NCBI RefSeq assembly: GCF_000312545.1
Contig: NZ_HE997540.1
Location: forward strand, 942,650 to 989,413
Reading direction: 5' to 3'
Origin: Bartonella senegalensis OS02
Lineage (GTDB): Bacteria > Pseudomonadota > Alphaproteobacteria > Rhizobiales > Rhizobiaceae
Length of the DNA: 46,764 nucleotides
Part shown: in pieces, positions 1-46,764 of the stretch
Numbering within the stretch: position 1 is the first letter of the stretch
Layout of the letters: each line of letters opens with the position of its first letter
Translations under genes and position numbers: made by a program
The notes under the pieces: generated by a model
The model's input: the letters and a program-made list of their open reading frames with translations, nothing else
Told to the model about the DNA's origin: nothing
Database searches by the model: none

Positions 1-13
1 GTTTTACAATGTA

Positions 14-598
14 TTATGCAGCACAGACAGCTTCACTGTCTGTATTTATCTCATCCCTCTTAGTTTTAAATTCACGCTTTGGTTTTTTGGAGAGATGCAT
101 TTCTATGAGATTGATAGCCTCTGTTTCAGAAAGACTATTAATAACAGCAATCTCACGCGCCATCCTTTCAAGCGCAGCAGTATAGAGTTGACGCTCGGAA
201 TAAGATTGTTCAGGCTGTAGATCGGAACGAAAAAGATCGCGCACAACTTCAGCGATACAAATGAGATCTCCTGAATTAATTTTCGCATCATATTCTTGAG
301 CACGGCGTGACCACATGGTTCGTTTAACGCGCGCTTTTCCATGTAAGGTTTTCAATGCACGTTCAACGGAATCAACAGCAGATAATTTGCGCATTCCAAC
401 AGAAATGGCTTTCGCAATGGGCACTTTAACATCCATCTTATCTTTCGCAAAATGAATGACAAAAAGTTTTAATTTATGTCCTGCAACCTCTTGATCTTCA
501 ATCGCTATAATTTGCCCTACACCATGGGTAGGATAGACAATATATTCAGAGGTTGAAAATCCTTTAGCATTGGAGGACGTTCCATGTTGGGATGCCAT
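14..598 (-). CDS. carD: CarD/CdnL-family transcriptional regulator
   Basis: RNA polymerase-binding regulator of the CarD/CdnL family, which in other bacteria stabilises open promoter complexes, often at rRNA and growth genes. The 194-residue product starts its CarD domain near residue 18 (EYIVYPTHGVGQI), the Tudor-like RNAP-interacting part, and continues with the helical domain containing KRTMWSRRAQEY and the SYSERQLYTAALERMA stretch typical of the family. The lysine-rich C-terminal tail is variable. The ATG at 598 is preceded on the minus strand by AGGGAG about eleven bases upstream. It lies downstream of fdxA in the same orientation, an arrangement usual in Rhizobiales, but about 300 bases separate them, so it probably has its own promoter. 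Function is inferred from family. Confidence 0.93.
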   Translation of the reverse strand: MASQHGTSSNAKGFSTSEYIVYPTHGVGQIIAIEDQEVAGHKLKLFVIHFAKDKMDVKVPIAKAISVGMRKLSAVDSVERALKTLHGKARVKRTMWSRRAQEYDAKINSGDLICIAEVVRDLFRSDLQPEQSYSERQLYTAALERMAREIAVINSLSETEAINLIEMHLSKKPKREFKTKRDEINTDSEAVCAA

Positions 599-905
599 AT
601 TGTAGTTTACTCCCTTTAGTGACCAACAAATGTAACGGAAAACAGGCTAAAAGCCTGAACGTTGAATGTTCTTTAACTAAGTATATTATACGAATTTAAT
701 GAGCATAAAAGTCGAGTACTTTTAAAACAAACAAAAATACCTTCCTTTACAAGGAGAAAATAAGAAAATTACCTAGAAAGATGATCATGTTAAAATAACA
801 CTAACATCAAACATTAAAAGAATCAATCATTTCACTGAGGAATTTTTATTTTTACAAGAGATTGTTCTCAATTTCTCAAAATGCATGCTGTGTATCTTAT
901 GCTTA
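599..905. other. Spacer between fdxA and carD
   Basis: AT-rich spacer of about 300 bases between the fdxA stop and the carD start, both on the minus strand. No open frame, RNA gene or clear terminator was recognised. It presumably holds the carD promoter. Confidence 0.5.
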
Positions 906-1244
906 TTATTCTCCGCTTCCTGGATTTTCTGAAAAATACTTTTCTAATTTATCTGGAACGCCATCCATTTCTTTTGCTTGAGGAAGAGGATCTTTTCTGG
1001 TGGTTAAATTAGGCCATTTGTTTGCATAATGAAGATTGAGCTCTAACCATTTTTCTAGTCCCGGCTCTGTATCCGGTTTAATGGCTTCTGCTGGGCATTC
1101 TGGCTCACACACACCACAATCGATACATTCATCGGGATGAATGACCAGCATATTTTCACCTTCATAAAAACAGTCAACAGGGCAAACATCAACACAATCC
1201 GTATATTTGCAATGAATGCAGTTGTCAGTTACTACATAGGCCAA
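906..1244 (-). CDS. fdxA: Ferredoxin FdxA, 3Fe-4S/4Fe-4S type
   Basis: Small electron-transfer protein of the seven-iron ferredoxin family. The N-terminal half carries the cluster cysteines: [17 protein letters not shown] and then [12 protein letters not shown]. The tail [20 protein letters not shown] is characteristic of the alphaproteobacterial FdxA. I place the start at a TTG at 1244 (MAYVVTDNC...) because a GGAG lies seven bases upstream of it. An earlier in-frame TTG at 1250 would sit almost on that ribosome site. The gene begins only about 20 bases after the stop of the upstream helicase-like gene, so the two are probably cotranscribed. In related genomes an S4-domain protein gene often lies between helicase and ferredoxin. 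It is absent here. Confidence 0.92.
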
Positions 1245-1264
1245 AATCAAACTCCATTTTTATT

Positions 1265-2836
1265 TTAGTGACCTTTGGAGGAAAGGGGATGCGCATTTTT
1301 ATTTTTGTCTTTTATCAGTTGATCACGCAGTGCAGCTAATTTTGCAAAAGGTGAATCAGGGTTAGAGCGCTTTTCTTTCTGAGAGGATTGATGATGACTG
1401 CCTTTGCTATGCTGTTTGTTTGCTGTGTGAGAATGTCCAGTGTGTGAGGTGGTTTTGCCCAGGCTGTCTTCCTGGGCATTTGCTCTTTTTTTAAAGGGAT
1501 TGCTTTTTTTGTTTGGTCCCTTATGCCCAAACTTCTCATTGCTCCTTTGTGTGTGATGATGGTTATAACGCCATAGTAAAACGATTTTTTCTTCTGTCTC
1601 AACGCGTTTTTGTTGAGCAAAATCGCCAACAGGTTCAGCTGCTGGTAAACAATCTTCCCTGTCGGATTGGGTTGCAACACAGGTAGGCAAAGAGCCCTTT
1701 TCTTCCTGTGTTGTCTGCGAGATGTCTGTTGTCTTCCATTGGTCGCCAACAGGTTCAGCTGCAGGAACATCTTGTATCGCCGCGCGTGTAGAAGCAGAGG
1801 CTGTATTTTGAAGACGATTTTGCTCAAAAACAGTATTGCTTACGGCATGCGATTGATAACCAAGACCTTTTAGAATTTCTTCCATATCGGTTCCATTGGC
1901 TCCAAGAATAGACATCATCGTTGAGGTGACAAAAAAACTTTTGCCATCATAGGCTCCATCCGGTTTCGGGTCCATTCCTTGTTTCCAATGAAGCGCAGGG
2001 CGGATGAGATTCGCAAGACGCTCTAAAATATCAACCCGTACAGCACGTTGACCTAAAATACGATAACCAGCTAACTGATAAAATTGCCGGTTATAACGAG
2101 AATCAACAACTAAGGAGGTTCGTCCAGCTGATAAGGCGGTAAAAATTTCATGCAAACCAGTTTGGTCATGTCCCTCATTTTGCAGATTCCACAGCAGCGT
2201 AATGGCTTGGACTGGAACTGGTTTAAGCATCCCTGCAACATAAATATGAAATGCACCAAAGCGCACCCCTAACCGTCGGAGAACTGTCCGCGATTCTTGA
2301 TCAAGATTTTTGACAATTGTGGCTATTTCTCGACGAGGAATAATTCCTAAAGAGTGGACAAGTCGTGCAGCAAGACTGCTTGTAGAATCCGTCAAACCTT
2401 CAGCATCACGTAAATCAAACAATGGCTTTAATGCTGTTTCAAAATGAAAGGTAACAAAACGTTCCAAGCGTTTTATGACGTTTTCTCGTGCTTCTCCCGT
2501 TAATTGCGCATCTGCTAAAATAATTAGTTTGGGTTTTAAAAAATCTTCTGTTGCAGCAAGTTGACAAACTGGTTGGCCAATCCAACGTACAATGCCATCA
2601 GAACTGAGGGTGAAATCTCCATTGGCTGAAGTACAAAAACGCACCGCACGTTTCGAAAAAGCAAGAGTTAAATTTTCATTCTCTGCTGAAAGTTCTGTCT
2701 CAGGTGCTTGATTGTCGGTAGTCTTCTTGTTAGCATAAAAACGAAAACCTTCAAATTTGCCACGTCCATGTTTTTCAATAAGAATATCATCTTGAAGAAT
2801 ATTATTCTCTTGAACAATCTTACTATCCATGATCAT
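1265..2836 (-). CDS. Helicase-like protein lacking the ATPase domain (C-terminal half of an MgpS/Suv3-like helicase)
   Basis: A 523-residue protein that I recognise as resembling the C-terminal half of the large alphaproteobacterial superfamily 2 helicase annotated as mgpS or Suv3-like in Rhizobiales. The match begins around residue 20 (IEKHGRGKFEGF), continues through a conserved block at about 100-230 (LKPLFDLRDAEGLT, PRREI, LRRLGVRFGAFHIYV, LKPVPVQAITLLWNL) and ends with a basic low-complexity tail and the family's C-terminal motif NPDSPFAKLAALRDQL. No Walker A, DEAD/DExH or other helicase motifs are present, and nothing helicase-like lies upstream in the 575-base spacer. The frame is long and undisturbed, which suggests retention of an RNA- or protein-binding role rather than simple decay. 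The motif AAEPVGD occurs twice (about residues 352 and 398), reflecting a short internal duplication at DNA level. Function unknown. Confidence 0.7.
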   Translation of the reverse strand: MIMDSKIVQENNILQDDILIEKHGRGKFEGFRFYANKKTTDNQAPETELSAENENLTLAFSKRAVRFCTSANGDFTLSSDGIVRWIGQPVCQLAATEDFLKPKLIILADAQLTGEARENVIKRLERFVTFHFETALKPLFDLRDAEGLTDSTSSLAARLVHSLGIIPRREIATIVKNLDQESRTVLRRLGVRFGAFHIYVAGMLKPVPVQAITLLWNLQNEGHDQTGLHEIFTALSAGRTSLVVDSRYNRQFYQLAGYRILGQRAVRVDILERLANLIRPALHWKQGMDPKPDGAYDGKSFFVTSTMMSILGANGTDMEEILKGLGYQSHAVSNTVFEQNRLQNTASASTRAAIQDVPAAEPVGDQWKTTDISQTTQEEKGSLPTCVATQSDREDCLPAAEPVGDFAQQKRVETEEKIVLLWRYNHHHTQRSNEKFGHKGPNKKSNPFKKRANAQEDSLGKTTSHTGHSHTANKQHSKGSHHQSSQKEKRSNPDSPFAKLAALRDQLIKDKNKNAHPLSSKGH

Positions 2837-3411
2837 TTTCTTTCTTAATGCTACGCTGGTAAAAAAATTATTCCCGCCAATTCCAATCCTGTTGCTCCTT
2901 TAACATGTTTGTTCCATTTGCTTCAATCATTCTTGTCGTTTTTTGATACTTCTTTTTATTATTTTAATTTTGGATATTTTCTTTTTTATTCATTTTTCAT
3001 TCAGTTTGGATGTTTTATACATCGCCATCATATGTATTAGTTGTATTGTAAGGCTGCAAGCGTAAAATAATTTTTTTACTCAAAAGGCAGATCAATCGAA
3101 AATCCAACAAAATACCCTCTCTTTTGTTAGACTATTTTATTTTTCTGCTGCTGTTCTCTTATGAACATATGAGAAAAAAGCTTTTTTGCGTATTTCTTTG
3201 GGTAAAATACATATTCATATCGTTATTTTGAACTGAAACTGTGTCTCATGACAAGAAGTTTTACGATAAAAATAAAAAAACAATTGCGATTATAAAAATA
3301 CACGCTAAAGTAGTCCACATTAAAATAAACAACTTTTACGTTCTTTTTTAGAAAGAATGATGGTGTCATTGCCAAATCAACTTTGATAATTTTTAATCGC
3401 AAGGGGTTATT
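2837..3411. promoter_or_regulatory. Divergent spacer upstream of rpoH and the helicase-like gene
   Basis: Very AT-rich 575-base spacer between two divergently transcribed genes. It must hold promoters for both, but I could not pick a convincing -35/-10 pair. No coding remnant of the missing helicase domain was visible on the minus strand. Confidence 0.4.
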
Positions 3412-4323
3412 ATGGGTAATCTTTCAAATGCTGTTTACAAAAATAGTAAAAATTATAGCGATGCAGACAAAAGTTTGGGACGCAATATGATGCGTTCTGC
3501 TATGCAAGCGCCTTATCTTGAACGGCAAAAAGAGCATGATTTGGCGCTGCGATGGAAAGACAAACGTGATGATGATGCTATGCATCAAATTGCAGCCGCT
3601 CATATGCGTTTGGTGATTGCGATTGCTAACCGTTTTAAGCGGTTCAAAATGCCATTGGGGGATTTGGTACAAGAAGGCTATGTGGGGCTGTTGGAAGCTG
3701 CTGCGCGTTTCGAGCCTGATCGCGAGGTGCGTTTTTCAACTTATGCTACATGGTGGATTCGTGCCTCTATCCAGGATTATATTTTACGCAATTGGTCAAT
3801 CGTTCGGGGGGGAACGAGCTCTTCACAAAAAGCACTTTTCTTTAATTTGCGTCGTTTGCGGGCGAAATTGGTGCAAGATGATAGCGCTCTTTCAAAGCAG
3901 GATATCTTTCGTACCATTGCTGAAAAGCTTGGCGTTTCCGTGCGTGATGTTGAAACAATGGATTTCCGTTTTTCGAGTTCTGATAATTCCTTGAGCGTTT
4001 CTGTTTCTGAAAACAGTGATAATCCCGTTGCCAAAATGGATGCTCTTGTGGATGATAGCCCTCTGCCGGATGCTTTAATTGAGCAAGTGATTGATGGTCA
4101 AAGGCGCACACAATGGCTTTATGATGCGTTACAAATTCTCAATGAACGGGAATTGGAAATTATTCGTTTTCGTCGTTTAAATGAAGAAGGGGCTACTCTA
4201 GAAGTTTTAGGTGAAAAATTGGGAATCTCAAAAGAGCGGGTGCGCCAAATTGAAGCCCGTGCTTTGCAAAAGTTGCGCTCTGCTTTGCTTACGGTTAATC
4301 CAGCAGATGCTTATGATGTGTAA
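3412..4323 (+). CDS. rpoH: RNA polymerase sigma-32 factor (RpoH2-like)
   Basis: Alternative sigma factor of the heat-shock (sigma-32) family, 303 residues, full length. Region 2 is visible at about 60-125 (HMRLVIAIANRF, DLVQEGYVGLLEAAARFEP, RFSTYATWWIRASIQDYILRNWS). The RpoH box follows at about 139-150 as SSQKALFFNLRRLRAKL. Region 4 is at about 245-292, with the helix-turn-helix in LGEKLGISKERVRQIEARAL. The variant QKALFFNLRR, rather than QRKLFFNLRR, points to the RpoH2 branch known in Rhizobiales, where many genomes carry two rpoH paralogues. The start is supported by AAGGGG eight bases upstream. It stands alone between long spacers and is probably monocistronic. Confidence 0.95.
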   Translation: MGNLSNAVYKNSKNYSDADKSLGRNMMRSAMQAPYLERQKEHDLALRWKDKRDDDAMHQIAAAHMRLVIAIANRFKRFKMPLGDLVQEGYVGLLEAAARFEPDREVRFSTYATWWIRASIQDYILRNWSIVRGGTSSSQKALFFNLRRLRAKLVQDDSALSKQDIFRTIAEKLGVSVRDVETMDFRFSSSDNSLSVSVSENSDNPVAKMDALVDDSPLPDALIEQVIDGQRRTQWLYDALQILNERELEIIRFRRLNEEGATLEVLGEKLGISKERVRQIEARALQKLRSALLTVNPADAYDV

Positions 4324-4682
4324 GCTATGAGTATTTTTTCAGGCAACGTGCTGAGAGTGAGGCTGGGTCGTTACAGGGCACAAGCAAGCGGGTTTTGTAG
4401 TGCCATTGAATCTGTGTGAAAAGGCCTCATACGGCAGGGGGGGATGAGGGTAACAGCGCATAAAAGTGTAGAAAATGGTGGCGAGCTTCCTTGGGCAGAT
4501 GCTGATCAAGGGAGTAGCTTGTTGGTATTTTTCAGGCAACGCATTGAGAGAGAGGTTATGCAATTACAGGGCATAACAAATACAGCGATGAGAAAACTTA
4601 TTTTTGAGAAACAATGGGAGTGGTTGTCGATATGCCTGAAGGGATAGAAGATGATGAAAAACACGGTTTCTCTTTATTTTTT
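4324..4682. repeat. Spacer with an imperfect direct repeat
   Basis: Spacer between the converging rpoH and protease genes. A segment of about 60 bases at 4330-4390 (containing TTTTTTCAGGCAACGTGCTG and a later TTACAGGGCA) recurs imperfectly at 4525-4585 (TTTTTCAGGCAACGCATTGA, then TTACAGGGCA). The unit is about 190 bases. No gene origin was recognised, and small open frames here look spurious. Confidence 0.5.
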
Positions 4683-6128
4683 TTACTGCGTAATAATTTT
4701 AACAGCGGCTCCTGTCTGTAAAGTTTGGTTTGGTGAGAGCGCATTAAGAATGCGAAAGAGTTTTGCTTTATGCGGTATATTGTACATTTTTTTCGCAAGG
4801 CTTGTAACATTTTCTCCTTTCTGGACACGTATAATACGGATTCTTAAAGGTTGTAGTTTTTTTAGCTGCGATGATGAAAGAAAAGCAAAACTTTGTATTG
4901 TTTTTTCGGAAACTTCTGCAAAATTTTGAGAACCATGTGGGGCAGCAGTGAGAAAACGCAAGATGTGGTTGTTGAATAGAATGACAATCACATCAAATTG
5001 CCATTGTGCATTGTATGCACGCGCCTGTACTCCAGGTAAACCTTGGATTATCAGTGGGCGGATAGAGGATGGATCTAGTCCTGCAAGCCAGCCACTTTGC
5101 AGATATTCACTCGCAGACATTGCAGCAGGATGCGGTAGGGCATCAAAACGAATGGCAATTTTATCTGGACCGCTCGCCCAAACTGTGTGTCCCGAATTTT
5201 CTATAGTGAAATTCTGTGGAACAGAAAAACTGATGCCCAACCGCGGGTGAATAAATTGGTCGCTTTGCACAAAACCTGTGTGAAGGCTGCCACCAAAAAT
5301 CATGCCATCAATGCTTTTGAGAAAAGTATCACGTTTCGTGTTTCTCGTGTTCATTGGACTGATTTTACCGGCTTTTTCTCTCGCAAGATGAATTCGTTGC
5401 GGGGTGGTTGGATGTGTTATGAGAAAGTCTAGGGAAGTATCTTGGTTGCTTGGAATATGATGAAAAAGGCTATAAGCTTCTATAGATTCGAGAAAGCGTG
5501 GCAAAGCAAAAGGATCATAGCCTGCTTGTTTGAGCATTTCCAAGGCAATCGAATCAGCTTGGAGTTCCTGATTGCGTGAAAATTGTGCGAGTTGTCGCTT
5601 ATCTTCAATGCTGTTATGAACTTTTTTTCCATCATAAGAGAGAAGATTGGCTGAGATGTGCTTTGTCGTCTTCAATTCTGCTGCTTTTTGTAAGCGTAAA
5701 ATACCGTGATTGGCAGTAATATGCGCTATTTCATGGGCTAAAACTGCTGCAACTTCTGAAGAATTATTCGCTAATGCCAACATACCGCGGGTGATGTAGA
5801 TAGAGCCATTAGGCAGTGCAAATGCATTGACACTGTGCGTATTTAAAATTGTCAGTGAATAGCTTTGATAAGAATTTTGTAATCCTGCGGTGAGCTTACG
5901 CACAATATTTGCTAACAGGCCTTGAAGTTTTGCATCATAATAGGCGCCTCCATAGATTTGCAAAATACGGGGGTGTTGTCTTGCACTTAATGTGGCATAA
6001 ATATTGTCCTTGCCGGACTGCTCTCTTCTTGCAGAAGAATTGTAAGAAGAAAGCATCTTGTCGGGAGAGAAAGCCGTATGACACGCAGAAAGGAGAAGCA
6101 TTAAACTTATCAGAAGTACTTTATACAT
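4683..6128 (-). CDS. M48-family metalloprotease lipoprotein with C-terminal LysM-like region
   Basis: Predicted periplasmic zinc protease of 481 residues related to BepA/LoiP-type M48 proteases, which handle outer-membrane protein quality control. A lipoprotein signal is evident: hydrophobic residues 3-13, then LLSAC with Cys16 as the lipidation site. The catalytic HEIAH is at 132-136 and the third zinc ligand is Glu188 in ExxAD (NQELQADS). A second region (about 285-410) resembles the C-terminal domain common to alphaproteobacterial members. The last about 50 residues (RIIRVQKGENVTSLAKKMYN...) look like a LysM peptidoglycan-binding module. The gene is monocistronic on the minus strand, converging on rpoH. 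Activity is inferred from the intact zinc motif. Confidence 0.9.
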   Translation of the reverse strand: MYKVLLISLMLLLSACHTAFSPDKMLSSYNSSARREQSGKDNIYATLSARQHPRILQIYGGAYYDAKLQGLLANIVRKLTAGLQNSYQSYSLTILNTHSVNAFALPNGSIYITRGMLALANNSSEVAAVLAHEIAHITANHGILRLQKAAELKTTKHISANLLSYDGKKVHNSIEDKRQLAQFSRNQELQADSIALEMLKQAGYDPFALPRFLESIEAYSLFHHIPSNQDTSLDFLITHPTTPQRIHLAREKAGKISPMNTRNTKRDTFLKSIDGMIFGGSLHTGFVQSDQFIHPRLGISFSVPQNFTIENSGHTVWASGPDKIAIRFDALPHPAAMSASEYLQSGWLAGLDPSSIRPLIIQGLPGVQARAYNAQWQFDVIVILFNNHILRFLTAAPHGSQNFAEVSEKTIQSFAFLSSSQLKKLQPLRIRIIRVQKGENVTSLAKKMYNIPHKAKLFRILNALSPNQTLQTGAAVKIITQ

Positions 6129-6368
6129 GCGGGTACGAAAAAATAATATTTGTTGAAAAATCTAGATTCCTTGAAAATTTGTTGCCAACAAGCTGCTCAA
6201 ATTTTCTTATGGTATTTTGAAAAAATTCATTCGTATCTTTTTGGTCTATTTTTAAAATGAAGAGACTCTCTAGGAAAAAGTTTTAGAAAGGATGCTTTCA
6301 AATCTATCACGGTTCTTTTTATACAAAGATGATAGAAAAGCAAAGCATTATGAAAGGCATAGTCTGTC

Positions 6369-7004
6369 ATGACAACATTTGCAATATTGTTAAATGGAGA
6401 TCTTTCTATCACCGATCGTTTGCGGAATCAAATTCGCAATAGTCGCGTGATTGCCGCCGATGGTGGAATGCGTCATGCAGAAGCTCTCAATCTGGTACCT
6501 GAGTTGTGGGTGGGCGATTTCGATTCTTCTCAGCAGGCTTTAAAACACAAATATGCAGATGTTCCTCGTGAGGTTTTTCCCTCTGATAAAGATATGACCG
6601 ATAGTGCACTGGCATGTGAAAGAGCTCTACAAAAGGGAGCTGAAAAACTGATTTTATGTGGTGCTTTTGGTGGCGAAAGAAGCGATCATAGCCTTTCTCA
6701 TATGACACAAGCATTGGTCATGGAAGAAAAAGGTATTTCAGTGTTATTAACCAACGGCCTTGAAGAAGGGTGGCCGCTTTTGCCAAAGCCTTTTTCATGC
6801 GATTTACCTGATGGGTCTTTGTTTAGTATCATTGGTTTTTCTGATTTAAAAGGATTAACACTTTCAGGTGCAAAATGGCCTCTTTGTGATAAAAATGTGT
6901 CATTTGGGTCTTCTTTGACGCTTTCTAATCGCATTTGTGGAACCTTCTCTTGTCATTTATGTTCTGGAAAAGCTATAGTGTTGGCGTCTGTACCTATTCC
7001 ATAA
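6369..7004 (+). CDS. thiN: Thiamine pyrophosphokinase
   Basis: Catalyses ATP-dependent conversion of thiamine to thiamine diphosphate, the cofactor needed by transketolase, whose gene is also in this window. At 211 residues it has normal length. Family motifs are present: ADGGMRHA near 31-38, ELWVGDFDSS near 46-55, SDKDMTDSALA near 77-87 and GGERSDHSL near 102-110. These are the substrate- and metal-binding acidic clusters of the bacterial enzyme. The C-terminal thiamine-binding domain is recognisable but weaker. The ATG at 6369 has a GAAAGG about ten bases upstream. No TPP riboswitch was recognised upstream. It suggests salvage of thiamine, relevant to a host-associated life. Confidence 0.9.
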   Translation: MTTFAILLNGDLSITDRLRNQIRNSRVIAADGGMRHAEALNLVPELWVGDFDSSQQALKHKYADVPREVFPSDKDMTDSALACERALQKGAEKLILCGAFGGERSDHSLSHMTQALVMEEKGISVLLTNGLEEGWPLLPKPFSCDLPDGSLFSIIGFSDLKGLTLSGAKWPLCDKNVSFGSSLTLSNRICGTFSCHLCSGKAIVLASVPIP

Positions 7005-7108
7005 GACTCTTCCAGTATATTCGAATAATGCAGAGGGGGGAATAAGTGATGAAGTGCCGGCGTGAATAATATATTTATGTTTTGATCTTTTTTAGGAGAG
7101 GTTTTTCT

Positions 7109-7507
7109 ATGTTAAAATCAATTTTGAAAGTGGCTGTTGTTTCCGCCATTGGTTTAAGTACGGTGGCGTGTTCTGTAAATGATCAACGTGTCGCACGCTA
7201 CGGTGTGGGAGGTGCGGCAATAGGTGCTTTGGCTGGAACAGCAATTGCTGGAAGTACTGCTGGAGCAGCACTTACCGGTGCAGCATTTGGTGCAATTGCA
7301 GGGTCTGTGACAGGTGCTGCTGTTAATCAGCAAAAACAGCAAAGACAAATTATCATGCATCATCCATCATTGTGCACATATCGTAATCGTAAAGGCCGGG
7401 TTTATCACGCGCCTTGTGCTCAAAAAGTACAGACACCACAATTGTGTACCTACCGTGATGGAAGAGGTGTCATGTATAAAGCACCGTGTCCGCAACGCGT
7501 TCGTTAA
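7109..7507 (+). CDS. Glycine-zipper outer-membrane lipoprotein
   Basis: Small 132-residue lipoprotein. The signal peptide (LKSILKVAVVSAIGLSTVACS) has a lipobox ending at Cys17. A glycine/alanine-rich segment follows (about residues 28-72: GVGGAAIGALAGTAIAGSTAGAAL and more) with the spacing of glycine-zipper 2TM domains, expected to insert in or span the outer membrane. The C-terminal part carries two related short motifs, LCTYRNRKGRVYHAPC and LCTYRDGRGVMYKAPC, each with two cysteines. I chose ATG 7109 because AGGAGAGG lies eight bases upstream and the signal peptide begins there; an upstream in-frame start at 7082 adds only a few residues. Its stop overlaps the start of the next gene (TAATG). 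Precise function unknown. Confidence 0.85.
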   Translation: MLKSILKVAVVSAIGLSTVACSVNDQRVARYGVGGAAIGALAGTAIAGSTAGAALTGAAFGAIAGSVTGAAVNQQKQQRQIIMHHPSLCTYRNRKGRVYHAPCAQKVQTPQLCTYRDGRGVMYKAPCPQRVR

Positions 7508-9369
7508 TGGTGGTGCCGCTCCTGCGGCTTGACCGCATTTTCCTAACTTTTGGAAAAACGCCCTTGTTCAACCAAGCTTGTTTAGCGGTTGAACAAGGTG
7601 CCCGTATTGCCTTGGTAGGGCGTAATGGTTGTGGAAAATCAACCCTGTTAAAAATTGCCGCCGGAATGATCGAGCCAAACGAGGGGGAAATTTTTCGCCA
7701 CCCTCGGGTAACTCTTCGTTATCTCTCACAAAACCCGGATTGTTCAGGATTTGAAGATGTTGATGCCTTTGTAGAAGCGGGGCTGGATCATGCGCCTGAT
7801 ACACAGTGGATCAATACTCTTTTGGCAAATCTTGGTTTTTCAGGAACAGAAAAATTGGCAAACCTTTCTGGTGGTGAAAGGCGGCGTGTATCATTAATAC
7901 GGGCTCTTGCTACAAAACCCGATATTCTTCTCTTAGATGAACCAACCAATCATCTCGATTTACCAACCATTGAATGGCTTGAAGGGACTTTATGTTCTTT
8001 GCGTTCAGCACTTGTGGTGATTTCGCATGATCGGCGATTTTTAGAAAATGTCACGCGTTCAACGGTATGGCTTGATCGGGGGAGCACAAAAAGACTGGAA
8101 AAGCGTTTTTCGGAGTTTGAAAATTGGCGTGATAAGGAACTTGAAGAAGAAGCTTTCGAACAGCACAAATTAGGCCGACAGATTGCTCGTGAAGAACAAT
8201 GGTTGCGCTATGGGGTAACAGCACGGCGTAAACGGAATGTGCGCCGGCTGGGTGCTTTAAAAGAATTGCGACAGCTTCATCAAACTTACAAAGGACCCTC
8301 TGGAAGTGCGCTGTTGAAAGCTGCGAAAAGCCACGATTCTGGTCAATTGGTGCTGGAAGCAAAGCGTATTTCAAAGTCTTATGGTGAGCGCGTTATTGTC
8401 AAAGATCTCTCTTTGCGTATTCAGCGTGGTGATCGAATTGGTTTGGTTGGTCCTAACGGTATTGGAAAGACGACATTGCTTTCTATTCTGATTGGCCAAG
8501 AAGCGGCAGATAGTGGAACGGTGAGGCATGGATATAACCTTTCCATGGCGTTTCTTGATCAACAGCGGAGTTTAAATGAAGAGGAAACATTAGCGCATTA
8601 TCTTACGGGAGGGAGGGGAGAGACTCTTGTGATCAATGGGCAGGAGCGCCATGTGGTGTCTTATATGAAAGACTTTTTGTTTTTACCAGAACAAGCACGG
8701 ACACCACTTAAAGAATTTTCAGGTGGAGAAAAAGCCCGCATTATGCTTGCTAAGCTGCTTTCGCGTCCGGCTAATTTTTTGATTCTTGATGAACCAACCA
8801 ATGATTTGGATATGGAAACACTGGATTTGTTGCAGGAATTTATTGCCGATTTTGCTGGGACAGTGTTGTTGGTGAGCCATGATAGGGACTTTTTGGATCG
8901 TACTGTGACCCATATGTTAGCACCCAAAGGCGATGGGCATTGGGTTTTGTATGCTGGCGGTTATAGTGATATGATCGCACAAAACAAGCACGCTGCATTG
9001 TTAGGGCGCAAAGAGGGGGCAGTATCACAGCGTAAAGCGCCTTCAAATCCTCAGACACGGGAAAATGCAAATCCCCTCTCATCAGCAAATCGTGGCTTTG
9101 TGGAGTGGGAGAAAACAAAAATCCGCAAGCTGTCTTATAAGCAGGCTTATGCACTGGAGAAATTGCCTGAACAAATTGCTATTTTGCAGGACGAAATTAA
9201 AAAAATTGAACAAGAACTCTCTGATCCAGCCCTTTACTGCAAGGATAAACAGCGTTTCGAGTGTCTTTCTAAAGAGCTTGAGGAAAAACAAAAGCTTCGT
9301 GCGCAGAAAGAGGAACAATGGTTGGAGCTTGAATTGCTGCGCGAAGATATAGAGTCTATGAAGTCATAA
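7507..9369 (+). CDS. uup: ABC-F family ATPase (Uup-like)
   Basis: Soluble tandem-ABC protein of about 620 residues with no membrane segments, of the ABC-F family that acts on ribosomes or, for Uup, on DNA and ribosome maintenance. Domain 1 has Walker A GRNGCGKST, signature LSGGERRRVSL and Walker B ILLLDEPTNHLD. The inter-domain linker is charged. Domain 2 has GPNGIGKTT, FSGGEKARIML and FLILDEPTNDLD. The last about 70 residues (about 550-620) form a charged coiled coil rich in Glu and Lys, as in Uup. I prefer ATG 7507, whose A is the last base of the preceding stop codon (TAATG), over an upstream start at 7486 that would overlap the lipoprotein gene further. The coupling suggests translation with the lipoprotein gene. 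Confidence 0.9.
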   Translation: MVVPLLRLDRIFLTFGKTPLFNQACLAVEQGARIALVGRNGCGKSTLLKIAAGMIEPNEGEIFRHPRVTLRYLSQNPDCSGFEDVDAFVEAGLDHAPDTQWINTLLANLGFSGTEKLANLSGGERRRVSLIRALATKPDILLLDEPTNHLDLPTIEWLEGTLCSLRSALVVISHDRRFLENVTRSTVWLDRGSTKRLEKRFSEFENWRDKELEEEAFEQHKLGRQIAREEQWLRYGVTARRKRNVRRLGALKELRQLHQTYKGPSGSALLKAAKSHDSGQLVLEAKRISKSYGERVIVKDLSLRIQRGDRIGLVGPNGIGKTTLLSILIGQEAADSGTVRHGYNLSMAFLDQQRSLNEEETLAHYLTGGRGETLVINGQERHVVSYMKDFLFLPEQARTPLKEFSGGEKARIMLAKLLSRPANFLILDEPTNDLDMETLDLLQEFIADFAGTVLLVSHDRDFLDRTVTHMLAPKGDGHWVLYAGGYSDMIAQNKHAALLGRKEGAVSQRKAPSNPQTRENANPLSSANRGFVEWEKTKIRKLSYKQAYALEKLPEQIAILQDEIKKIEQELSDPALYCKDKQRFECLSKELEEKQKLRAQKEEQWLELELLREDIESMKS

Positions 9370-9589
9370 AAACGTTTTCCTATTTACTTCTCTCAAGAAG
9401 ATTTTGATATTTGGATAATCGCTGCGCTTCCATTTCCTATCTGTTTTTTCTACAATTCTTTGTGAGATGATGCATTGGAGAACAAAATATTTGCGTACAA
9501 TAAAGAAACGCATTGGTATTTACACTTTTGAGTAAGATATTGATTTATAACAATCATTTATTGTACTGTCTGTTGAATAACAGCTCCGC

Positions 9590-9915
9590 ATACCGTAAGA
9601 TTTACTCATTCTAAATCTGTTTATGTTGATTCACTCAAAACCATTCGCTTGCACATTACAAGCGGGATGGGCGTGCGGATAAAAATGGTTAAAGAGACTC
9701 ACAATACCTCTTGTGAATCGTCTCAAGTACTGCGGGCTTTAGCAACATTGAGGGTTGGTAAAGATTATCATGGTGCCGGCTTGCACGTTCAATAAGTGTA
9801 AAGAGGAGAGTGTTGTCCAATGGCTTTTTCGCTGTATTTTTCATGAACGCCGTTATGAAATGGGCTTCGTCCGCTTTAAAAGATGTTTGTTTAAAATAAG
9901 CTCGTGCATTCACGA
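9590..9915 (+). repeat. Dispersed repeat family, copy 1
   Basis: Intergenic repeat of about 325 bases. Landmark blocks are GATTCACTCAAAACCATTCG, GCTTGCACATTACAAGCGGG, GGCGTGCGGATAAAAATGG, a degenerate ATACCTCTTGTGAATCGTCT, ATGGTGCCGGCTTGC and AATAAGTGTAAAGAGGAGAG. The same blocks in the same order recur at 11790-12195 (inverted), 24530-24900 and 28985-29260. No transposase is encoded. It lies directly before an integrase remnant. Confidence 0.7.
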
Positions 9916-9964
9916 GAGAGTGACATTTTGTTGTACGTGAGGGATGTGACTCCCTTAGAGAATG

Positions 9965-10245
9965 AGAGAAACAACACTATGAGGCAATGTATAGTCTCCA
10001 TGACTTACAAGATATTGCTTCGAATATTTTTGAGAGTCATAAAGCAGAAATTAAAAGGAGATGGTAGAGGTGGGAACTGGTTTCTCTCTTTACAACTTCA
10101 TGTTTTTCCAAATGAGAAGGTAGATTCGTTTTAGAGATTACGCAAATAGAGATACCTGATATTCTTGCTTCATATCTTGCGTATAAAAGCTGCAACAGCT
10201 CGTACTGCACTTGATATACGCCTTAATATTTGTGAGGTTTAAGAG
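9965..10245 (+). pseudogene. Decayed phage-type tyrosine integrase fragment
   Basis: Pieces of a P4-type (DUF4102-family) integrase can be read across several frames: NIFESHKAEIK, then KGDGRGGNWFLSLQLHVFP, then EITQIEIPDIL, then KAATARTALD and LNIC. They occur in the order seen in rhizobial integrases, whose N-terminal/core-binding region reads roughly ARKAELKGDGKAGRW...LHVLPKLG...EI...IRD.LAPIWHTK...ARKAL.RLNI. Frames change several times and there are stops, and the catalytic C-terminal domain is not visible. This is a relic of a mobile element, not a functional gene. The match is from recollection of the family. Confidence 0.6.
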
Positions 10246-10284
10246 GATCGATTTTTTTGGGGTACATTCTCTGCTAAAAACGCT

Positions 10285-10854
10285 TTATAACGTTCTCTTT
10301 TGCTCTTTTGGACTATAAGAATCATGAATTCGAGAGGTGAGAATATGATCTCTCCATTGACCAGAAATCATCAAATAGTCTCTGGCGTAGCCTTCTTTCT
10401 CAAAGCCGAGGCGTTTCAACAAAATTCCACTTCTGATATTCTCTGGCACATAGTTTGCCATCACGCGATGTAGGTGATAAATTTTAAAGATATGCGGTAT
10501 GAGAGCAGATAAAATCTCAAACATGAGGCCTTTGCCTTGATGTTTTTCGTCAACAGAAAAACCAAGGTAACAGGCTTGAAAAGCACCACGAATTATATTT
10601 GTAAAATTCACCACCGCGATGATAGTGTTGTCATTTTTAAATCGTACGGCATATCGGTATGCTGTTCCCCGTATACTTTCACAAGCAAAGGCATGGGCCC
10701 GTGTTTTCCAAGCTGTGAGGGTGTTGTAATCATTAGGCTTTAACGGTTCCCAAGGATGGAGATAGTCCGCATTGCGTAGGAAATAGCAAGACAGTTCACC
10801 TGCATCTTCTAAATCAATCAATTTGGAAATTGTTCGTTTCGTTTTGAGGGACAT
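10285..10854 (-). CDS. rimJ: RimJ-like GNAT N-acetyltransferase
   Basis: GNAT acetyltransferase of 189 residues, related to RimJ, which acetylates the N-terminal alanine of ribosomal protein S5. The resemblance to E. coli RimJ as I recall it is close over the whole core: YLHPWEP near 32-38, NFTNIIRGAFQACYLGFSV near 83-101, the acetyl-CoA loop HQGKGLMFEIL near 105-115, HRVMANYVPENIRSG near 129-143 and LGFEKEGYARDYLMISGQWR near 149-168. The start has AGGAGAGAG on the minus strand seven bases upstream. It stands alone between an integrase relic and non-coding DNA, bracketed by inverted copies of a dispersed repeat, which makes horizontal acquisition plausible but unproven. Confidence 0.88.
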   Translation of the reverse strand: MSLKTKRTISKLIDLEDAGELSCYFLRNADYLHPWEPLKPNDYNTLTAWKTRAHAFACESIRGTAYRYAVRFKNDNTIIAVVNFTNIIRGAFQACYLGFSVDEKHQGKGLMFEILSALIPHIFKIYHLHRVMANYVPENIRSGILLKRLGFEKEGYARDYLMISGQWRDHILTSRIHDSYSPKEQKRTL

Positions 10855-11789
10855 CGCTCTCTCCTGATAGAAATTTATGTGTTTGCATCTCTCTTCTGCA
10901 ATTTTTCAAATGTTTTTTCTTTTTGGTGAAATTAACCTTAAAAGTTAAGAAGTTAACTAGGAATTTCATCAAAAACACTTAGTTTTTTGTGTGTGGTAGA
11001 ATGGAGAGAAAAGGGTACAAATAATCAGATATTCTTTTGATGGTGTTTGATTATTCTTGAGCGCCCTTTATACGCGTTATTTTATTTTTAAGTTTCTTTT
11101 CTCTCAAGAACTTACTTGCTTACTCTAAAAGACAAAGCTTTTTGTTTAGCTTTGATGTGATGTTTTAATGCATGCGTTTTTTATGCTTTATAAATTCTCC
11201 TTAATATGTCTGATTTGTTTGTTCACAAAAATATTTTGCAAATCATAGGGGATAATTATTGTTATAGCGCGCAAATGGGCAATGCTCACTCTCTTGGTGA
11301 TTAGATCCACTATTCTGAATTTATGATGTGGTGGTTCAGTCTTTTCTTAATCTTATTTTCTTATCTTAAATGATTGTCTCTTGTGCTCATGAGTGGCTGC
11401 GCTTTTGTGATATCCTCAACTTGTTTGTGTTGCTGCAATCATTTCTTCAGAGTTTTGCTAGTCCATTGTCGTGTCGATTCTTTCATGGTTTGGTATTTAT
11501 GAGCTTTCTTGCTTTTTGGTCTGTATTTTTGAGTTGGCAAGAGTATGATGCTGCCGGTTTGCTTCTTTTCTATGGGAAGTCGTGGTTCCCTTGGGGAGAA
11601 TTGCATGTTCTAATATAAGGTACAGTCATTTGTTCTTTATGCGCCCATCTGTCTCCTTATCTTGCTTGTTTAAAGGCTGATTGAAGGAGAAGAATACTCC
11701 GAAGCAAGAAACATTATGCCTTCATGTAGAATAGAATGTTTCGCAAAACAGAACGCCATTATGTTACATATTCAAGATGTTATACATTC
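10855..11789. other. Non-coding stretch upstream of rimJ
   Basis: About 935 bases without a recognised gene. An open frame at 11370-11618 encodes a hydrophobic peptide of about 80 residues but has no clear ribosome site or family resemblance, so I treat it as chance. The rimJ promoter should lie at the left edge. Confidence 0.45.
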
Positions 11790-12195
11790 ATGCACTTGTT
11801 TTTAAGAGACATCTCTTAATGATCGCACGCCTCTTGGTACTACGGTGCTAGAGTATAGAGCGGAAAAGCTATTATGCATCACTCTCCTCTTTACGCTTAC
11901 ATTTAAAGTGAAAAATAGCACCATCATTCTTTTTGCCTTTTTGCTCGCTCAAAATGTTGTAATAGCCCTCGTTAGGGGAGTTCATAAAGGGCATTTTTAC
12001 TCCTTATCTTGCAGAGTTTTTATCCACACGCCACCCCCGCCCTTGCTGTGCAAGCGAATGCTTTTGAGTGATTCCTTATAAGAGGGGGTGAGATGAGCGA
12101 ATCTTATGAGATTGGCGGTTGTCATTCATGTTAAAAAAACGATGAATTATCCTTATAAATCACTCTATTGCTCTTTTAAGGAATTGCTTCTCCAA
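11790..12195 (-). repeat. Dispersed repeat family, copy 2 (inverted)
   Basis: Read on the minus strand this gives GATTTATAAGGATAATTCAT, GAATCACTCAAAAGCATTCG, GCTTGCACAGCAAG, GGGGTGGCGTGTGGATAAAA, ATGGTGCTATTTTTC, and GCGTAAAGAGGAGAGTGATG, the same block order as copy 1. Similarity continues to about 11790 (AAGAGATGTCTCTTAAAAAC against AAAAGATGTTTGTTTAAAAT in copy 1). This is the longest copy. A minus-strand frame of about 40 codons (11872-11994) is open in this copy only. Confidence 0.7.
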
Positions 12196-12347
12196 CTGTG
12201 TATCATAGTGCTGATTGTCTTGATTATAAGCGAAACATGCTGCTCATTTCTGGCATAAGTTCTGGCAGAAATTGATGTGCATGATTCATTTTTTGCATCT
12301 TCTCTTTTCTCTTCATTGTGAGGAAATATTCATTGTCATCAATGGCC

Positions 12348-12605
12348 TTAACTCATACCAAGGGCATCTTTATAAAGCTGGATGATAGCTTCTTCTTCCA
12401 TGCGTTCATGTTCTTCTTTTTTACGCAGTCGTATAATGCTTCGCACAGCTTTACTATCAAAACCAGAGCCTTTCAGTTCGGCATAAACCTCTTTAATATC
12501 ATCAGAAATGGTTTTTTTCTCTTCTTCTAATCGTTCGATTCGTTCGATAAAAGCACGTAATTGGTTTACGGATATAGCATGTGTTTCATCGGTGACTGTA
12601 TTCAT
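12348..12605 (-). CDS. gapR: GapR-like DUF2312 nucleoid-associated protein
   Basis: Small basic and acidic helical protein of 85 residues matching the DUF2312 family, whose Caulobacter member GapR binds AT-rich or overtwisted DNA and helps chromosome replication and segregation. Core motifs are visible: [16 protein letters not shown] at about 17-32, then the [18 protein letters not shown] stretch and [12 protein letters not shown] at about 52-63. The protein should be mostly coiled coil. The ATG has GGAG about ten bases upstream on the minus strand. In related genomes it lies near the DUF1036-pyk pair, as here, but is transcribed divergently from it. Confidence 0.93.
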
Positions 12606-12843
12606 TTGTGTTTTCTCCGGGGTGTATATTTAAAACTGTTTTTTCGACGATAAAGTTGGGTGAATAAGCTTGAAGAACAAGAAGTTTATCAAGCTGTACA
12701 GTTTTTTTACAATTTGACTTTAAATATTTTGTAAAAGTTTAAGATCTATGCATTGACAAAAGGGTACTAAGAAGCAGAAAAGAGTGAAAATATACCTATA
12801 TACATTTGGAAAGTTCTTGAAAACAGAAAAGATAAAGGGATGT

Positions 12844-13377
12844 ATGTTTTGTTTTAGTGGTTTACGTCATAAAGGTGGTTTTGTGGTTGCCGAAAAACAG
12901 ACAGGGGTGTTGCAGAGAAGGTTAGAGATTTTTTTGTTGAGTCTTTTGCTCTTGTCCACGTTTGTTGGTTTTGCAAAAGCTGATTTCCGAGTTTGTAATA
13001 CGACACAACAGCCCGTTGGCGTCGCCCTTGGGTATCGTACATTTTCAGGTTGGGTGAGCGAAGGGTGGTGGGTCGTCCCTGTGACAGAGTGTAAAACCTT
13101 GATCGAAGGTCCTCTTTCTTCGCGATTCTATTATTTTTATGCAGAGGGAGCAGAGAAAAAAAACAGCTGGCCAGGTTCGGTGACCATGTGTGTGCAAGAT
13201 AGCCAATTTACTATTCAAGGCGTGCATGATTGTTTTCCCCGTGGTTATCAAAAGGCTGAATTTAAAGAAATTGATACGGGGAATCAAACCAGTTGGATGG
13301 TGCAGTTGACCGATGAGTCTTTGTTCAACAATTCCGTTGTACAGTCCCCCTCACTTTCAGGAGTTTCTCCCCCATGA
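12844..13377 (+). CDS. DUF1036 secreted protein
   Basis: Predicted exported protein of the DUF1036 family, found next to pyk in Rhizobiales. A long basic N-terminal stretch precedes a hydrophobic segment (LEIFLLSLLLLSTFVGFAKA) that looks like a signal peptide cleaved before DFRVCN. The mature part, about 135 residues, shows the family features: RVCNTT, GYRTFSGWVSEGWWVV, YYFYAEG and cysteines in VTECKTL, VTMCVQD and VHDCFP. The start is uncertain. ATG 12844 follows AAAGGGA closely; a GTG at 12784 would extend the N-terminus by 20 residues and later GTG codons are possible. The stop overlaps the pyk start (ATGA), implying translational coupling. Function unknown. Confidence 0.82.
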   Translation: MFCFSGLRHKGGFVVAEKQTGVLQRRLEIFLLSLLLLSTFVGFAKADFRVCNTTQQPVGVALGYRTFSGWVSEGWWVVPVTECKTLIEGPLSSRFYYFYAEGAEKKNSWPGSVTMCVQDSQFTIQGVHDCFPRGYQKAEFKEIDTGNQTSWMVQLTDESLFNNSVVQSPSLSGVSPP

Positions 13378-14810
13378 AGCGTGCACGTAAAGTAAAAATT
13401 ATTGCTACCCTTGGTCCTTCTTCTTTTTCTACTTCCATGATTGAGAAGCTTTTTATGGCGGGAGCAGATGTTTTTCGTCTGAATATGAGCCATACGGATT
13501 GTGACACGATGATTGATTTGGTCAAGCGCATACGGAAAGTCGAAAAAACTGTTCGTCGGCCAATCGGTATTTTAGTCGACCTGCAAGGACCAAAATTACG
13601 TGTTGGCTCTTTTGCTAAGGGGCAAGAGGATTTGCGTATTGGGCAAAGCTTTACCTTGGATGATCGTGATATTCTTGGTGATGCGCAGCGTGTTTTTTTT
13701 CCACATGGCGAGGTGTTGGCTGCTGTCAAGCCGGGTGATCGATTGTTGATTGATGATGGAAAGCTGGAACTGCGTGCACTGGTGTGTGATGGTCATGCTG
13801 TTGAGTGCCGTGTGGTTGCTGGAAACCGTATTTCTGATCGAAAAGGGGTTAGTCTTCCCGATACAGTTTTGCCTCTGGGGCCAATGACGCTAAAGGATAA
13901 GGCTGATCTTCAGGCAGTTTTAGAGCAGCCTGTTGATTGGGTTGCCCTTTCTTTTATCCAGCGTCCGGAAGATATTATAGCGGTGCGTGCGTTGACCAAA
14001 AGCAAAGTGTCTTTGATGGCTAAAATCGAAAAACCTCAAGCTTTGGAGCATATAAAAGAGATTATTGATGTTGCCGATGGTATTATGATTGCACGCGGAG
14101 ATCTCGGTGTGGAAATGCCCTTGGAGAAGGTTCCTGCCATTCAGATGGAGCTTATCAAAGCTTGTCGTTTAGCCGGAAAGCCTGTCGTGGTGGCGACGCA
14201 AATGCTCGAGTCTATGATTACATCCTCTGTTCCAACACGCGCAGAAGTTTCTGATGTGGCGACAGCCGTTTATGCGGGAACTGATGCTGTGATGTTGTCC
14301 GCAGAATCTGCCTCTGGTCTTTATCCTGAGGAAGCTGTGCTGATGATGGATCGAATCGCTCAACAAATCGAACAAGATCATACTTATGCGGCTCAGGTTG
14401 GGGCACAGCATCCTGCTCCAGAGTCAACGGGGACCGATGCGATTTCTCTCGCCGCGCGCCAGATCGCCGAAACACTGCAATTGACAGCCATTGTTGCTTA
14501 TACTGCTTCAGGTACAACGGGTGTGCGTACATCACGGGAGCGCCCGAACAGACCCATTCTTGCTTTATCACCTCTTGTGAAAACAGCAAGGCGTTTGGCT
14601 TTGGTGTGGGGGCTTCATTGTGTGGTCACTGAGGATGCGCGGGATTTGGAGGATATGGTTGATCGTGCGGCAGCAATTGCTTTTCAAGAAGGCTTTTGCA
14701 GCAGCGGAGATCGCTTTCTTGTGACAGCTGGTGTTCCCCTTGGCACACCTGGTGCGACCAACCTCTTGCGTATTGCTGCTGTTTCTCAAGATGGAACAAA
14801 GGGTGTTTGA
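13374..14810 (+). CDS. pyk: Pyruvate kinase
   Basis: Glycolytic enzyme converting phosphoenolpyruvate and ADP to pyruvate and ATP. Full length at 478 residues. Visible motifs: KIIATLGPSS at the N-terminus, FRLNMSHTD near 36-44, LVDLQGPKLR near 65-74 and the lid (B) domain about 75-165. The active-site stretch MAKIEKPQALEHI (catalytic Lys) is followed by DGIMIARGDLGVEMPLEKVP, and the C-terminal domain begins about 345. The start codon overlaps the DUF1036 stop by four bases. A decayed fragment of its own coding sequence is found downstream at 14984-15094. Confidence 0.97.
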   Translation: MKRARKVKIIATLGPSSFSTSMIEKLFMAGADVFRLNMSHTDCDTMIDLVKRIRKVEKTVRRPIGILVDLQGPKLRVGSFAKGQEDLRIGQSFTLDDRDILGDAQRVFFPHGEVLAAVKPGDRLLIDDGKLELRALVCDGHAVECRVVAGNRISDRKGVSLPDTVLPLGPMTLKDKADLQAVLEQPVDWVALSFIQRPEDIIAVRALTKSKVSLMAKIEKPQALEHIKEIIDVADGIMIARGDLGVEMPLEKVPAIQMELIKACRLAGKPVVVATQMLESMITSSVPTRAEVSDVATAVYAGTDAVMLSAESASGLYPEEAVLMMDRIAQQIEQDHTYAAQVGAQHPAPESTGTDAISLAARQIAETLQLTAIVAYTASGTTGVRTSRERPNRPILALSPLVKTARRLALVWGLHCVVTEDARDLEDMVDRAAAIAFQEGFCSSGDRFLVTAGVPLGTPGATNLLRIAAVSQDGTKGV

Positions 14811-14983
14811 GTGTTGGTATGCGTTACCCTTTTGGGCAGCACTCGAACAGACTTACTGATTACCTTTTCGCTTATTGTGAAGATAATAGTGCGGCATTTC
14901 GCTTTGGTCTGCAGGCTTCCGGGTGGATTAATACTCTATGGCGTTAAAGTAGTCTTTGGTGTTTTATTCTTTTGTCAGTAGTA

Positions 14984-15094
14984 TTGAGGATGGGCTCCTC
15001 GTTTCATCAATTGAATAAGAGTCCATATCTCTGCGGTTCTGGTTGGGGCGTAGTATCCTATTCCTGAGTTAACAGAGACCGATGCGATTTCTCT
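14984..15094 (+). pseudogene. Decayed pyk fragment
   Basis: About 110 bases resembling pyk 14340-14449. The best block reads CTGCGGTTCTGGTTGGGGCG ... AACAGAGACCGATGCGATTT against the pyk sequence GCGGCTCAGGTTGGGGCA ... AACGGGGACCGATGCGATTT. It is not open in frame. Between the pyk stop and this fragment (14811-14983) I recognised nothing. Confidence 0.6.
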
Positions 15095-15149
15095 TTTTAG
15101 AACAGTCTTGACCAAGCAGTTTTTTCTTCTTTCAAATTCTTGTATGCAC

Positions 15150-15560
15150 AAACAAAAAATTGCCTCTAGAGTTGTTGGGTTGAATAATATATTGATGGTT
15201 GTACAAGAAGATAAGGCAGTTATTGGTGCAGCTGTTGTTGCCGATGCTTTGGTTATGGCTTGAAATTATAGAGCAGCTCCATGCGTGTAAGGTTATCGCA
15301 TTTAAAAAGCTCTGCCGTTAGAATTTAAAATGCACGCGTGGTCACCGCCAAGAAATAACGATATTTCGTATTTTAGAAATTTTAACGGGTGGTTTAAAGC
15401 CTCAAAAAGCAGCTGCAAAGCCAAGAAGAAGCTGCTGTAGTGAAGGAAACAACACAGGAAACGAAAACAGCGACTTCTGTTTAAAAAACTGCAAAAAAAT
15501 TTCTGAGAAAAAGTCTGCATCACAGAAACAAACTGCTGTAGCATCAAAGAGTCAAGAATA
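15150..15560 (+). pseudogene. Decayed rplU (ribosomal protein L21) copy
   Basis: Fragments of L21 can be read with stops and frame changes: [65 protein letters not shown], then the Ala/Lys/Thr-rich tail ([16 protein letters not shown]). The 5' end of the gene is missing. It is followed at normal operon distance by an rpmA relic, so an rplU-rpmA operon segment was copied here. A functional copy must exist elsewhere in the genome since L21 is a core ribosomal protein. Confidence 0.8.
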
Positions 15561-15576
15561 TTACAGGAAAATATCT

Positions 15577-15844
15577 ATGGAACATAAAAAAGCTGGTGGG
15601 TTCTCGCGTAATGATCGCGATTTAGAATCGAAACGTCTTGGCGTTAAAAAATTTGGCGGTGAAGCTGTTATTGCTGGAAATATTCTTGTTCGTCAGCGTG
15701 GTACGCACACACCTTGGTAGCAATGTCGGTATAGGGAGGGATCATACTCTTTTTGCACTCTCCAATGGAATGGTTTCTTTTCAAAAGAAAGCGAATAATC
15801 GTTCGTATGTTTCTGTTGTTACCATGGTGGAGGTTGTAGAATAA
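15577..15844 (+). pseudogene. Frameshifted rpmA (ribosomal protein L27) copy
   Basis: The N-terminal part reads [15 protein letters not shown], then [18 protein letters not shown] and NILVRQRGT, then hits a TAG after THTPW. The rest continues in another frame as [20 protein letters not shown] and ends [11 protein letters not shown] before TAA at 15842-15844. Normal L27 has RQRGT(R/K)[17 protein letters not shown], so the lesion is a small indel near 15710. Compared with the rplU relic it is well preserved, including the AGGAAA before the ATG. It is a duplicate of an essential gene and therefore presumed non-functional. Confidence 0.88.
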
Positions 15845-16302
15845 GCAGTAATATTCTCTGGCAAATAGAATATACTTGTTTATTTATTTAAGAGGAAATC
15901 GACGTGTAAAGAGAACTCGTTTGAACAAAAAGTAAAAAGAGAGTCTCTCAAGCGCTGAAAGGCAAGAGTTGTGGCGATATGGGGTGCTTATCAATATCAT
16001 AATGGATAATGATGATGTTCGCAGGCATTTTTGATGTTGATTTGTAGTTTCACAGTGTAAAAATCGCACTGCAGAGGAGGTTCTTGTATACTCTCTCATG
16101 GTAAGAAATTTTGCATAAAATTACGCTCGTTCATGAAGGGCGCATGCACTTGTCTCTTTTTTTTTAGAAGACACGCTGTTTGTTTGCAGTTATTGCGATT
16201 GAGGCGATTTTTTGACAATCATGCACCGACAATTATAATTATGCTCATTTATACTGGTCTTTGAGTGTTATAGCGCTGGTTTATTGAAGAGGAATAATGC
16301 GT
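15845..16302. other. Non-coding stretch downstream of the rpmA relic
   Basis: About 460 bases between the rpmA relic and zapA. No gene was recognised on either strand. In some alphaproteobacteria 6S RNA lies downstream of zapA. I looked for a long imperfect hairpin on the minus strand here and could not identify one with confidence. Confidence 0.4.
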
Positions 16303-16680
16303 TTAGAGATCTTCCTGTTCTTGCGGAACAAGACTGTTTTGCTCATCTTTGAGTAATTGGCTGGTAAGCTTTTCAATGCGCTTTGTTGTGTCGCGCATAA
16401 TTCTTCCCATCGCCTGCTCTCTTTCATTATGAAGTTGTAAAAGAGATTCGTAGTCTTCTTGTAACTTTTTATTTTCTCTTTTTATTTCTTCCATTTCATC
16501 AAGAATCATAATGCCAGCCATAACTGATAAACGATGGTCACCAATTTCACCAAAATTTTTCTTCAGATGTGTGATATATTGGTCTAATCGAGCCGCAAGC
16601 TCAGTGAGATGGCGTTCTTGCCCTTTATCGCAAGCCATACGATAAACTTTACCATCAATGGTGACGGAAACCGTTTCCAT
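16303..16680 (-). CDS. zapA: Cell division protein ZapA
   Basis: FtsZ-ring-associated protein that crosslinks FtsZ protofilaments. At 125 residues it has normal length. The N-terminal globular part contains VSVTIDGKVYRMACDKGQE and ERHLTELAARLDQYI. The C-terminal part (about 60-110) is a long coiled coil (MILDEMEEIKRENKKLQEDY) that mediates dimerisation. It follows the DUF4164 gene with a gap of about 12 bases on the same strand, a pairing conserved in Rhizobiales next to tkt, so the two are likely one operon. Confidence 0.93.
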   Translation of the reverse strand: METVSVTIDGKVYRMACDKGQERHLTELAARLDQYITHLKKNFGEIGDHRLSVMAGIMILDEMEEIKRENKKLQEDYESLLQLHNEREQAMGRIMRDTTKRIEKLTSQLLKDEQNSLVPQEQEDL

Positions 16681-16692
16681 GTCTTTAAACCT

Positions 16693-16968
16693 TTATCTGT
16701 CAATTACGACACGAATCGTTTCCATTGCTTTAATTAAACGTTTAGAAACTTCTTTATTTACTGCTTCTAGCCGCTCAACTTGCGCTTCAGATTTATCAAG
16801 TGCTTGGGCAAGACGGCTGCGATCCGCGTTCATTCGTTGAATTTCTTCTTCCCATTCATTGTTTTTATCAATAACCGCATTGCGGTTTATAATAGCGATT
16901 TCTAAGGTTCTGAGGGCTTTTTCCAATTGCTCTAAAGTTTGTGATAGAACCGTAGTCTCTTGGTTCAT
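16693..16968 (-). CDS. DUF4164 coiled-coil protein
   Basis: A 91-residue protein predicted to be almost entirely helical coiled coil (LEQLEKALRTLEIAI, RSRLAQALDKSEAQVERLE, SKRLIKAMETIRVVID), matching the DUF4164 family that precedes zapA in Rhizobiales. AAAGGA lies about eleven bases upstream of the ATG. A role in cell division is suggested only by its conserved coupling to zapA. Confidence 0.87.
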   Translation of the reverse strand: MNQETTVLSQTLEQLEKALRTLEIAIINRNAVIDKNNEWEEEIQRMNADRSRLAQALDKSEAQVERLEAVNKEVSKRLIKAMETIRVVIDR

Positions 16969-17301
16969 GATATTTACATCCTTTAAGTAAGTGTATCCTT
17001 TATTAATTCTTTATGCAAAAACGAATCACTCCTTTTCTTTTCTTGTGAAAAGTTCATTTTTAAGTATGTAGGACATTTTAGCAAGTAAAGCAGGGGATAG
17101 CTGTTAATTAAAAGCTGGATTTTTTGACAGTATTGGCATAAATGATATGTGCATAAAGGATGTGTGAGGGGACTGTTACTGAACTGATCGCAAAAGGTCT
17201 CACGCTGACAATTGAAATACACTGAAAAATATTTCTCAGAAAATTGAAGAGAATATGAAAGAACAACAAAATAACGCGTTTAACAAAGTGGTCTATCATT
17301 T
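16969..17301. promoter_or_regulatory. Divergent promoter region between DUF4164-zapA and tkt
   Basis: A 333-base spacer between divergent operons. A TTGACA at 17124-17129 is a possible -35 element for tkt, but no good -10 sits at the right distance, so this is weak. tkt itself lacks a strong ribosome site. Confidence 0.35.
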
Positions 17302-19308
17302 ATGACAAATATCGAACAACAGAAGCAGATGGCGAATGCTATCCGTTTTCTTGCTATTGATGCGATTGAAAAAGCAAATTCTGGTCATCCGGGTTTGCCA
17401 ATGGGGGCAGCCGATATTGCTACCGTCCTTTATACAAAATTTCTTGCTCATGATCCCAAAAATCCTCATTGGCCTAACCGTGATCGTTTTGTATTGTCCG
17501 CTGGCCATGGCTCTATGTTGCTTTATGCGCTCTTGTATCTTTCTGGTTATGAAGATATTTCCCTTGAAGATCTCAAAAATTTCCGACAAATAGGTTTTAA
17601 GGTTGCTGGGCATCCAGAATATGACCATGCTGCCGGAATCGAGACAACCACTGGGCCACTGGGACAAGGATTGGCTAATGCCGTGGGAATGGCACTGGGA
17701 GAGCGCCTGCTTAATGCACGTTTTGGTGATCTCATCAACCATTACACTTACGCGCTGGTTGGCGATGGGTGTCTCATGGAAGGGATTTCACAAGAAGCTC
17801 TTTCCCTTGCTGGACATTTGAAACTCCATAAGCTTATCGTCTTGTGGGACGATAATAACATTTCCATCGATGGAGAAATCTCCCTGGCTGATAGTACAGA
17901 CCAAATAGCCCGTTTTAAGGCTTCTGGTTGGAATACCCTCAAAGTCGATGGACATGATCAAGCAGCAATCGCACAGGCTATTGAGGCAGCACAAAATTCC
18001 GATAAACCAACTTTGATCGCTTGTAAAACAACCATTGGTTTTGGAGCTCCTAATAAAGCTGGAACCAATAAAGTGCATGGAGCGCCTCTTGGCGCATCAG
18101 AAATTGCTGAGACACGTATCGCTTTGGGGTGGGAGGCAGAGCCTTTTGTTATTCCAGCCGATATCCTCGATAATTGGCGCTTGGCTGGTCTCAATGCCGC
18201 TAAAAAACGACAAAAGTGGAAAGAAAAATTTGCCGCTCTACAACTCTCAGAACGCGTGGAGTTTGAAAGATTAATGCGTGGTGATCTCTTGAGCGGATTT
18301 GATGGTGCTATCGATGCTTATAAAAAGAAACTGGTTGAGGAGTGTCCGTGTGTCGCCACCCGTAAAGCTTCGGAAATGGCTCTTGAAGTGATCAATGAAG
18401 TCGTGAGTGAGACGATTGGTGGATCTGCTGACTTGACCGGATCGAATAATACCAAAAGCAGTCAGATGAAAGCGATTTCTGCTGAGAATTTTTCAGGGCG
18501 TTATCTGCATTATGGAATTCGCGAACATGCCATGGGAGCTGTGATGAATGGTCTTGCCCTTTATGGAGGCTTCATTCCTTATGGCGGAACCTTTTTATGT
18601 TTTTCCGACTATATGCGTCCCGCAATGCGTTTGTCTTCTCTTATGGGGGTGCGGGTCATTTATGTTATGACCCATGATTCTATTGGTCTTGGTGAGGATG
18701 GACCGACCCATCAACCGGTGGAGCATTTGGCTTCTTTGCGTGCGCTTCCTAATCATCTTGTTTTCCGTCCTGCTGACGCTATGGAGACTGTCGAGTGTTG
18801 GCAATTGGCTTTGAAAACACGGGGGACGCCCTCTACCTTGGCTTTGAGTAGACAAAATTTACCACTTTTACGCCAGGAATATGAGGAAGAAAATCTTTGT
18901 ATGCTCGGTGCTTATGAATTACTCACAGCAAGTGATGATGCGAAAGTTACCTTGTTTGCTTCCGGTTCAGAATTGCAAATTGCTGTACAAGCACATGCAG
19001 TTTTAGAAGAAAAGGGTGTTCCAACGCGTGTGGTGTCTGTGCCTTGTTTTGAACTCTTTGCACAGCAATCTCTTTCCTATCAGAGCGCTCTCATTGGTGA
19101 TGCACCGATTAAAATTGCCATTGAAGCTGCAATTCGGCAAGGTTGGGAGCGTTTTATCGGTTGTGATGGAGTGTTTATTGGTATGCAAGGATTTGGTGCT
19201 AGTGGCACCATTGATGCGCTTTATAAACATTTCGGCATCACCTGTGAGAATGTGGTTGCTGCTGTTGAAAAAAAGCTTGAAGAAATCAATAAGGAAACTG
19301 TCAAATGA
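17302..19308 (+). CDS. tkt: Transketolase
   Basis: Thiamine-diphosphate enzyme of the non-oxidative pentose phosphate pathway, moving two-carbon ketol units between sugar phosphates. Full length at 668 residues. The N-terminal domain has [32 protein letters not shown] and the ThDP motif [13 protein letters not shown] near 154-166. The pyrimidine domain has [20 protein letters not shown] and [20 protein letters not shown]. The C-terminal domain begins about 535. The stop TGA (19306-19308) overlaps the ATG of a decayed gap 5' end, suggesting that tkt and gap once overlapped by four bases. Confidence 0.97.
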
Positions 19309-19608
19309 GTGTTCATGGTGCCATGAACCGTTTTGATCATTTTGGGGGTGGTCGTTTTTATGCCATTGTGGAAAGTAAACCAATGATTATTGGTGATTCG
19401 GAAAGGATCGAAATAAAGACATCTATGTCGTGCTATAAAAAATCGGCGAGGTCAATGTGAAATGCGTGTCTCTCTTGCAATAAATAGATGTAAACCTCTT
19501 GTAGGCAAGAGTTTGTCTGTTTATCGTTGAATGTGAAAATATTAAGGTTTTAGAAGTGAATGATTTGGGGGTGCTTGGAACTAGTGTACCTCTGTTGTGC
19601 TCTGAAAA
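19305..19608 (+). pseudogene. Two tandem decayed copies of the gap 5' end
   Basis: The spacer between tkt and gap consists almost wholly of two degenerate units resembling the first about 150 bases of gap plus the last bases of tkt. Unit 1 (19305-19435) keeps ATGAGTGTTC, TATGCCATTGTGGAAAGTAA and a matching end. Unit 2 (19436-19608) keeps the upstream GTGAAATGCGTGTC, TTGCAATAAAT, GTGAATGATTTGGG and CTCTGTTGTGCTCTGA. Both contain stops and indels. Confidence 0.75.
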
Positions 19609-19628
19609 ATCGATAAGGAAAATGTCAA

Positions 19629-20636
19629 ATGAGTGTTCGCGTTGCAATTAATGGGTTTGGTCGTATTGGACGCAATATTTTGCGTGCCATTATGGAAAGT
19701 GGAAGACAAGATATTGAAGTTGTGGCCGTTAATGATTTGGGATCGGTGGAAACCAATGCTCATTTGTTGCGCTATGATTCCGTTCATGGGCGTTTCCCAG
19801 GCACTGTTCAGGTTATTGGGGATGCCATTGATATCGGTTCTGGTTTGATCAAGGTGTTCGCACAGCGTGATCCAGCACAATTGCCTTGGAAGGCTTTGGA
19901 TATTGATATTGCTTTGGAGTGTACGGGTCTTTTTACTGCTTGTGATAAAGCAAGTGCTCATTTGGATGCGGGAGCAAAGCGTGTTCTTGTTTCTGCACCC
20001 TCAGAAGGCGCAGATCTCACAGTGGTTTATGGCGTGAATCATCAGTCTTTGAGAAAAGAGCACCGCGTTATTTCAAATGCTTCTTGTACAACCAATTGTT
20101 TGGCCCCTGTTGCACAAGTTTTGCACAATACTGTTGGTATTGAAAAGGGCTTTATGACAACAATCCATTCTTATACCGGTGATCAACCTGTGTTGGATAC
20201 AATGCATCGTGATCTTTATCGTGCACGTGCGGCAGCTCTTTCTATGATCCCTACCTCAACAGGGGCAGCGAAGGCTGTGGGATTGGTGTTGCCAGAATTG
20301 AAAGGGTTGCTTGACGGCGTCTCAATTCGTGTTCCAACGCCGAATGTTTCTGTTATTGATTTAACGTTTACCGCTAAGCGTTCCACAACGGTGGAAGAAA
20401 TTAACACCGCTATTCGCACGGCTGCACAAGGCTCACTCAAGGGAGTTTTGGATTATACTGACGAAAAGCTTGTGAGTTGTGATTTTAACCATAATCCGCA
20501 TTCGGCTATTTTTCATAATGATCAAACTAAGGTTATCGATGGTCAGCTCTGTCGTGTTCTCGTGTGGTATGATAATGAGTGGGGTTTCTCAAACCGTATG
20601 GCTGATACGGCTGTGGCTTTTGCTAAAACACTATAA
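19629..20636 (+). CDS. gap: Glyceraldehyde-3-phosphate dehydrogenase, type I
   Basis: NAD-dependent GAPDH of glycolysis/gluconeogenesis, 335 residues, full length. NAD-binding [10 protein letters not shown] is at 7-16, the catalytic cysteine is in [12 protein letters not shown] near 150-161, and the Pi/substrate loops are in [15 protein letters not shown] and RVPTPNVSV. The C-terminus has [18 protein letters not shown] lies about eight bases before the ATG. A good intrinsic terminator follows the stop, so the tkt-gap transcript may end here and pgk may use its own promoter. Confidence 0.97.
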
Positions 20637-20640
20637 AATG

Positions 20641-20665
20641 AGAGGACCTGCTGGTCCTCTTTTTA
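20641..20665 (+). terminator. Intrinsic terminator after gap
   Basis: Perfect 8-bp stem AGAGGACC / GGTCCTCT with a TGCT loop (20641-20660), followed by TTTTTAT, five bases after the gap stop codon. Classic Rho-independent terminator for the gap transcript. Confidence 0.9.
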
Positions 20666-20914
20666 TAAAAAAGTCAAGTTTATGATAAAAAATGAAGATG
20701 CATTCTTTTTGAAAAAAAACAGGTGAGGTTTCTCTTAGCGTGTAAGGAAAATGCTGCTTAAGTTATTGAGAATTTGTCCTTTTTAGGTACAATTTTGGTG
20801 GTTTTTTTCATTGTCTGAAAGGAAAAAGACGAAAAACGCTCATTTTCAATGAGATAAAGTTTTGAAAATACAGATGCACATCTTTTTTGTATAAAAGTAA
20901 AAAAAGACTCAAAG

Positions 20915-21110
20915 GCAGAAAAAGTTTAAATGAATGCGTTTTTGTTTGAGACAACAGAAAGTGAAGAGAAGAGATTGATGGGCTTTCATAGAGTTGATGT
21001 TGTTGATGTCAACTGAGAAACCTGTTGTTGTACGGAAGAGTGACAGAGAATAAAGGAAGCTTTTTCTTTGATGGAAGATGAAGAGAAAATTGCCTAAGAT
21101 AAGAAGTGAA
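20915..21110 (+). pseudogene. Decayed copy of the pgk 5' end
   Basis: About 190 bases that parallel 21106-21300. It contains the leader GCGTTTTTGTTTGAGACAAC and AGAAAGTGAAGAG, a start region ATGGGCTTTCATAGAGTTGA and GATGTTGTTGATGT, then diverges with a stop (TGA) soon after. The leader is nearly identical to that of intact pgk. From the gap terminator to this fragment (20666-20914) nothing was recognised. Confidence 0.8.
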
Positions 21111-21157
21111 CAGGTGCGTTTTTGTTTGAAACAACAGAAAGTGAAGAGGGAGCAGTG

Positions 21158-22351
21158 ATGGGTTTTCGTACACTTGATGATGTTGATGTGGCAGGGAAAC
21201 GTGTTCTTGTGCGGGTGGATTTTAATGTCCCAATGGCGCAAGGAAAAGTTTGCGATGATACGCGTCTTAAACGACATAAAGAAACGCTCATTGAATTGCA
21301 AAGGTGTGGTGCTAAACTTATTCTTCTTTCCCATTGTGGGCGCCCTAAGGGACAAGTGGAGCCAGAATTTTCGTTGCGTCCCGTTGTGCAAGTGTTGGAA
21401 AAAATAATCGGACAAACGGTGAATTTTGCATCAGATTGTATTGGTGAAGCTGCACAGACAGCCGTTCAATCCTTACAAAATGGCGGTGTTTTATTGCTTG
21501 AAAATGTTCGCTTTCATTCAGGGGAAGAAAAAAATGCTGGTTCTTTTGCTGAGGCTCTTGCTCATAATGGAGATCTTTATGTCAATGATGCTTTTTCAGT
21601 CTCTCATCGTGCCCATGCTTCGGTAGAGGGGATAACACATTTTTTGCCTTCTTATGCGGGGCGTTCTTTGCAGTGTGAATTGCAAGCCTTAGAAAAAGGT
21701 CTTGGTAATCCAACCCGTCCGGTGATCGCAATTGTTGGAGGAGCAAAGGTTTCCAGTAAGCTTTTTGTGCTCAATCATTTGGTTGAAAAGGTCGATTATT
21801 TGGTCATTGGTGGGGGCATGGCCAACAGTTTTTTAGCAGCCAAAGGTGTGCGTGTTGGAAAGTCATTGTGTGAACATGCGTTGATGGAAACAGTAAAAAA
21901 AGTTATTGAAAAGGCAAAGGAATGCAAATGTACGCTTCTGCTTCCTGTCGATGCAATCGTTGGATTTCGCTTTGAAAAAGATGCACCGCATCGTCTCTAT
22001 GATATTGGAGATATTCCTGAAGATGGAATGATTTTGGATATTGGTACACGCTCTATCGCGCATATCAATGCCGTGATCGATAAAGCTGCTACACTCGTAT
22101 GGAACGGACCACTTGGTGTTTTTGAGATGTCTCCTTTTGATCAAGGAACGATTGCAGTGGCATGCCATGCAGCAGAATGTAGCTTGACAGGGAAATTGGT
22201 TTCAATCGCAGGAGGCGGAGATACGGTGTTTGCACTTAATCATGCTGGTGTTGCTGATGATTTTACTTATCTCTCAACCGCAGGTGGGGCCTTTTTGGAA
22301 TGGATGGAAGGCAAGGTACTGCCTGGTATTCTCGCTCTTATGCAGGCTTAA
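21158..22351 (+). CDS. pgk: Phosphoglycerate kinase
   Basis: Converts 1,3-bisphosphoglycerate and ADP to 3-phosphoglycerate and ATP. With the start at 21158 it has 397 residues, the usual length. Motifs: RVLVRVDFNVPM near 16-27, LSHCGRPKG near 60-68, LLENVRFHSGEEKN, VNDAFSVSHRAHAS, IVGGAKVSSK near 193-202, VWNGPLGVFE near 321-330 and AGGGDT near 355-360. I choose ATG 21158 because the conserved MGFRTLDDVDV begins there and GAGGGAG is eight bases upstream; an earlier in-frame start at 21122 would translate the leader. It is flanked by degenerate copies of its own 5' and 3' ends. Confidence 0.97.
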   Translation: MGFRTLDDVDVAGKRVLVRVDFNVPMAQGKVCDDTRLKRHKETLIELQRCGAKLILLSHCGRPKGQVEPEFSLRPVVQVLEKIIGQTVNFASDCIGEAAQTAVQSLQNGGVLLLENVRFHSGEEKNAGSFAEALAHNGDLYVNDAFSVSHRAHASVEGITHFLPSYAGRSLQCELQALEKGLGNPTRPVIAIVGGAKVSSKLFVLNHLVEKVDYLVIGGGMANSFLAAKGVRVGKSLCEHALMETVKKVIEKAKECKCTLLLPVDAIVGFRFEKDAPHRLYDIGDIPEDGMILDIGTRSIAHINAVIDKAATLVWNGPLGVFEMSPFDQGTIAVACHAAECSLTGKLVSIAGGGDTVFALNHAGVADDFTYLSTAGGAFLEWMEGKVLPGILALMQA

Positions 22352-22389
22352 TGGATAAGTTTAGAGGATCAGTTTTGTGGTATAGTTTT

Positions 22390-22508
22390 GTAAGATGGTG
22401 TATTGCTGCTGATTTTACTTCTCTTTCAGCTGCTGGAGAAGGCTTTTGGGGAATGGATGGAAGGTAAGATGCTTTCCGCTATTCTCGCTCTCATGCAAGC
22501 TTAAAGGG
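22390..22508 (+). pseudogene. Decayed copy of the pgk 3' end
   Basis: About 115 bases resembling pgk 22243-22355, including GCTGATTTTACTTCTCTTTC, GGGGAATGGATGGAAGGTAA, TATTCTCGCTCTCATGCAAG and CTTAA. One-base indels break the frame. The remaining spacer to fba contains only the fba ribosome site. Confidence 0.85.
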
Positions 22509-22618
22509 ATTCGTGTGAACGAACAGTTTTAAAAAATGTAACATCATGGCTATGGAGTATATGTGCTGGTGTTTTGCACAGTTTTGGAAGTTAAGACAAG
22601 ATTAAAGAGGAATTTTTT

Positions 22619-23650
22619 ATGAATGAACGTCTTGAAGATATAGCACTTACTCTGGTAAGTGCAGGGAAGGGTATTTTGGCAGCAGATGAAAGTACTGCAA
22701 CGATTGGAAAGCGTTTTGAAAGCATTGGAGTGGAATGCACTGAAGAGAATCGCCGCGCCTATCGTGAAATGCTGTTTACTGCAAAAGAAGCTATGGAAAA
22801 CGCTATCTCTGGTGTTATCTTATTCGATGAAACACTGCGTCAAAAAGCATCTACGGGGCAAATGTTGACCGATCTTATTCGTGATGCAGGTGCTGTGCCA
22901 GGGATTAAAGTCGATACTGGTGCTAAACCCTTGGCGGCTTTTCCTCAAGAAACAATTACAGAAGGGTTGGATGGTCTTCGTGAGCGTTTAAAGGATTACT
23001 ATGCTTTGGGAGCCCGTTTTGCTAAATGGCGTGCGGTGATTGCCATTGATGCATATACTCTTCCAACAAGAGCGGCAATCAGCCAAAATGCACAAGCTTT
23101 GGCGCGCTATGCTGCTTTGTGTCAGGAAGCCGGTCTTGTGCCGATTGTTGAGCCGGAAGTGCTAATGGATGGATTATCCCGTCAGCATTCCATTACGCGC
23201 TGCTTTGAGGTCACAAAAGCTGTTTTACACACTGTGTTTCAAGAATTGTTTGAGGCCCGTGTCCTTTTCGAGGGCATGATTTTAAAGCCCAATATGGTGA
23301 TTGATGGAAAAGATGCGCGCAATGCTTCTGTTGAAGAAGTGGCTGAGAGGACAGTTCATGTTCTTAAAAACACTGTTCCTGCTGCTGTTCCTGGAATTGC
23401 TTTTCTTTCCGGAGGACAGACTGATGAAGAAGCAACAGCACATTTGTCGGCTATGAATGCTTTGGGGACATTGCCTTGGAAATTGACCTTTTCTTATGGG
23501 CGAGCGTTGCAGGCAGCTGCTTTGAAAGCATGGGGTGGGAAAGAGGAAAATGTTGCTGTTGCACGGGAGGCTTTTTGTCATCGCGCCCGAATGAACCACC
23601 TTGCTGCTTTGGGACAATGGACAAAAGAGCAAGAAAAATCTTGTGCTTAA
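22619..23650 (+). CDS. fba: Fructose-bisphosphate aldolase, class I
   Basis: Schiff-base aldolase cleaving fructose-1,6-bisphosphate to dihydroxyacetone phosphate and glyceraldehyde-3-phosphate. It has 343 residues. Motifs: GKGILAADESTATIGKRF near 17-34, GVILFDETLRQ near 65-75, PGIKVDTGAKPLA, FAKWRAVIAI near 134-143, IVEPEVLMDG and the Schiff-base lysine region GMILKPNMVIDGKDA near 218-232. AFLSGGQTDEEAT is near 262. The match is to the class I family used by Rhizobiales, not to zinc-dependent class II. AGAGGAA precedes the ATG. It completes the tkt-gap-pgk-fba cluster. A large decayed copy of its middle and 3' part follows. Confidence 0.96.
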   Translation: MNERLEDIALTLVSAGKGILAADESTATIGKRFESIGVECTEENRRAYREMLFTAKEAMENAISGVILFDETLRQKASTGQMLTDLIRDAGAVPGIKVDTGAKPLAAFPQETITEGLDGLRERLKDYYALGARFAKWRAVIAIDAYTLPTRAAISQNAQALARYAALCQEAGLVPIVEPEVLMDGLSRQHSITRCFEVTKAVLHTVFQELFEARVLFEGMILKPNMVIDGKDARNASVEEVAERTVHVLKNTVPAAVPGIAFLSGGQTDEEATAHLSAMNALGTLPWKLTFSYGRALQAAALKAWGGKEENVAVAREAFCHRARMNHLAALGQWTKEQEKSCA

Positions 23651-23753
23651 AGAACATAAAAAGCCCCTTCAATGTGGTTAGAATTTTGCTTTTTAAGTTT
23701 AAAATGTCAGTCTTATGCTTTATCAAAGTACTCAAGGGCGTAATATTTTCTGT

Positions 23754-24240
23754 GTGAGCGTTTAAAGGATTATTATGCTTGTAAGAGCCCCTTTTGCGAA
23801 ATGGCGTGCGGCGATTGCTATTGATGCACATTATTCTCTCAACAAGAGGGGCTATCAGCCAAAATGCACAAGCTCTGGCGCGCTATGCTGCTTGTATGTC
23901 AAGGAAGTTGGTGAAGTGGGTCTTGGACCGATTGTTGAACGGTAAGTGCTGATGGATGGATTATCGTATCAGCATTCCATTAAACGCTGCTTTGAGGTAA
24001 AAAGCCGTTTTACAAACGGTGTTTCAAGAATTGTTTGAATCCGTGTTCTTTTCGAGGGCATGCAGCCCTATAGGGTGCGTTGATGGCAAAGATGTGTCTA
24101 CTTCCTTTGTTGAAGAAGAGACTGAGAGAACAGTTCATGTTCAGAAAAAGATCCATGTTTTTCGATCAACCTGCTGTAAAAAGGCTAAAGGCTCGAAGGG
24201 GAGGGACGTTCAGTATATGGCTTCATTAACTCATATGCGG
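23754..24240 (+). pseudogene. Decayed copy of the middle part of fba
   Basis: About 490 bases resembling fba from 22980 to about 23460. Well-kept blocks include GAGCGTTTAAAGGATTATTA, AAATGGCGTGCGGCGATTGC, CAGCCAAAATGCACAAGCTC, TGCTGATGGATGGATTATCG, GTGTTTCAAGAATTGTTTGA and GAGAACAGTTCATGTTCAGA. Many indels and stops. Similarity fades after the block corresponding to LKNTVPAAVPG. Confidence 0.9.
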
Positions 24241-24529
24241 GGTTAAGGGCAGTTCGTACTCTTTGAGAGTTATCGAATGGTGGAAAAATTTCTCACAGTC
24301 AAGAGAACTTGCAGGGGGGTGTTTACTGCTCGATAAACATGAAAATGGCTTTGCTTTGTAGATTTTTTTCCGGCATTTATTCATCATGATTGATGTTGTA
24401 GAATGCGATTTGAGAGCTTGTAAAGAGATGTCTTTTTGAAAAACCGTATTTAATTTTTTGAAAATGTTTTTCTAAAAATCCGGTGATCATGTGATTTTCT
24501 TTCGATGCGTAGGAATTGCTTTGTCTGTG
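24241..24529. other. Non-coding stretch
   Basis: No gene or relic recognised between the fba relic and dispersed repeat copy 3. Confidence 0.4.
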
Positions 24530-24900
24530 GATATAACACTTTAATTTATAAGGATAATTCATCACTTTTACCTTGAATGAGATCTCCCAATGTCTCAATA
24601 TTTCAAGATTTTCTCATCTCAAATTTTCCTATAGCACATCAATTACAATCACTGGCTTGCATGTTACAAGAGAGGTTGACTGTGGAGAAAAACATACTTT
24701 GAGAAAAGAGTAAAATGCCTCTTATCAAATATCTTAATGCAAGGGTTGCAACATTGCGAGTAGGCCAGAGAGAAAAGATGGTGCTGGCTCGTTCCTTCAT
24801 AAGTGTAAAGATGGTTTTGCTCCGTGGATGCAAGACAGTGATAGAGATGTAAGGAGCAGTGCCTTTTTGCTTGTGGGCGTTTGATGTCCTGAGAATGCCT
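24530..24900 (+). repeat. Dispersed repeat family, copy 3
   Basis: Shares with the other copies AATTTATAAGGATAATTCAT, a CTCAATATTTCAAGATTTTC block, TGGCTTGCATGTTACAAG, GTAAAATGCCTCTTATCAAA, AAGGGTTGCAACATTGCGAG, AAAGATGGTGCTGGCTCG and CATAAGTGTAAAGATGG. It is more degenerate around the GGGGTGGCGTGTGGATAAAA core, which here reads GAGGTTGACTGTGGAGAAAA. Confidence 0.65.
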
Positions 24901-26079
24901 TAAAAAATCTCTCCTCTCGCACTGATTTTGGCTCTTATATTCTTTTGGCACTGGCAATAGGTGGTTTTAACCTTGCTGAGGAGGGGTGTTATAATGGATC
25001 TCAACGGGACAGAGTGTTTGTTAAGACAGAGTAAACAGTTTTGTGCAGCAGGCGAAATACTAAATAGAGCACAAATTCATTACACAATGGTGCAGACAGC
25101 TGTTTTCTTTTCTGCTTTATTCGGCTAGTGAGCACTGACACTTACCTTTGTTCAAGCTGTAAAACCTAAGGTGTAAAAAGGCAAATCTCTCACAACCTTT
25201 GTTACCACTTTTAGAGTCTTGCTTTTGCATTTATAATGGTTCATGATTTGTCTCTTCTATCCGTTCTCAAACTGATTTTCAAATTATAGAGAAAATCTTC
25301 TATTGAAGCTCTTTTTTATGGACATATTCCTTATGAAAGAATTCGCTTTAGAGTCGTATTTTCAATGTTGTATTTTTATAATTCCTTTTGATTGATTAAG
25401 GCGTTATGAGAGTTCAACCTTGATCTGTCAGGCGGTTGTTTTTTTGATTTCATAAGTAAGAATGTTTAAAATAACAAAATAGAACAGTCTCAAGAAAACT
25501 GATTTCAAGGGTAGTAAAGAGGCGCTCTATATTTAATCATTCTGTATTGCTTTATCTGAAGGGTTGGCTTGAATCCCAAAGAGCAAGAATTCTCTAGACG
25601 ATGAAAGAGGTTTTATAGGCTCAAAAGATTTTTGTGAAATGCGTGTAGTGAACGGTAATCCAGATCTATGATCCAGTGTGTGCTATATGGGCACTATAAT
25701 GGAGTTCGATATTGAACGAGAGCTGTGGTGAAGAGAAAATTTACCTCTTTTGCGGATGCATAAAGCAGAACTGTACAGACTTAATTTAAGATCTTACCAT
25801 AAATAGCGCTTACAATGATAATTCTCAAAATGTCTATGGGGGTAGTTTGGAGGAGAGCTATCATCACCAGAAAGAGACTTTTATTTACATTTCATAAGCA
25901 CAAATTTGTAAGTCTTATGTATGTTTGTAAACAGTTTTGCATGATAACCCTTCTGCAAAAGCAAAAAAAAGCTCTGCTGATTGCACAGAGAAGTTTGTGG
26001 ATAAAATTATATTTTATTGTTTGAAAAATTATAGCTTGTAGTGCTTTCATTCTCAATATATTTTTCTAAAGTCGAAATT
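24901..26079. other. Long non-coding stretch
   Basis: Nearly 1.2 kb, AT-rich, with no convincing open frame on either strand, no tRNA and no relic that I can name. A 69-codon plus-strand frame at 25815-26024 lacks any supporting feature. Confidence 0.4.
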
Positions 26080-26350
26080 CCAAGGTCTAAAACAGATTAT
26101 CTGCCTGTACTGCGCAATTTTCTTGCCGGAATTTTTATGATTTTGTTTGCAGACTTTTTGTCCGTTACAAAGCTTTTTTATCTGTCATAATCAGAAAAAA
26201 ATTCCATGCCAAGATGAGCAAAACGATTTTTAAATGTAGAAATATGATGATATTACCCAGCAAATTCGCGATCCGTCTGCTCGCTTCTATTGTTTCAGGC
26301 TCATACTCTTGGATCAATCTCCAGATTAAGCATGTTACCTTCTTTTCTTT
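26080..26350 (-). pseudogene. Decayed copy of rpmE and its downstream flank
   Basis: On the plus strand, 26185-26350 parallels 26585-26745: AATCAGAAAAAAATTCCATG against AACCAGAAAAAAGCTTTTAC, then GCAAAACGATTTTTAAATGT, GGATCAATCTCCAGATTAAG and TTACCTTCTTTTCTTTA. Similarity extends into the flank (GTCTAAAACAGATTATCTGC against GTCTAAAACAAATCAACTGC), so the duplicated unit covered the rpmE coding end plus about 100 bases beyond. The frame is broken. Confidence 0.8.
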
Positions 26351-26400
26351 ATAATTCCTGTTTACCTAAGCGTAATCGCTGTGCATTTTTGTTGTGACAG

Positions 26401-26431
26401 TAAAAAACCCCGCTTTAATTTAAAGCGGGGT
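26401..26431 (-). terminator. Intrinsic terminator downstream of rpmE
   Basis: Perfect 11-bp stem ACCCCGCTTTA / TAAAGCGGGGT around an ATT loop (26407-26431). On the minus strand it is followed directly by a run of T (plus-strand AAAAAA at 26402-26407), so it terminates minus-strand transcripts coming from rpmE, about 170 bases upstream of it. The plus-strand side is followed by a weaker T-rich run, so some bidirectional action is possible. Confidence 0.85.
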
Positions 26432-26601
26432 GTCTCATTTTTTACTCTTTTTACTAAAACTCTCAATTATAAAAGTTTTCAGGTTGCATCATCTTCACAG
26501 TCTAAAACAAATCAACTGCTTTCACGCTGTAACACGCTTATCAAAAATAACGTATCACTCTGTTGGCAAGCACTTTATTTTTCATAACCAGAAAAAAGCT
26601 T

Positions 26602-26823
26602 TTACATGCCCAAATTACCAAAACGATTTTTAAATTTAGAAATACGACCACCATGGTCGACCAATGTTTGAGATCCACCTGTCCAAGCCGGATGGGTTTT
26701 GGGGTCAATATCCAAATTAAGGACGTCACCTTCTTTACCCCAAGTAGAGCGCGTCGTATATTGGGTGCCATCCGTCATAACAACGGTAATCCTGTGATAG
26801 TTGGGATGAATATTGGCTTTCAT
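26602..26823 (-). CDS. rpmE: Ribosomal protein L31
   Basis: Large-subunit ribosomal protein of 73 residues. [22 protein letters not shown] at the N-terminus, then [27 protein letters not shown] and [11 protein letters not shown] are standard L31. Zinc-binding cysteines are absent, so this is the C-minus form common in alphaproteobacteria. It is transcribed divergently from the ABC exporter and followed by a strong terminator and a decayed duplicate of itself. Confidence 0.95.
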
Positions 26824-27008
26824 GTGGCAAACTTTCTACTTTCATAAAAGGAAATGGAACTTGCTCACTTTTTAAGTGCGCTCGCTTTGTCTTTTTGATA
26901 AATTGATTAAAGTGTCTTCTATATAACTGAGCACGCTTTAAAAAACAAGTGTTCAAATGCATTATCGTATCAAGAGTTATAAACAATCTTATAAGTGAGC
27001 GAAGCCCT

Positions 27009-28799
27009 ATGAATCTTTTTAATCATTCCGAAAAATCTACAAAATTTTCTTATACAAAGCCTTCATTCTCTTCGCTTGCAACTTTCGCTCCTTATCTTGT
27101 GCGCTATCGTTGGTTGTTTGTTTTTGCCTTTCTTGCTTTGTCTGTTGCGGCTCTTGTCACCCTTGCTTTGCCTATTGCTATCCGCCAAATGCTTGATCAT
27201 GGCTTTTCTCCTGCAAGTCACGGCCGGATTAATTTTTACTTCGCTGTTTTGTTTGTCTTAGCCTTGCTGCTTGCATTTGCTTCCGCTTGCCGTTATTATT
27301 GCGTTATCACTTTGGGAGAGCGGATTGTTGCCGATTTACGGCGCGATGTCTTTATGCATATTATGAAACTTTCTCCTGCTTTTTTTGACCGTTCCCATTC
27401 TGGTGAACTTGTTTCACGGCTTTTAACAGATACGACTCAAATAAAATTGGCTGTCGGTTCAACTGCTTCTACGGCTTTGCGTCATCTCATCGTGGTGATC
27501 GGCGCAATCGTCATGATGGTTATTACCAATGCTAAATTGTCTTCCCTTGTTTTGCTTGCTATTCCTTTTGTGGCTATTCCGTTAGTTGTCTTTGGGCGCA
27601 AGGTTCGGACACGGACACGCGCTGCGCAAGATCGTATCGCAGATGCCAATGCTTTAGCAACCGAACAGGTCAGTGCCATTCGCACTGTGCAAGCCTTTAC
27701 CGCTGAAAAACTTGTTTCTATACGTTTTGCACAGTTGGTAGAACGTGCTTTTCAGACAGCTCGCGCTTCCGTAATCTTGCGTTCCTTTTTTACCGGTTTT
27801 GCAATTTTTCTGGTTTTTGGCAGTGTGGTTGCTGTGTTATGGATTGGATCGCGAGATGTTTTGAGTGGCACTATGACGGGTGGGGCATTGGGGCAATTCG
27901 TGCTCTATGCAATTTTTGGGGCTTCTACTTTTGCACAATTATCAGAATTGGGTGCAGAATTAATCCAAGCAGCAGGGGCTGCTGAACGGCTTGCTGAATT
28001 ATTGCAAGAACAACCTACTCTTTTAGCTCCAAAAGTTCCTGAACCTTTAGCAAAACCTGTTCAAGGGGCTCTTGTTTTTGATCAGGTTGATTTTACTTAT
28101 CCTTCTAGACCACAAGAGAAGATTTTGCACTCTCTTTCCTTTTCTATCAAAGCAGGAGAAACGGTTGCTTTTGTTGGCGCTTCAGGTGCTGGAAAAAGTA
28201 CACTCTTTTCTTTGATCCTTCGTTTTTACGATCCAACAAGTGGGAAAATTCGCTTTGATGGCGTGGAAATCAATCGTCTCTCTCTACAAGATTTACGTGG
28301 TGCAATCTCCTATGTTCCGCAAGATGTTGCCATTTTTGACGCTACTTTACGCGATAATATTGTTTTTGATACCGAAAATGTCGCTGAAGAGCAAATCATT
28401 GATGCTGCTAAAGCAGCAAACGCACTTGAGTTTATTGAAGCCTTACCAGATGGTTTGGATACAGAAGTGGGAGAACATGGTACTCTGCTTTCTGGTGGAC
28501 AAAAACAGCGCATTGGTATTGCGCGCGCGATTTTAAGAAATGCACCCCTGTTACTGCTTGATGAAGCAACATCTGCTTTAGATGCAAACAGTGAAAAATT
28601 GGTGCAAGATGCTTTAGAAGGATTAATGCAAAATCGAACAACATTGGTGATTGCTCACCGTTTGGCAACAATTTTAAAAGCTGATCGTATTCTCGTGATG
28701 GAGAAAGGCGCTCTTGTTGAAGAAGGAACCCATGCAGAACTCGTTGCACAAAACGGCGTTTATGCGTATTTAGCCAAATTGCAATTTTCACCGGAATAA
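27009..28799 (+). CDS. ABC exporter, fused membrane and ATPase domains (MsbA/LmrA-type half transporter)
   Basis: Inner-membrane ABC transporter half-molecule of about 596 residues, expected to act as a homodimer exporting a lipid, peptide or drug-like substrate. Residues about 25-310 form the six-helix membrane domain (RYRWLFVFAFLALSVAALV, FYFAVLFVLALLLAFASA, LIVVIGAIVMMVI and further segments). The nucleotide-binding domain has Walker A VGASGAGKST near 392-401, signature LLSGGQKQRIGIARA near 495-509, Walker B LLLLDEATSALD near 514-525 and the switch histidine in IAHRLAT. I use ATG 27009 (MNLFNHSEK) since the earlier in-frame start at 26949 adds a sequence unlike the family. The ribosome site is weak. 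It lies next to rpmE as in other Rhizobiales. Substrate unknown. Confidence 0.9.
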   Translation: MNLFNHSEKSTKFSYTKPSFSSLATFAPYLVRYRWLFVFAFLALSVAALVTLALPIAIRQMLDHGFSPASHGRINFYFAVLFVLALLLAFASACRYYCVITLGERIVADLRRDVFMHIMKLSPAFFDRSHSGELVSRLLTDTTQIKLAVGSTASTALRHLIVVIGAIVMMVITNAKLSSLVLLAIPFVAIPLVVFGRKVRTRTRAAQDRIADANALATEQVSAIRTVQAFTAEKLVSIRFAQLVERAFQTARASVILRSFFTGFAIFLVFGSVVAVLWIGSRDVLSGTMTGGALGQFVLYAIFGASTFAQLSELGAELIQAAGAAERLAELLQEQPTLLAPKVPEPLAKPVQGALVFDQVDFTYPSRPQEKILHSLSFSIKAGETVAFVGASGAGKSTLFSLILRFYDPTSGKIRFDGVEINRLSLQDLRGAISYVPQDVAIFDATLRDNIVFDTENVAEEQIIDAAKAANALEFIEALPDGLDTEVGEHGTLLSGGQKQRIGIARAILRNAPLLLLDEATSALDANSEKLVQDALEGLMQNRTTLVIAHRLATILKADRILVMEKGALVEEGTHAELVAQNGVYAYLAKLQFSPE

Positions 28800-28984
28800 T
28801 CATTTGAATAAATTGTTATGATAAAGCTGTAAAATGCGATTATCGTGGCAATCATCATTGATTGATCAGTGCTTTGAAGAGTTCTTATTATGAGAAGATA
28901 AAGGCAATAAGGGTTACAGGTTCGTTTCTTAAACCTTTGAACAGAATTCGCATTCTTATGTATAATGCTAATGACTCATTTTAC

Positions 28985-29260
28985 CAACATATTCTTTTAT
29001 TAGGATAAATCATCGCTTTGCGATTTGAATCGGAACTTTGAATATAAGAGAGCTCTCTCATCACAAGTTCTCTGCCCTATTGCACCAATTAAATGACTTT
29101 ATTTGCTTATCACAAACGGGGGTGGCGTGTGGGTAAAAACTGTTAAAGACAAGGAATAAAATGCCTCTTATAATCGTCTTTAGTGCCAAGGACTGGTGCA
29201 TTGGGGAGAAAATAATGGTGATGCCGGCTTGCGATATAGAGAGGTTCTCTTGAAAAAGGC
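28985..29260 (+). repeat. Dispersed repeat family, copy 4
   Basis: Blocks shared with other copies: TTATTAGGATAAATCATCGC, CTCTCATCACAAGTTCTCTG, ACGGGGGTGGCGTGTGGGTA, AAACTGTTAAAGACAAGGAA, TAAAATGCCTCTTATAATCG, TAATGGTGATGCCGGCTTGC. It lies in the 720-base spacer between the ABC exporter and suhB. The rest of that spacer shows nothing recognisable. Confidence 0.65.
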
Positions 29261-29519
29261 AAGGAACTAAATTCTTGTTTCAGGTGTGGTTCCTGCTTTT
29301 GTAGAGTTTGGTTATGATTGGTGGCTCTTTTATTTCGTTTCTCCCCTTGTTTGCAGGGGAATTGAGAAAAAAGCTGTATCAATAATATTTGCTAAGCTGT
29401 TTTGCAGGGCTTTCTTTGGGGAGTATTTGAAACGCGCGTTTATTGTTTGTGGTGATGCTTTTTGCTTGTCTCTCTAAGGGCTTTTTAACGCTACCCGCTT
29501 TTTAAAAAAGACTATAGGT

Positions 29520-30311
29520 TTAAAGACCTTTTTTGAGGGTTCTTTCTAATTTGATGCGAATGTGATCATTGCCAGCAATGATATTTTTTTTGCGAAAGAT
29601 ATCGTTGCCGCCTTCCTTATCCGTAACAAAACCACCTGCTTCACGAACCATTAGTATTCCAGCAGCCATATCCCAAATTTGCAGGTTATCTTCCCAAAAG
29701 CCATCGGTTCTTCCAGCTGCAACATAAGCTAAATCAAGAGCAGCAGCTCCAAATCGACGAATGCCAGAAACTTCAGCCATCACATTGCGCAATTCAATAA
29801 GATAGGTTCCATGACCTGGACGCCCCAAATGGGGCATGCCCGTGGCAATGACACAATCTTCTAATCTTCGCCGTGCAGAAACACGACAGCGACGGTCATT
29901 AAAGAAAGCACCACTCCCACGTTCAGCGGTAAAGAGCTCATCACTAATAGGGTTATAAATAACACCAGCAACGATTTTGCCTTGACTTTCTAAAGCAATG
30001 GAAACAGCAAAAAAAGGAATGCCATGAAGAAAATTTGTCGTGCCATCTAAAGGATCAACAATAAAACGATGTTGAGAATCCTCACCAATAATTTCCTCAG
30101 ATTCTTCCATCAGAAAACCAAATTTTGGTCGTGCTCTGCTTAATTCATTGAAAATAATTTTCTCTGCTTTACGATCCGCTTGGCTTACGTAATCGGATGG
30201 TCCTTTTAAAGACACCTGTAGATTTTGCACTTCCCCATAATCGCGCACTAAAGAGCGTCCTGCTTTCATGGCGGCTTGCACCATGACATTCATGATTGCA
30301 GACTGCGGCAT
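29520..30311 (-). CDS. suhB: Inositol monophosphatase family protein (SuhB-like)
   Basis: Mg-dependent phosphatase of the inositol monophosphatase family, 263 residues. In E. coli SuhB also assists rRNA transcription and RNA folding. Metal-binding motifs are intact: the EESEE region near 69-73, DPLDGTTNFLHG near 86-97 (first aspartate pair) and WDMAAGILMVREAGG near 213-227. The start follows efp by about 10 bases with AAGGGAT before the ATG, so efp-suhB is an operon, the order usual in Rhizobiales. Substrate specificity cannot be told from sequence. Confidence 0.92.
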   Translation of the reverse strand: MPQSAIMNVMVQAAMKAGRSLVRDYGEVQNLQVSLKGPSDYVSQADRKAEKIIFNELSRARPKFGFLMEESEEIIGEDSQHRFIVDPLDGTTNFLHGIPFFAVSIALESQGKIVAGVIYNPISDELFTAERGSGAFFNDRRCRVSARRRLEDCVIATGMPHLGRPGHGTYLIELRNVMAEVSGIRRFGAAALDLAYVAAGRTDGFWEDNLQIWDMAAGILMVREAGGFVTDKEGGNDIFRKKNIIAGNDHIRIKLERTLKKGL

Positions 30312-30321
30312 CTTTTATCCC

Positions 30322-30897
30322 TTATTTATCCTTTTCATTTGCACGACGTACATAAATCAATTCGTTGGTGTCAACAATGATACGTTCACCGGCATTTATA
30401 AAAGGGGGTACAAGAATACGAATACCATTTTCAAGAATGGCAGGCTTATAAGAGGCTGTCACTGTTTGACCTTTGAGAGCAGGATCAGCCTCTACAATCG
30501 TCACACTCACCTGATCAGGAAGCGATATGCCAATCGGCTTTTCTTGATAAAGTTCAACAGTTACTGTCATCCCATCTTGGAGAAAAGCAGCGCGTTCCCC
30601 AACAAAATCTTTTTGTAATTCAAGGTGTTCATAGGATTGCGAATCCATAAAAATCAAAGCATCACCTTGTTGATAAAGGAAAGTAAAATCCTTTTGTTCA
30701 AGGCGTACCCTTTCAACCGTTTCGGCAGCACGAAAGCGCTCATTGAGTTTTGTACCATCTATCAAATTTTTCATTTCAACTTGATTAAATGCGCCACCTT
30801 TTCCTGGTTTTACAGCATTGCATTTTACAGCAACCCACAAGCTTCCTTGATGTTCAATCACATTCCCAGGTCGAATTTCATTGCCATTAATTTTCAT
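30322..30897 (-). CDS. efp: Elongation factor P
   Basis: Translation factor that relieves ribosome stalling at polyproline stretches. With the start at 30897 ([16 protein letters not shown]) the product has 191 residues. The tip loop [11 protein letters not shown] near 28-38 carries the lysine that EpmA-type enzymes modify in other bacteria. Three beta-barrel domains are recognisable, ending with [17 protein letters not shown]. An upstream in-frame start at 30924 would add nine non-conserved residues and is less likely. TolA in this window is proline-containing, but no specific link is claimed. Confidence 0.95.
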
Positions 30898-31141
30898 TGT
30901 CTCTATCCAATTCCATTCTTGCAAAAAGCGCTCTTTTTACCTTTGAGAGAGAGCATTTATCATCTTTGCAGAGAGAAAAGCCTAAAAAGTACTGCTAAAA
31001 AGAGTGTTTATGTAGTCTTGCTTTTCAACCTTTGCAAGACCATAAAAAGTGCTCAGACGCAAGGATTTTAAAAATTTGCACAAAGATTTTTGTGGGAATT
31101 TATGGATTTAAAGCAAAAAATACTATTTTCTCAAGCTTGTG

Positions 31142-32185
31142 TTAAAAAATAGGCAGAAGATTTATGATTTCTTTGCGTGCTTCCTCCAGCTGGGCAGAGT
31201 CCATACCGTCAAGCATCATTTCAAGATCAGGGGCTTGTATTTTTGCATGTTTTGCAAGCATATACCATGCTGCTGCTTTTACTATATCACCTTTTGTTCC
31301 TATGCCATCGCGATAAAGCCTGGCAAGAGAAACCTGTGCTGGAGCGATCATATTGGTGGCATTGCTTAAAAGCAGACGAAAAGCACGTTGAAAATCCGTT
31401 TCTCCTCCACGGCCTTGTACAAGCCATTGTGCCAAAAGAATTTGCGCTTCAAGATGTTTATTTTGTGCAGCAACTTCCATAAGTCTGCGGGCATTACGAT
31501 CATCCTTTGGTCGTGTTAACGTCCCTAGGGAAAGAATTTTTGCCGCAGCAAAAGCCGCTTCAGCATCACCAAGGGCTGCACCTTTTAAAAACCATTTTAG
31601 TGCTTGATCTATTGCTTCGTTTTCTTGGTTTTGGGAAAAAACTCCTGCAAGAGCCTGTTTCTCACGCGAGGCTTTATAAAGAAGCAATTGTCCATAATAA
31701 TAATAAGCTTCTTTTACGCCTGTATCTACAGATTTTCGAATAAATTCCTCACCAAGTTTTTGGTTTTGTGCAATAAAATTACCATCAAATAACATAAGTC
31801 CATAGCGCAATTGCGCTTGTGGTTCACCTTGTTTTGCGGCACGCCCAAACCACAAAGCAGCGCGCGCACCGTCAATAGGAACAGCACATCCTTCCATATA
31901 AATCCGAGCAACCAGAGTTTGTGCAAAGGGATCATTTTGTTCAGCACGCCTGAGCGCTTCACGGAAGGCTTTCAAATAATAGCCTTGCACATAATAGTCG
32001 TAAGCTTGATCATATTGTCCAGCTTGTAGGGGTTGGAAAGGTTTGTTAATGTTTGCAGGATCTTGAATGGTATTGAGAGAATGTTCAAGATTTGAGGATT
32101 CTTCAGCCTTTCCAGTAGAATTTGCAACAGAAAGTGCAAACCAAATCATTCCCATGGTGAGCAGTCTGATGCTTCTTTTGATCAT
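31142..32185 (-). CDS. Sel1-repeat (tetratricopeptide-like) exported protein
   Basis: Exported protein of 347 residues. The N-terminal hydrophobic stretch (LLTMGMIWFALSVANSTGKA) looks like a signal peptide. From about residue 85 there are Sel1-like repeats: DPFAQTLVARIYMEGCAV, EPQAQLRYGLMLFDG, KEAYYYYGQLLLYK, AEAAFAAAKILSLG, LEAQILLAQWLVQGRG, APAQVSLARLYRDGIGTKGD. Such proteins serve as protein-protein scaffolds; this one is conserved beside efp and thiE in Rhizobiales. A very strong ribosome site (GAGGAGGAG) precedes the ATG. Function unknown. Confidence 0.88.
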   Translation of the reverse strand: MIKRSIRLLTMGMIWFALSVANSTGKAEESSNLEHSLNTIQDPANINKPFQPLQAGQYDQAYDYYVQGYYLKAFREALRRAEQNDPFAQTLVARIYMEGCAVPIDGARAALWFGRAAKQGEPQAQLRYGLMLFDGNFIAQNQKLGEEFIRKSVDTGVKEAYYYYGQLLLYKASREKQALAGVFSQNQENEAIDQALKWFLKGAALGDAEAAFAAAKILSLGTLTRPKDDRNARRLMEVAAQNKHLEAQILLAQWLVQGRGGETDFQRAFRLLLSNATNMIAPAQVSLARLYRDGIGTKGDIVKAAAWYMLAKHAKIQAPDLEMMLDGMDSAQLEEARKEIINLLPIF

Positions 32186-32215
32186 GGATGTCTCCTCCTC
32201 GTCACAGCTTAAGAG

Positions 32216-32365
32216 TTTTCACATTTTTCTTTTATGATTTCAAGCAGCATTAAAGAATTATCATCTTTAAACGACAATAAATGCACATATGGTTTTTATT
32301 CTCCTCATCACAATTTGCAAAATTGCTTCTTGCTGGTTGTGGGAGGAATTTTTGTCCTTTAAAAA
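32216..32365 (-). pseudogene. Decayed copy of the thiE 3' end
   Basis: On the plus strand 32216-32365 parallels 34255-34410, the 3' end of intact thiE: TTCACATTTTTCTTTTATGA against TTCACATTTTTCTTGCATCA, then AAGCAGCATTAAAGAATTAT against AAGCAGGCTCAAAGGATTAT, later TTGCAAAATTGCTTCTTGCT against TTGCAAAATCGCTTCCTGCT and GGAGGAATTTTT. The frame is broken. It marks the original thiE-Sel1 junction, now split by the XRE/TIR insertion. Confidence 0.75.
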
Positions 32366-32524
32366 ATGGAGGAGGTTAAAACAGATCTTTAAGCATTTAT
32401 AGTAGCCTTCTTTAAGAACAGATCATTGAAGATCAAAAAGCGTCCACAACACATAAAAGGGTGCTCTTTTAAAAAAGACGCGTGCATGCGGAGAAACAGA
32501 GAATGGAACACCTTATGCATGCTG

Positions 32525-32923
32525 TTAAAAGTTTTCACTCTGATCAGAAATCAACCACAAAATTGCCTTCTGTTTTCTAGGTTTGAGTTCTCTAAAACTT
32601 TTCAAAAGGAAGTATTCTTCTCTGCTGGATGCGACTTCATCATGCTGGTATGCAGGGTGTGGTTTTGTTACAAGATCAGCATAAAAAAAGGCAATAGGAA
32701 CATTCAAGAGATCGGCAATTTCCTTTAAATGCCCCGCGCTCACACGATTTAATCCTGTTTCATATTTTTGAATTTGTTGAGAGCTTACACCTAATAGATT
32801 AGCTAATTGTTTTTGAGACATTTTCAGCATTTTTCGCTGAAAGCAAATTTTTTTGCCAACGAATTTATCAATGAAAATGTCGTTACGAAGATTTTTGGCT
32901 TGATGAAGATTTTTACCCTGCAT
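32525..32923 (-). CDS. XRE-family helix-turn-helix regulator
   Basis: DNA-binding regulator of about 132 residues. A Cro/C1-type helix-turn-helix lies at about 20-85: VGKKICFQRKMLKMSQKQLA, NLLGVSSQQIQKYETGLNRV and HLKEIADLLNVPIAFFYAD. The C-terminal part (EEYFLLKSFRELKPRKQKAI) is the short helical tail seen in the about 130-residue rhizobial regulators of this type. I choose ATG 32923, with GGGGG four bases upstream; an in-frame start at 32974 would run through a GC-rich hairpin patch. It lies downstream of a TIR-like gene on the same strand, so it may be its regulator. Whether it controls phage or defence genes is inference. Confidence 0.82.
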   Translation of the reverse strand: MQGKNLHQAKNLRNDIFIDKFVGKKICFQRKMLKMSQKQLANLLGVSSQQIQKYETGLNRVSAGHLKEIADLLNVPIAFFYADLVTKPHPAYQHDEVASSREEYFLLKSFRELKPRKQKAILWLISDQSENF

Positions 32924-32929
32924 TTCCCC

Positions 32930-32970
32930 CGCCCGGTTGCGAGCGCCCTCGCATGAGTATTCCGGGAGTA
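32930..32970. promoter_or_regulatory. GC-rich nested hairpin upstream of the XRE start
   Basis: A compact inverted-repeat structure in otherwise AT-rich DNA. The inner stem is GCGAG / CTCGC with loop CGCC (32939-32952). The outer arms are CCCGG (32932-32936) and CCGGG (32962-32966). It ends a few bases before the chosen XRE start on the minus strand, so it could be an operator, a leader structure or a remnant of a mobile-element end. Confidence 0.5.
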
Positions 32971-33149
32971 ACAAGTACTGAATCCGAGTCAGCTTTTTTG
33001 CTTTTAGTGCTTATAAAACACCTGGACATAGCAAAAATCCTGGAATTTTGAGATCCGCCTCGCTGTTTGACGCATTGGTCTTGTTTGCTAAAGAAAATTG
33101 GAGGCAAACGGTATGCGTTTTAAAAAGGAAAGATAAGCGTTATAAAAAT

Positions 33150-33895
33150 TTAATGTGATGCAAGGGCAAGTTTTTTTGCATCTATAGTGAATCCAGCTTC
33201 ACATAATCGATCAGCAAGTTTTAGCATCGCTTCTGTTACGCATTTATCAAAAGAAAGGTAGTAAACTCCACGAATATCTGAAGGGATTTCAACGCCTTTT
33301 TTTTGCACAATAGCAATTCTCTCAAGAGGAAGAACGGCGGCTAACATGCCCATTTCGAGAATAACATTTTGTCGTGCACGGGGTTGGGCTGTTTTTTCAC
33401 CCTCAGATTTAGCATAGCCTATGTCATCAGGAGTCAGCAGTACAATACCAAATCCTATAGAATCGTTACAAATTTCTTTTTTAAAGTTTCAATGATGGGT
33501 AAACCGTTACCGCCAGTATTTTGTAAAATATATAGTTCGAGCTCAAGTCTGCGAAGAGAAAGTTCAAGATCTTTTAAAGTGACATGATCATGTCCGTGAA
33601 CGATAAAGATTTTTTTATTTGAGGTATTCGAAAAGATTTTTGGGGAAGGAGTCTTTGAATTTTGTGCTATAGGCTTCGCTAAATCTTCTTTTAGCTTTTT
33701 TGCCGCGGAGTCTTTACCTCGAAAGCTGAGTGTTCCTGTTTTTTCAAACCAAATAATGACTCCTCCACCGAAAGTTTTGATCTGATATGTTCCAGGGGAT
33801 TGATGTGGTAGAAGTTTAGCTTCTATAATGTCATACTCAGCTTCGCAAATTGTCTTTTGAAGATCTTCAAACGTTCCTCTGTATTTATATTCCAT
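33150..33895 (-). pseudogene. Frameshifted TIR-like nucleotide-binding protein (CAP12/PCTIR-type TIR domain)
   Basis: Read across one frameshift this is a single gene of about 248 residues. The first frame (33895-33455) gives a small N-terminal domain (EYKYRGTFEDLQKTI, GTYQIKTFGGGVIIWFEKTG, LSFRGKDSAAKKL), a linker and the start of the TIR-like domain (KKIFIVHGHDHVTLKDLELS, LQNTGGNGLPIIETL). It then ends after KKKFVTIL. The other frame continues exactly where the family should: SIGFGIVLLTPDDIGYAKSE, PRARQNVILEMGMLAA, KGVEIPSDIRGVYYL to the end at 33150. One missing A in the A6 run (plus-strand T6 at 33477-33482) explains it. Related TIR-like proteins act in NAD-depleting anti-phage systems. 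Whether this one is dead, phase-variable or rescued by slippage cannot be told. Confidence 0.85.
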
Positions 33896-34242
33896 TTTTA
33901 TGTCCCCTTCATATCTCTATCATTCGTTGTTGGTATTGATAACCAATCTTAACAATGATGAGTTTCCCCAATCATAATGGCTTCTTTTTATAAGGCATTG
34001 AACTAGAAAGTTTTTATGATATTTTTCTCTATATATTATGTAAGAAAAAGATGCTAGCTTTTTCATCTCATTTGATTGAAATTATTAAGCAGTTTTATTG
34101 AGTGAGATGGCAATCTGATTGAATTATGAATAAAAGAAACAAATTTTTATCCACTTTATATATCGTTATGCGCTCTATATGAAACACGAGGCTTACCAAT
34201 GTATTGAGATTTGACACTGTATTTATGAATTCTCTTCCTATG
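33896..34242. other. Non-coding stretch between thiE and the TIR-like gene
   Basis: About 350 bases, very AT-rich, with no recognised gene. It should contain the promoter for the TIR-like gene on the minus strand. Confidence 0.4.
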
Positions 34243-34905
34243 TTACAAGGGGGCGTTTTCACATTTTTCTTGCATCATTTTAAGCAGGCTCAAAGGATTA
34301 TCGCTCCCCAAAATGACTTCTTCTACAGCTATAAATTCACAGGCGGTCTTTAGCACTTCGCCAAAGGTTGCAAAATCGCTTCCTGCTTGAATAATGGCAG
34401 GAATTTCCATAATTTCTGCCCACCACCCTGCAAGTTGCAAATTGCGAGGGTGCGCATGCGGTTTTTTATCAGCACCTAATTTGCCAAAAAATAGATAGTC
34501 AACACCTGCTTCTCCAGAAACCATCGCACAATGGCGATTGCGAATATTGCCAAAGCCTATGATCTTTTCTGATTTTTTCTGATTATTAAGAAGTTCAAGA
34601 GCTTTAAGATCACCTTCTATATGTACACCATCAGCTTTTATGCGTCCAGCAATGCGACTGTCACCAGAAATGAGAAGAGCAGCACCGTTACTTTGAATAT
34701 CTTGCGCATAGAGTTGTGCTTGTTTTTGTAAAAAAAACGCATCATCTTGCACCCCTTGAGAATCATAGAGAATAATGCACGCAAAGGACTTCGTTTGTAA
34801 AATTTGGCGTAAAAGAGTGGGCTTTAAAGTACGCTGAACATCTAATGTTAAAACCAATTGCGGAAAAGGAGCCTGTTCAACGGGTTTACTCTTTTGTTTT
34901 GTCAT
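34243..34905 (-). CDS. thiE: Thiamine-phosphate synthase-like protein
   Basis: ThiE-family TIM-barrel protein of about 220 residues; ThiE joins the thiazole and pyrimidine phosphates to make thiamine phosphate. Visible family features: QLVLTLDV near 18-25, ADGVHIEGDLKAL near 107-119 (family ADGVHLGQ), IGFGNIRNRHCAM near 130-142, GVDYLFFGKLG near 147-157 and IPAIIQAGSD. It is the divergent rhizobial form, conserved next to the Sel1 protein, so bona fide activity is uncertain. I choose ATG 34905 (MTKQKSKPVEQ), preceded by AAAGGA; the frame is open upstream to 35106 but overlaps the divergent opgC start. The 3' end is duplicated as a relic about 2 kb away. Confidence 0.82.
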   Translation of the reverse strand: MTKQKSKPVEQAPFPQLVLTLDVQRTLKPTLLRQILQTKSFACIILYDSQGVQDDAFFLQKQAQLYAQDIQSNGAALLISGDSRIAGRIKADGVHIEGDLKALELLNNQKKSEKIIGFGNIRNRHCAMVSGEAGVDYLFFGKLGADKKPHAHPRNLQLAGWWAEIMEIPAIIQAGSDFATFGEVLKTACEFIAVEEVILGSDNPLSLLKMMQEKCENAPL

Positions 34906-35005
34906 ATAAAATCCTTTACTCTGAAAAAGAAACTTGACACTGAATGAGTTAACTTTGCATTCTGCTCTGAGAGAGGAATGGTTTTGTAACTTTTGGGGGA
35001 CCGTT

Positions 35006-36151
35006 ATGGCATGCCAAACTGTTTTAAAGCATAATATACATCCTTTTCGTCGTGATACACGCATCGATGTTTTTCGTTCTTTAGCTTTGTTGACAATTTT
35101 CATCAATCATATTCCTGGAACTCTCTATGAATACATAACACATAGAAACTTCGGTTTTTCTGATTCAGCAGAAGTGTTTGTTTTGCTTTCGGGGGTTGCT
35201 CTTGGACTCAGTTTTCATACACGCTTACAGCAGAAGTCTTTTACCTTCATTATGCGTAAACTTTGGCGCAGAGCTTTGCAACTCTATGCCGCATATCTCT
35301 TTACAACCTTTGTAACGTTAAGCCTTTTTTTAGCAGCCTTTTATTTATGGAAAACAGAGCAACTGTTATCAATGAATAATGTGGGTTTATTTTTGACACA
35401 ACCCTTCCTCGCTTTTTTTAGCGCCTTAAGCTTTGGACATCAATTGGGGTATAATAATATTCTGCCCCTTTATATTGTACTCATGCTTTTTGCACCTTTT
35501 GCGCTGTATTTGAGTTGTAAACAAAAAGGACTGTTGCTGTTGGGCTCGTTCATGCTCTACATCTTCAGCGGATTTTATGAAATTGCTCCTCCTTCTTATC
35601 CATTAGAAGGAAAGTGGTTTTTGAATCCTTTGTCTTGGCAATTCCTGTTTATTATAGGATTAACGAGCAGTTTATTTCTTCAACAAGGAAAAAATATTGT
35701 CTTTCAGACTTTTTTTGTCGTTTTTGCCGCCGCGTACCTTTTGCTTTCATTGCTCTGGGTCCGTTTAGATTGGTGGGGCGTTTTGGGGTGGCTTGGCTGG
35801 TCCTCCCCCTTGCTTAATTTTAATAAAACATTTTTAAGTTTGCCCCGTCTACTCCATATCATTGCGTTAGCATTCTTTATCCTCTGTTTGCCGCGTTTGA
35901 ATGCCTGGTTTCAGGTTTCAGAAAAGCATCCCTTAGCAATTTTAGGAAAACACAGTCTTCCAGTCTTTGTAACGGGGACTGTTTTTGCTATGGTAGGGCA
36001 GATTTTAAAAACAGTGATGACAACAACCTTTTTTTCCGATAGCCTCTTGATTATCAGTGGTATTGCTCTGCAATTTTCGGTCGCCTACTTTTGTGAAAAA
36101 CGCCTATCAATTCATCGGTTTTCCGCAAGAAAACCTCTCCGTTTGTCATGA
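35006..36151 (+). CDS. opgC: OpgC-family membrane acyltransferase-like protein
   Basis: Polytopic inner-membrane protein of 381 residues of the OpgC family, which in other bacteria succinylates or otherwise modifies periplasmic glucans. The N-terminal signature DTRIDVFRSLALLTIFINHI is followed by GFSDSAEVFVLLSGVALGLS. About ten hydrophobic segments span the rest (AAYLFTTFVTLSLFLAAFYL, ILPLYIVLMLFAPFALYL, FLFIIGLTSSLFL and so on). The ATG at 35006 follows GGGGGACC; the frame extends upstream to 34934 without a better start. It is divergent from thiE with a spacer of only 100 bases. The glucan substrate is inferred from family. Confidence 0.85.
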   Translation: MACQTVLKHNIHPFRRDTRIDVFRSLALLTIFINHIPGTLYEYITHRNFGFSDSAEVFVLLSGVALGLSFHTRLQQKSFTFIMRKLWRRALQLYAAYLFTTFVTLSLFLAAFYLWKTEQLLSMNNVGLFLTQPFLAFFSALSFGHQLGYNNILPLYIVLMLFAPFALYLSCKQKGLLLLGSFMLYIFSGFYEIAPPSYPLEGKWFLNPLSWQFLFIIGLTSSLFLQQGKNIVFQTFFVVFAAAYLLLSLLWVRLDWWGVLGWLGWSSPLLNFNKTFLSLPRLLHIIALAFFILCLPRLNAWFQVSEKHPLAILGKHSLPVFVTGTVFAMVGQILKTVMTTTFFSDSLLIISGIALQFSVAYFCEKRLSIHRFSARKPLRLS

Positions 36152-36314
36152 CGCTCGATGACACGTTAACCTTAGTATAAGAAGCACATTGCGCAAAAGT
36201 TTAAAAAGAGGTACTCATTAAAAAAAGCATTCTGTTCAGCAGGAAAAGAAACTTTTTAACTTTCATTTCGTTTGAGTGTTGTAATTTTTGTGCTGATATT
36301 TGGAGTATAAAAGT

Positions 36315-36833
36315 GTGAGTGCCTATAAACGTCCCTATGATGAACCCATTATCATGGTTGAGCATAATGCTTTTGACAATGCTTTTAACCGCCTTTACGA
36401 AGAAACAATGGCGTTGATTGAAGAAACGGCAACTTATATTGATACGGAAGGCAAATTAGCAACACGTTCTCTCTCTGCAGAAGTTTCTGCTCTTTATGCT
36501 AAAGAGGCGATGTATTTAAGTACGAGGCTTATGCAAATCGCTTCTCAACTTCTGCTTCTTCGTGCAGAGCGTGAGGGGGAAATGTCACCAGAACAAATAC
36601 AAAAAGAACTTGCCAAAGTCTCGCTTCATACACCAACGCTGAGACTAGAAAGCGTTCATTGGCAAGAATTTCCAGAAGTCTTCCGCGACTTTGTCGCTCG
36701 TTCTCTTCGTTTAGAAGCGCGCATGCAATATTTACGTAACGGCAGGGAAGGCGTTGATTCCTCTGTTTTGGAGGACGACAATCCGGTGGGTAAACAAATT
36801 GAATTGCTTAAAACAGCTTTTCGGCGCTCTTAG
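36315..36833 (+). CDS. DUF1465 family protein
   Basis: A 172-residue mostly helical protein of the DUF1465 family, found upstream of ruvCAB in Rhizobiales. Core stretches: AFNRLYEETMALIEETATY, YAKEAMYLSTRLMQIASQLL, LLLRAEREGEMSPEQIQKE and EARMQYLRNGREGVD. I choose GTG 36315 because GGAG lies nine bases upstream; the frame also has a TTG at 36300. A mutant phenotype of a relative is not something I can cite, and the function is unknown. Its last 75 bases and the following spacer are repeated downstream. Confidence 0.87.
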   Translation: MSAYKRPYDEPIIMVEHNAFDNAFNRLYEETMALIEETATYIDTEGKLATRSLSAEVSALYAKEAMYLSTRLMQIASQLLLLRAEREGEMSPEQIQKELAKVSLHTPTLRLESVHWQEFPEVFRDFVARSLRLEARMQYLRNGREGVDSSVLEDDNPVGKQIELLKTAFRRS

Positions 36834-37186
36834 AAATTTTGTAGCTGTTGTTTTTTTCTCCATTCCGTTTGGGATGCTGTCTCTATGAGAGTTGATTTCG
36901 GTACAATTCCTCTATTTTCTCTGTTCCATTGTTTTATACTTTACTTTGTTAATTTTTTTTGCCTCGCCATTTTACTCAAACGCGTGAAAAGCGTAGAGCT
37001 TTATTTTAGGGCGGGGCGTTTGTTGTTAAAGGGGCTGGCGCTTTTTGAAAGGGGTTTTTGAAAGGGAAGGGCGATTCGTGTTAAGAGAATGGCACCCCTT
37101 ATTTTATTGATAGGTGCATGTGCAATATTTGTGTTCTGAGAGATGTGTCTTCTTTATGTTTGCGAAGATAATTTATGTTTGCGAAG

Positions 37187-37510
37187 ATAAAGCTGTTTTG
37201 GAGGACGATAATCTGGTGGGTAAACAAATCGAATTACTTAAAACAGCTTTTCGGCGCTCTTAGAAATTTTATAGCTGTTGTTTTTTTCTCCATTCCGTTT
37301 GGGATGCTGTCTCTATGAGAGTTGATTTCGGTACAATTCCTCTATTTTCTCTGTTCCATTGTTTTATACTTTACTTTGTTAATTTTTTTTGCCTCGCCAT
37401 TTTACTCAAACGCGTGAAAAGCGTAGAGCTTTATTTTAGGGCGGGGCGTTTGTTATTAAAGGGGCTGGCGCTTTTTGAAGGGAGGCTTTTGAAGGGAAGG
37501 GCGGTTGGCA
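37187..37510 (+). repeat. Second copy of the DUF1465 3' end plus downstream spacer
   Basis: 37189-37510 repeats 36757-37080 with few differences. It covers the last 22 or so codons of the DUF1465 gene including its TAG, then about 230 bases of spacer that look nearly identical (for example TTCTCCATTCCGTTTGGGAT and TTTATTTTAGGGCGGGGCGT in both). Coding differences are mostly at third positions. Just before it is a 19-base tandem (TTTATGTTTGCGAAGATAA twice, 37155-37192). A hydrophobic frame of about 60-85 codons starts in both copies but has no family. Confidence 0.9.
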
Positions 37511-37534
37511 TTGAGCGAATGGGTTCTTCTTTTT

Positions 37535-37660
37535 TGTTCAGAAGCGTGCATGCAAGATTTGCGCACCTATAGGGAAGGCGTCTCTTCCCTTGTTGTCGAA
37601 GACGACAGTGTCTCGAAGGACGACAATCGCGTGGGCAGACAAATCGGATTCTATCCTTCT
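37535..37660 (+). pseudogene. Third, older copy of the DUF1465 3' end
   Basis: Resembles 36710-36815: GAAGCGTGCATGCAAGATTT, GGGAAGGCGTCTCTTCC, GAGGACGACA-type repeats and GTGGGCAGACAAATCGGATT, corresponding to REARMQYL...GREGVDSS...DDNPVGKQIEL. An insertion repeats the acidic segment. It leads into the ruvC start region. Confidence 0.75.
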
Positions 37661-37721
37661 TTCGTGTTCTTTGCTTTCGTGCATCTGTTCAAATACGCAA
37701 AAAGTGTATAAACTTCGCTCT

Positions 37722-38231
37722 ATGGCAGAGACGATTCGTATTATAGGCATTGATCCCGGGTTACGGCGAACAGGATGGGGGGTTATCGATTTTTCTGGCA
37801 ATCGTCTTCAATTTGTTGCAGCAGGTACGCTTTCTTCTGATGCGCGCTGCGACGTCGCTTCTAGACTCTCTCAGCTTTACAAAGGGCTGGTAGATGTTTT
37901 GCATCGATTTATGCCTCATGAAGCCGCTGTGGAACATGTATTTGTCAACAAGGATGCTACGGCAACTTTAAAACTTGGTCAAGCACGCGCCATTGCACTT
38001 CTTGCTCCAGCGCAGGCAAATCTGCCTGTTTTTGAATATGCGCCGAACAAAGTGAAAAAATCAGTTATTGGCGTTGGTCATGGTGATAAGGAACAAATTC
38101 ACATGATGGTGAAAGTTCTTCTCCCGCATGCTGAATTCGATAGCAGTGATGCTGCCGATGCGCTTGCCCTGGCCCTTTGCCATAGTAGTCATCGCATCAG
38201 TGCTGCTCATCGTGCAAGGATTATGGCATGA
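37722..38231 (+). CDS. ruvC: Holliday junction endonuclease RuvC
   Basis: Resolves Holliday junctions by symmetric cleavage, acting with RuvAB. It has 169 residues. Catalytic acidic residues are in place: [15 protein letters not shown] near 9-23, [10 protein letters not shown] near 67-76 and the C-terminal [12 protein letters not shown] plus [14 protein letters not shown] near 141-154. The frame is open upstream to 37590 through a duplicated DUF1465 fragment, but the family start [13 protein letters not shown] is at 37722. The stop overlaps the ruvA start (ATGA). Confidence 0.96.
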
Positions 38232-38845
38232 TTGGCAAATTAAAAGGTATCCTTGAACATATCTTTGATGATCATATCATTGTGAATGTTCAGGGGGTGG
38301 GCTATGTGGTTTTTATTTCAAATCGTCTCCGTCCTTCTTTACCTGCTTTGGGTGAGAGTTTAAGTTTGTTTATTGAAACCCATGTTCGTGAAGACGCTAT
38401 CCGCCTTTTTGGTTTTGTTGCGAAAGCGGAACAAGAATGGTTTTGTCTGTTGCAAAATGTGCCCGGTGTAGGAGCAAAAGTCGCTTTGGCAATTTTGGGA
38501 ACTTTATCGCCAGATGAACTCGCACAGGCGATTGCCTTAAACGATATTGCAATGATTAGTCGTGCTCCAGGCGTTGGTAAAAAAGTGAGTGAAAGAATTG
38601 TGAGCGAACTGAAGAGCAAAGCTCTCCCTTTTAGTGAAAAGGTGATTCCTAGCACTCCACTGCCTCATTTGGAGGTGACCAATCAACCGACAAATGATGC
38701 ACTTTCCGCTTTGATCAAACTTGGTTTTGAACGTGATCAAGCAGCCAGGGCTCTTGCTGTAGCGGTGAACAATCTTGAAGGGGAGACGCTTTCCTCTGCA
38801 CTGCTTATTCGCCATAGTCTTAAATTGCTTTCTCCTCCTATTTAA
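38228..38845 (+). CDS. ruvA: Holliday junction helicase subunit RuvA
   Basis: Junction-binding subunit of the RuvAB branch-migration motor, 205 residues. Domain I begins [19 protein letters not shown]. Two helix-hairpin-helix motifs are at [13 protein letters not shown] and [16 protein letters not shown] (about 78-130). Domain III at the C-terminus ([20 protein letters not shown]) contacts RuvB. The start overlaps ruvC by four bases, and ruvB follows after 12 bases. Confidence 0.96.
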
Positions 38846-38857
38846 CGCAAGGTAACA

Positions 38858-39952
38858 ATGCATAAAGATGAAGATCAACGCCTTTTGGATGCTGTCCCAC
38901 TTCCCAATGATCCAGATCGCTCCTTAAGACCACAAGTGCTCGATGATTTTATTGGTCAAGAGGCGGCACGTGCCAATTTAAAAATATTTATTGAAGCGGC
39001 AAAAGCGCGTCAACAAGCACTCGACCATGTTTTGTTTGTAGGACCACCCGGTTTGGGCAAAACAACGCTTTCACAAATTATGGCCAAAGAATTAGGAGTT
39101 AATTTTCGCTCTACCTCGGGTCCTGTTATCGCTAAGGCGGGAGATTTGGCAGCTCTCTTAACCAATCTAGAAGAGCGCGATGTTTTATTTATTGATGAAA
39201 TTCATCGTTTAAGTCCCGCTATTGAAGAAATTCTTTATCCAGCCATGGAAGATTATCAGCTTGATCTTATTATTGGTGAGGGACCAGCTGCACGTTCGGT
39301 GAAAATTGATCTTGCTAAATTCACTTTGGTGGCGGCAACCACGCGTTTGGGACTTTTAACCACGCCTTTGCGAGATCGTTTTGGTATCCCCATTCGATTG
39401 AATTTTTATACTATAGAGGAATTGGAGTATATCGTTCAGCGGAATGCTCGGCTTTTTTCGGTACAGATCAGTGAGGATGGAGCTCATGAAATTGCACGCC
39501 GAGCACGCGGTACTCCACGGATTGCTGGACGACTTTTACGGCGGGTCTGTGATTTTGCTCTCGTCAAAAGGGCAAAAAAAATTGACCGAAAAATTGCTGA
39601 TGAAGCACTGTCTCGTCTGGAAGTTGATCATCTCGGGCTCGATCCACTTGACCGTCGTTATTTGTTGCTGATTGCACAAACTTTTTTAGGTGGTCCAGTG
39701 GGGATTGAAACCATTGCTGCTGCTCTTTCAGAACCGCGGGATGCTATTGAAGATATTATTGAACCCTATCTTCTCCAACAAGGTTTTATTCAGCGAACTG
39801 CCCGCGGGAGAATTCTGCATCAAAAAGCTTGGAGCCATTTGAGGCTTTGTGCCCCAGCTTCCACGGTTTCAACACAAAAGCATCCTCAGCTGTTCGATAT
39901 GCCAGAGGATGCAGCGCGCCAAACAATTTTATCGGATGATGTTGATGATTGA
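38858..39952 (+). CDS. ruvB: Holliday junction helicase ATPase RuvB
   Basis: AAA+ motor of branch migration, 364 residues. Walker [14 protein letters not shown] is near 66-78, Walker [12 protein letters not shown] near 113-123 and sensor 1/arginine-finger stretch [19 protein letters not shown] near 165-183. The C-terminal winged helix has GVxIETIAxxL-type sequence ([15 protein letters not shown]) and [17 protein letters not shown] precedes the ATG. It belongs to the ruvCAB operon. A decayed copy of its 3' end follows. Confidence 0.97.
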
Positions 39953-39984
39953 AATTTCCTTTTTCAAGAGTTGTCATGCATATG

Positions 39985-40130
39985 TTTTGCATGAGAGGAT
40001 ATTGTGGATTATAAGCTCCTTGTCTGCGGGCAAATTTTGCACCAAAAAGATTGGAGCCATTTGAGGCTTTGTGCTCCATCCAGTTTCCACGGTTTTAACA
40101 CAAAAGCATGTTCAATTGCTCAAGACGCTC
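39985..40130 (+). pseudogene. Decayed copy of the ruvB 3' end
   Basis: Resembles ruvB 39755-39905. Conserved blocks: TCTGCGGGCAAATTTTGCAC, AAAAAGATTGGAGCCATTTG, AGGCTTTGTGCTCCATCCAG, TTTCCACGGTTTTAACACAA and AAGCATGTTCA. Frame broken. It occupies most of the ruvB-ybgC spacer. Confidence 0.88.
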
Positions 40131-40170
40131 AATAATTCATTATGATAGACGACTTTATAGGATGAAGCCG

Positions 40171-40608
40171 ATGCTGGAAAAAAAAACTAGGAGTAACCAT
40201 ACAAATGCTTTTCATGATTTGCAGGTTCGGGTTTATGTTGCTGATACAGATTTTTCTGGCGTAGTATACCATGCGCGTTATCTAGAATTTTTTGAACGGG
40301 GACGGTCAGAATTTTTACGGGGGACAGGGTTTAATAATAAGCTGTTCGCATCAGGTTTTGAGGGTGAAAAACTCTTTTTTGTCGTACGTCATATGGAAAT
40401 CAATTTTTCTAGATCAGCACAAATCGACAATCTTTTAACCATTAAAACACGCATTAGCCGTATTCAGGGGGCACGCTTTTTTATGGAGCAATATATTTTG
40501 CGTGATGAGAGTATGTTGGTCGCAGCAAAGGTTGAAATTGCTCTCATTAATGAAGAGGGAAAACCACGGCGTTTACCGAAGGAACTTTTTTCAACAATTG
40601 CAGTTTAA
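40171..40608 (+). CDS. ybgC: Tol-Pal system-associated acyl-CoA thioesterase YbgC
   Basis: Hotdog-fold thioesterase of about 145 residues, usually the first gene of the tol-pal cluster. The active-site stretch VYVADTDFSGVVYHARYLEF (Asp in the TDxxGVVYHxxY motif) is near 17-36, then FERGRSEFLR. The start is uncertain: ATG 40171 has AGGA eight bases upstream and ATG 40162 is three codons earlier; an open frame to 40108 runs through ruvB relic DNA and is unlikely. About 155 bases separate it from tolQ. Confidence 0.9.
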   Translation: MLEKKTRSNHTNAFHDLQVRVYVADTDFSGVVYHARYLEFFERGRSEFLRGTGFNNKLFASGFEGEKLFFVVRHMEINFSRSAQIDNLLTIKTRISRIQGARFFMEQYILRDESMLVAAKVEIALINEEGKPRRLPKELFSTIAV

Positions 40609-40764
40609 TTGCAGTTTAAAAGTGACCTTTGGGCAAAAAGCGGTATGATATGGGTTCTCTCTAAAAAGAAAGTGCAGTTTGTTTTGTTAAATTTAGAAAC
40701 TATAAAACAATCTGTTTTATTGAATTTTAAGAAATGAAAGGGTTCATTTAGAGGGACAAAAATT

Positions 40765-41478
40765 ATGCCGCACTTAGAACTAACAAATCTGGAAACAATT
40801 GGCATAGTGCACTTGTTTCTGCAAGCGGGTTTTACTGTCAAAGCTGTGATGATTGGATTGCTGCTAGCTTCCATATGGAGTTGGGCAATTATTTTTGATA
40901 AAATTTTGACCTATCGCAGAATATGGCGTGACATAAAACAATTTGAACGTATCTTTTGGTCAGGAAAACCGCTTGAAGACCTTTATGCAACCTGTAAAAG
41001 TCAGCGCACCAGTAGCATCTCAGCGGTTTTTATGGCCGCAATGGTGGAGTGGAAAAAATCCCTTGAAAAGGGAATCCATACATCAATAAGTCTGCAGAGC
41101 AGGATTGATAAGGCTATGGATCTTACTTTAGGGCGTGAAAGCGCAAAAATAGAAGCAAAATTAGGCTTTCTTGCTACACTTGGTTCGGCTGGTCCTTTTA
41201 TCGGCCTTTTTGGAACGGTTGTTGGGATTATGGGCTCGTTTCTTTCTATCTCAGCCTCTCAAAATACCTCATTGGCCATTGTTGCACCAGGTATTGCAGA
41301 GGCCCTTTTAGCAACTGCCATTGGTTTGTTTGCTGCAATTCCAGCCGTTATTGCTTATAACAAACTGGTTAATGAAAGTGCACAGATCATTGCACAGATA
41401 GAAAACTTCGCCGATGAATTTTCGACAATTGTCTCACGGCGTATTGATGAGACGCTCACATCGCATTCATCATTATAA
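40765..41478 (+). CDS. tolQ: TolQ proton-channel subunit
   Basis: Inner-membrane protein of the Tol-Pal system that, with TolR, uses the proton gradient to power TolA and help outer-membrane constriction at division. It has 237 residues. Three membrane segments: AVMIGLLLASIWSWAIIFDK near 26-45, LGFLATLGSAGPFIGLFGTVVGIMGSF near 134-160 and a third with EALLATAIGLFAAIPAVIAY near 179-198. The ExbB/TolQ signature FIGLFGTVVGIM is intact. AGAGGGA precedes the ATG. It is the first gene of tolQRAB. Confidence 0.96.
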   Translation: MPHLELTNLETIGIVHLFLQAGFTVKAVMIGLLLASIWSWAIIFDKILTYRRIWRDIKQFERIFWSGKPLEDLYATCKSQRTSSISAVFMAAMVEWKKSLEKGIHTSISLQSRIDKAMDLTLGRESAKIEAKLGFLATLGSAGPFIGLFGTVVGIMGSFLSISASQNTSLAIVAPGIAEALLATAIGLFAAIPAVIAYNKLVNESAQIIAQIENFADEFSTIVSRRIDETLTSHSSL

Positions 41479-41491
41479 GAGGAGCTTGTCT

Positions 41492-41944
41492 ATGGGGATT
41501 TCTGTTGCTTCTTCTGCTCATAAAAACAAACGCAGACGGCGTCGTTCACAGAGCAAAATGATGAGTGAGATTAACATAACACCTTTTGTTGATGTCATGC
41601 TGGTGCTGTTGATCATTTTTATGGTTTCCGCTCCACTTTTGGTGAATGGTGTTCCGCTTGATTTGCCGCGCAGTCAAGCAGGACCCGTGCGCATGGAGAG
41701 CACGCCAGTGACAGTTTCACTCGATGGGCAAGGGCGCCTCGCTCTCAATCAAGATTATTACGAAACATTTGAAGCTTTGATTGCACAGCTTAAAATGACA
41801 TTTAAAACGGATTTTGAACAAAAAAAACAACGGATTTTTGTACGTGCTGCTAAAACTCTTGAATATCAAAAGGTGTTACAATTGCTCGCTGAACTGCAAA
41901 AAGCAGGTTTTTCACAGGTTGCTTTAGCAAGTCTCGCACAATAA
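41492..41944 (+). CDS. tolR: TolR proton-channel subunit
   Basis: ExbD/TolR family protein, 150 residues, partner of TolQ. A basic N-terminus (KNKRRRRRSQSK) is followed by the signature MSEINITPFVDVMLVLLIIF, whose aspartate in the membrane segment is the proton-carrying residue. The periplasmic domain has VPLDLPRSQAG and AKTLEYQKVLQLLAELQKAG. ATG 41492 has AGAGGAG seven bases upstream and follows tolQ by 13 bases; the frame is open further upstream over tolQ, which is coincidental. Confidence 0.96.
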   Translation: MGISVASSAHKNKRRRRRSQSKMMSEINITPFVDVMLVLLIIFMVSAPLLVNGVPLDLPRSQAGPVRMESTPVTVSLDGQGRLALNQDYYETFEALIAQLKMTFKTDFEQKKQRIFVRAAKTLEYQKVLQLLAELQKAGFSQVALASLAQ

Positions 41945-42016
41945 AATTTCTTAGCAACTGTCGCTTGTTGTCTGTAAAAACAACAAACAGTGATTAAAAG
42001 TAAAAAAACGCAAGGC

Positions 42017-43663
42017 ATGGAGATGAAAAAAGACTCTTATCATAGCATGAAACGAGGCTTGGCTTTATCTCTTGCTGTTCATGTGGTTTTTCTCACTGGC
42101 GGGGTGATTCATTTTATCAATCCCGTCTCTTTACCACAGCAATTAGAAGCAATCCCTCTCACACTTGTTCCTGTGAACGAAGAATTGGACTCTCAGCAGG
42201 GGGCTTTGAATGCTCCTGTGCGTGCAATTCCCGCCGTAAAGCCTACCACCAAACCACAAGAAAAAGAAGATGCTCATCATTTTGGAGAGGGACAGATAGA
42301 TAGTTCGGCCCCTTTTAAACCAAAAGAAAAACCACGCTCCGTTGAGACAACACCTTCACCATCCGGAGAAGAGAAGGTGCCAGAAAAGTCTTTACCAGAA
42401 ACAAAAGCAGAAGAAGTTCCAGAAAAACCTTTAGAAGTTGCTGAGAAAGTTGTGCCAGCACCTTCTGAAGATGTGCACCCAGAGGTTGCTGAGAAAGTTG
42501 TATCAGAGCCTTCTGAAGATGTGCGTCCAGCGGTTGCTGAGAAAGTTGTGCCAGCACCTTCTGAAGATGTGCACCCAGCGGTTGCTGAGAAAGTTGTGCC
42601 AGCACCTTCTGAAGATGTGCACCCAGCGGTTGCTGAGAAAGTTGTATCAGAACCTTCTGAAGATGTGCGCCCAGCGGTTGCTGAGAAAGTTGTACCAGCA
42701 CCTTCTGAAGATGTGCGCCCAGCGGTTGCTGAGAAAGTTGTATCAGAACCTTCTGAAGATGTGCGCCCAGCGGTTGCTGAGAAAGTTGTATCAGAATCTT
42801 CTGAAGATGTGCGCCCAGCGGTTGCTGAGAAAGTTGTATCAGAACCTTCTGAAGATGTGCGCCCAGCGGTTGCTGAGAAAGTTGTATCAGAATCTTCTGA
42901 AGATGTGCGCCCAGCGGTTGCTGAGAAAGTTGTACCAGAGCCTTCTGAAGATGTGCGTCCAGCGGTTGCTGAGAAGGTTGTGCCTGAGACAGCCCCCAAA
43001 ATGCATAAAAATAAAGATGAGATGTTGCCACAAGATTTAGCTCAAACGGTGCAAAAAGTCCCTGTAGAGCAGGAAGCGACAAGATCTCAACATGTTCCCA
43101 AAATTGCGCTGCCAGAAAAGTCCCCTTTCCCGCAGTTTAAACCAAAACCCGTCAAAGAATCTGCTGTGCAAAATGCACAAGCAGTGAAAAAGCACAATCA
43201 ACATATGAAAGAAAAAACCATTGAAGATATTTTGGCAATGGAAGAAAATAATCTTCTCAATCGAGCACGTAGCCAAGGAGGGGGAGCAAAGCGCTCCAGC
43301 GAACCAGAGGCTTTAGGGGCAAGAAAAAATATCAATGATACTACAAAAATGGCGCAAACATTGGTCAGTATAGTTGGTGGGTGTATTCAAAAAAAGCTTA
43401 AACTTGTTGCTCTTGGTGGAGATTTAAAAAATCGTCCGGTCGTTCGTTTGCGATTTTACTTAAATCGTGAAGGAATGGTGATCGGAGATCCTATCATTGA
43501 TCCTTTAAGTGGGGAACAGAGTCAACAAGCTATTATGATAAGACAGGTCTATGCAGCTGTTTTTTCATGCCAACCTTATACAGATCTGCCACGCGATCAA
43601 TATGATTTGTGGGGACAGGGTTTTGATTTTAATGTTGATCCCCTTCAAGAGATAATCCGATGA
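42017..43663 (+). CDS. tolA: TolA with long 16-residue tandem repeats
   Basis: Envelope-spanning protein linking TolQR to TolB and Pal. A membrane anchor is near residues 12-35 (ALSLAVHVVFLTGGVIHFI). A proline- and glutamate-rich spacer follows, then 11 consecutive 16-residue repeats of consensus VAEKVVxxPSEDVRPA plus a partial twelfth. The C-terminal domain (about the last 110 residues: MAQTLVSIVGGCIQKKL, VVRLRFYLNREGMV, AVFSCQPYTDLPRDQYDLWG) matches TolA/TonB-type domain III. The start is uncertain: ATG 42017 follows AAGG; a GTG at 41990 and ATG 42023 are alternatives. The repeat replaces the usual Ala/Lys-rich helical domain II. Acidic and proline-rich, it is likely extended rather than helical. 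Confidence 0.93.
   Translation: MEMKKDSYHSMKRGLALSLAVHVVFLTGGVIHFINPVSLPQQLEAIPLTLVPVNEELDSQQGALNAPVRAIPAVKPTTKPQEKEDAHHFGEGQIDSSAPFKPKEKPRSVETTPSPSGEEKVPEKSLPETKAEEVPEKPLEVAEKVVPAPSEDVHPEVAEKVVSEPSEDVRPAVAEKVVPAPSEDVHPAVAEKVVPAPSEDVHPAVAEKVVSEPSEDVRPAVAEKVVPAPSEDVRPAVAEKVVSEPSEDVRPAVAEKVVSESSEDVRPAVAEKVVSEPSEDVRPAVAEKVVSESSEDVRPAVAEKVVPEPSEDVRPAVAEKVVPETAPKMHKNKDEMLPQDLAQTVQKVPVEQEATRSQHVPKIALPEKSPFPQFKPKPVKESAVQNAQAVKKHNQHMKEKTIEDILAMEENNLLNRARSQGGGAKRSSEPEALGARKNINDTTKMAQTLVSIVGGCIQKKLKLVALGGDLKNRPVVRLRFYLNREGMVIGDPIIDPLSGEQSQQAIMIRQVYAAVFSCQPYTDLPRDQYDLWGQGFDFNVDPLQEIIR
42437..42964 (+). repeat. 48-bp coding minisatellite in tolA
   Basis: Eleven tandem units of 48 bases starting GTTGCTGAGAAAGTTGT and containing CTTCTGAAGATGTGC. 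Each encodes 16 residues. Units alternate between a few variants (CCAGCACCTTCT, TCAGAACCTTCT, TCAGAATCTTCT; CACCCA, CGCCCA, CGTCCA). A partial twelfth unit starts at 42965. Because 48 is divisible by three, all frames stay open and long shadow frames appear on both strands. Confidence 0.97.
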
Positions 43664-43727
43664 TATATAATATATTTTTTGCTTTATATACTGTATTTTT
43701 CGCTCTTCAGTAAAAGGATACACATCC

Positions 43728-45059
43728 ATGATGATTATGACGACACGCACATTTTTTTCTTGGTTTATTGTCACTTGCGTTTTGTGGCTTACAAGTTTTT
43801 CATCTGTTCCTGTTCACGCTCAACTGAAAGGCACTATTTCAACGGCTGATTTTAATCCCATTCCCATTGCTGTTACGGATTTTTTTTCCAATGATTCTAT
43901 TGGACACAAGATTACAGCGGTCGTTACAGCAGATCTTGAACGGTCTGGACTTTTTTTACCGCTTAATAAGGACTCCTTTTTGGAAAAAATCTCTAATCCT
44001 AACCGTCAACCCCATTTTCCTCATTGGCAAGAAATAAAAGCGCAAGGTTTGGTTACTGGGCAAGTGATCAGAGAAAACGACGGACGCTTGAGGGTTGATT
44101 TTCGCTTATGGGATGTGTTTGGACAGCGACAGCTTAAAGGACGGCGCTTTTATACAGCCACAGAACGTTGGCGGCGTGTTGCGCACATGATTGCAGATGA
44201 GATCTATAGTGAGATGACCGGAGAAAGTGGTTATTTTGATACAAAGATTGTTTTTATCGATGAAACAGGTCCCCAAAATGCACGGATCAAACGCTTGGCA
44301 ATTATGGATCAAGATGGGGCTAATTTGATCTACATTTCTGATGGGAGTGAATTGGTACTGACACCGCGTTTCTCACCCAAGCGGCAAGAAATTACCTATA
44401 TGGCTTATGAACAACATCAAGTGCCCCATGTTTATCTGCAACAAATTGAAATGGGACAAAGGGAGTTGATAGGTACCTTTAACAATATGACAATTGCCCC
44501 GCGTTTTTCTTCTGATGGGCAAAAAGTGATCATGAGTTTGTTGCAAAATGATGGGAGTGCAAATCTTTACACCATGGATTTACGCACACGCATGATGACG
44601 CGTCTTACCACAACCTCTGCCATTGATACGTCTGCTTCTTATTCGCCAGATGGGACAAAAATCGTCTTTTCATCTGATCGTAGTGGAAAGCCGCAAATCT
44701 ACACGATGGATGCAGATGGGAGCAATCTCCAGCGTATTTCTTCAAATGAGGGCAGTTATTCTACACCCATTTGGTCTCCACGTGGTGATTATATCGCTTT
44801 TACTAAACAATTGGATGGACAATTTTCCATTGGCGTGATGCACCCTGATGGGCAAGGTGAACGAATTTTAACCACTGGTTTTCACAATGAAGGACCAACT
44901 TGGGCTCCTAATGGTCGCGTGTTAATGTTCTTTCGCAAAAATCCGGGTATGGGACCCAAAATCTACACAATTGATATTACTGGACGCAATGAACGCCAGT
45001 TGCCTACACCCAATGATGCTTCTGATCCAGCATGGTCGCCATTACTCAATGTACAATAA
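43728..45059 (+). CDS. tolB: TolB periplasmic beta-propeller protein
   Basis: Periplasmic component of Tol-Pal, 443 residues. The signal peptide covers about residues 5-32 ([22 protein letters not shown], cleaved before QLKGT). The N-terminal domain with [12 protein letters not shown] follows. A six-bladed propeller has repeated blades such as [63 protein letters not shown] and [20 protein letters not shown] precedes the start. It ends the visible tol operon; no pal gene is seen in the remaining 1.7 kb. Confidence 0.96.
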
Positions 45060-46674
45060 AAGCAGCTGTTCCATAAAAACAGCAGATCGGCAATGTGCTT
45101 GAGAAGTGTGGCATAGAGCTGAAAAGGAGGGGAGTTTGATAAGCAGTTTATTTGCATATGTGATCAGTTTTATAACATTTTTATTACGGTTTTCCGTGGG
45201 CAAGGTTTTCTTGAGAGGATTTCTATCGATAGCATTTCTTTTAGAAAAATCCCTTGGGGGAAGAGTTCTTTAGAAAAAATCCTTTCAGGAATTCTTTTCA
45301 GGTTTTTGCACTTAGATTTTTTGGTGAAAATCCTTTGTGCTCGTGTGCTTTTAAGTTAAGATTTGAGAGATAGGGTGGCGTGTTGGCAAGCTTGCCTTTT
45401 GATCTCCTTCCCGTCCTAACGGATGAAGATTCCTACCCGCGTTGGTTTGTAAAAAACAACTGTTCTTGGTAGCTTCTATTGCTGCATCCTTAATGGGATT
45501 CACGTCAGAGGCTCTATGAGCAAGCTCTGTCGTGAATATTTTTTCTTGTACTTTCAAGTTCTTTAGACAAATCCCTTGGAGAGAAGAGCTCTTTACAAAA
45601 AAATCTTTGAGAAATTCTTTTCAGGCTTTTCCACTTGGTTTTTTGGTGAAAATCCTTTGTGCTCGTGTGCTTTTAAATTAGGATTTAAAAGACAGGATGG
45701 CGTGGTGAGAACGTTGTATTTACCGTGGTAGAAAGGTTAGCAAGCGAGAAATATGACACGAGCCAAAGATTGGCGAAGGTGTTATTGTTAAGGATAAGTT
45801 TCTAATGATATCCGTTGAGATTGCAACATTTTGGCGTCATTGGGCTTTCACAGGCTAATGGCTTGCTCCCAAAATCTTTAAAATTCGATTTTTTCCTGTT
45901 AACTCGAATCAACACCTTTCTAGGTCAAAGTCAAAACTTAGGCGTTATAACGACACGGCATAAAGAATTGTTGCGTTAGGGCGTGACAAGGCTTCTCTAA
46001 AATCGTAATCGAATGGTAGCAAAATCGGTCTTGTGGGAAGTTGTAGGATAAAAATTTATGCATTTCGCACAGAGTCAAGACATGACAAATACTGTGCGGA
46101 GTGTTTGGCATGAGGCGCTTATGGGATTGTCCGCTGCACTGCTTATGATGATAGGTTGCTGCGTTTATTGCTTATCTTATGAAAAGAATGGGTGCTTTTA
46201 CTTTGCTTGTTATGCCGGCTGTTCTTTTAGAGAGAGCATAACGGCTTTCAAAAGAATTGCTCTTAATCAATAAATCAGCATTTTTGGATAAGGCTTTATT
46301 ATCCACATGCGCTCTTATTCAAAACGGTTGTGTTCTGATGTCAAAAAGGTAAAATAGAAAGCTAGCAAAAAAATTGATAACAAAGCCAATCTATTAAAGA
46401 AACTTTAGCAGAGGTTTATTTACGCATAAGGAGTATCCTTTGTGAATTCTCTTTTGTTTTACGTTTTCACTACAGATGTCCTTATCTATTCGGAATAATT
46501 CTGCCGGCGTTGGTTTTTCTTGTTAAGGACTAAACATTTTATCCATTGTTTTATGGAAGGCCTTTCTTTTATTTTAAAAGTGTGGGCTTTGTTATTTTTC
46601 ATGGAGGTTTTTTTACAAAAAGGGGTTTAAGGGTGCAATTTTTGTCTTGACCTTTTTGGTGAGTGTTGTAGCCT
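45060..46674. other. Long non-coding stretch after tolB with a direct repeat
   Basis: About 1.6 kb without a convincing gene. A segment at about 45240-45390 (AAATCCCTTGGGGGAAGAGT, TTTTTTGGTGAAAATCCTTT, GTGCTCGTGTGCTTTTAAGT) recurs at about 45562-45710 (AAATCCCTTGGAGAGAAGAG, the same TTTTTTGGTGAAAATCCTTT and GTGCTCGTGTGCTTTTAAAT), giving a direct repeat of about 150 bases with a 320-base period. A small frame at 46058-46273 encodes 71 residues with a hydrophobic middle, but it has no recognised family and no strong ribosome site. Confidence 0.6.
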
Positions 46675-46764
46675 CAGCACCTCAGCACCTCAGCACCTCA
46701 GCACCTCAGCACCTCAGCACCTCAGCACCTCAGCACCTCAGCACCTCAGCACCTCAGCACCTCA
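46675..46764 (+). repeat. Octanucleotide tandem array (CAGCACCT)n
   Basis: Perfect head-to-tail CAGCACCT, eleven full copies and a part of the next, continuing to the last base of the window, so the true length is unknown. The period of eight is not a multiple of three, and no open frame enters it. Confidence 0.98.

What the first reader, a model, noticed from the sequence alone, without database searches (positions are those of the whole stretch)
14811..40170. Spacers filled with decayed copies of neighbouring gene ends: repeated junction-spanning tandem duplication
Seen directly: relics of the gap 5' end (19305-19608, two units), pgk 5' end (20915-21110), pgk 3' end (22390-22508), fba (23754-24240), rpmE 3' end (26080-26350), thiE 3' end (32216-32365), DUF1465 3' end (37187-37510, 37535-37660), ruvB 3' end (39985-40130) and a pyk piece (14984-15094). 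Each lies on the same strand as its parent and close to it. Tandem duplication of a segment spanning a gene junction leaves both genes whole and puts extra junction DNA between them. That would make such duplications nearly neutral and slowly inflate spacers. It would explain why this genome has long AT-rich spacers without obvious foreign DNA. I know Bartonella genomes have low coding density, but I do not know of this mechanism being described as its general cause.
Basis: partly seen in the sequence, partly recalled or inferred. Interest (0 to 1): 0.78.

Follow-up and report, generated by a model that had tools for sequence, protein, structure and literature searches.

The report
Decayed tandem duplications near phage origin
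The long gaps between genes in this stretch of a Bartonella genome are partly made of worn-out copies of the neighbouring genes' ends, and such copies cluster around a captured phage replication origin that over-copies this part of the chromosome, which suggests that the over-copying slowly pads the genome with junk.

Summary
Confirmed: at eight of the nine listed sites a spacer holds a same-strand copy of part of the gene beside it; the thiE copy is weak and 2 kb from its parent. Matches to flanking genes are several hundred times commoner than to unrelated genes and almost never inverted. Relatives show tandem duplication across gene junctions: the tkt/gap overlap (-4 bp) became -4 + D in four species, ruvC/ruvA 13 + D in two genomes, ruvB-ybgC 43 bp mostly about 43 + 222. 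A fresh array in one relative suggests later exchange between gene and relic.

The generalisation fails: in this genome the copies concentrate within about 225 kb of the run-off replication (ROR) phage origin (22 of 131 spacers with a single-copy neighbour, against 5 of 298). A second genome agrees (8/66 against 2/75). Two other ROR-bearing genomes show no significant gene-relic excess. A bee-gut relative with the gene transfer agent but no ROR genes has no hotspot (0 of 171 spacers).

Best explanation: ROR over-replication raises local tandem duplication, and junction-spanning copies survive because both genes stay whole. Duplication is shown; ROR causation is inferred. My nine searches listed no report of it.

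The parts
14366..14449 (+). pyk parent segment
15009..15094 (+). relic of pyk interior/3' part (78%, offset 643)
   Evidence: pyk relics at several offsets in other Bartonella
19278..19376 (+). relic unit 1: tkt last bases plus gap 5' end (75%, offset 325)
   Evidence: 13 species with a long tkt-gap spacer align over this unit; a direct match to gap passes the threshold in 8 of the 13
19377..19602 (+). second, more decayed copy of the tkt/gap junction unit
   Evidence: alignment of tkt-gap spacers
20935..21035 (+). relic of pgk 5' end (82%, offset 180); parent 21115-21214
22400..22530 (+). relic of pgk 3' end (76%, offset 152); parent 22248-22376; found only in the window among 20 loci
   Evidence: spacer 267 bp here, 78-150 bp in the 19 others including B. 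koehlerae (108)
23754..24149 (+). relic of fba 362-752 (81%, offset 774); parent 22980-23370
   Evidence: frame broken by stops
26177..26345 (-). relic pieces of rpmE 3' end (81-83%, offsets about 391-400); parent gene 26602-26778
32215..32351 (-). weak relic of thiE 3' end (83% over 48 bp, 71% over 77 bp); parent 34255-34406, not in a flanking spacer
37193..37522 (+). relic of DUF1465 3' end plus spacer (95%, offset 430); parent 36763-37092
37533..37650 (+). older relic of DUF1465 3' end (76-82%)
40026..40109 (+). relic of ruvB 3' end (86%, offset 222; protein-level match 39995-40172); parent 39804-39883
45562..45707 (+). non-coding direct copy of 45240-45385 (86%, offset 322) after tolB
4528..4576 (+). 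direct copy of 4335-4383 (78%) after the sigma-factor gene 3412-4323

Best explanation
Short tandem duplications (about 150-775 bp) arise across gene junctions and gene ends. They leave both neighbours whole, so they persist, and the extra copy decays in the enlarged spacer. While enough homology remains, unequal exchange (or conversion) between gene and relic can renew or multiply the relic. In this genome and in a second, probably lineage-4, genome (G036) these events are concentrated within about 225 kb of the phage-derived run-off replication (ROR) origin; the window lies about 50-100 kb from it. The most likely cause is over-replication from ROR: nested forks, broken ends and many local sister copies raise both the founding duplications and the later exchanges. 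Shown: tandem origin, same-strand flank specificity, polarity, regional concentration, and no hotspot in one ROR-less relative. Inferred: that ROR activity is the cause, and the exact joining reaction.
For: Additive accounting: tkt-gap is -4 bp in sp. F02 and B. melophagi and 1 bp in B. bacilliformis. It equals D-4 exactly in four species (175/179, 170/174, 169/173, 180/184; D). The 13 species with the long spacer lie on one side of one branch, support 100/99. ruvB-ybgC is 43 bp in B. bacilliformis, F02 and two bee-clade loci, and 240-452 bp in 29 of 30 loci (the window and the 29 best other ruvB matches), most near 43+222. ruvC-ruvA of 333 = 13+320 and 572 = 13+559. Regional effect: direct local matches involving non-coding DNA per 100 kb non-coding fall 118, 72, 75, 41, 14, 10 with distance from ROR in G000; inverted matches in the zone 4 against 99 direct. 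Spacers with a relic of a single-copy neighbour 22/131 in the zone, 5/298 outside, p=2e-8; G036 8/66 against 2/75, p=0.03. Protein-level test: 19/156 against 7/467 genes, and 10/74 against 2/128 in G036. It is not simply nearness to the chromosomal origin: 81.7 against 13.1 per 100 kb on the two sides of the skew switch. ROR-less clade: G052 0/86 and 0/85 spacers although a BaGTA terminase is present and matches to ROR exonuclease and primase-helicase are not. Two control genes outside the zone: no same-strand partial copy beside the parent in the listed rows of 61 genomes, two problem assemblies (G054, G060) aside; the list of the second gene was capped. fba 13 of 61 and pyk 11 of 53 by my count of the full lists. 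Exchange: in L246 two extra fba 3' copies are 66-76% identical to the gene over the first ~100 columns, then 92-100%.
Against: Two other ROR-bearing genomes, G004 and G050, show no significant excess of gene relics in the zone (2/84 against 0/84; 2/101 against 2/86; protein level 2/115 against 1/138 and 1/133 against 1/138). The cruder count is also not significant over the whole zone (p=0.22 and 0.16); within 100 kb p=0.076 and 0.003. So ROR presence alone is not enough. The zone also holds more imported and repeated genes, which the single-copy filter only partly removes. The bee-gut comparison is one genome beyond a long branch; it has 5 cruder matches in the compared zone, 72 outside (71 in one array) and 2 of 149 genes with a near copy outside it at protein level. 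Most high-identity pairs are not adjacent: 14 of 56 are adjacent or show significant tandem-register extension; I read this as decay plus renewal, but it was not predicted. pyk relics give a mixed picture: 3 of 5 at offset about 346 are closest to their own parent, 2 are not, and the two vinsonii relics are closest to each other. One L4-like genome (L084 = G051) has the short 43-bp ruvB spacer. Longer core-core spacers in the zone reach significance in 2 of 8 genome comparisons (G000-G052 p=0.003, G000-G004 p=0.036) and not in 6. Published B. henselae data found low recombination and only a minor rise of synonymous change in the amplified segment (PMC3483213, passages).
Confidence: 0.6

Rival explanations
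1. Survival bias only: tandem duplications form everywhere at the same rate but persist in this zone because it is a gene-poor, weakly constrained high-plasticity zone.
For: The zone is poorer in genes (non-coding 0.40 against 0.27) and is described as a high plasticity zone with imported islands (PMC2697382, passages).
Against: Relics sit at tight housekeeping junctions (tkt/gap, ruvC/ruvA, pgk/fba) where constraint should match operons elsewhere; two control genes outside show none in the listed rows of 61 genomes apart from two problem assemblies; conserved core-core junctions in the zone are longer than outside in G000 against G052 (mean +114 against -57 bp, p=0.003), though 6 of 8 comparisons are not significant.
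Confidence: 0.2
2. Gene-transfer-agent import: packaged 14-kb fragments, richest in zone DNA, are joined in recipients by homology at one end and illegitimately at the other, leaving local direct duplications.
For: Particle DNA follows the amplification profile (PMC2697382, passages); relics follow the same region.
Against: G052 has a BaGTA terminase but no hotspot in the sampled stretches; however its particles would not be enriched for this zone, so this does not exclude the idea.
Confidence: 0.25
3. The copies are selected, for example as regulatory 5' or 3' segments, or are remnants of selected gene-family expansion.
For: Secretion-system families in this region are tandemly duplicated (PMC3610622, passages); L118 in this genome, outside the zone, holds repeated matches among neighbouring genes as a gene family would.
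Against: Relics are partial, often broken by stops, differ in length and end points between species, and occur next to single-copy housekeeping genes. Conservation of the relics above neutral rates was not tested.
Confidence: 0.05
4. Chance similarity in AT-rich DNA or assembly error.
For: None found beyond short matches at about 35 bits.
Against: Background 4 of 57,033 pairs, strict strand bias; aligned tkt-gap spacers in 13 species.
Confidence: 0.01

Closest known systems
Founder tandem duplication and amplification by unequal sister-chromatid exchange; over-replication ('replification') as a source of tandem duplications (PMC5053440, passages)
   Same: Head-to-tail direct copies, later renewal and multiplication by homologous exchange, and a predicted link between a locally over-firing origin and tandem duplications.
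   Different: The passages treat models of duplication and amplification in living cells; here are small, fixed, decaying ones that record the process over species history around a domesticated phage origin.
Bartonella run-off replication / high plasticity zone (PMC2697382, PMC3610622, PMC6899734; passages, and section 19 of PMC3610622)
   Same: Same region, same graded profile around the phage origin; raised GC, more imports and less synteny were already reported there.
   Different: In the passages I saw, spacer growth by duplicated ends of housekeeping genes is not mentioned. B. grahamii pseudogenes were noted as mostly remnants of full-length genes, without a duplication mechanism in those passages.
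Gene remnants in long spacers of ant-associated Bartonellaceae (PMC6044324, passages)
   Same: Long spacers in relatives hold gene remnants.
   Different: There read as genes being shed; here copies of genes that are still whole next door.
Tandem duplication-random loss in animal mitochondrial genomes (search listing only)
   Same: Segment duplication across gene borders leaving decayed copies in spacers.
   Different: There whole genes duplicate and order changes (recalled); here mostly gene ends duplicate and order is kept.

Membership tests
Tandem duplication | copies direct and beside the parent | tested here: met
   20/386 same strand against 1/386 inverted; 99 against 4 in the zone
Tandem duplication | insert length equals repeat offset at an orthologous junction lacking it | tested here: met
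   for tkt-gap, ruvC-ruvA and ruvB-ybgC; exact in several genomes, off by up to about 26 bp in others, and not measurable where no relic was detected
Tandem duplication | recent high-identity copies head to tail without a gap | tested here: inconclusive
   14 of 56 high-identity pairs adjacent or tandem-extended; head-to-tail arrays in L246 and L247
Amplification by unequal exchange | chimeric units, abrupt identity change, constant period | tested here: met
   L246 66-76% then 92-100%; L247 period 346 (array only, no chimera tested)
Feature of the ROR-amplified zone | density peaks near ROR and falls with distance | tested here: met
   for G000 (118, 72, 75, 41, 14, 10) and G036 (102, 121, 99, 41, 0, 29)
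Feature of the ROR-amplified zone | same in every ROR-bearing genome | tested here: not met
   no significant gene-relic excess in G004 and G050
Feature of the ROR-amplified zone | no hotspot where ROR is absent | tested here: met
   one genome: G052 0 of 171 spacers, protein level 0/153 in the compared zone and 2/149 outside; fba locus: 2 of 61 outgroup loci and 1 of 3 bee-clade loci (L018, non-coding array) with a direct match
Tandem duplication-random loss (mitochondrial) | gene order changes by complementary loss | tested here: not met
   gene order tkt-gap-pgk-fba kept in the window and 19 Bartonella loci

The most novel reading that the evidence does not exclude
A domesticated phage origin acts as a regional, inherited mutator of genome architecture: over-replication drives continuous junction-spanning tandem duplication and re-amplification over about 400 kb, opening tight operon junctions (tkt/gap, ruvC/ruvA) and padding spacers, most strongly in the radiating lineage.
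Probability: 0.5. Interest if true: 0.82.

Novelty: new variant of a known kind. Interest (0 to 1): 0.72.

Why it matters
Long spacers in bacterial genomes are usually put down to decaying genes and weak deletion. Here a specific source of new spacer DNA is visible, with a location, a polarity and a candidate engine. It turns the proposal that local over-replication causes tandem duplications into something that can be counted in genome sequences, and it suggests that the ROR region has a structural cost for housekeeping operons as well as a proposed benefit for secretion genes.

Tried and rejected
Nearness to the chromosomal origin: rejected. Gene families as the whole explanation: reduced by the single-copy filter. 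Simple age-by-identity dating: abandoned, since fba relics are closest to their own parent in 7 of 8 species and tied in one, pyk relics are mixed, and high-identity pairs are patchy. Junction microhomology: not resolved; only two of the 56 pairs were labelled adjacent. rRNA landmarks: one Rfam search of six stretches gave only a tRNA. In one search minus-strand loci were mis-oriented; one search repeats it corrected. One search stopped with an error at an all-N stretch after printing the stretches before it. Dropped before counting: stretches with 8,000 or fewer unmasked bases (L147, L148); spacers under 80 bp or with 20% or more N; junction pairs with N or changed relative strand; my counts leave out parents split over contigs or broken (fba: G032, G035, G054; pyk: G026, G040, G054) and one pyk copy 3.8 kb away (G028). 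Genes come from a small coding-score predictor written here, not from curated annotation.
Full report
WHAT WAS CHECKED. The window is G000:C1:942650-989413 of a 2.0-Mb, 41-contig Bartonella genome; B. koehlerae is the nearest named relative at fba (93% protein identity). The thiE one is weak and 2 kb from its parent. Against 57,033 spacer/gene pairs from different stretches (4 same-strand and 5 inverted hits), flanking genes are hit in 20 of 386 pairs on the same strand and 1 of 386 inverted.

HOW THEY AROSE. Relatives give the order of events. tkt and gap overlap by 4 bp in sp. F02 and B. melophagi, are 1 bp apart in B. bacilliformis, 32-33 bp in three bee-gut loci and 49 bp in sp. WD12.1. 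In 13 species the spacer is 159-398 bp and aligns as a repeat of the last bases of tkt and about 145 bp of gap; a direct match to gap passes the threshold in 8 of the 13. In four of these the spacer is exactly the repeat offset minus 4. The 13 form one side of a branch with support 100/99. ruvB-ybgC is 43 bp in two bee-clade loci, B. bacilliformis, F02 and L084, 187 in B. melophagi and 423 in WD12.1; in the window and 28 of the 29 other ruvB loci (the best matches, not all 61 genomes) it is 240-452, with a ruvB 3' relic detected in 12 of the 30. ruvC-ruvA, -4 or 13 bp in most, is 333 = 13+320 and 572 = 13+559 in two. The pgk 3' relic is unique to the window among 20 loci: its spacer is 267 bp against 78-150 in the 19 others.

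NOT JUST DECAY. For fba, the relic is closest to its own parent in 7 of 8 species (narrowly in the window, 86 against 85%) and tied in B. fuyuanensis; for pyk the picture is mixed. In G056 fba is followed by two further 3' copies at a period of about 634. They are 66-76% identical to the gene over about 100 columns, then 92-100%. In G049 the pyk 3' end forms an array of period 346. The simplest reading of the fba case is an old relic that has exchanged with its gene. It could also explain why most high-identity pairs are not adjacent: only 14 of 56 are adjacent or show tandem-register extension. Conversion and unequal crossing-over are not separated here.

WHERE THEY ARE. In 54 usable stretches of this genome, 15 within 225 kb of ROR hold 99 direct matches involving non-coding DNA (16.5% of non-coding bases) and 39 others hold 21 (2.3%). 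With distance the density falls 118, 72, 75, 41, 14, 10 per 100 kb of non-coding DNA. ROR was placed by its YqaJ exonuclease at C1:1042997-1043764 and a Toprim/AAA primase-helicase at C1:1035229-1037328; a BaGTA-type terminase is 34 kb further on. The exonuclease match in G004 falls on the coordinates printed for B. australis (table in PMC3610622, passage). Published B. grahamii amplification reaches from this region to ori and peaks at the phage helicase (PMC2697382, passages). Restricting to single-copy neighbours leaves 22 of 131 against 5 of 298 spacers (p=2e-8); G036 gives 8/66 against 2/75 (p=0.03); a protein-level search agrees for these two genomes. Some 'rest' contigs of this draft may in truth belong to the far side of the zone, which would only weaken the contrast.

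RESULTS AGAINST. G004 and G050 have ROR but no significant gene-relic excess; the cruder count is not significant over the whole zone and gives p=0.076 and 0.003 within 100 kb. In 61 genomes fba and pyk relics are almost confined to lineage 4 (lineage assigned by me from shared relics and recalled taxonomy, not by a tree of all 61). Core-core junction lengths favour the zone in 2 of 8 comparisons only. A published B. henselae study saw low recombination and only a minor rise of synonymous change in the amplified segment (PMC3483213, passages). So ROR presence is at best necessary; lineage 4 must add something, perhaps stronger amplification or weaker deletion.

CONTROLS. Its cruder count is 5 in the compared zone and 72 outside, 71 of them one array (L244); at protein level 0 of 153 genes in the compared zone and 2 of 149 outside have a near copy. 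The fba locus: 15 of 16 ROR-bearing loci, 1 of 3 bee-clade loci and 2 of 61 outgroup loci hold a direct match. Two genes outside the zone: no adjacent partial copies in the listed rows of 61 genomes apart from two problem assemblies, G054 and G060; the list of the second was capped.

KNOWN OR NEW. Tandem duplication with unequal exchange is textbook, and over-replication has been proposed to produce tandem duplications (PMC5053440, passages). ROR-linked GC rise, imports and synteny loss are published (PMC3610622 section 19). Nine full-text searches listed no paper whose title or shown abstract describes this spacer content. I looked into seven of the listed papers by passages, one of them also by a whole section; the rest were seen as listings only. 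Most subscription papers, including the first B. henselae genome paper (recalled), are outside that library.

Noticed in passing
window 42293-43128: 48-bp coding tandem repeat (13 overlapping registers listed) inside ORF 41990-43663, between tolR-like and tolB genes.
   Followed up: no
window 46656-46764: Array of the 8-bp unit CCTCAGCA running to the window end.
   Followed up: no
window 33150-33895: CAP12/Pycsar TIR domain matched in two pieces on two minus-strand ORFs (33150-33353 above and 33455-33895 just below the Pfam cut-off), apparently a broken gene.
   Followed up: partly
G036:C1:2152750-2153323: Two extra copies of residues 1-68 of the ROR primase-helicase lie just upstream of the gene at 370-bp spacing.
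   Followed up: no
L084 (G051): Short 43-bp ruvB-ybgC spacer in a genome whose genes look lineage-4-like; loss of the relic by exact excision is possible.
   Followed up: no
L244 (G052:C1:2020001-2040000): Large direct-repeat array, 71 matches, about 45 kb or more from the BaGTA terminase of a ROR-less genome.
   Followed up: partly
L130, L137-L141 (C1:1000001-1115077): Predicted coding fraction falls to 0.2-0.55 around ROR and BaGTA, with many non-coding direct repeats of unidentified origin.
   Followed up: partly
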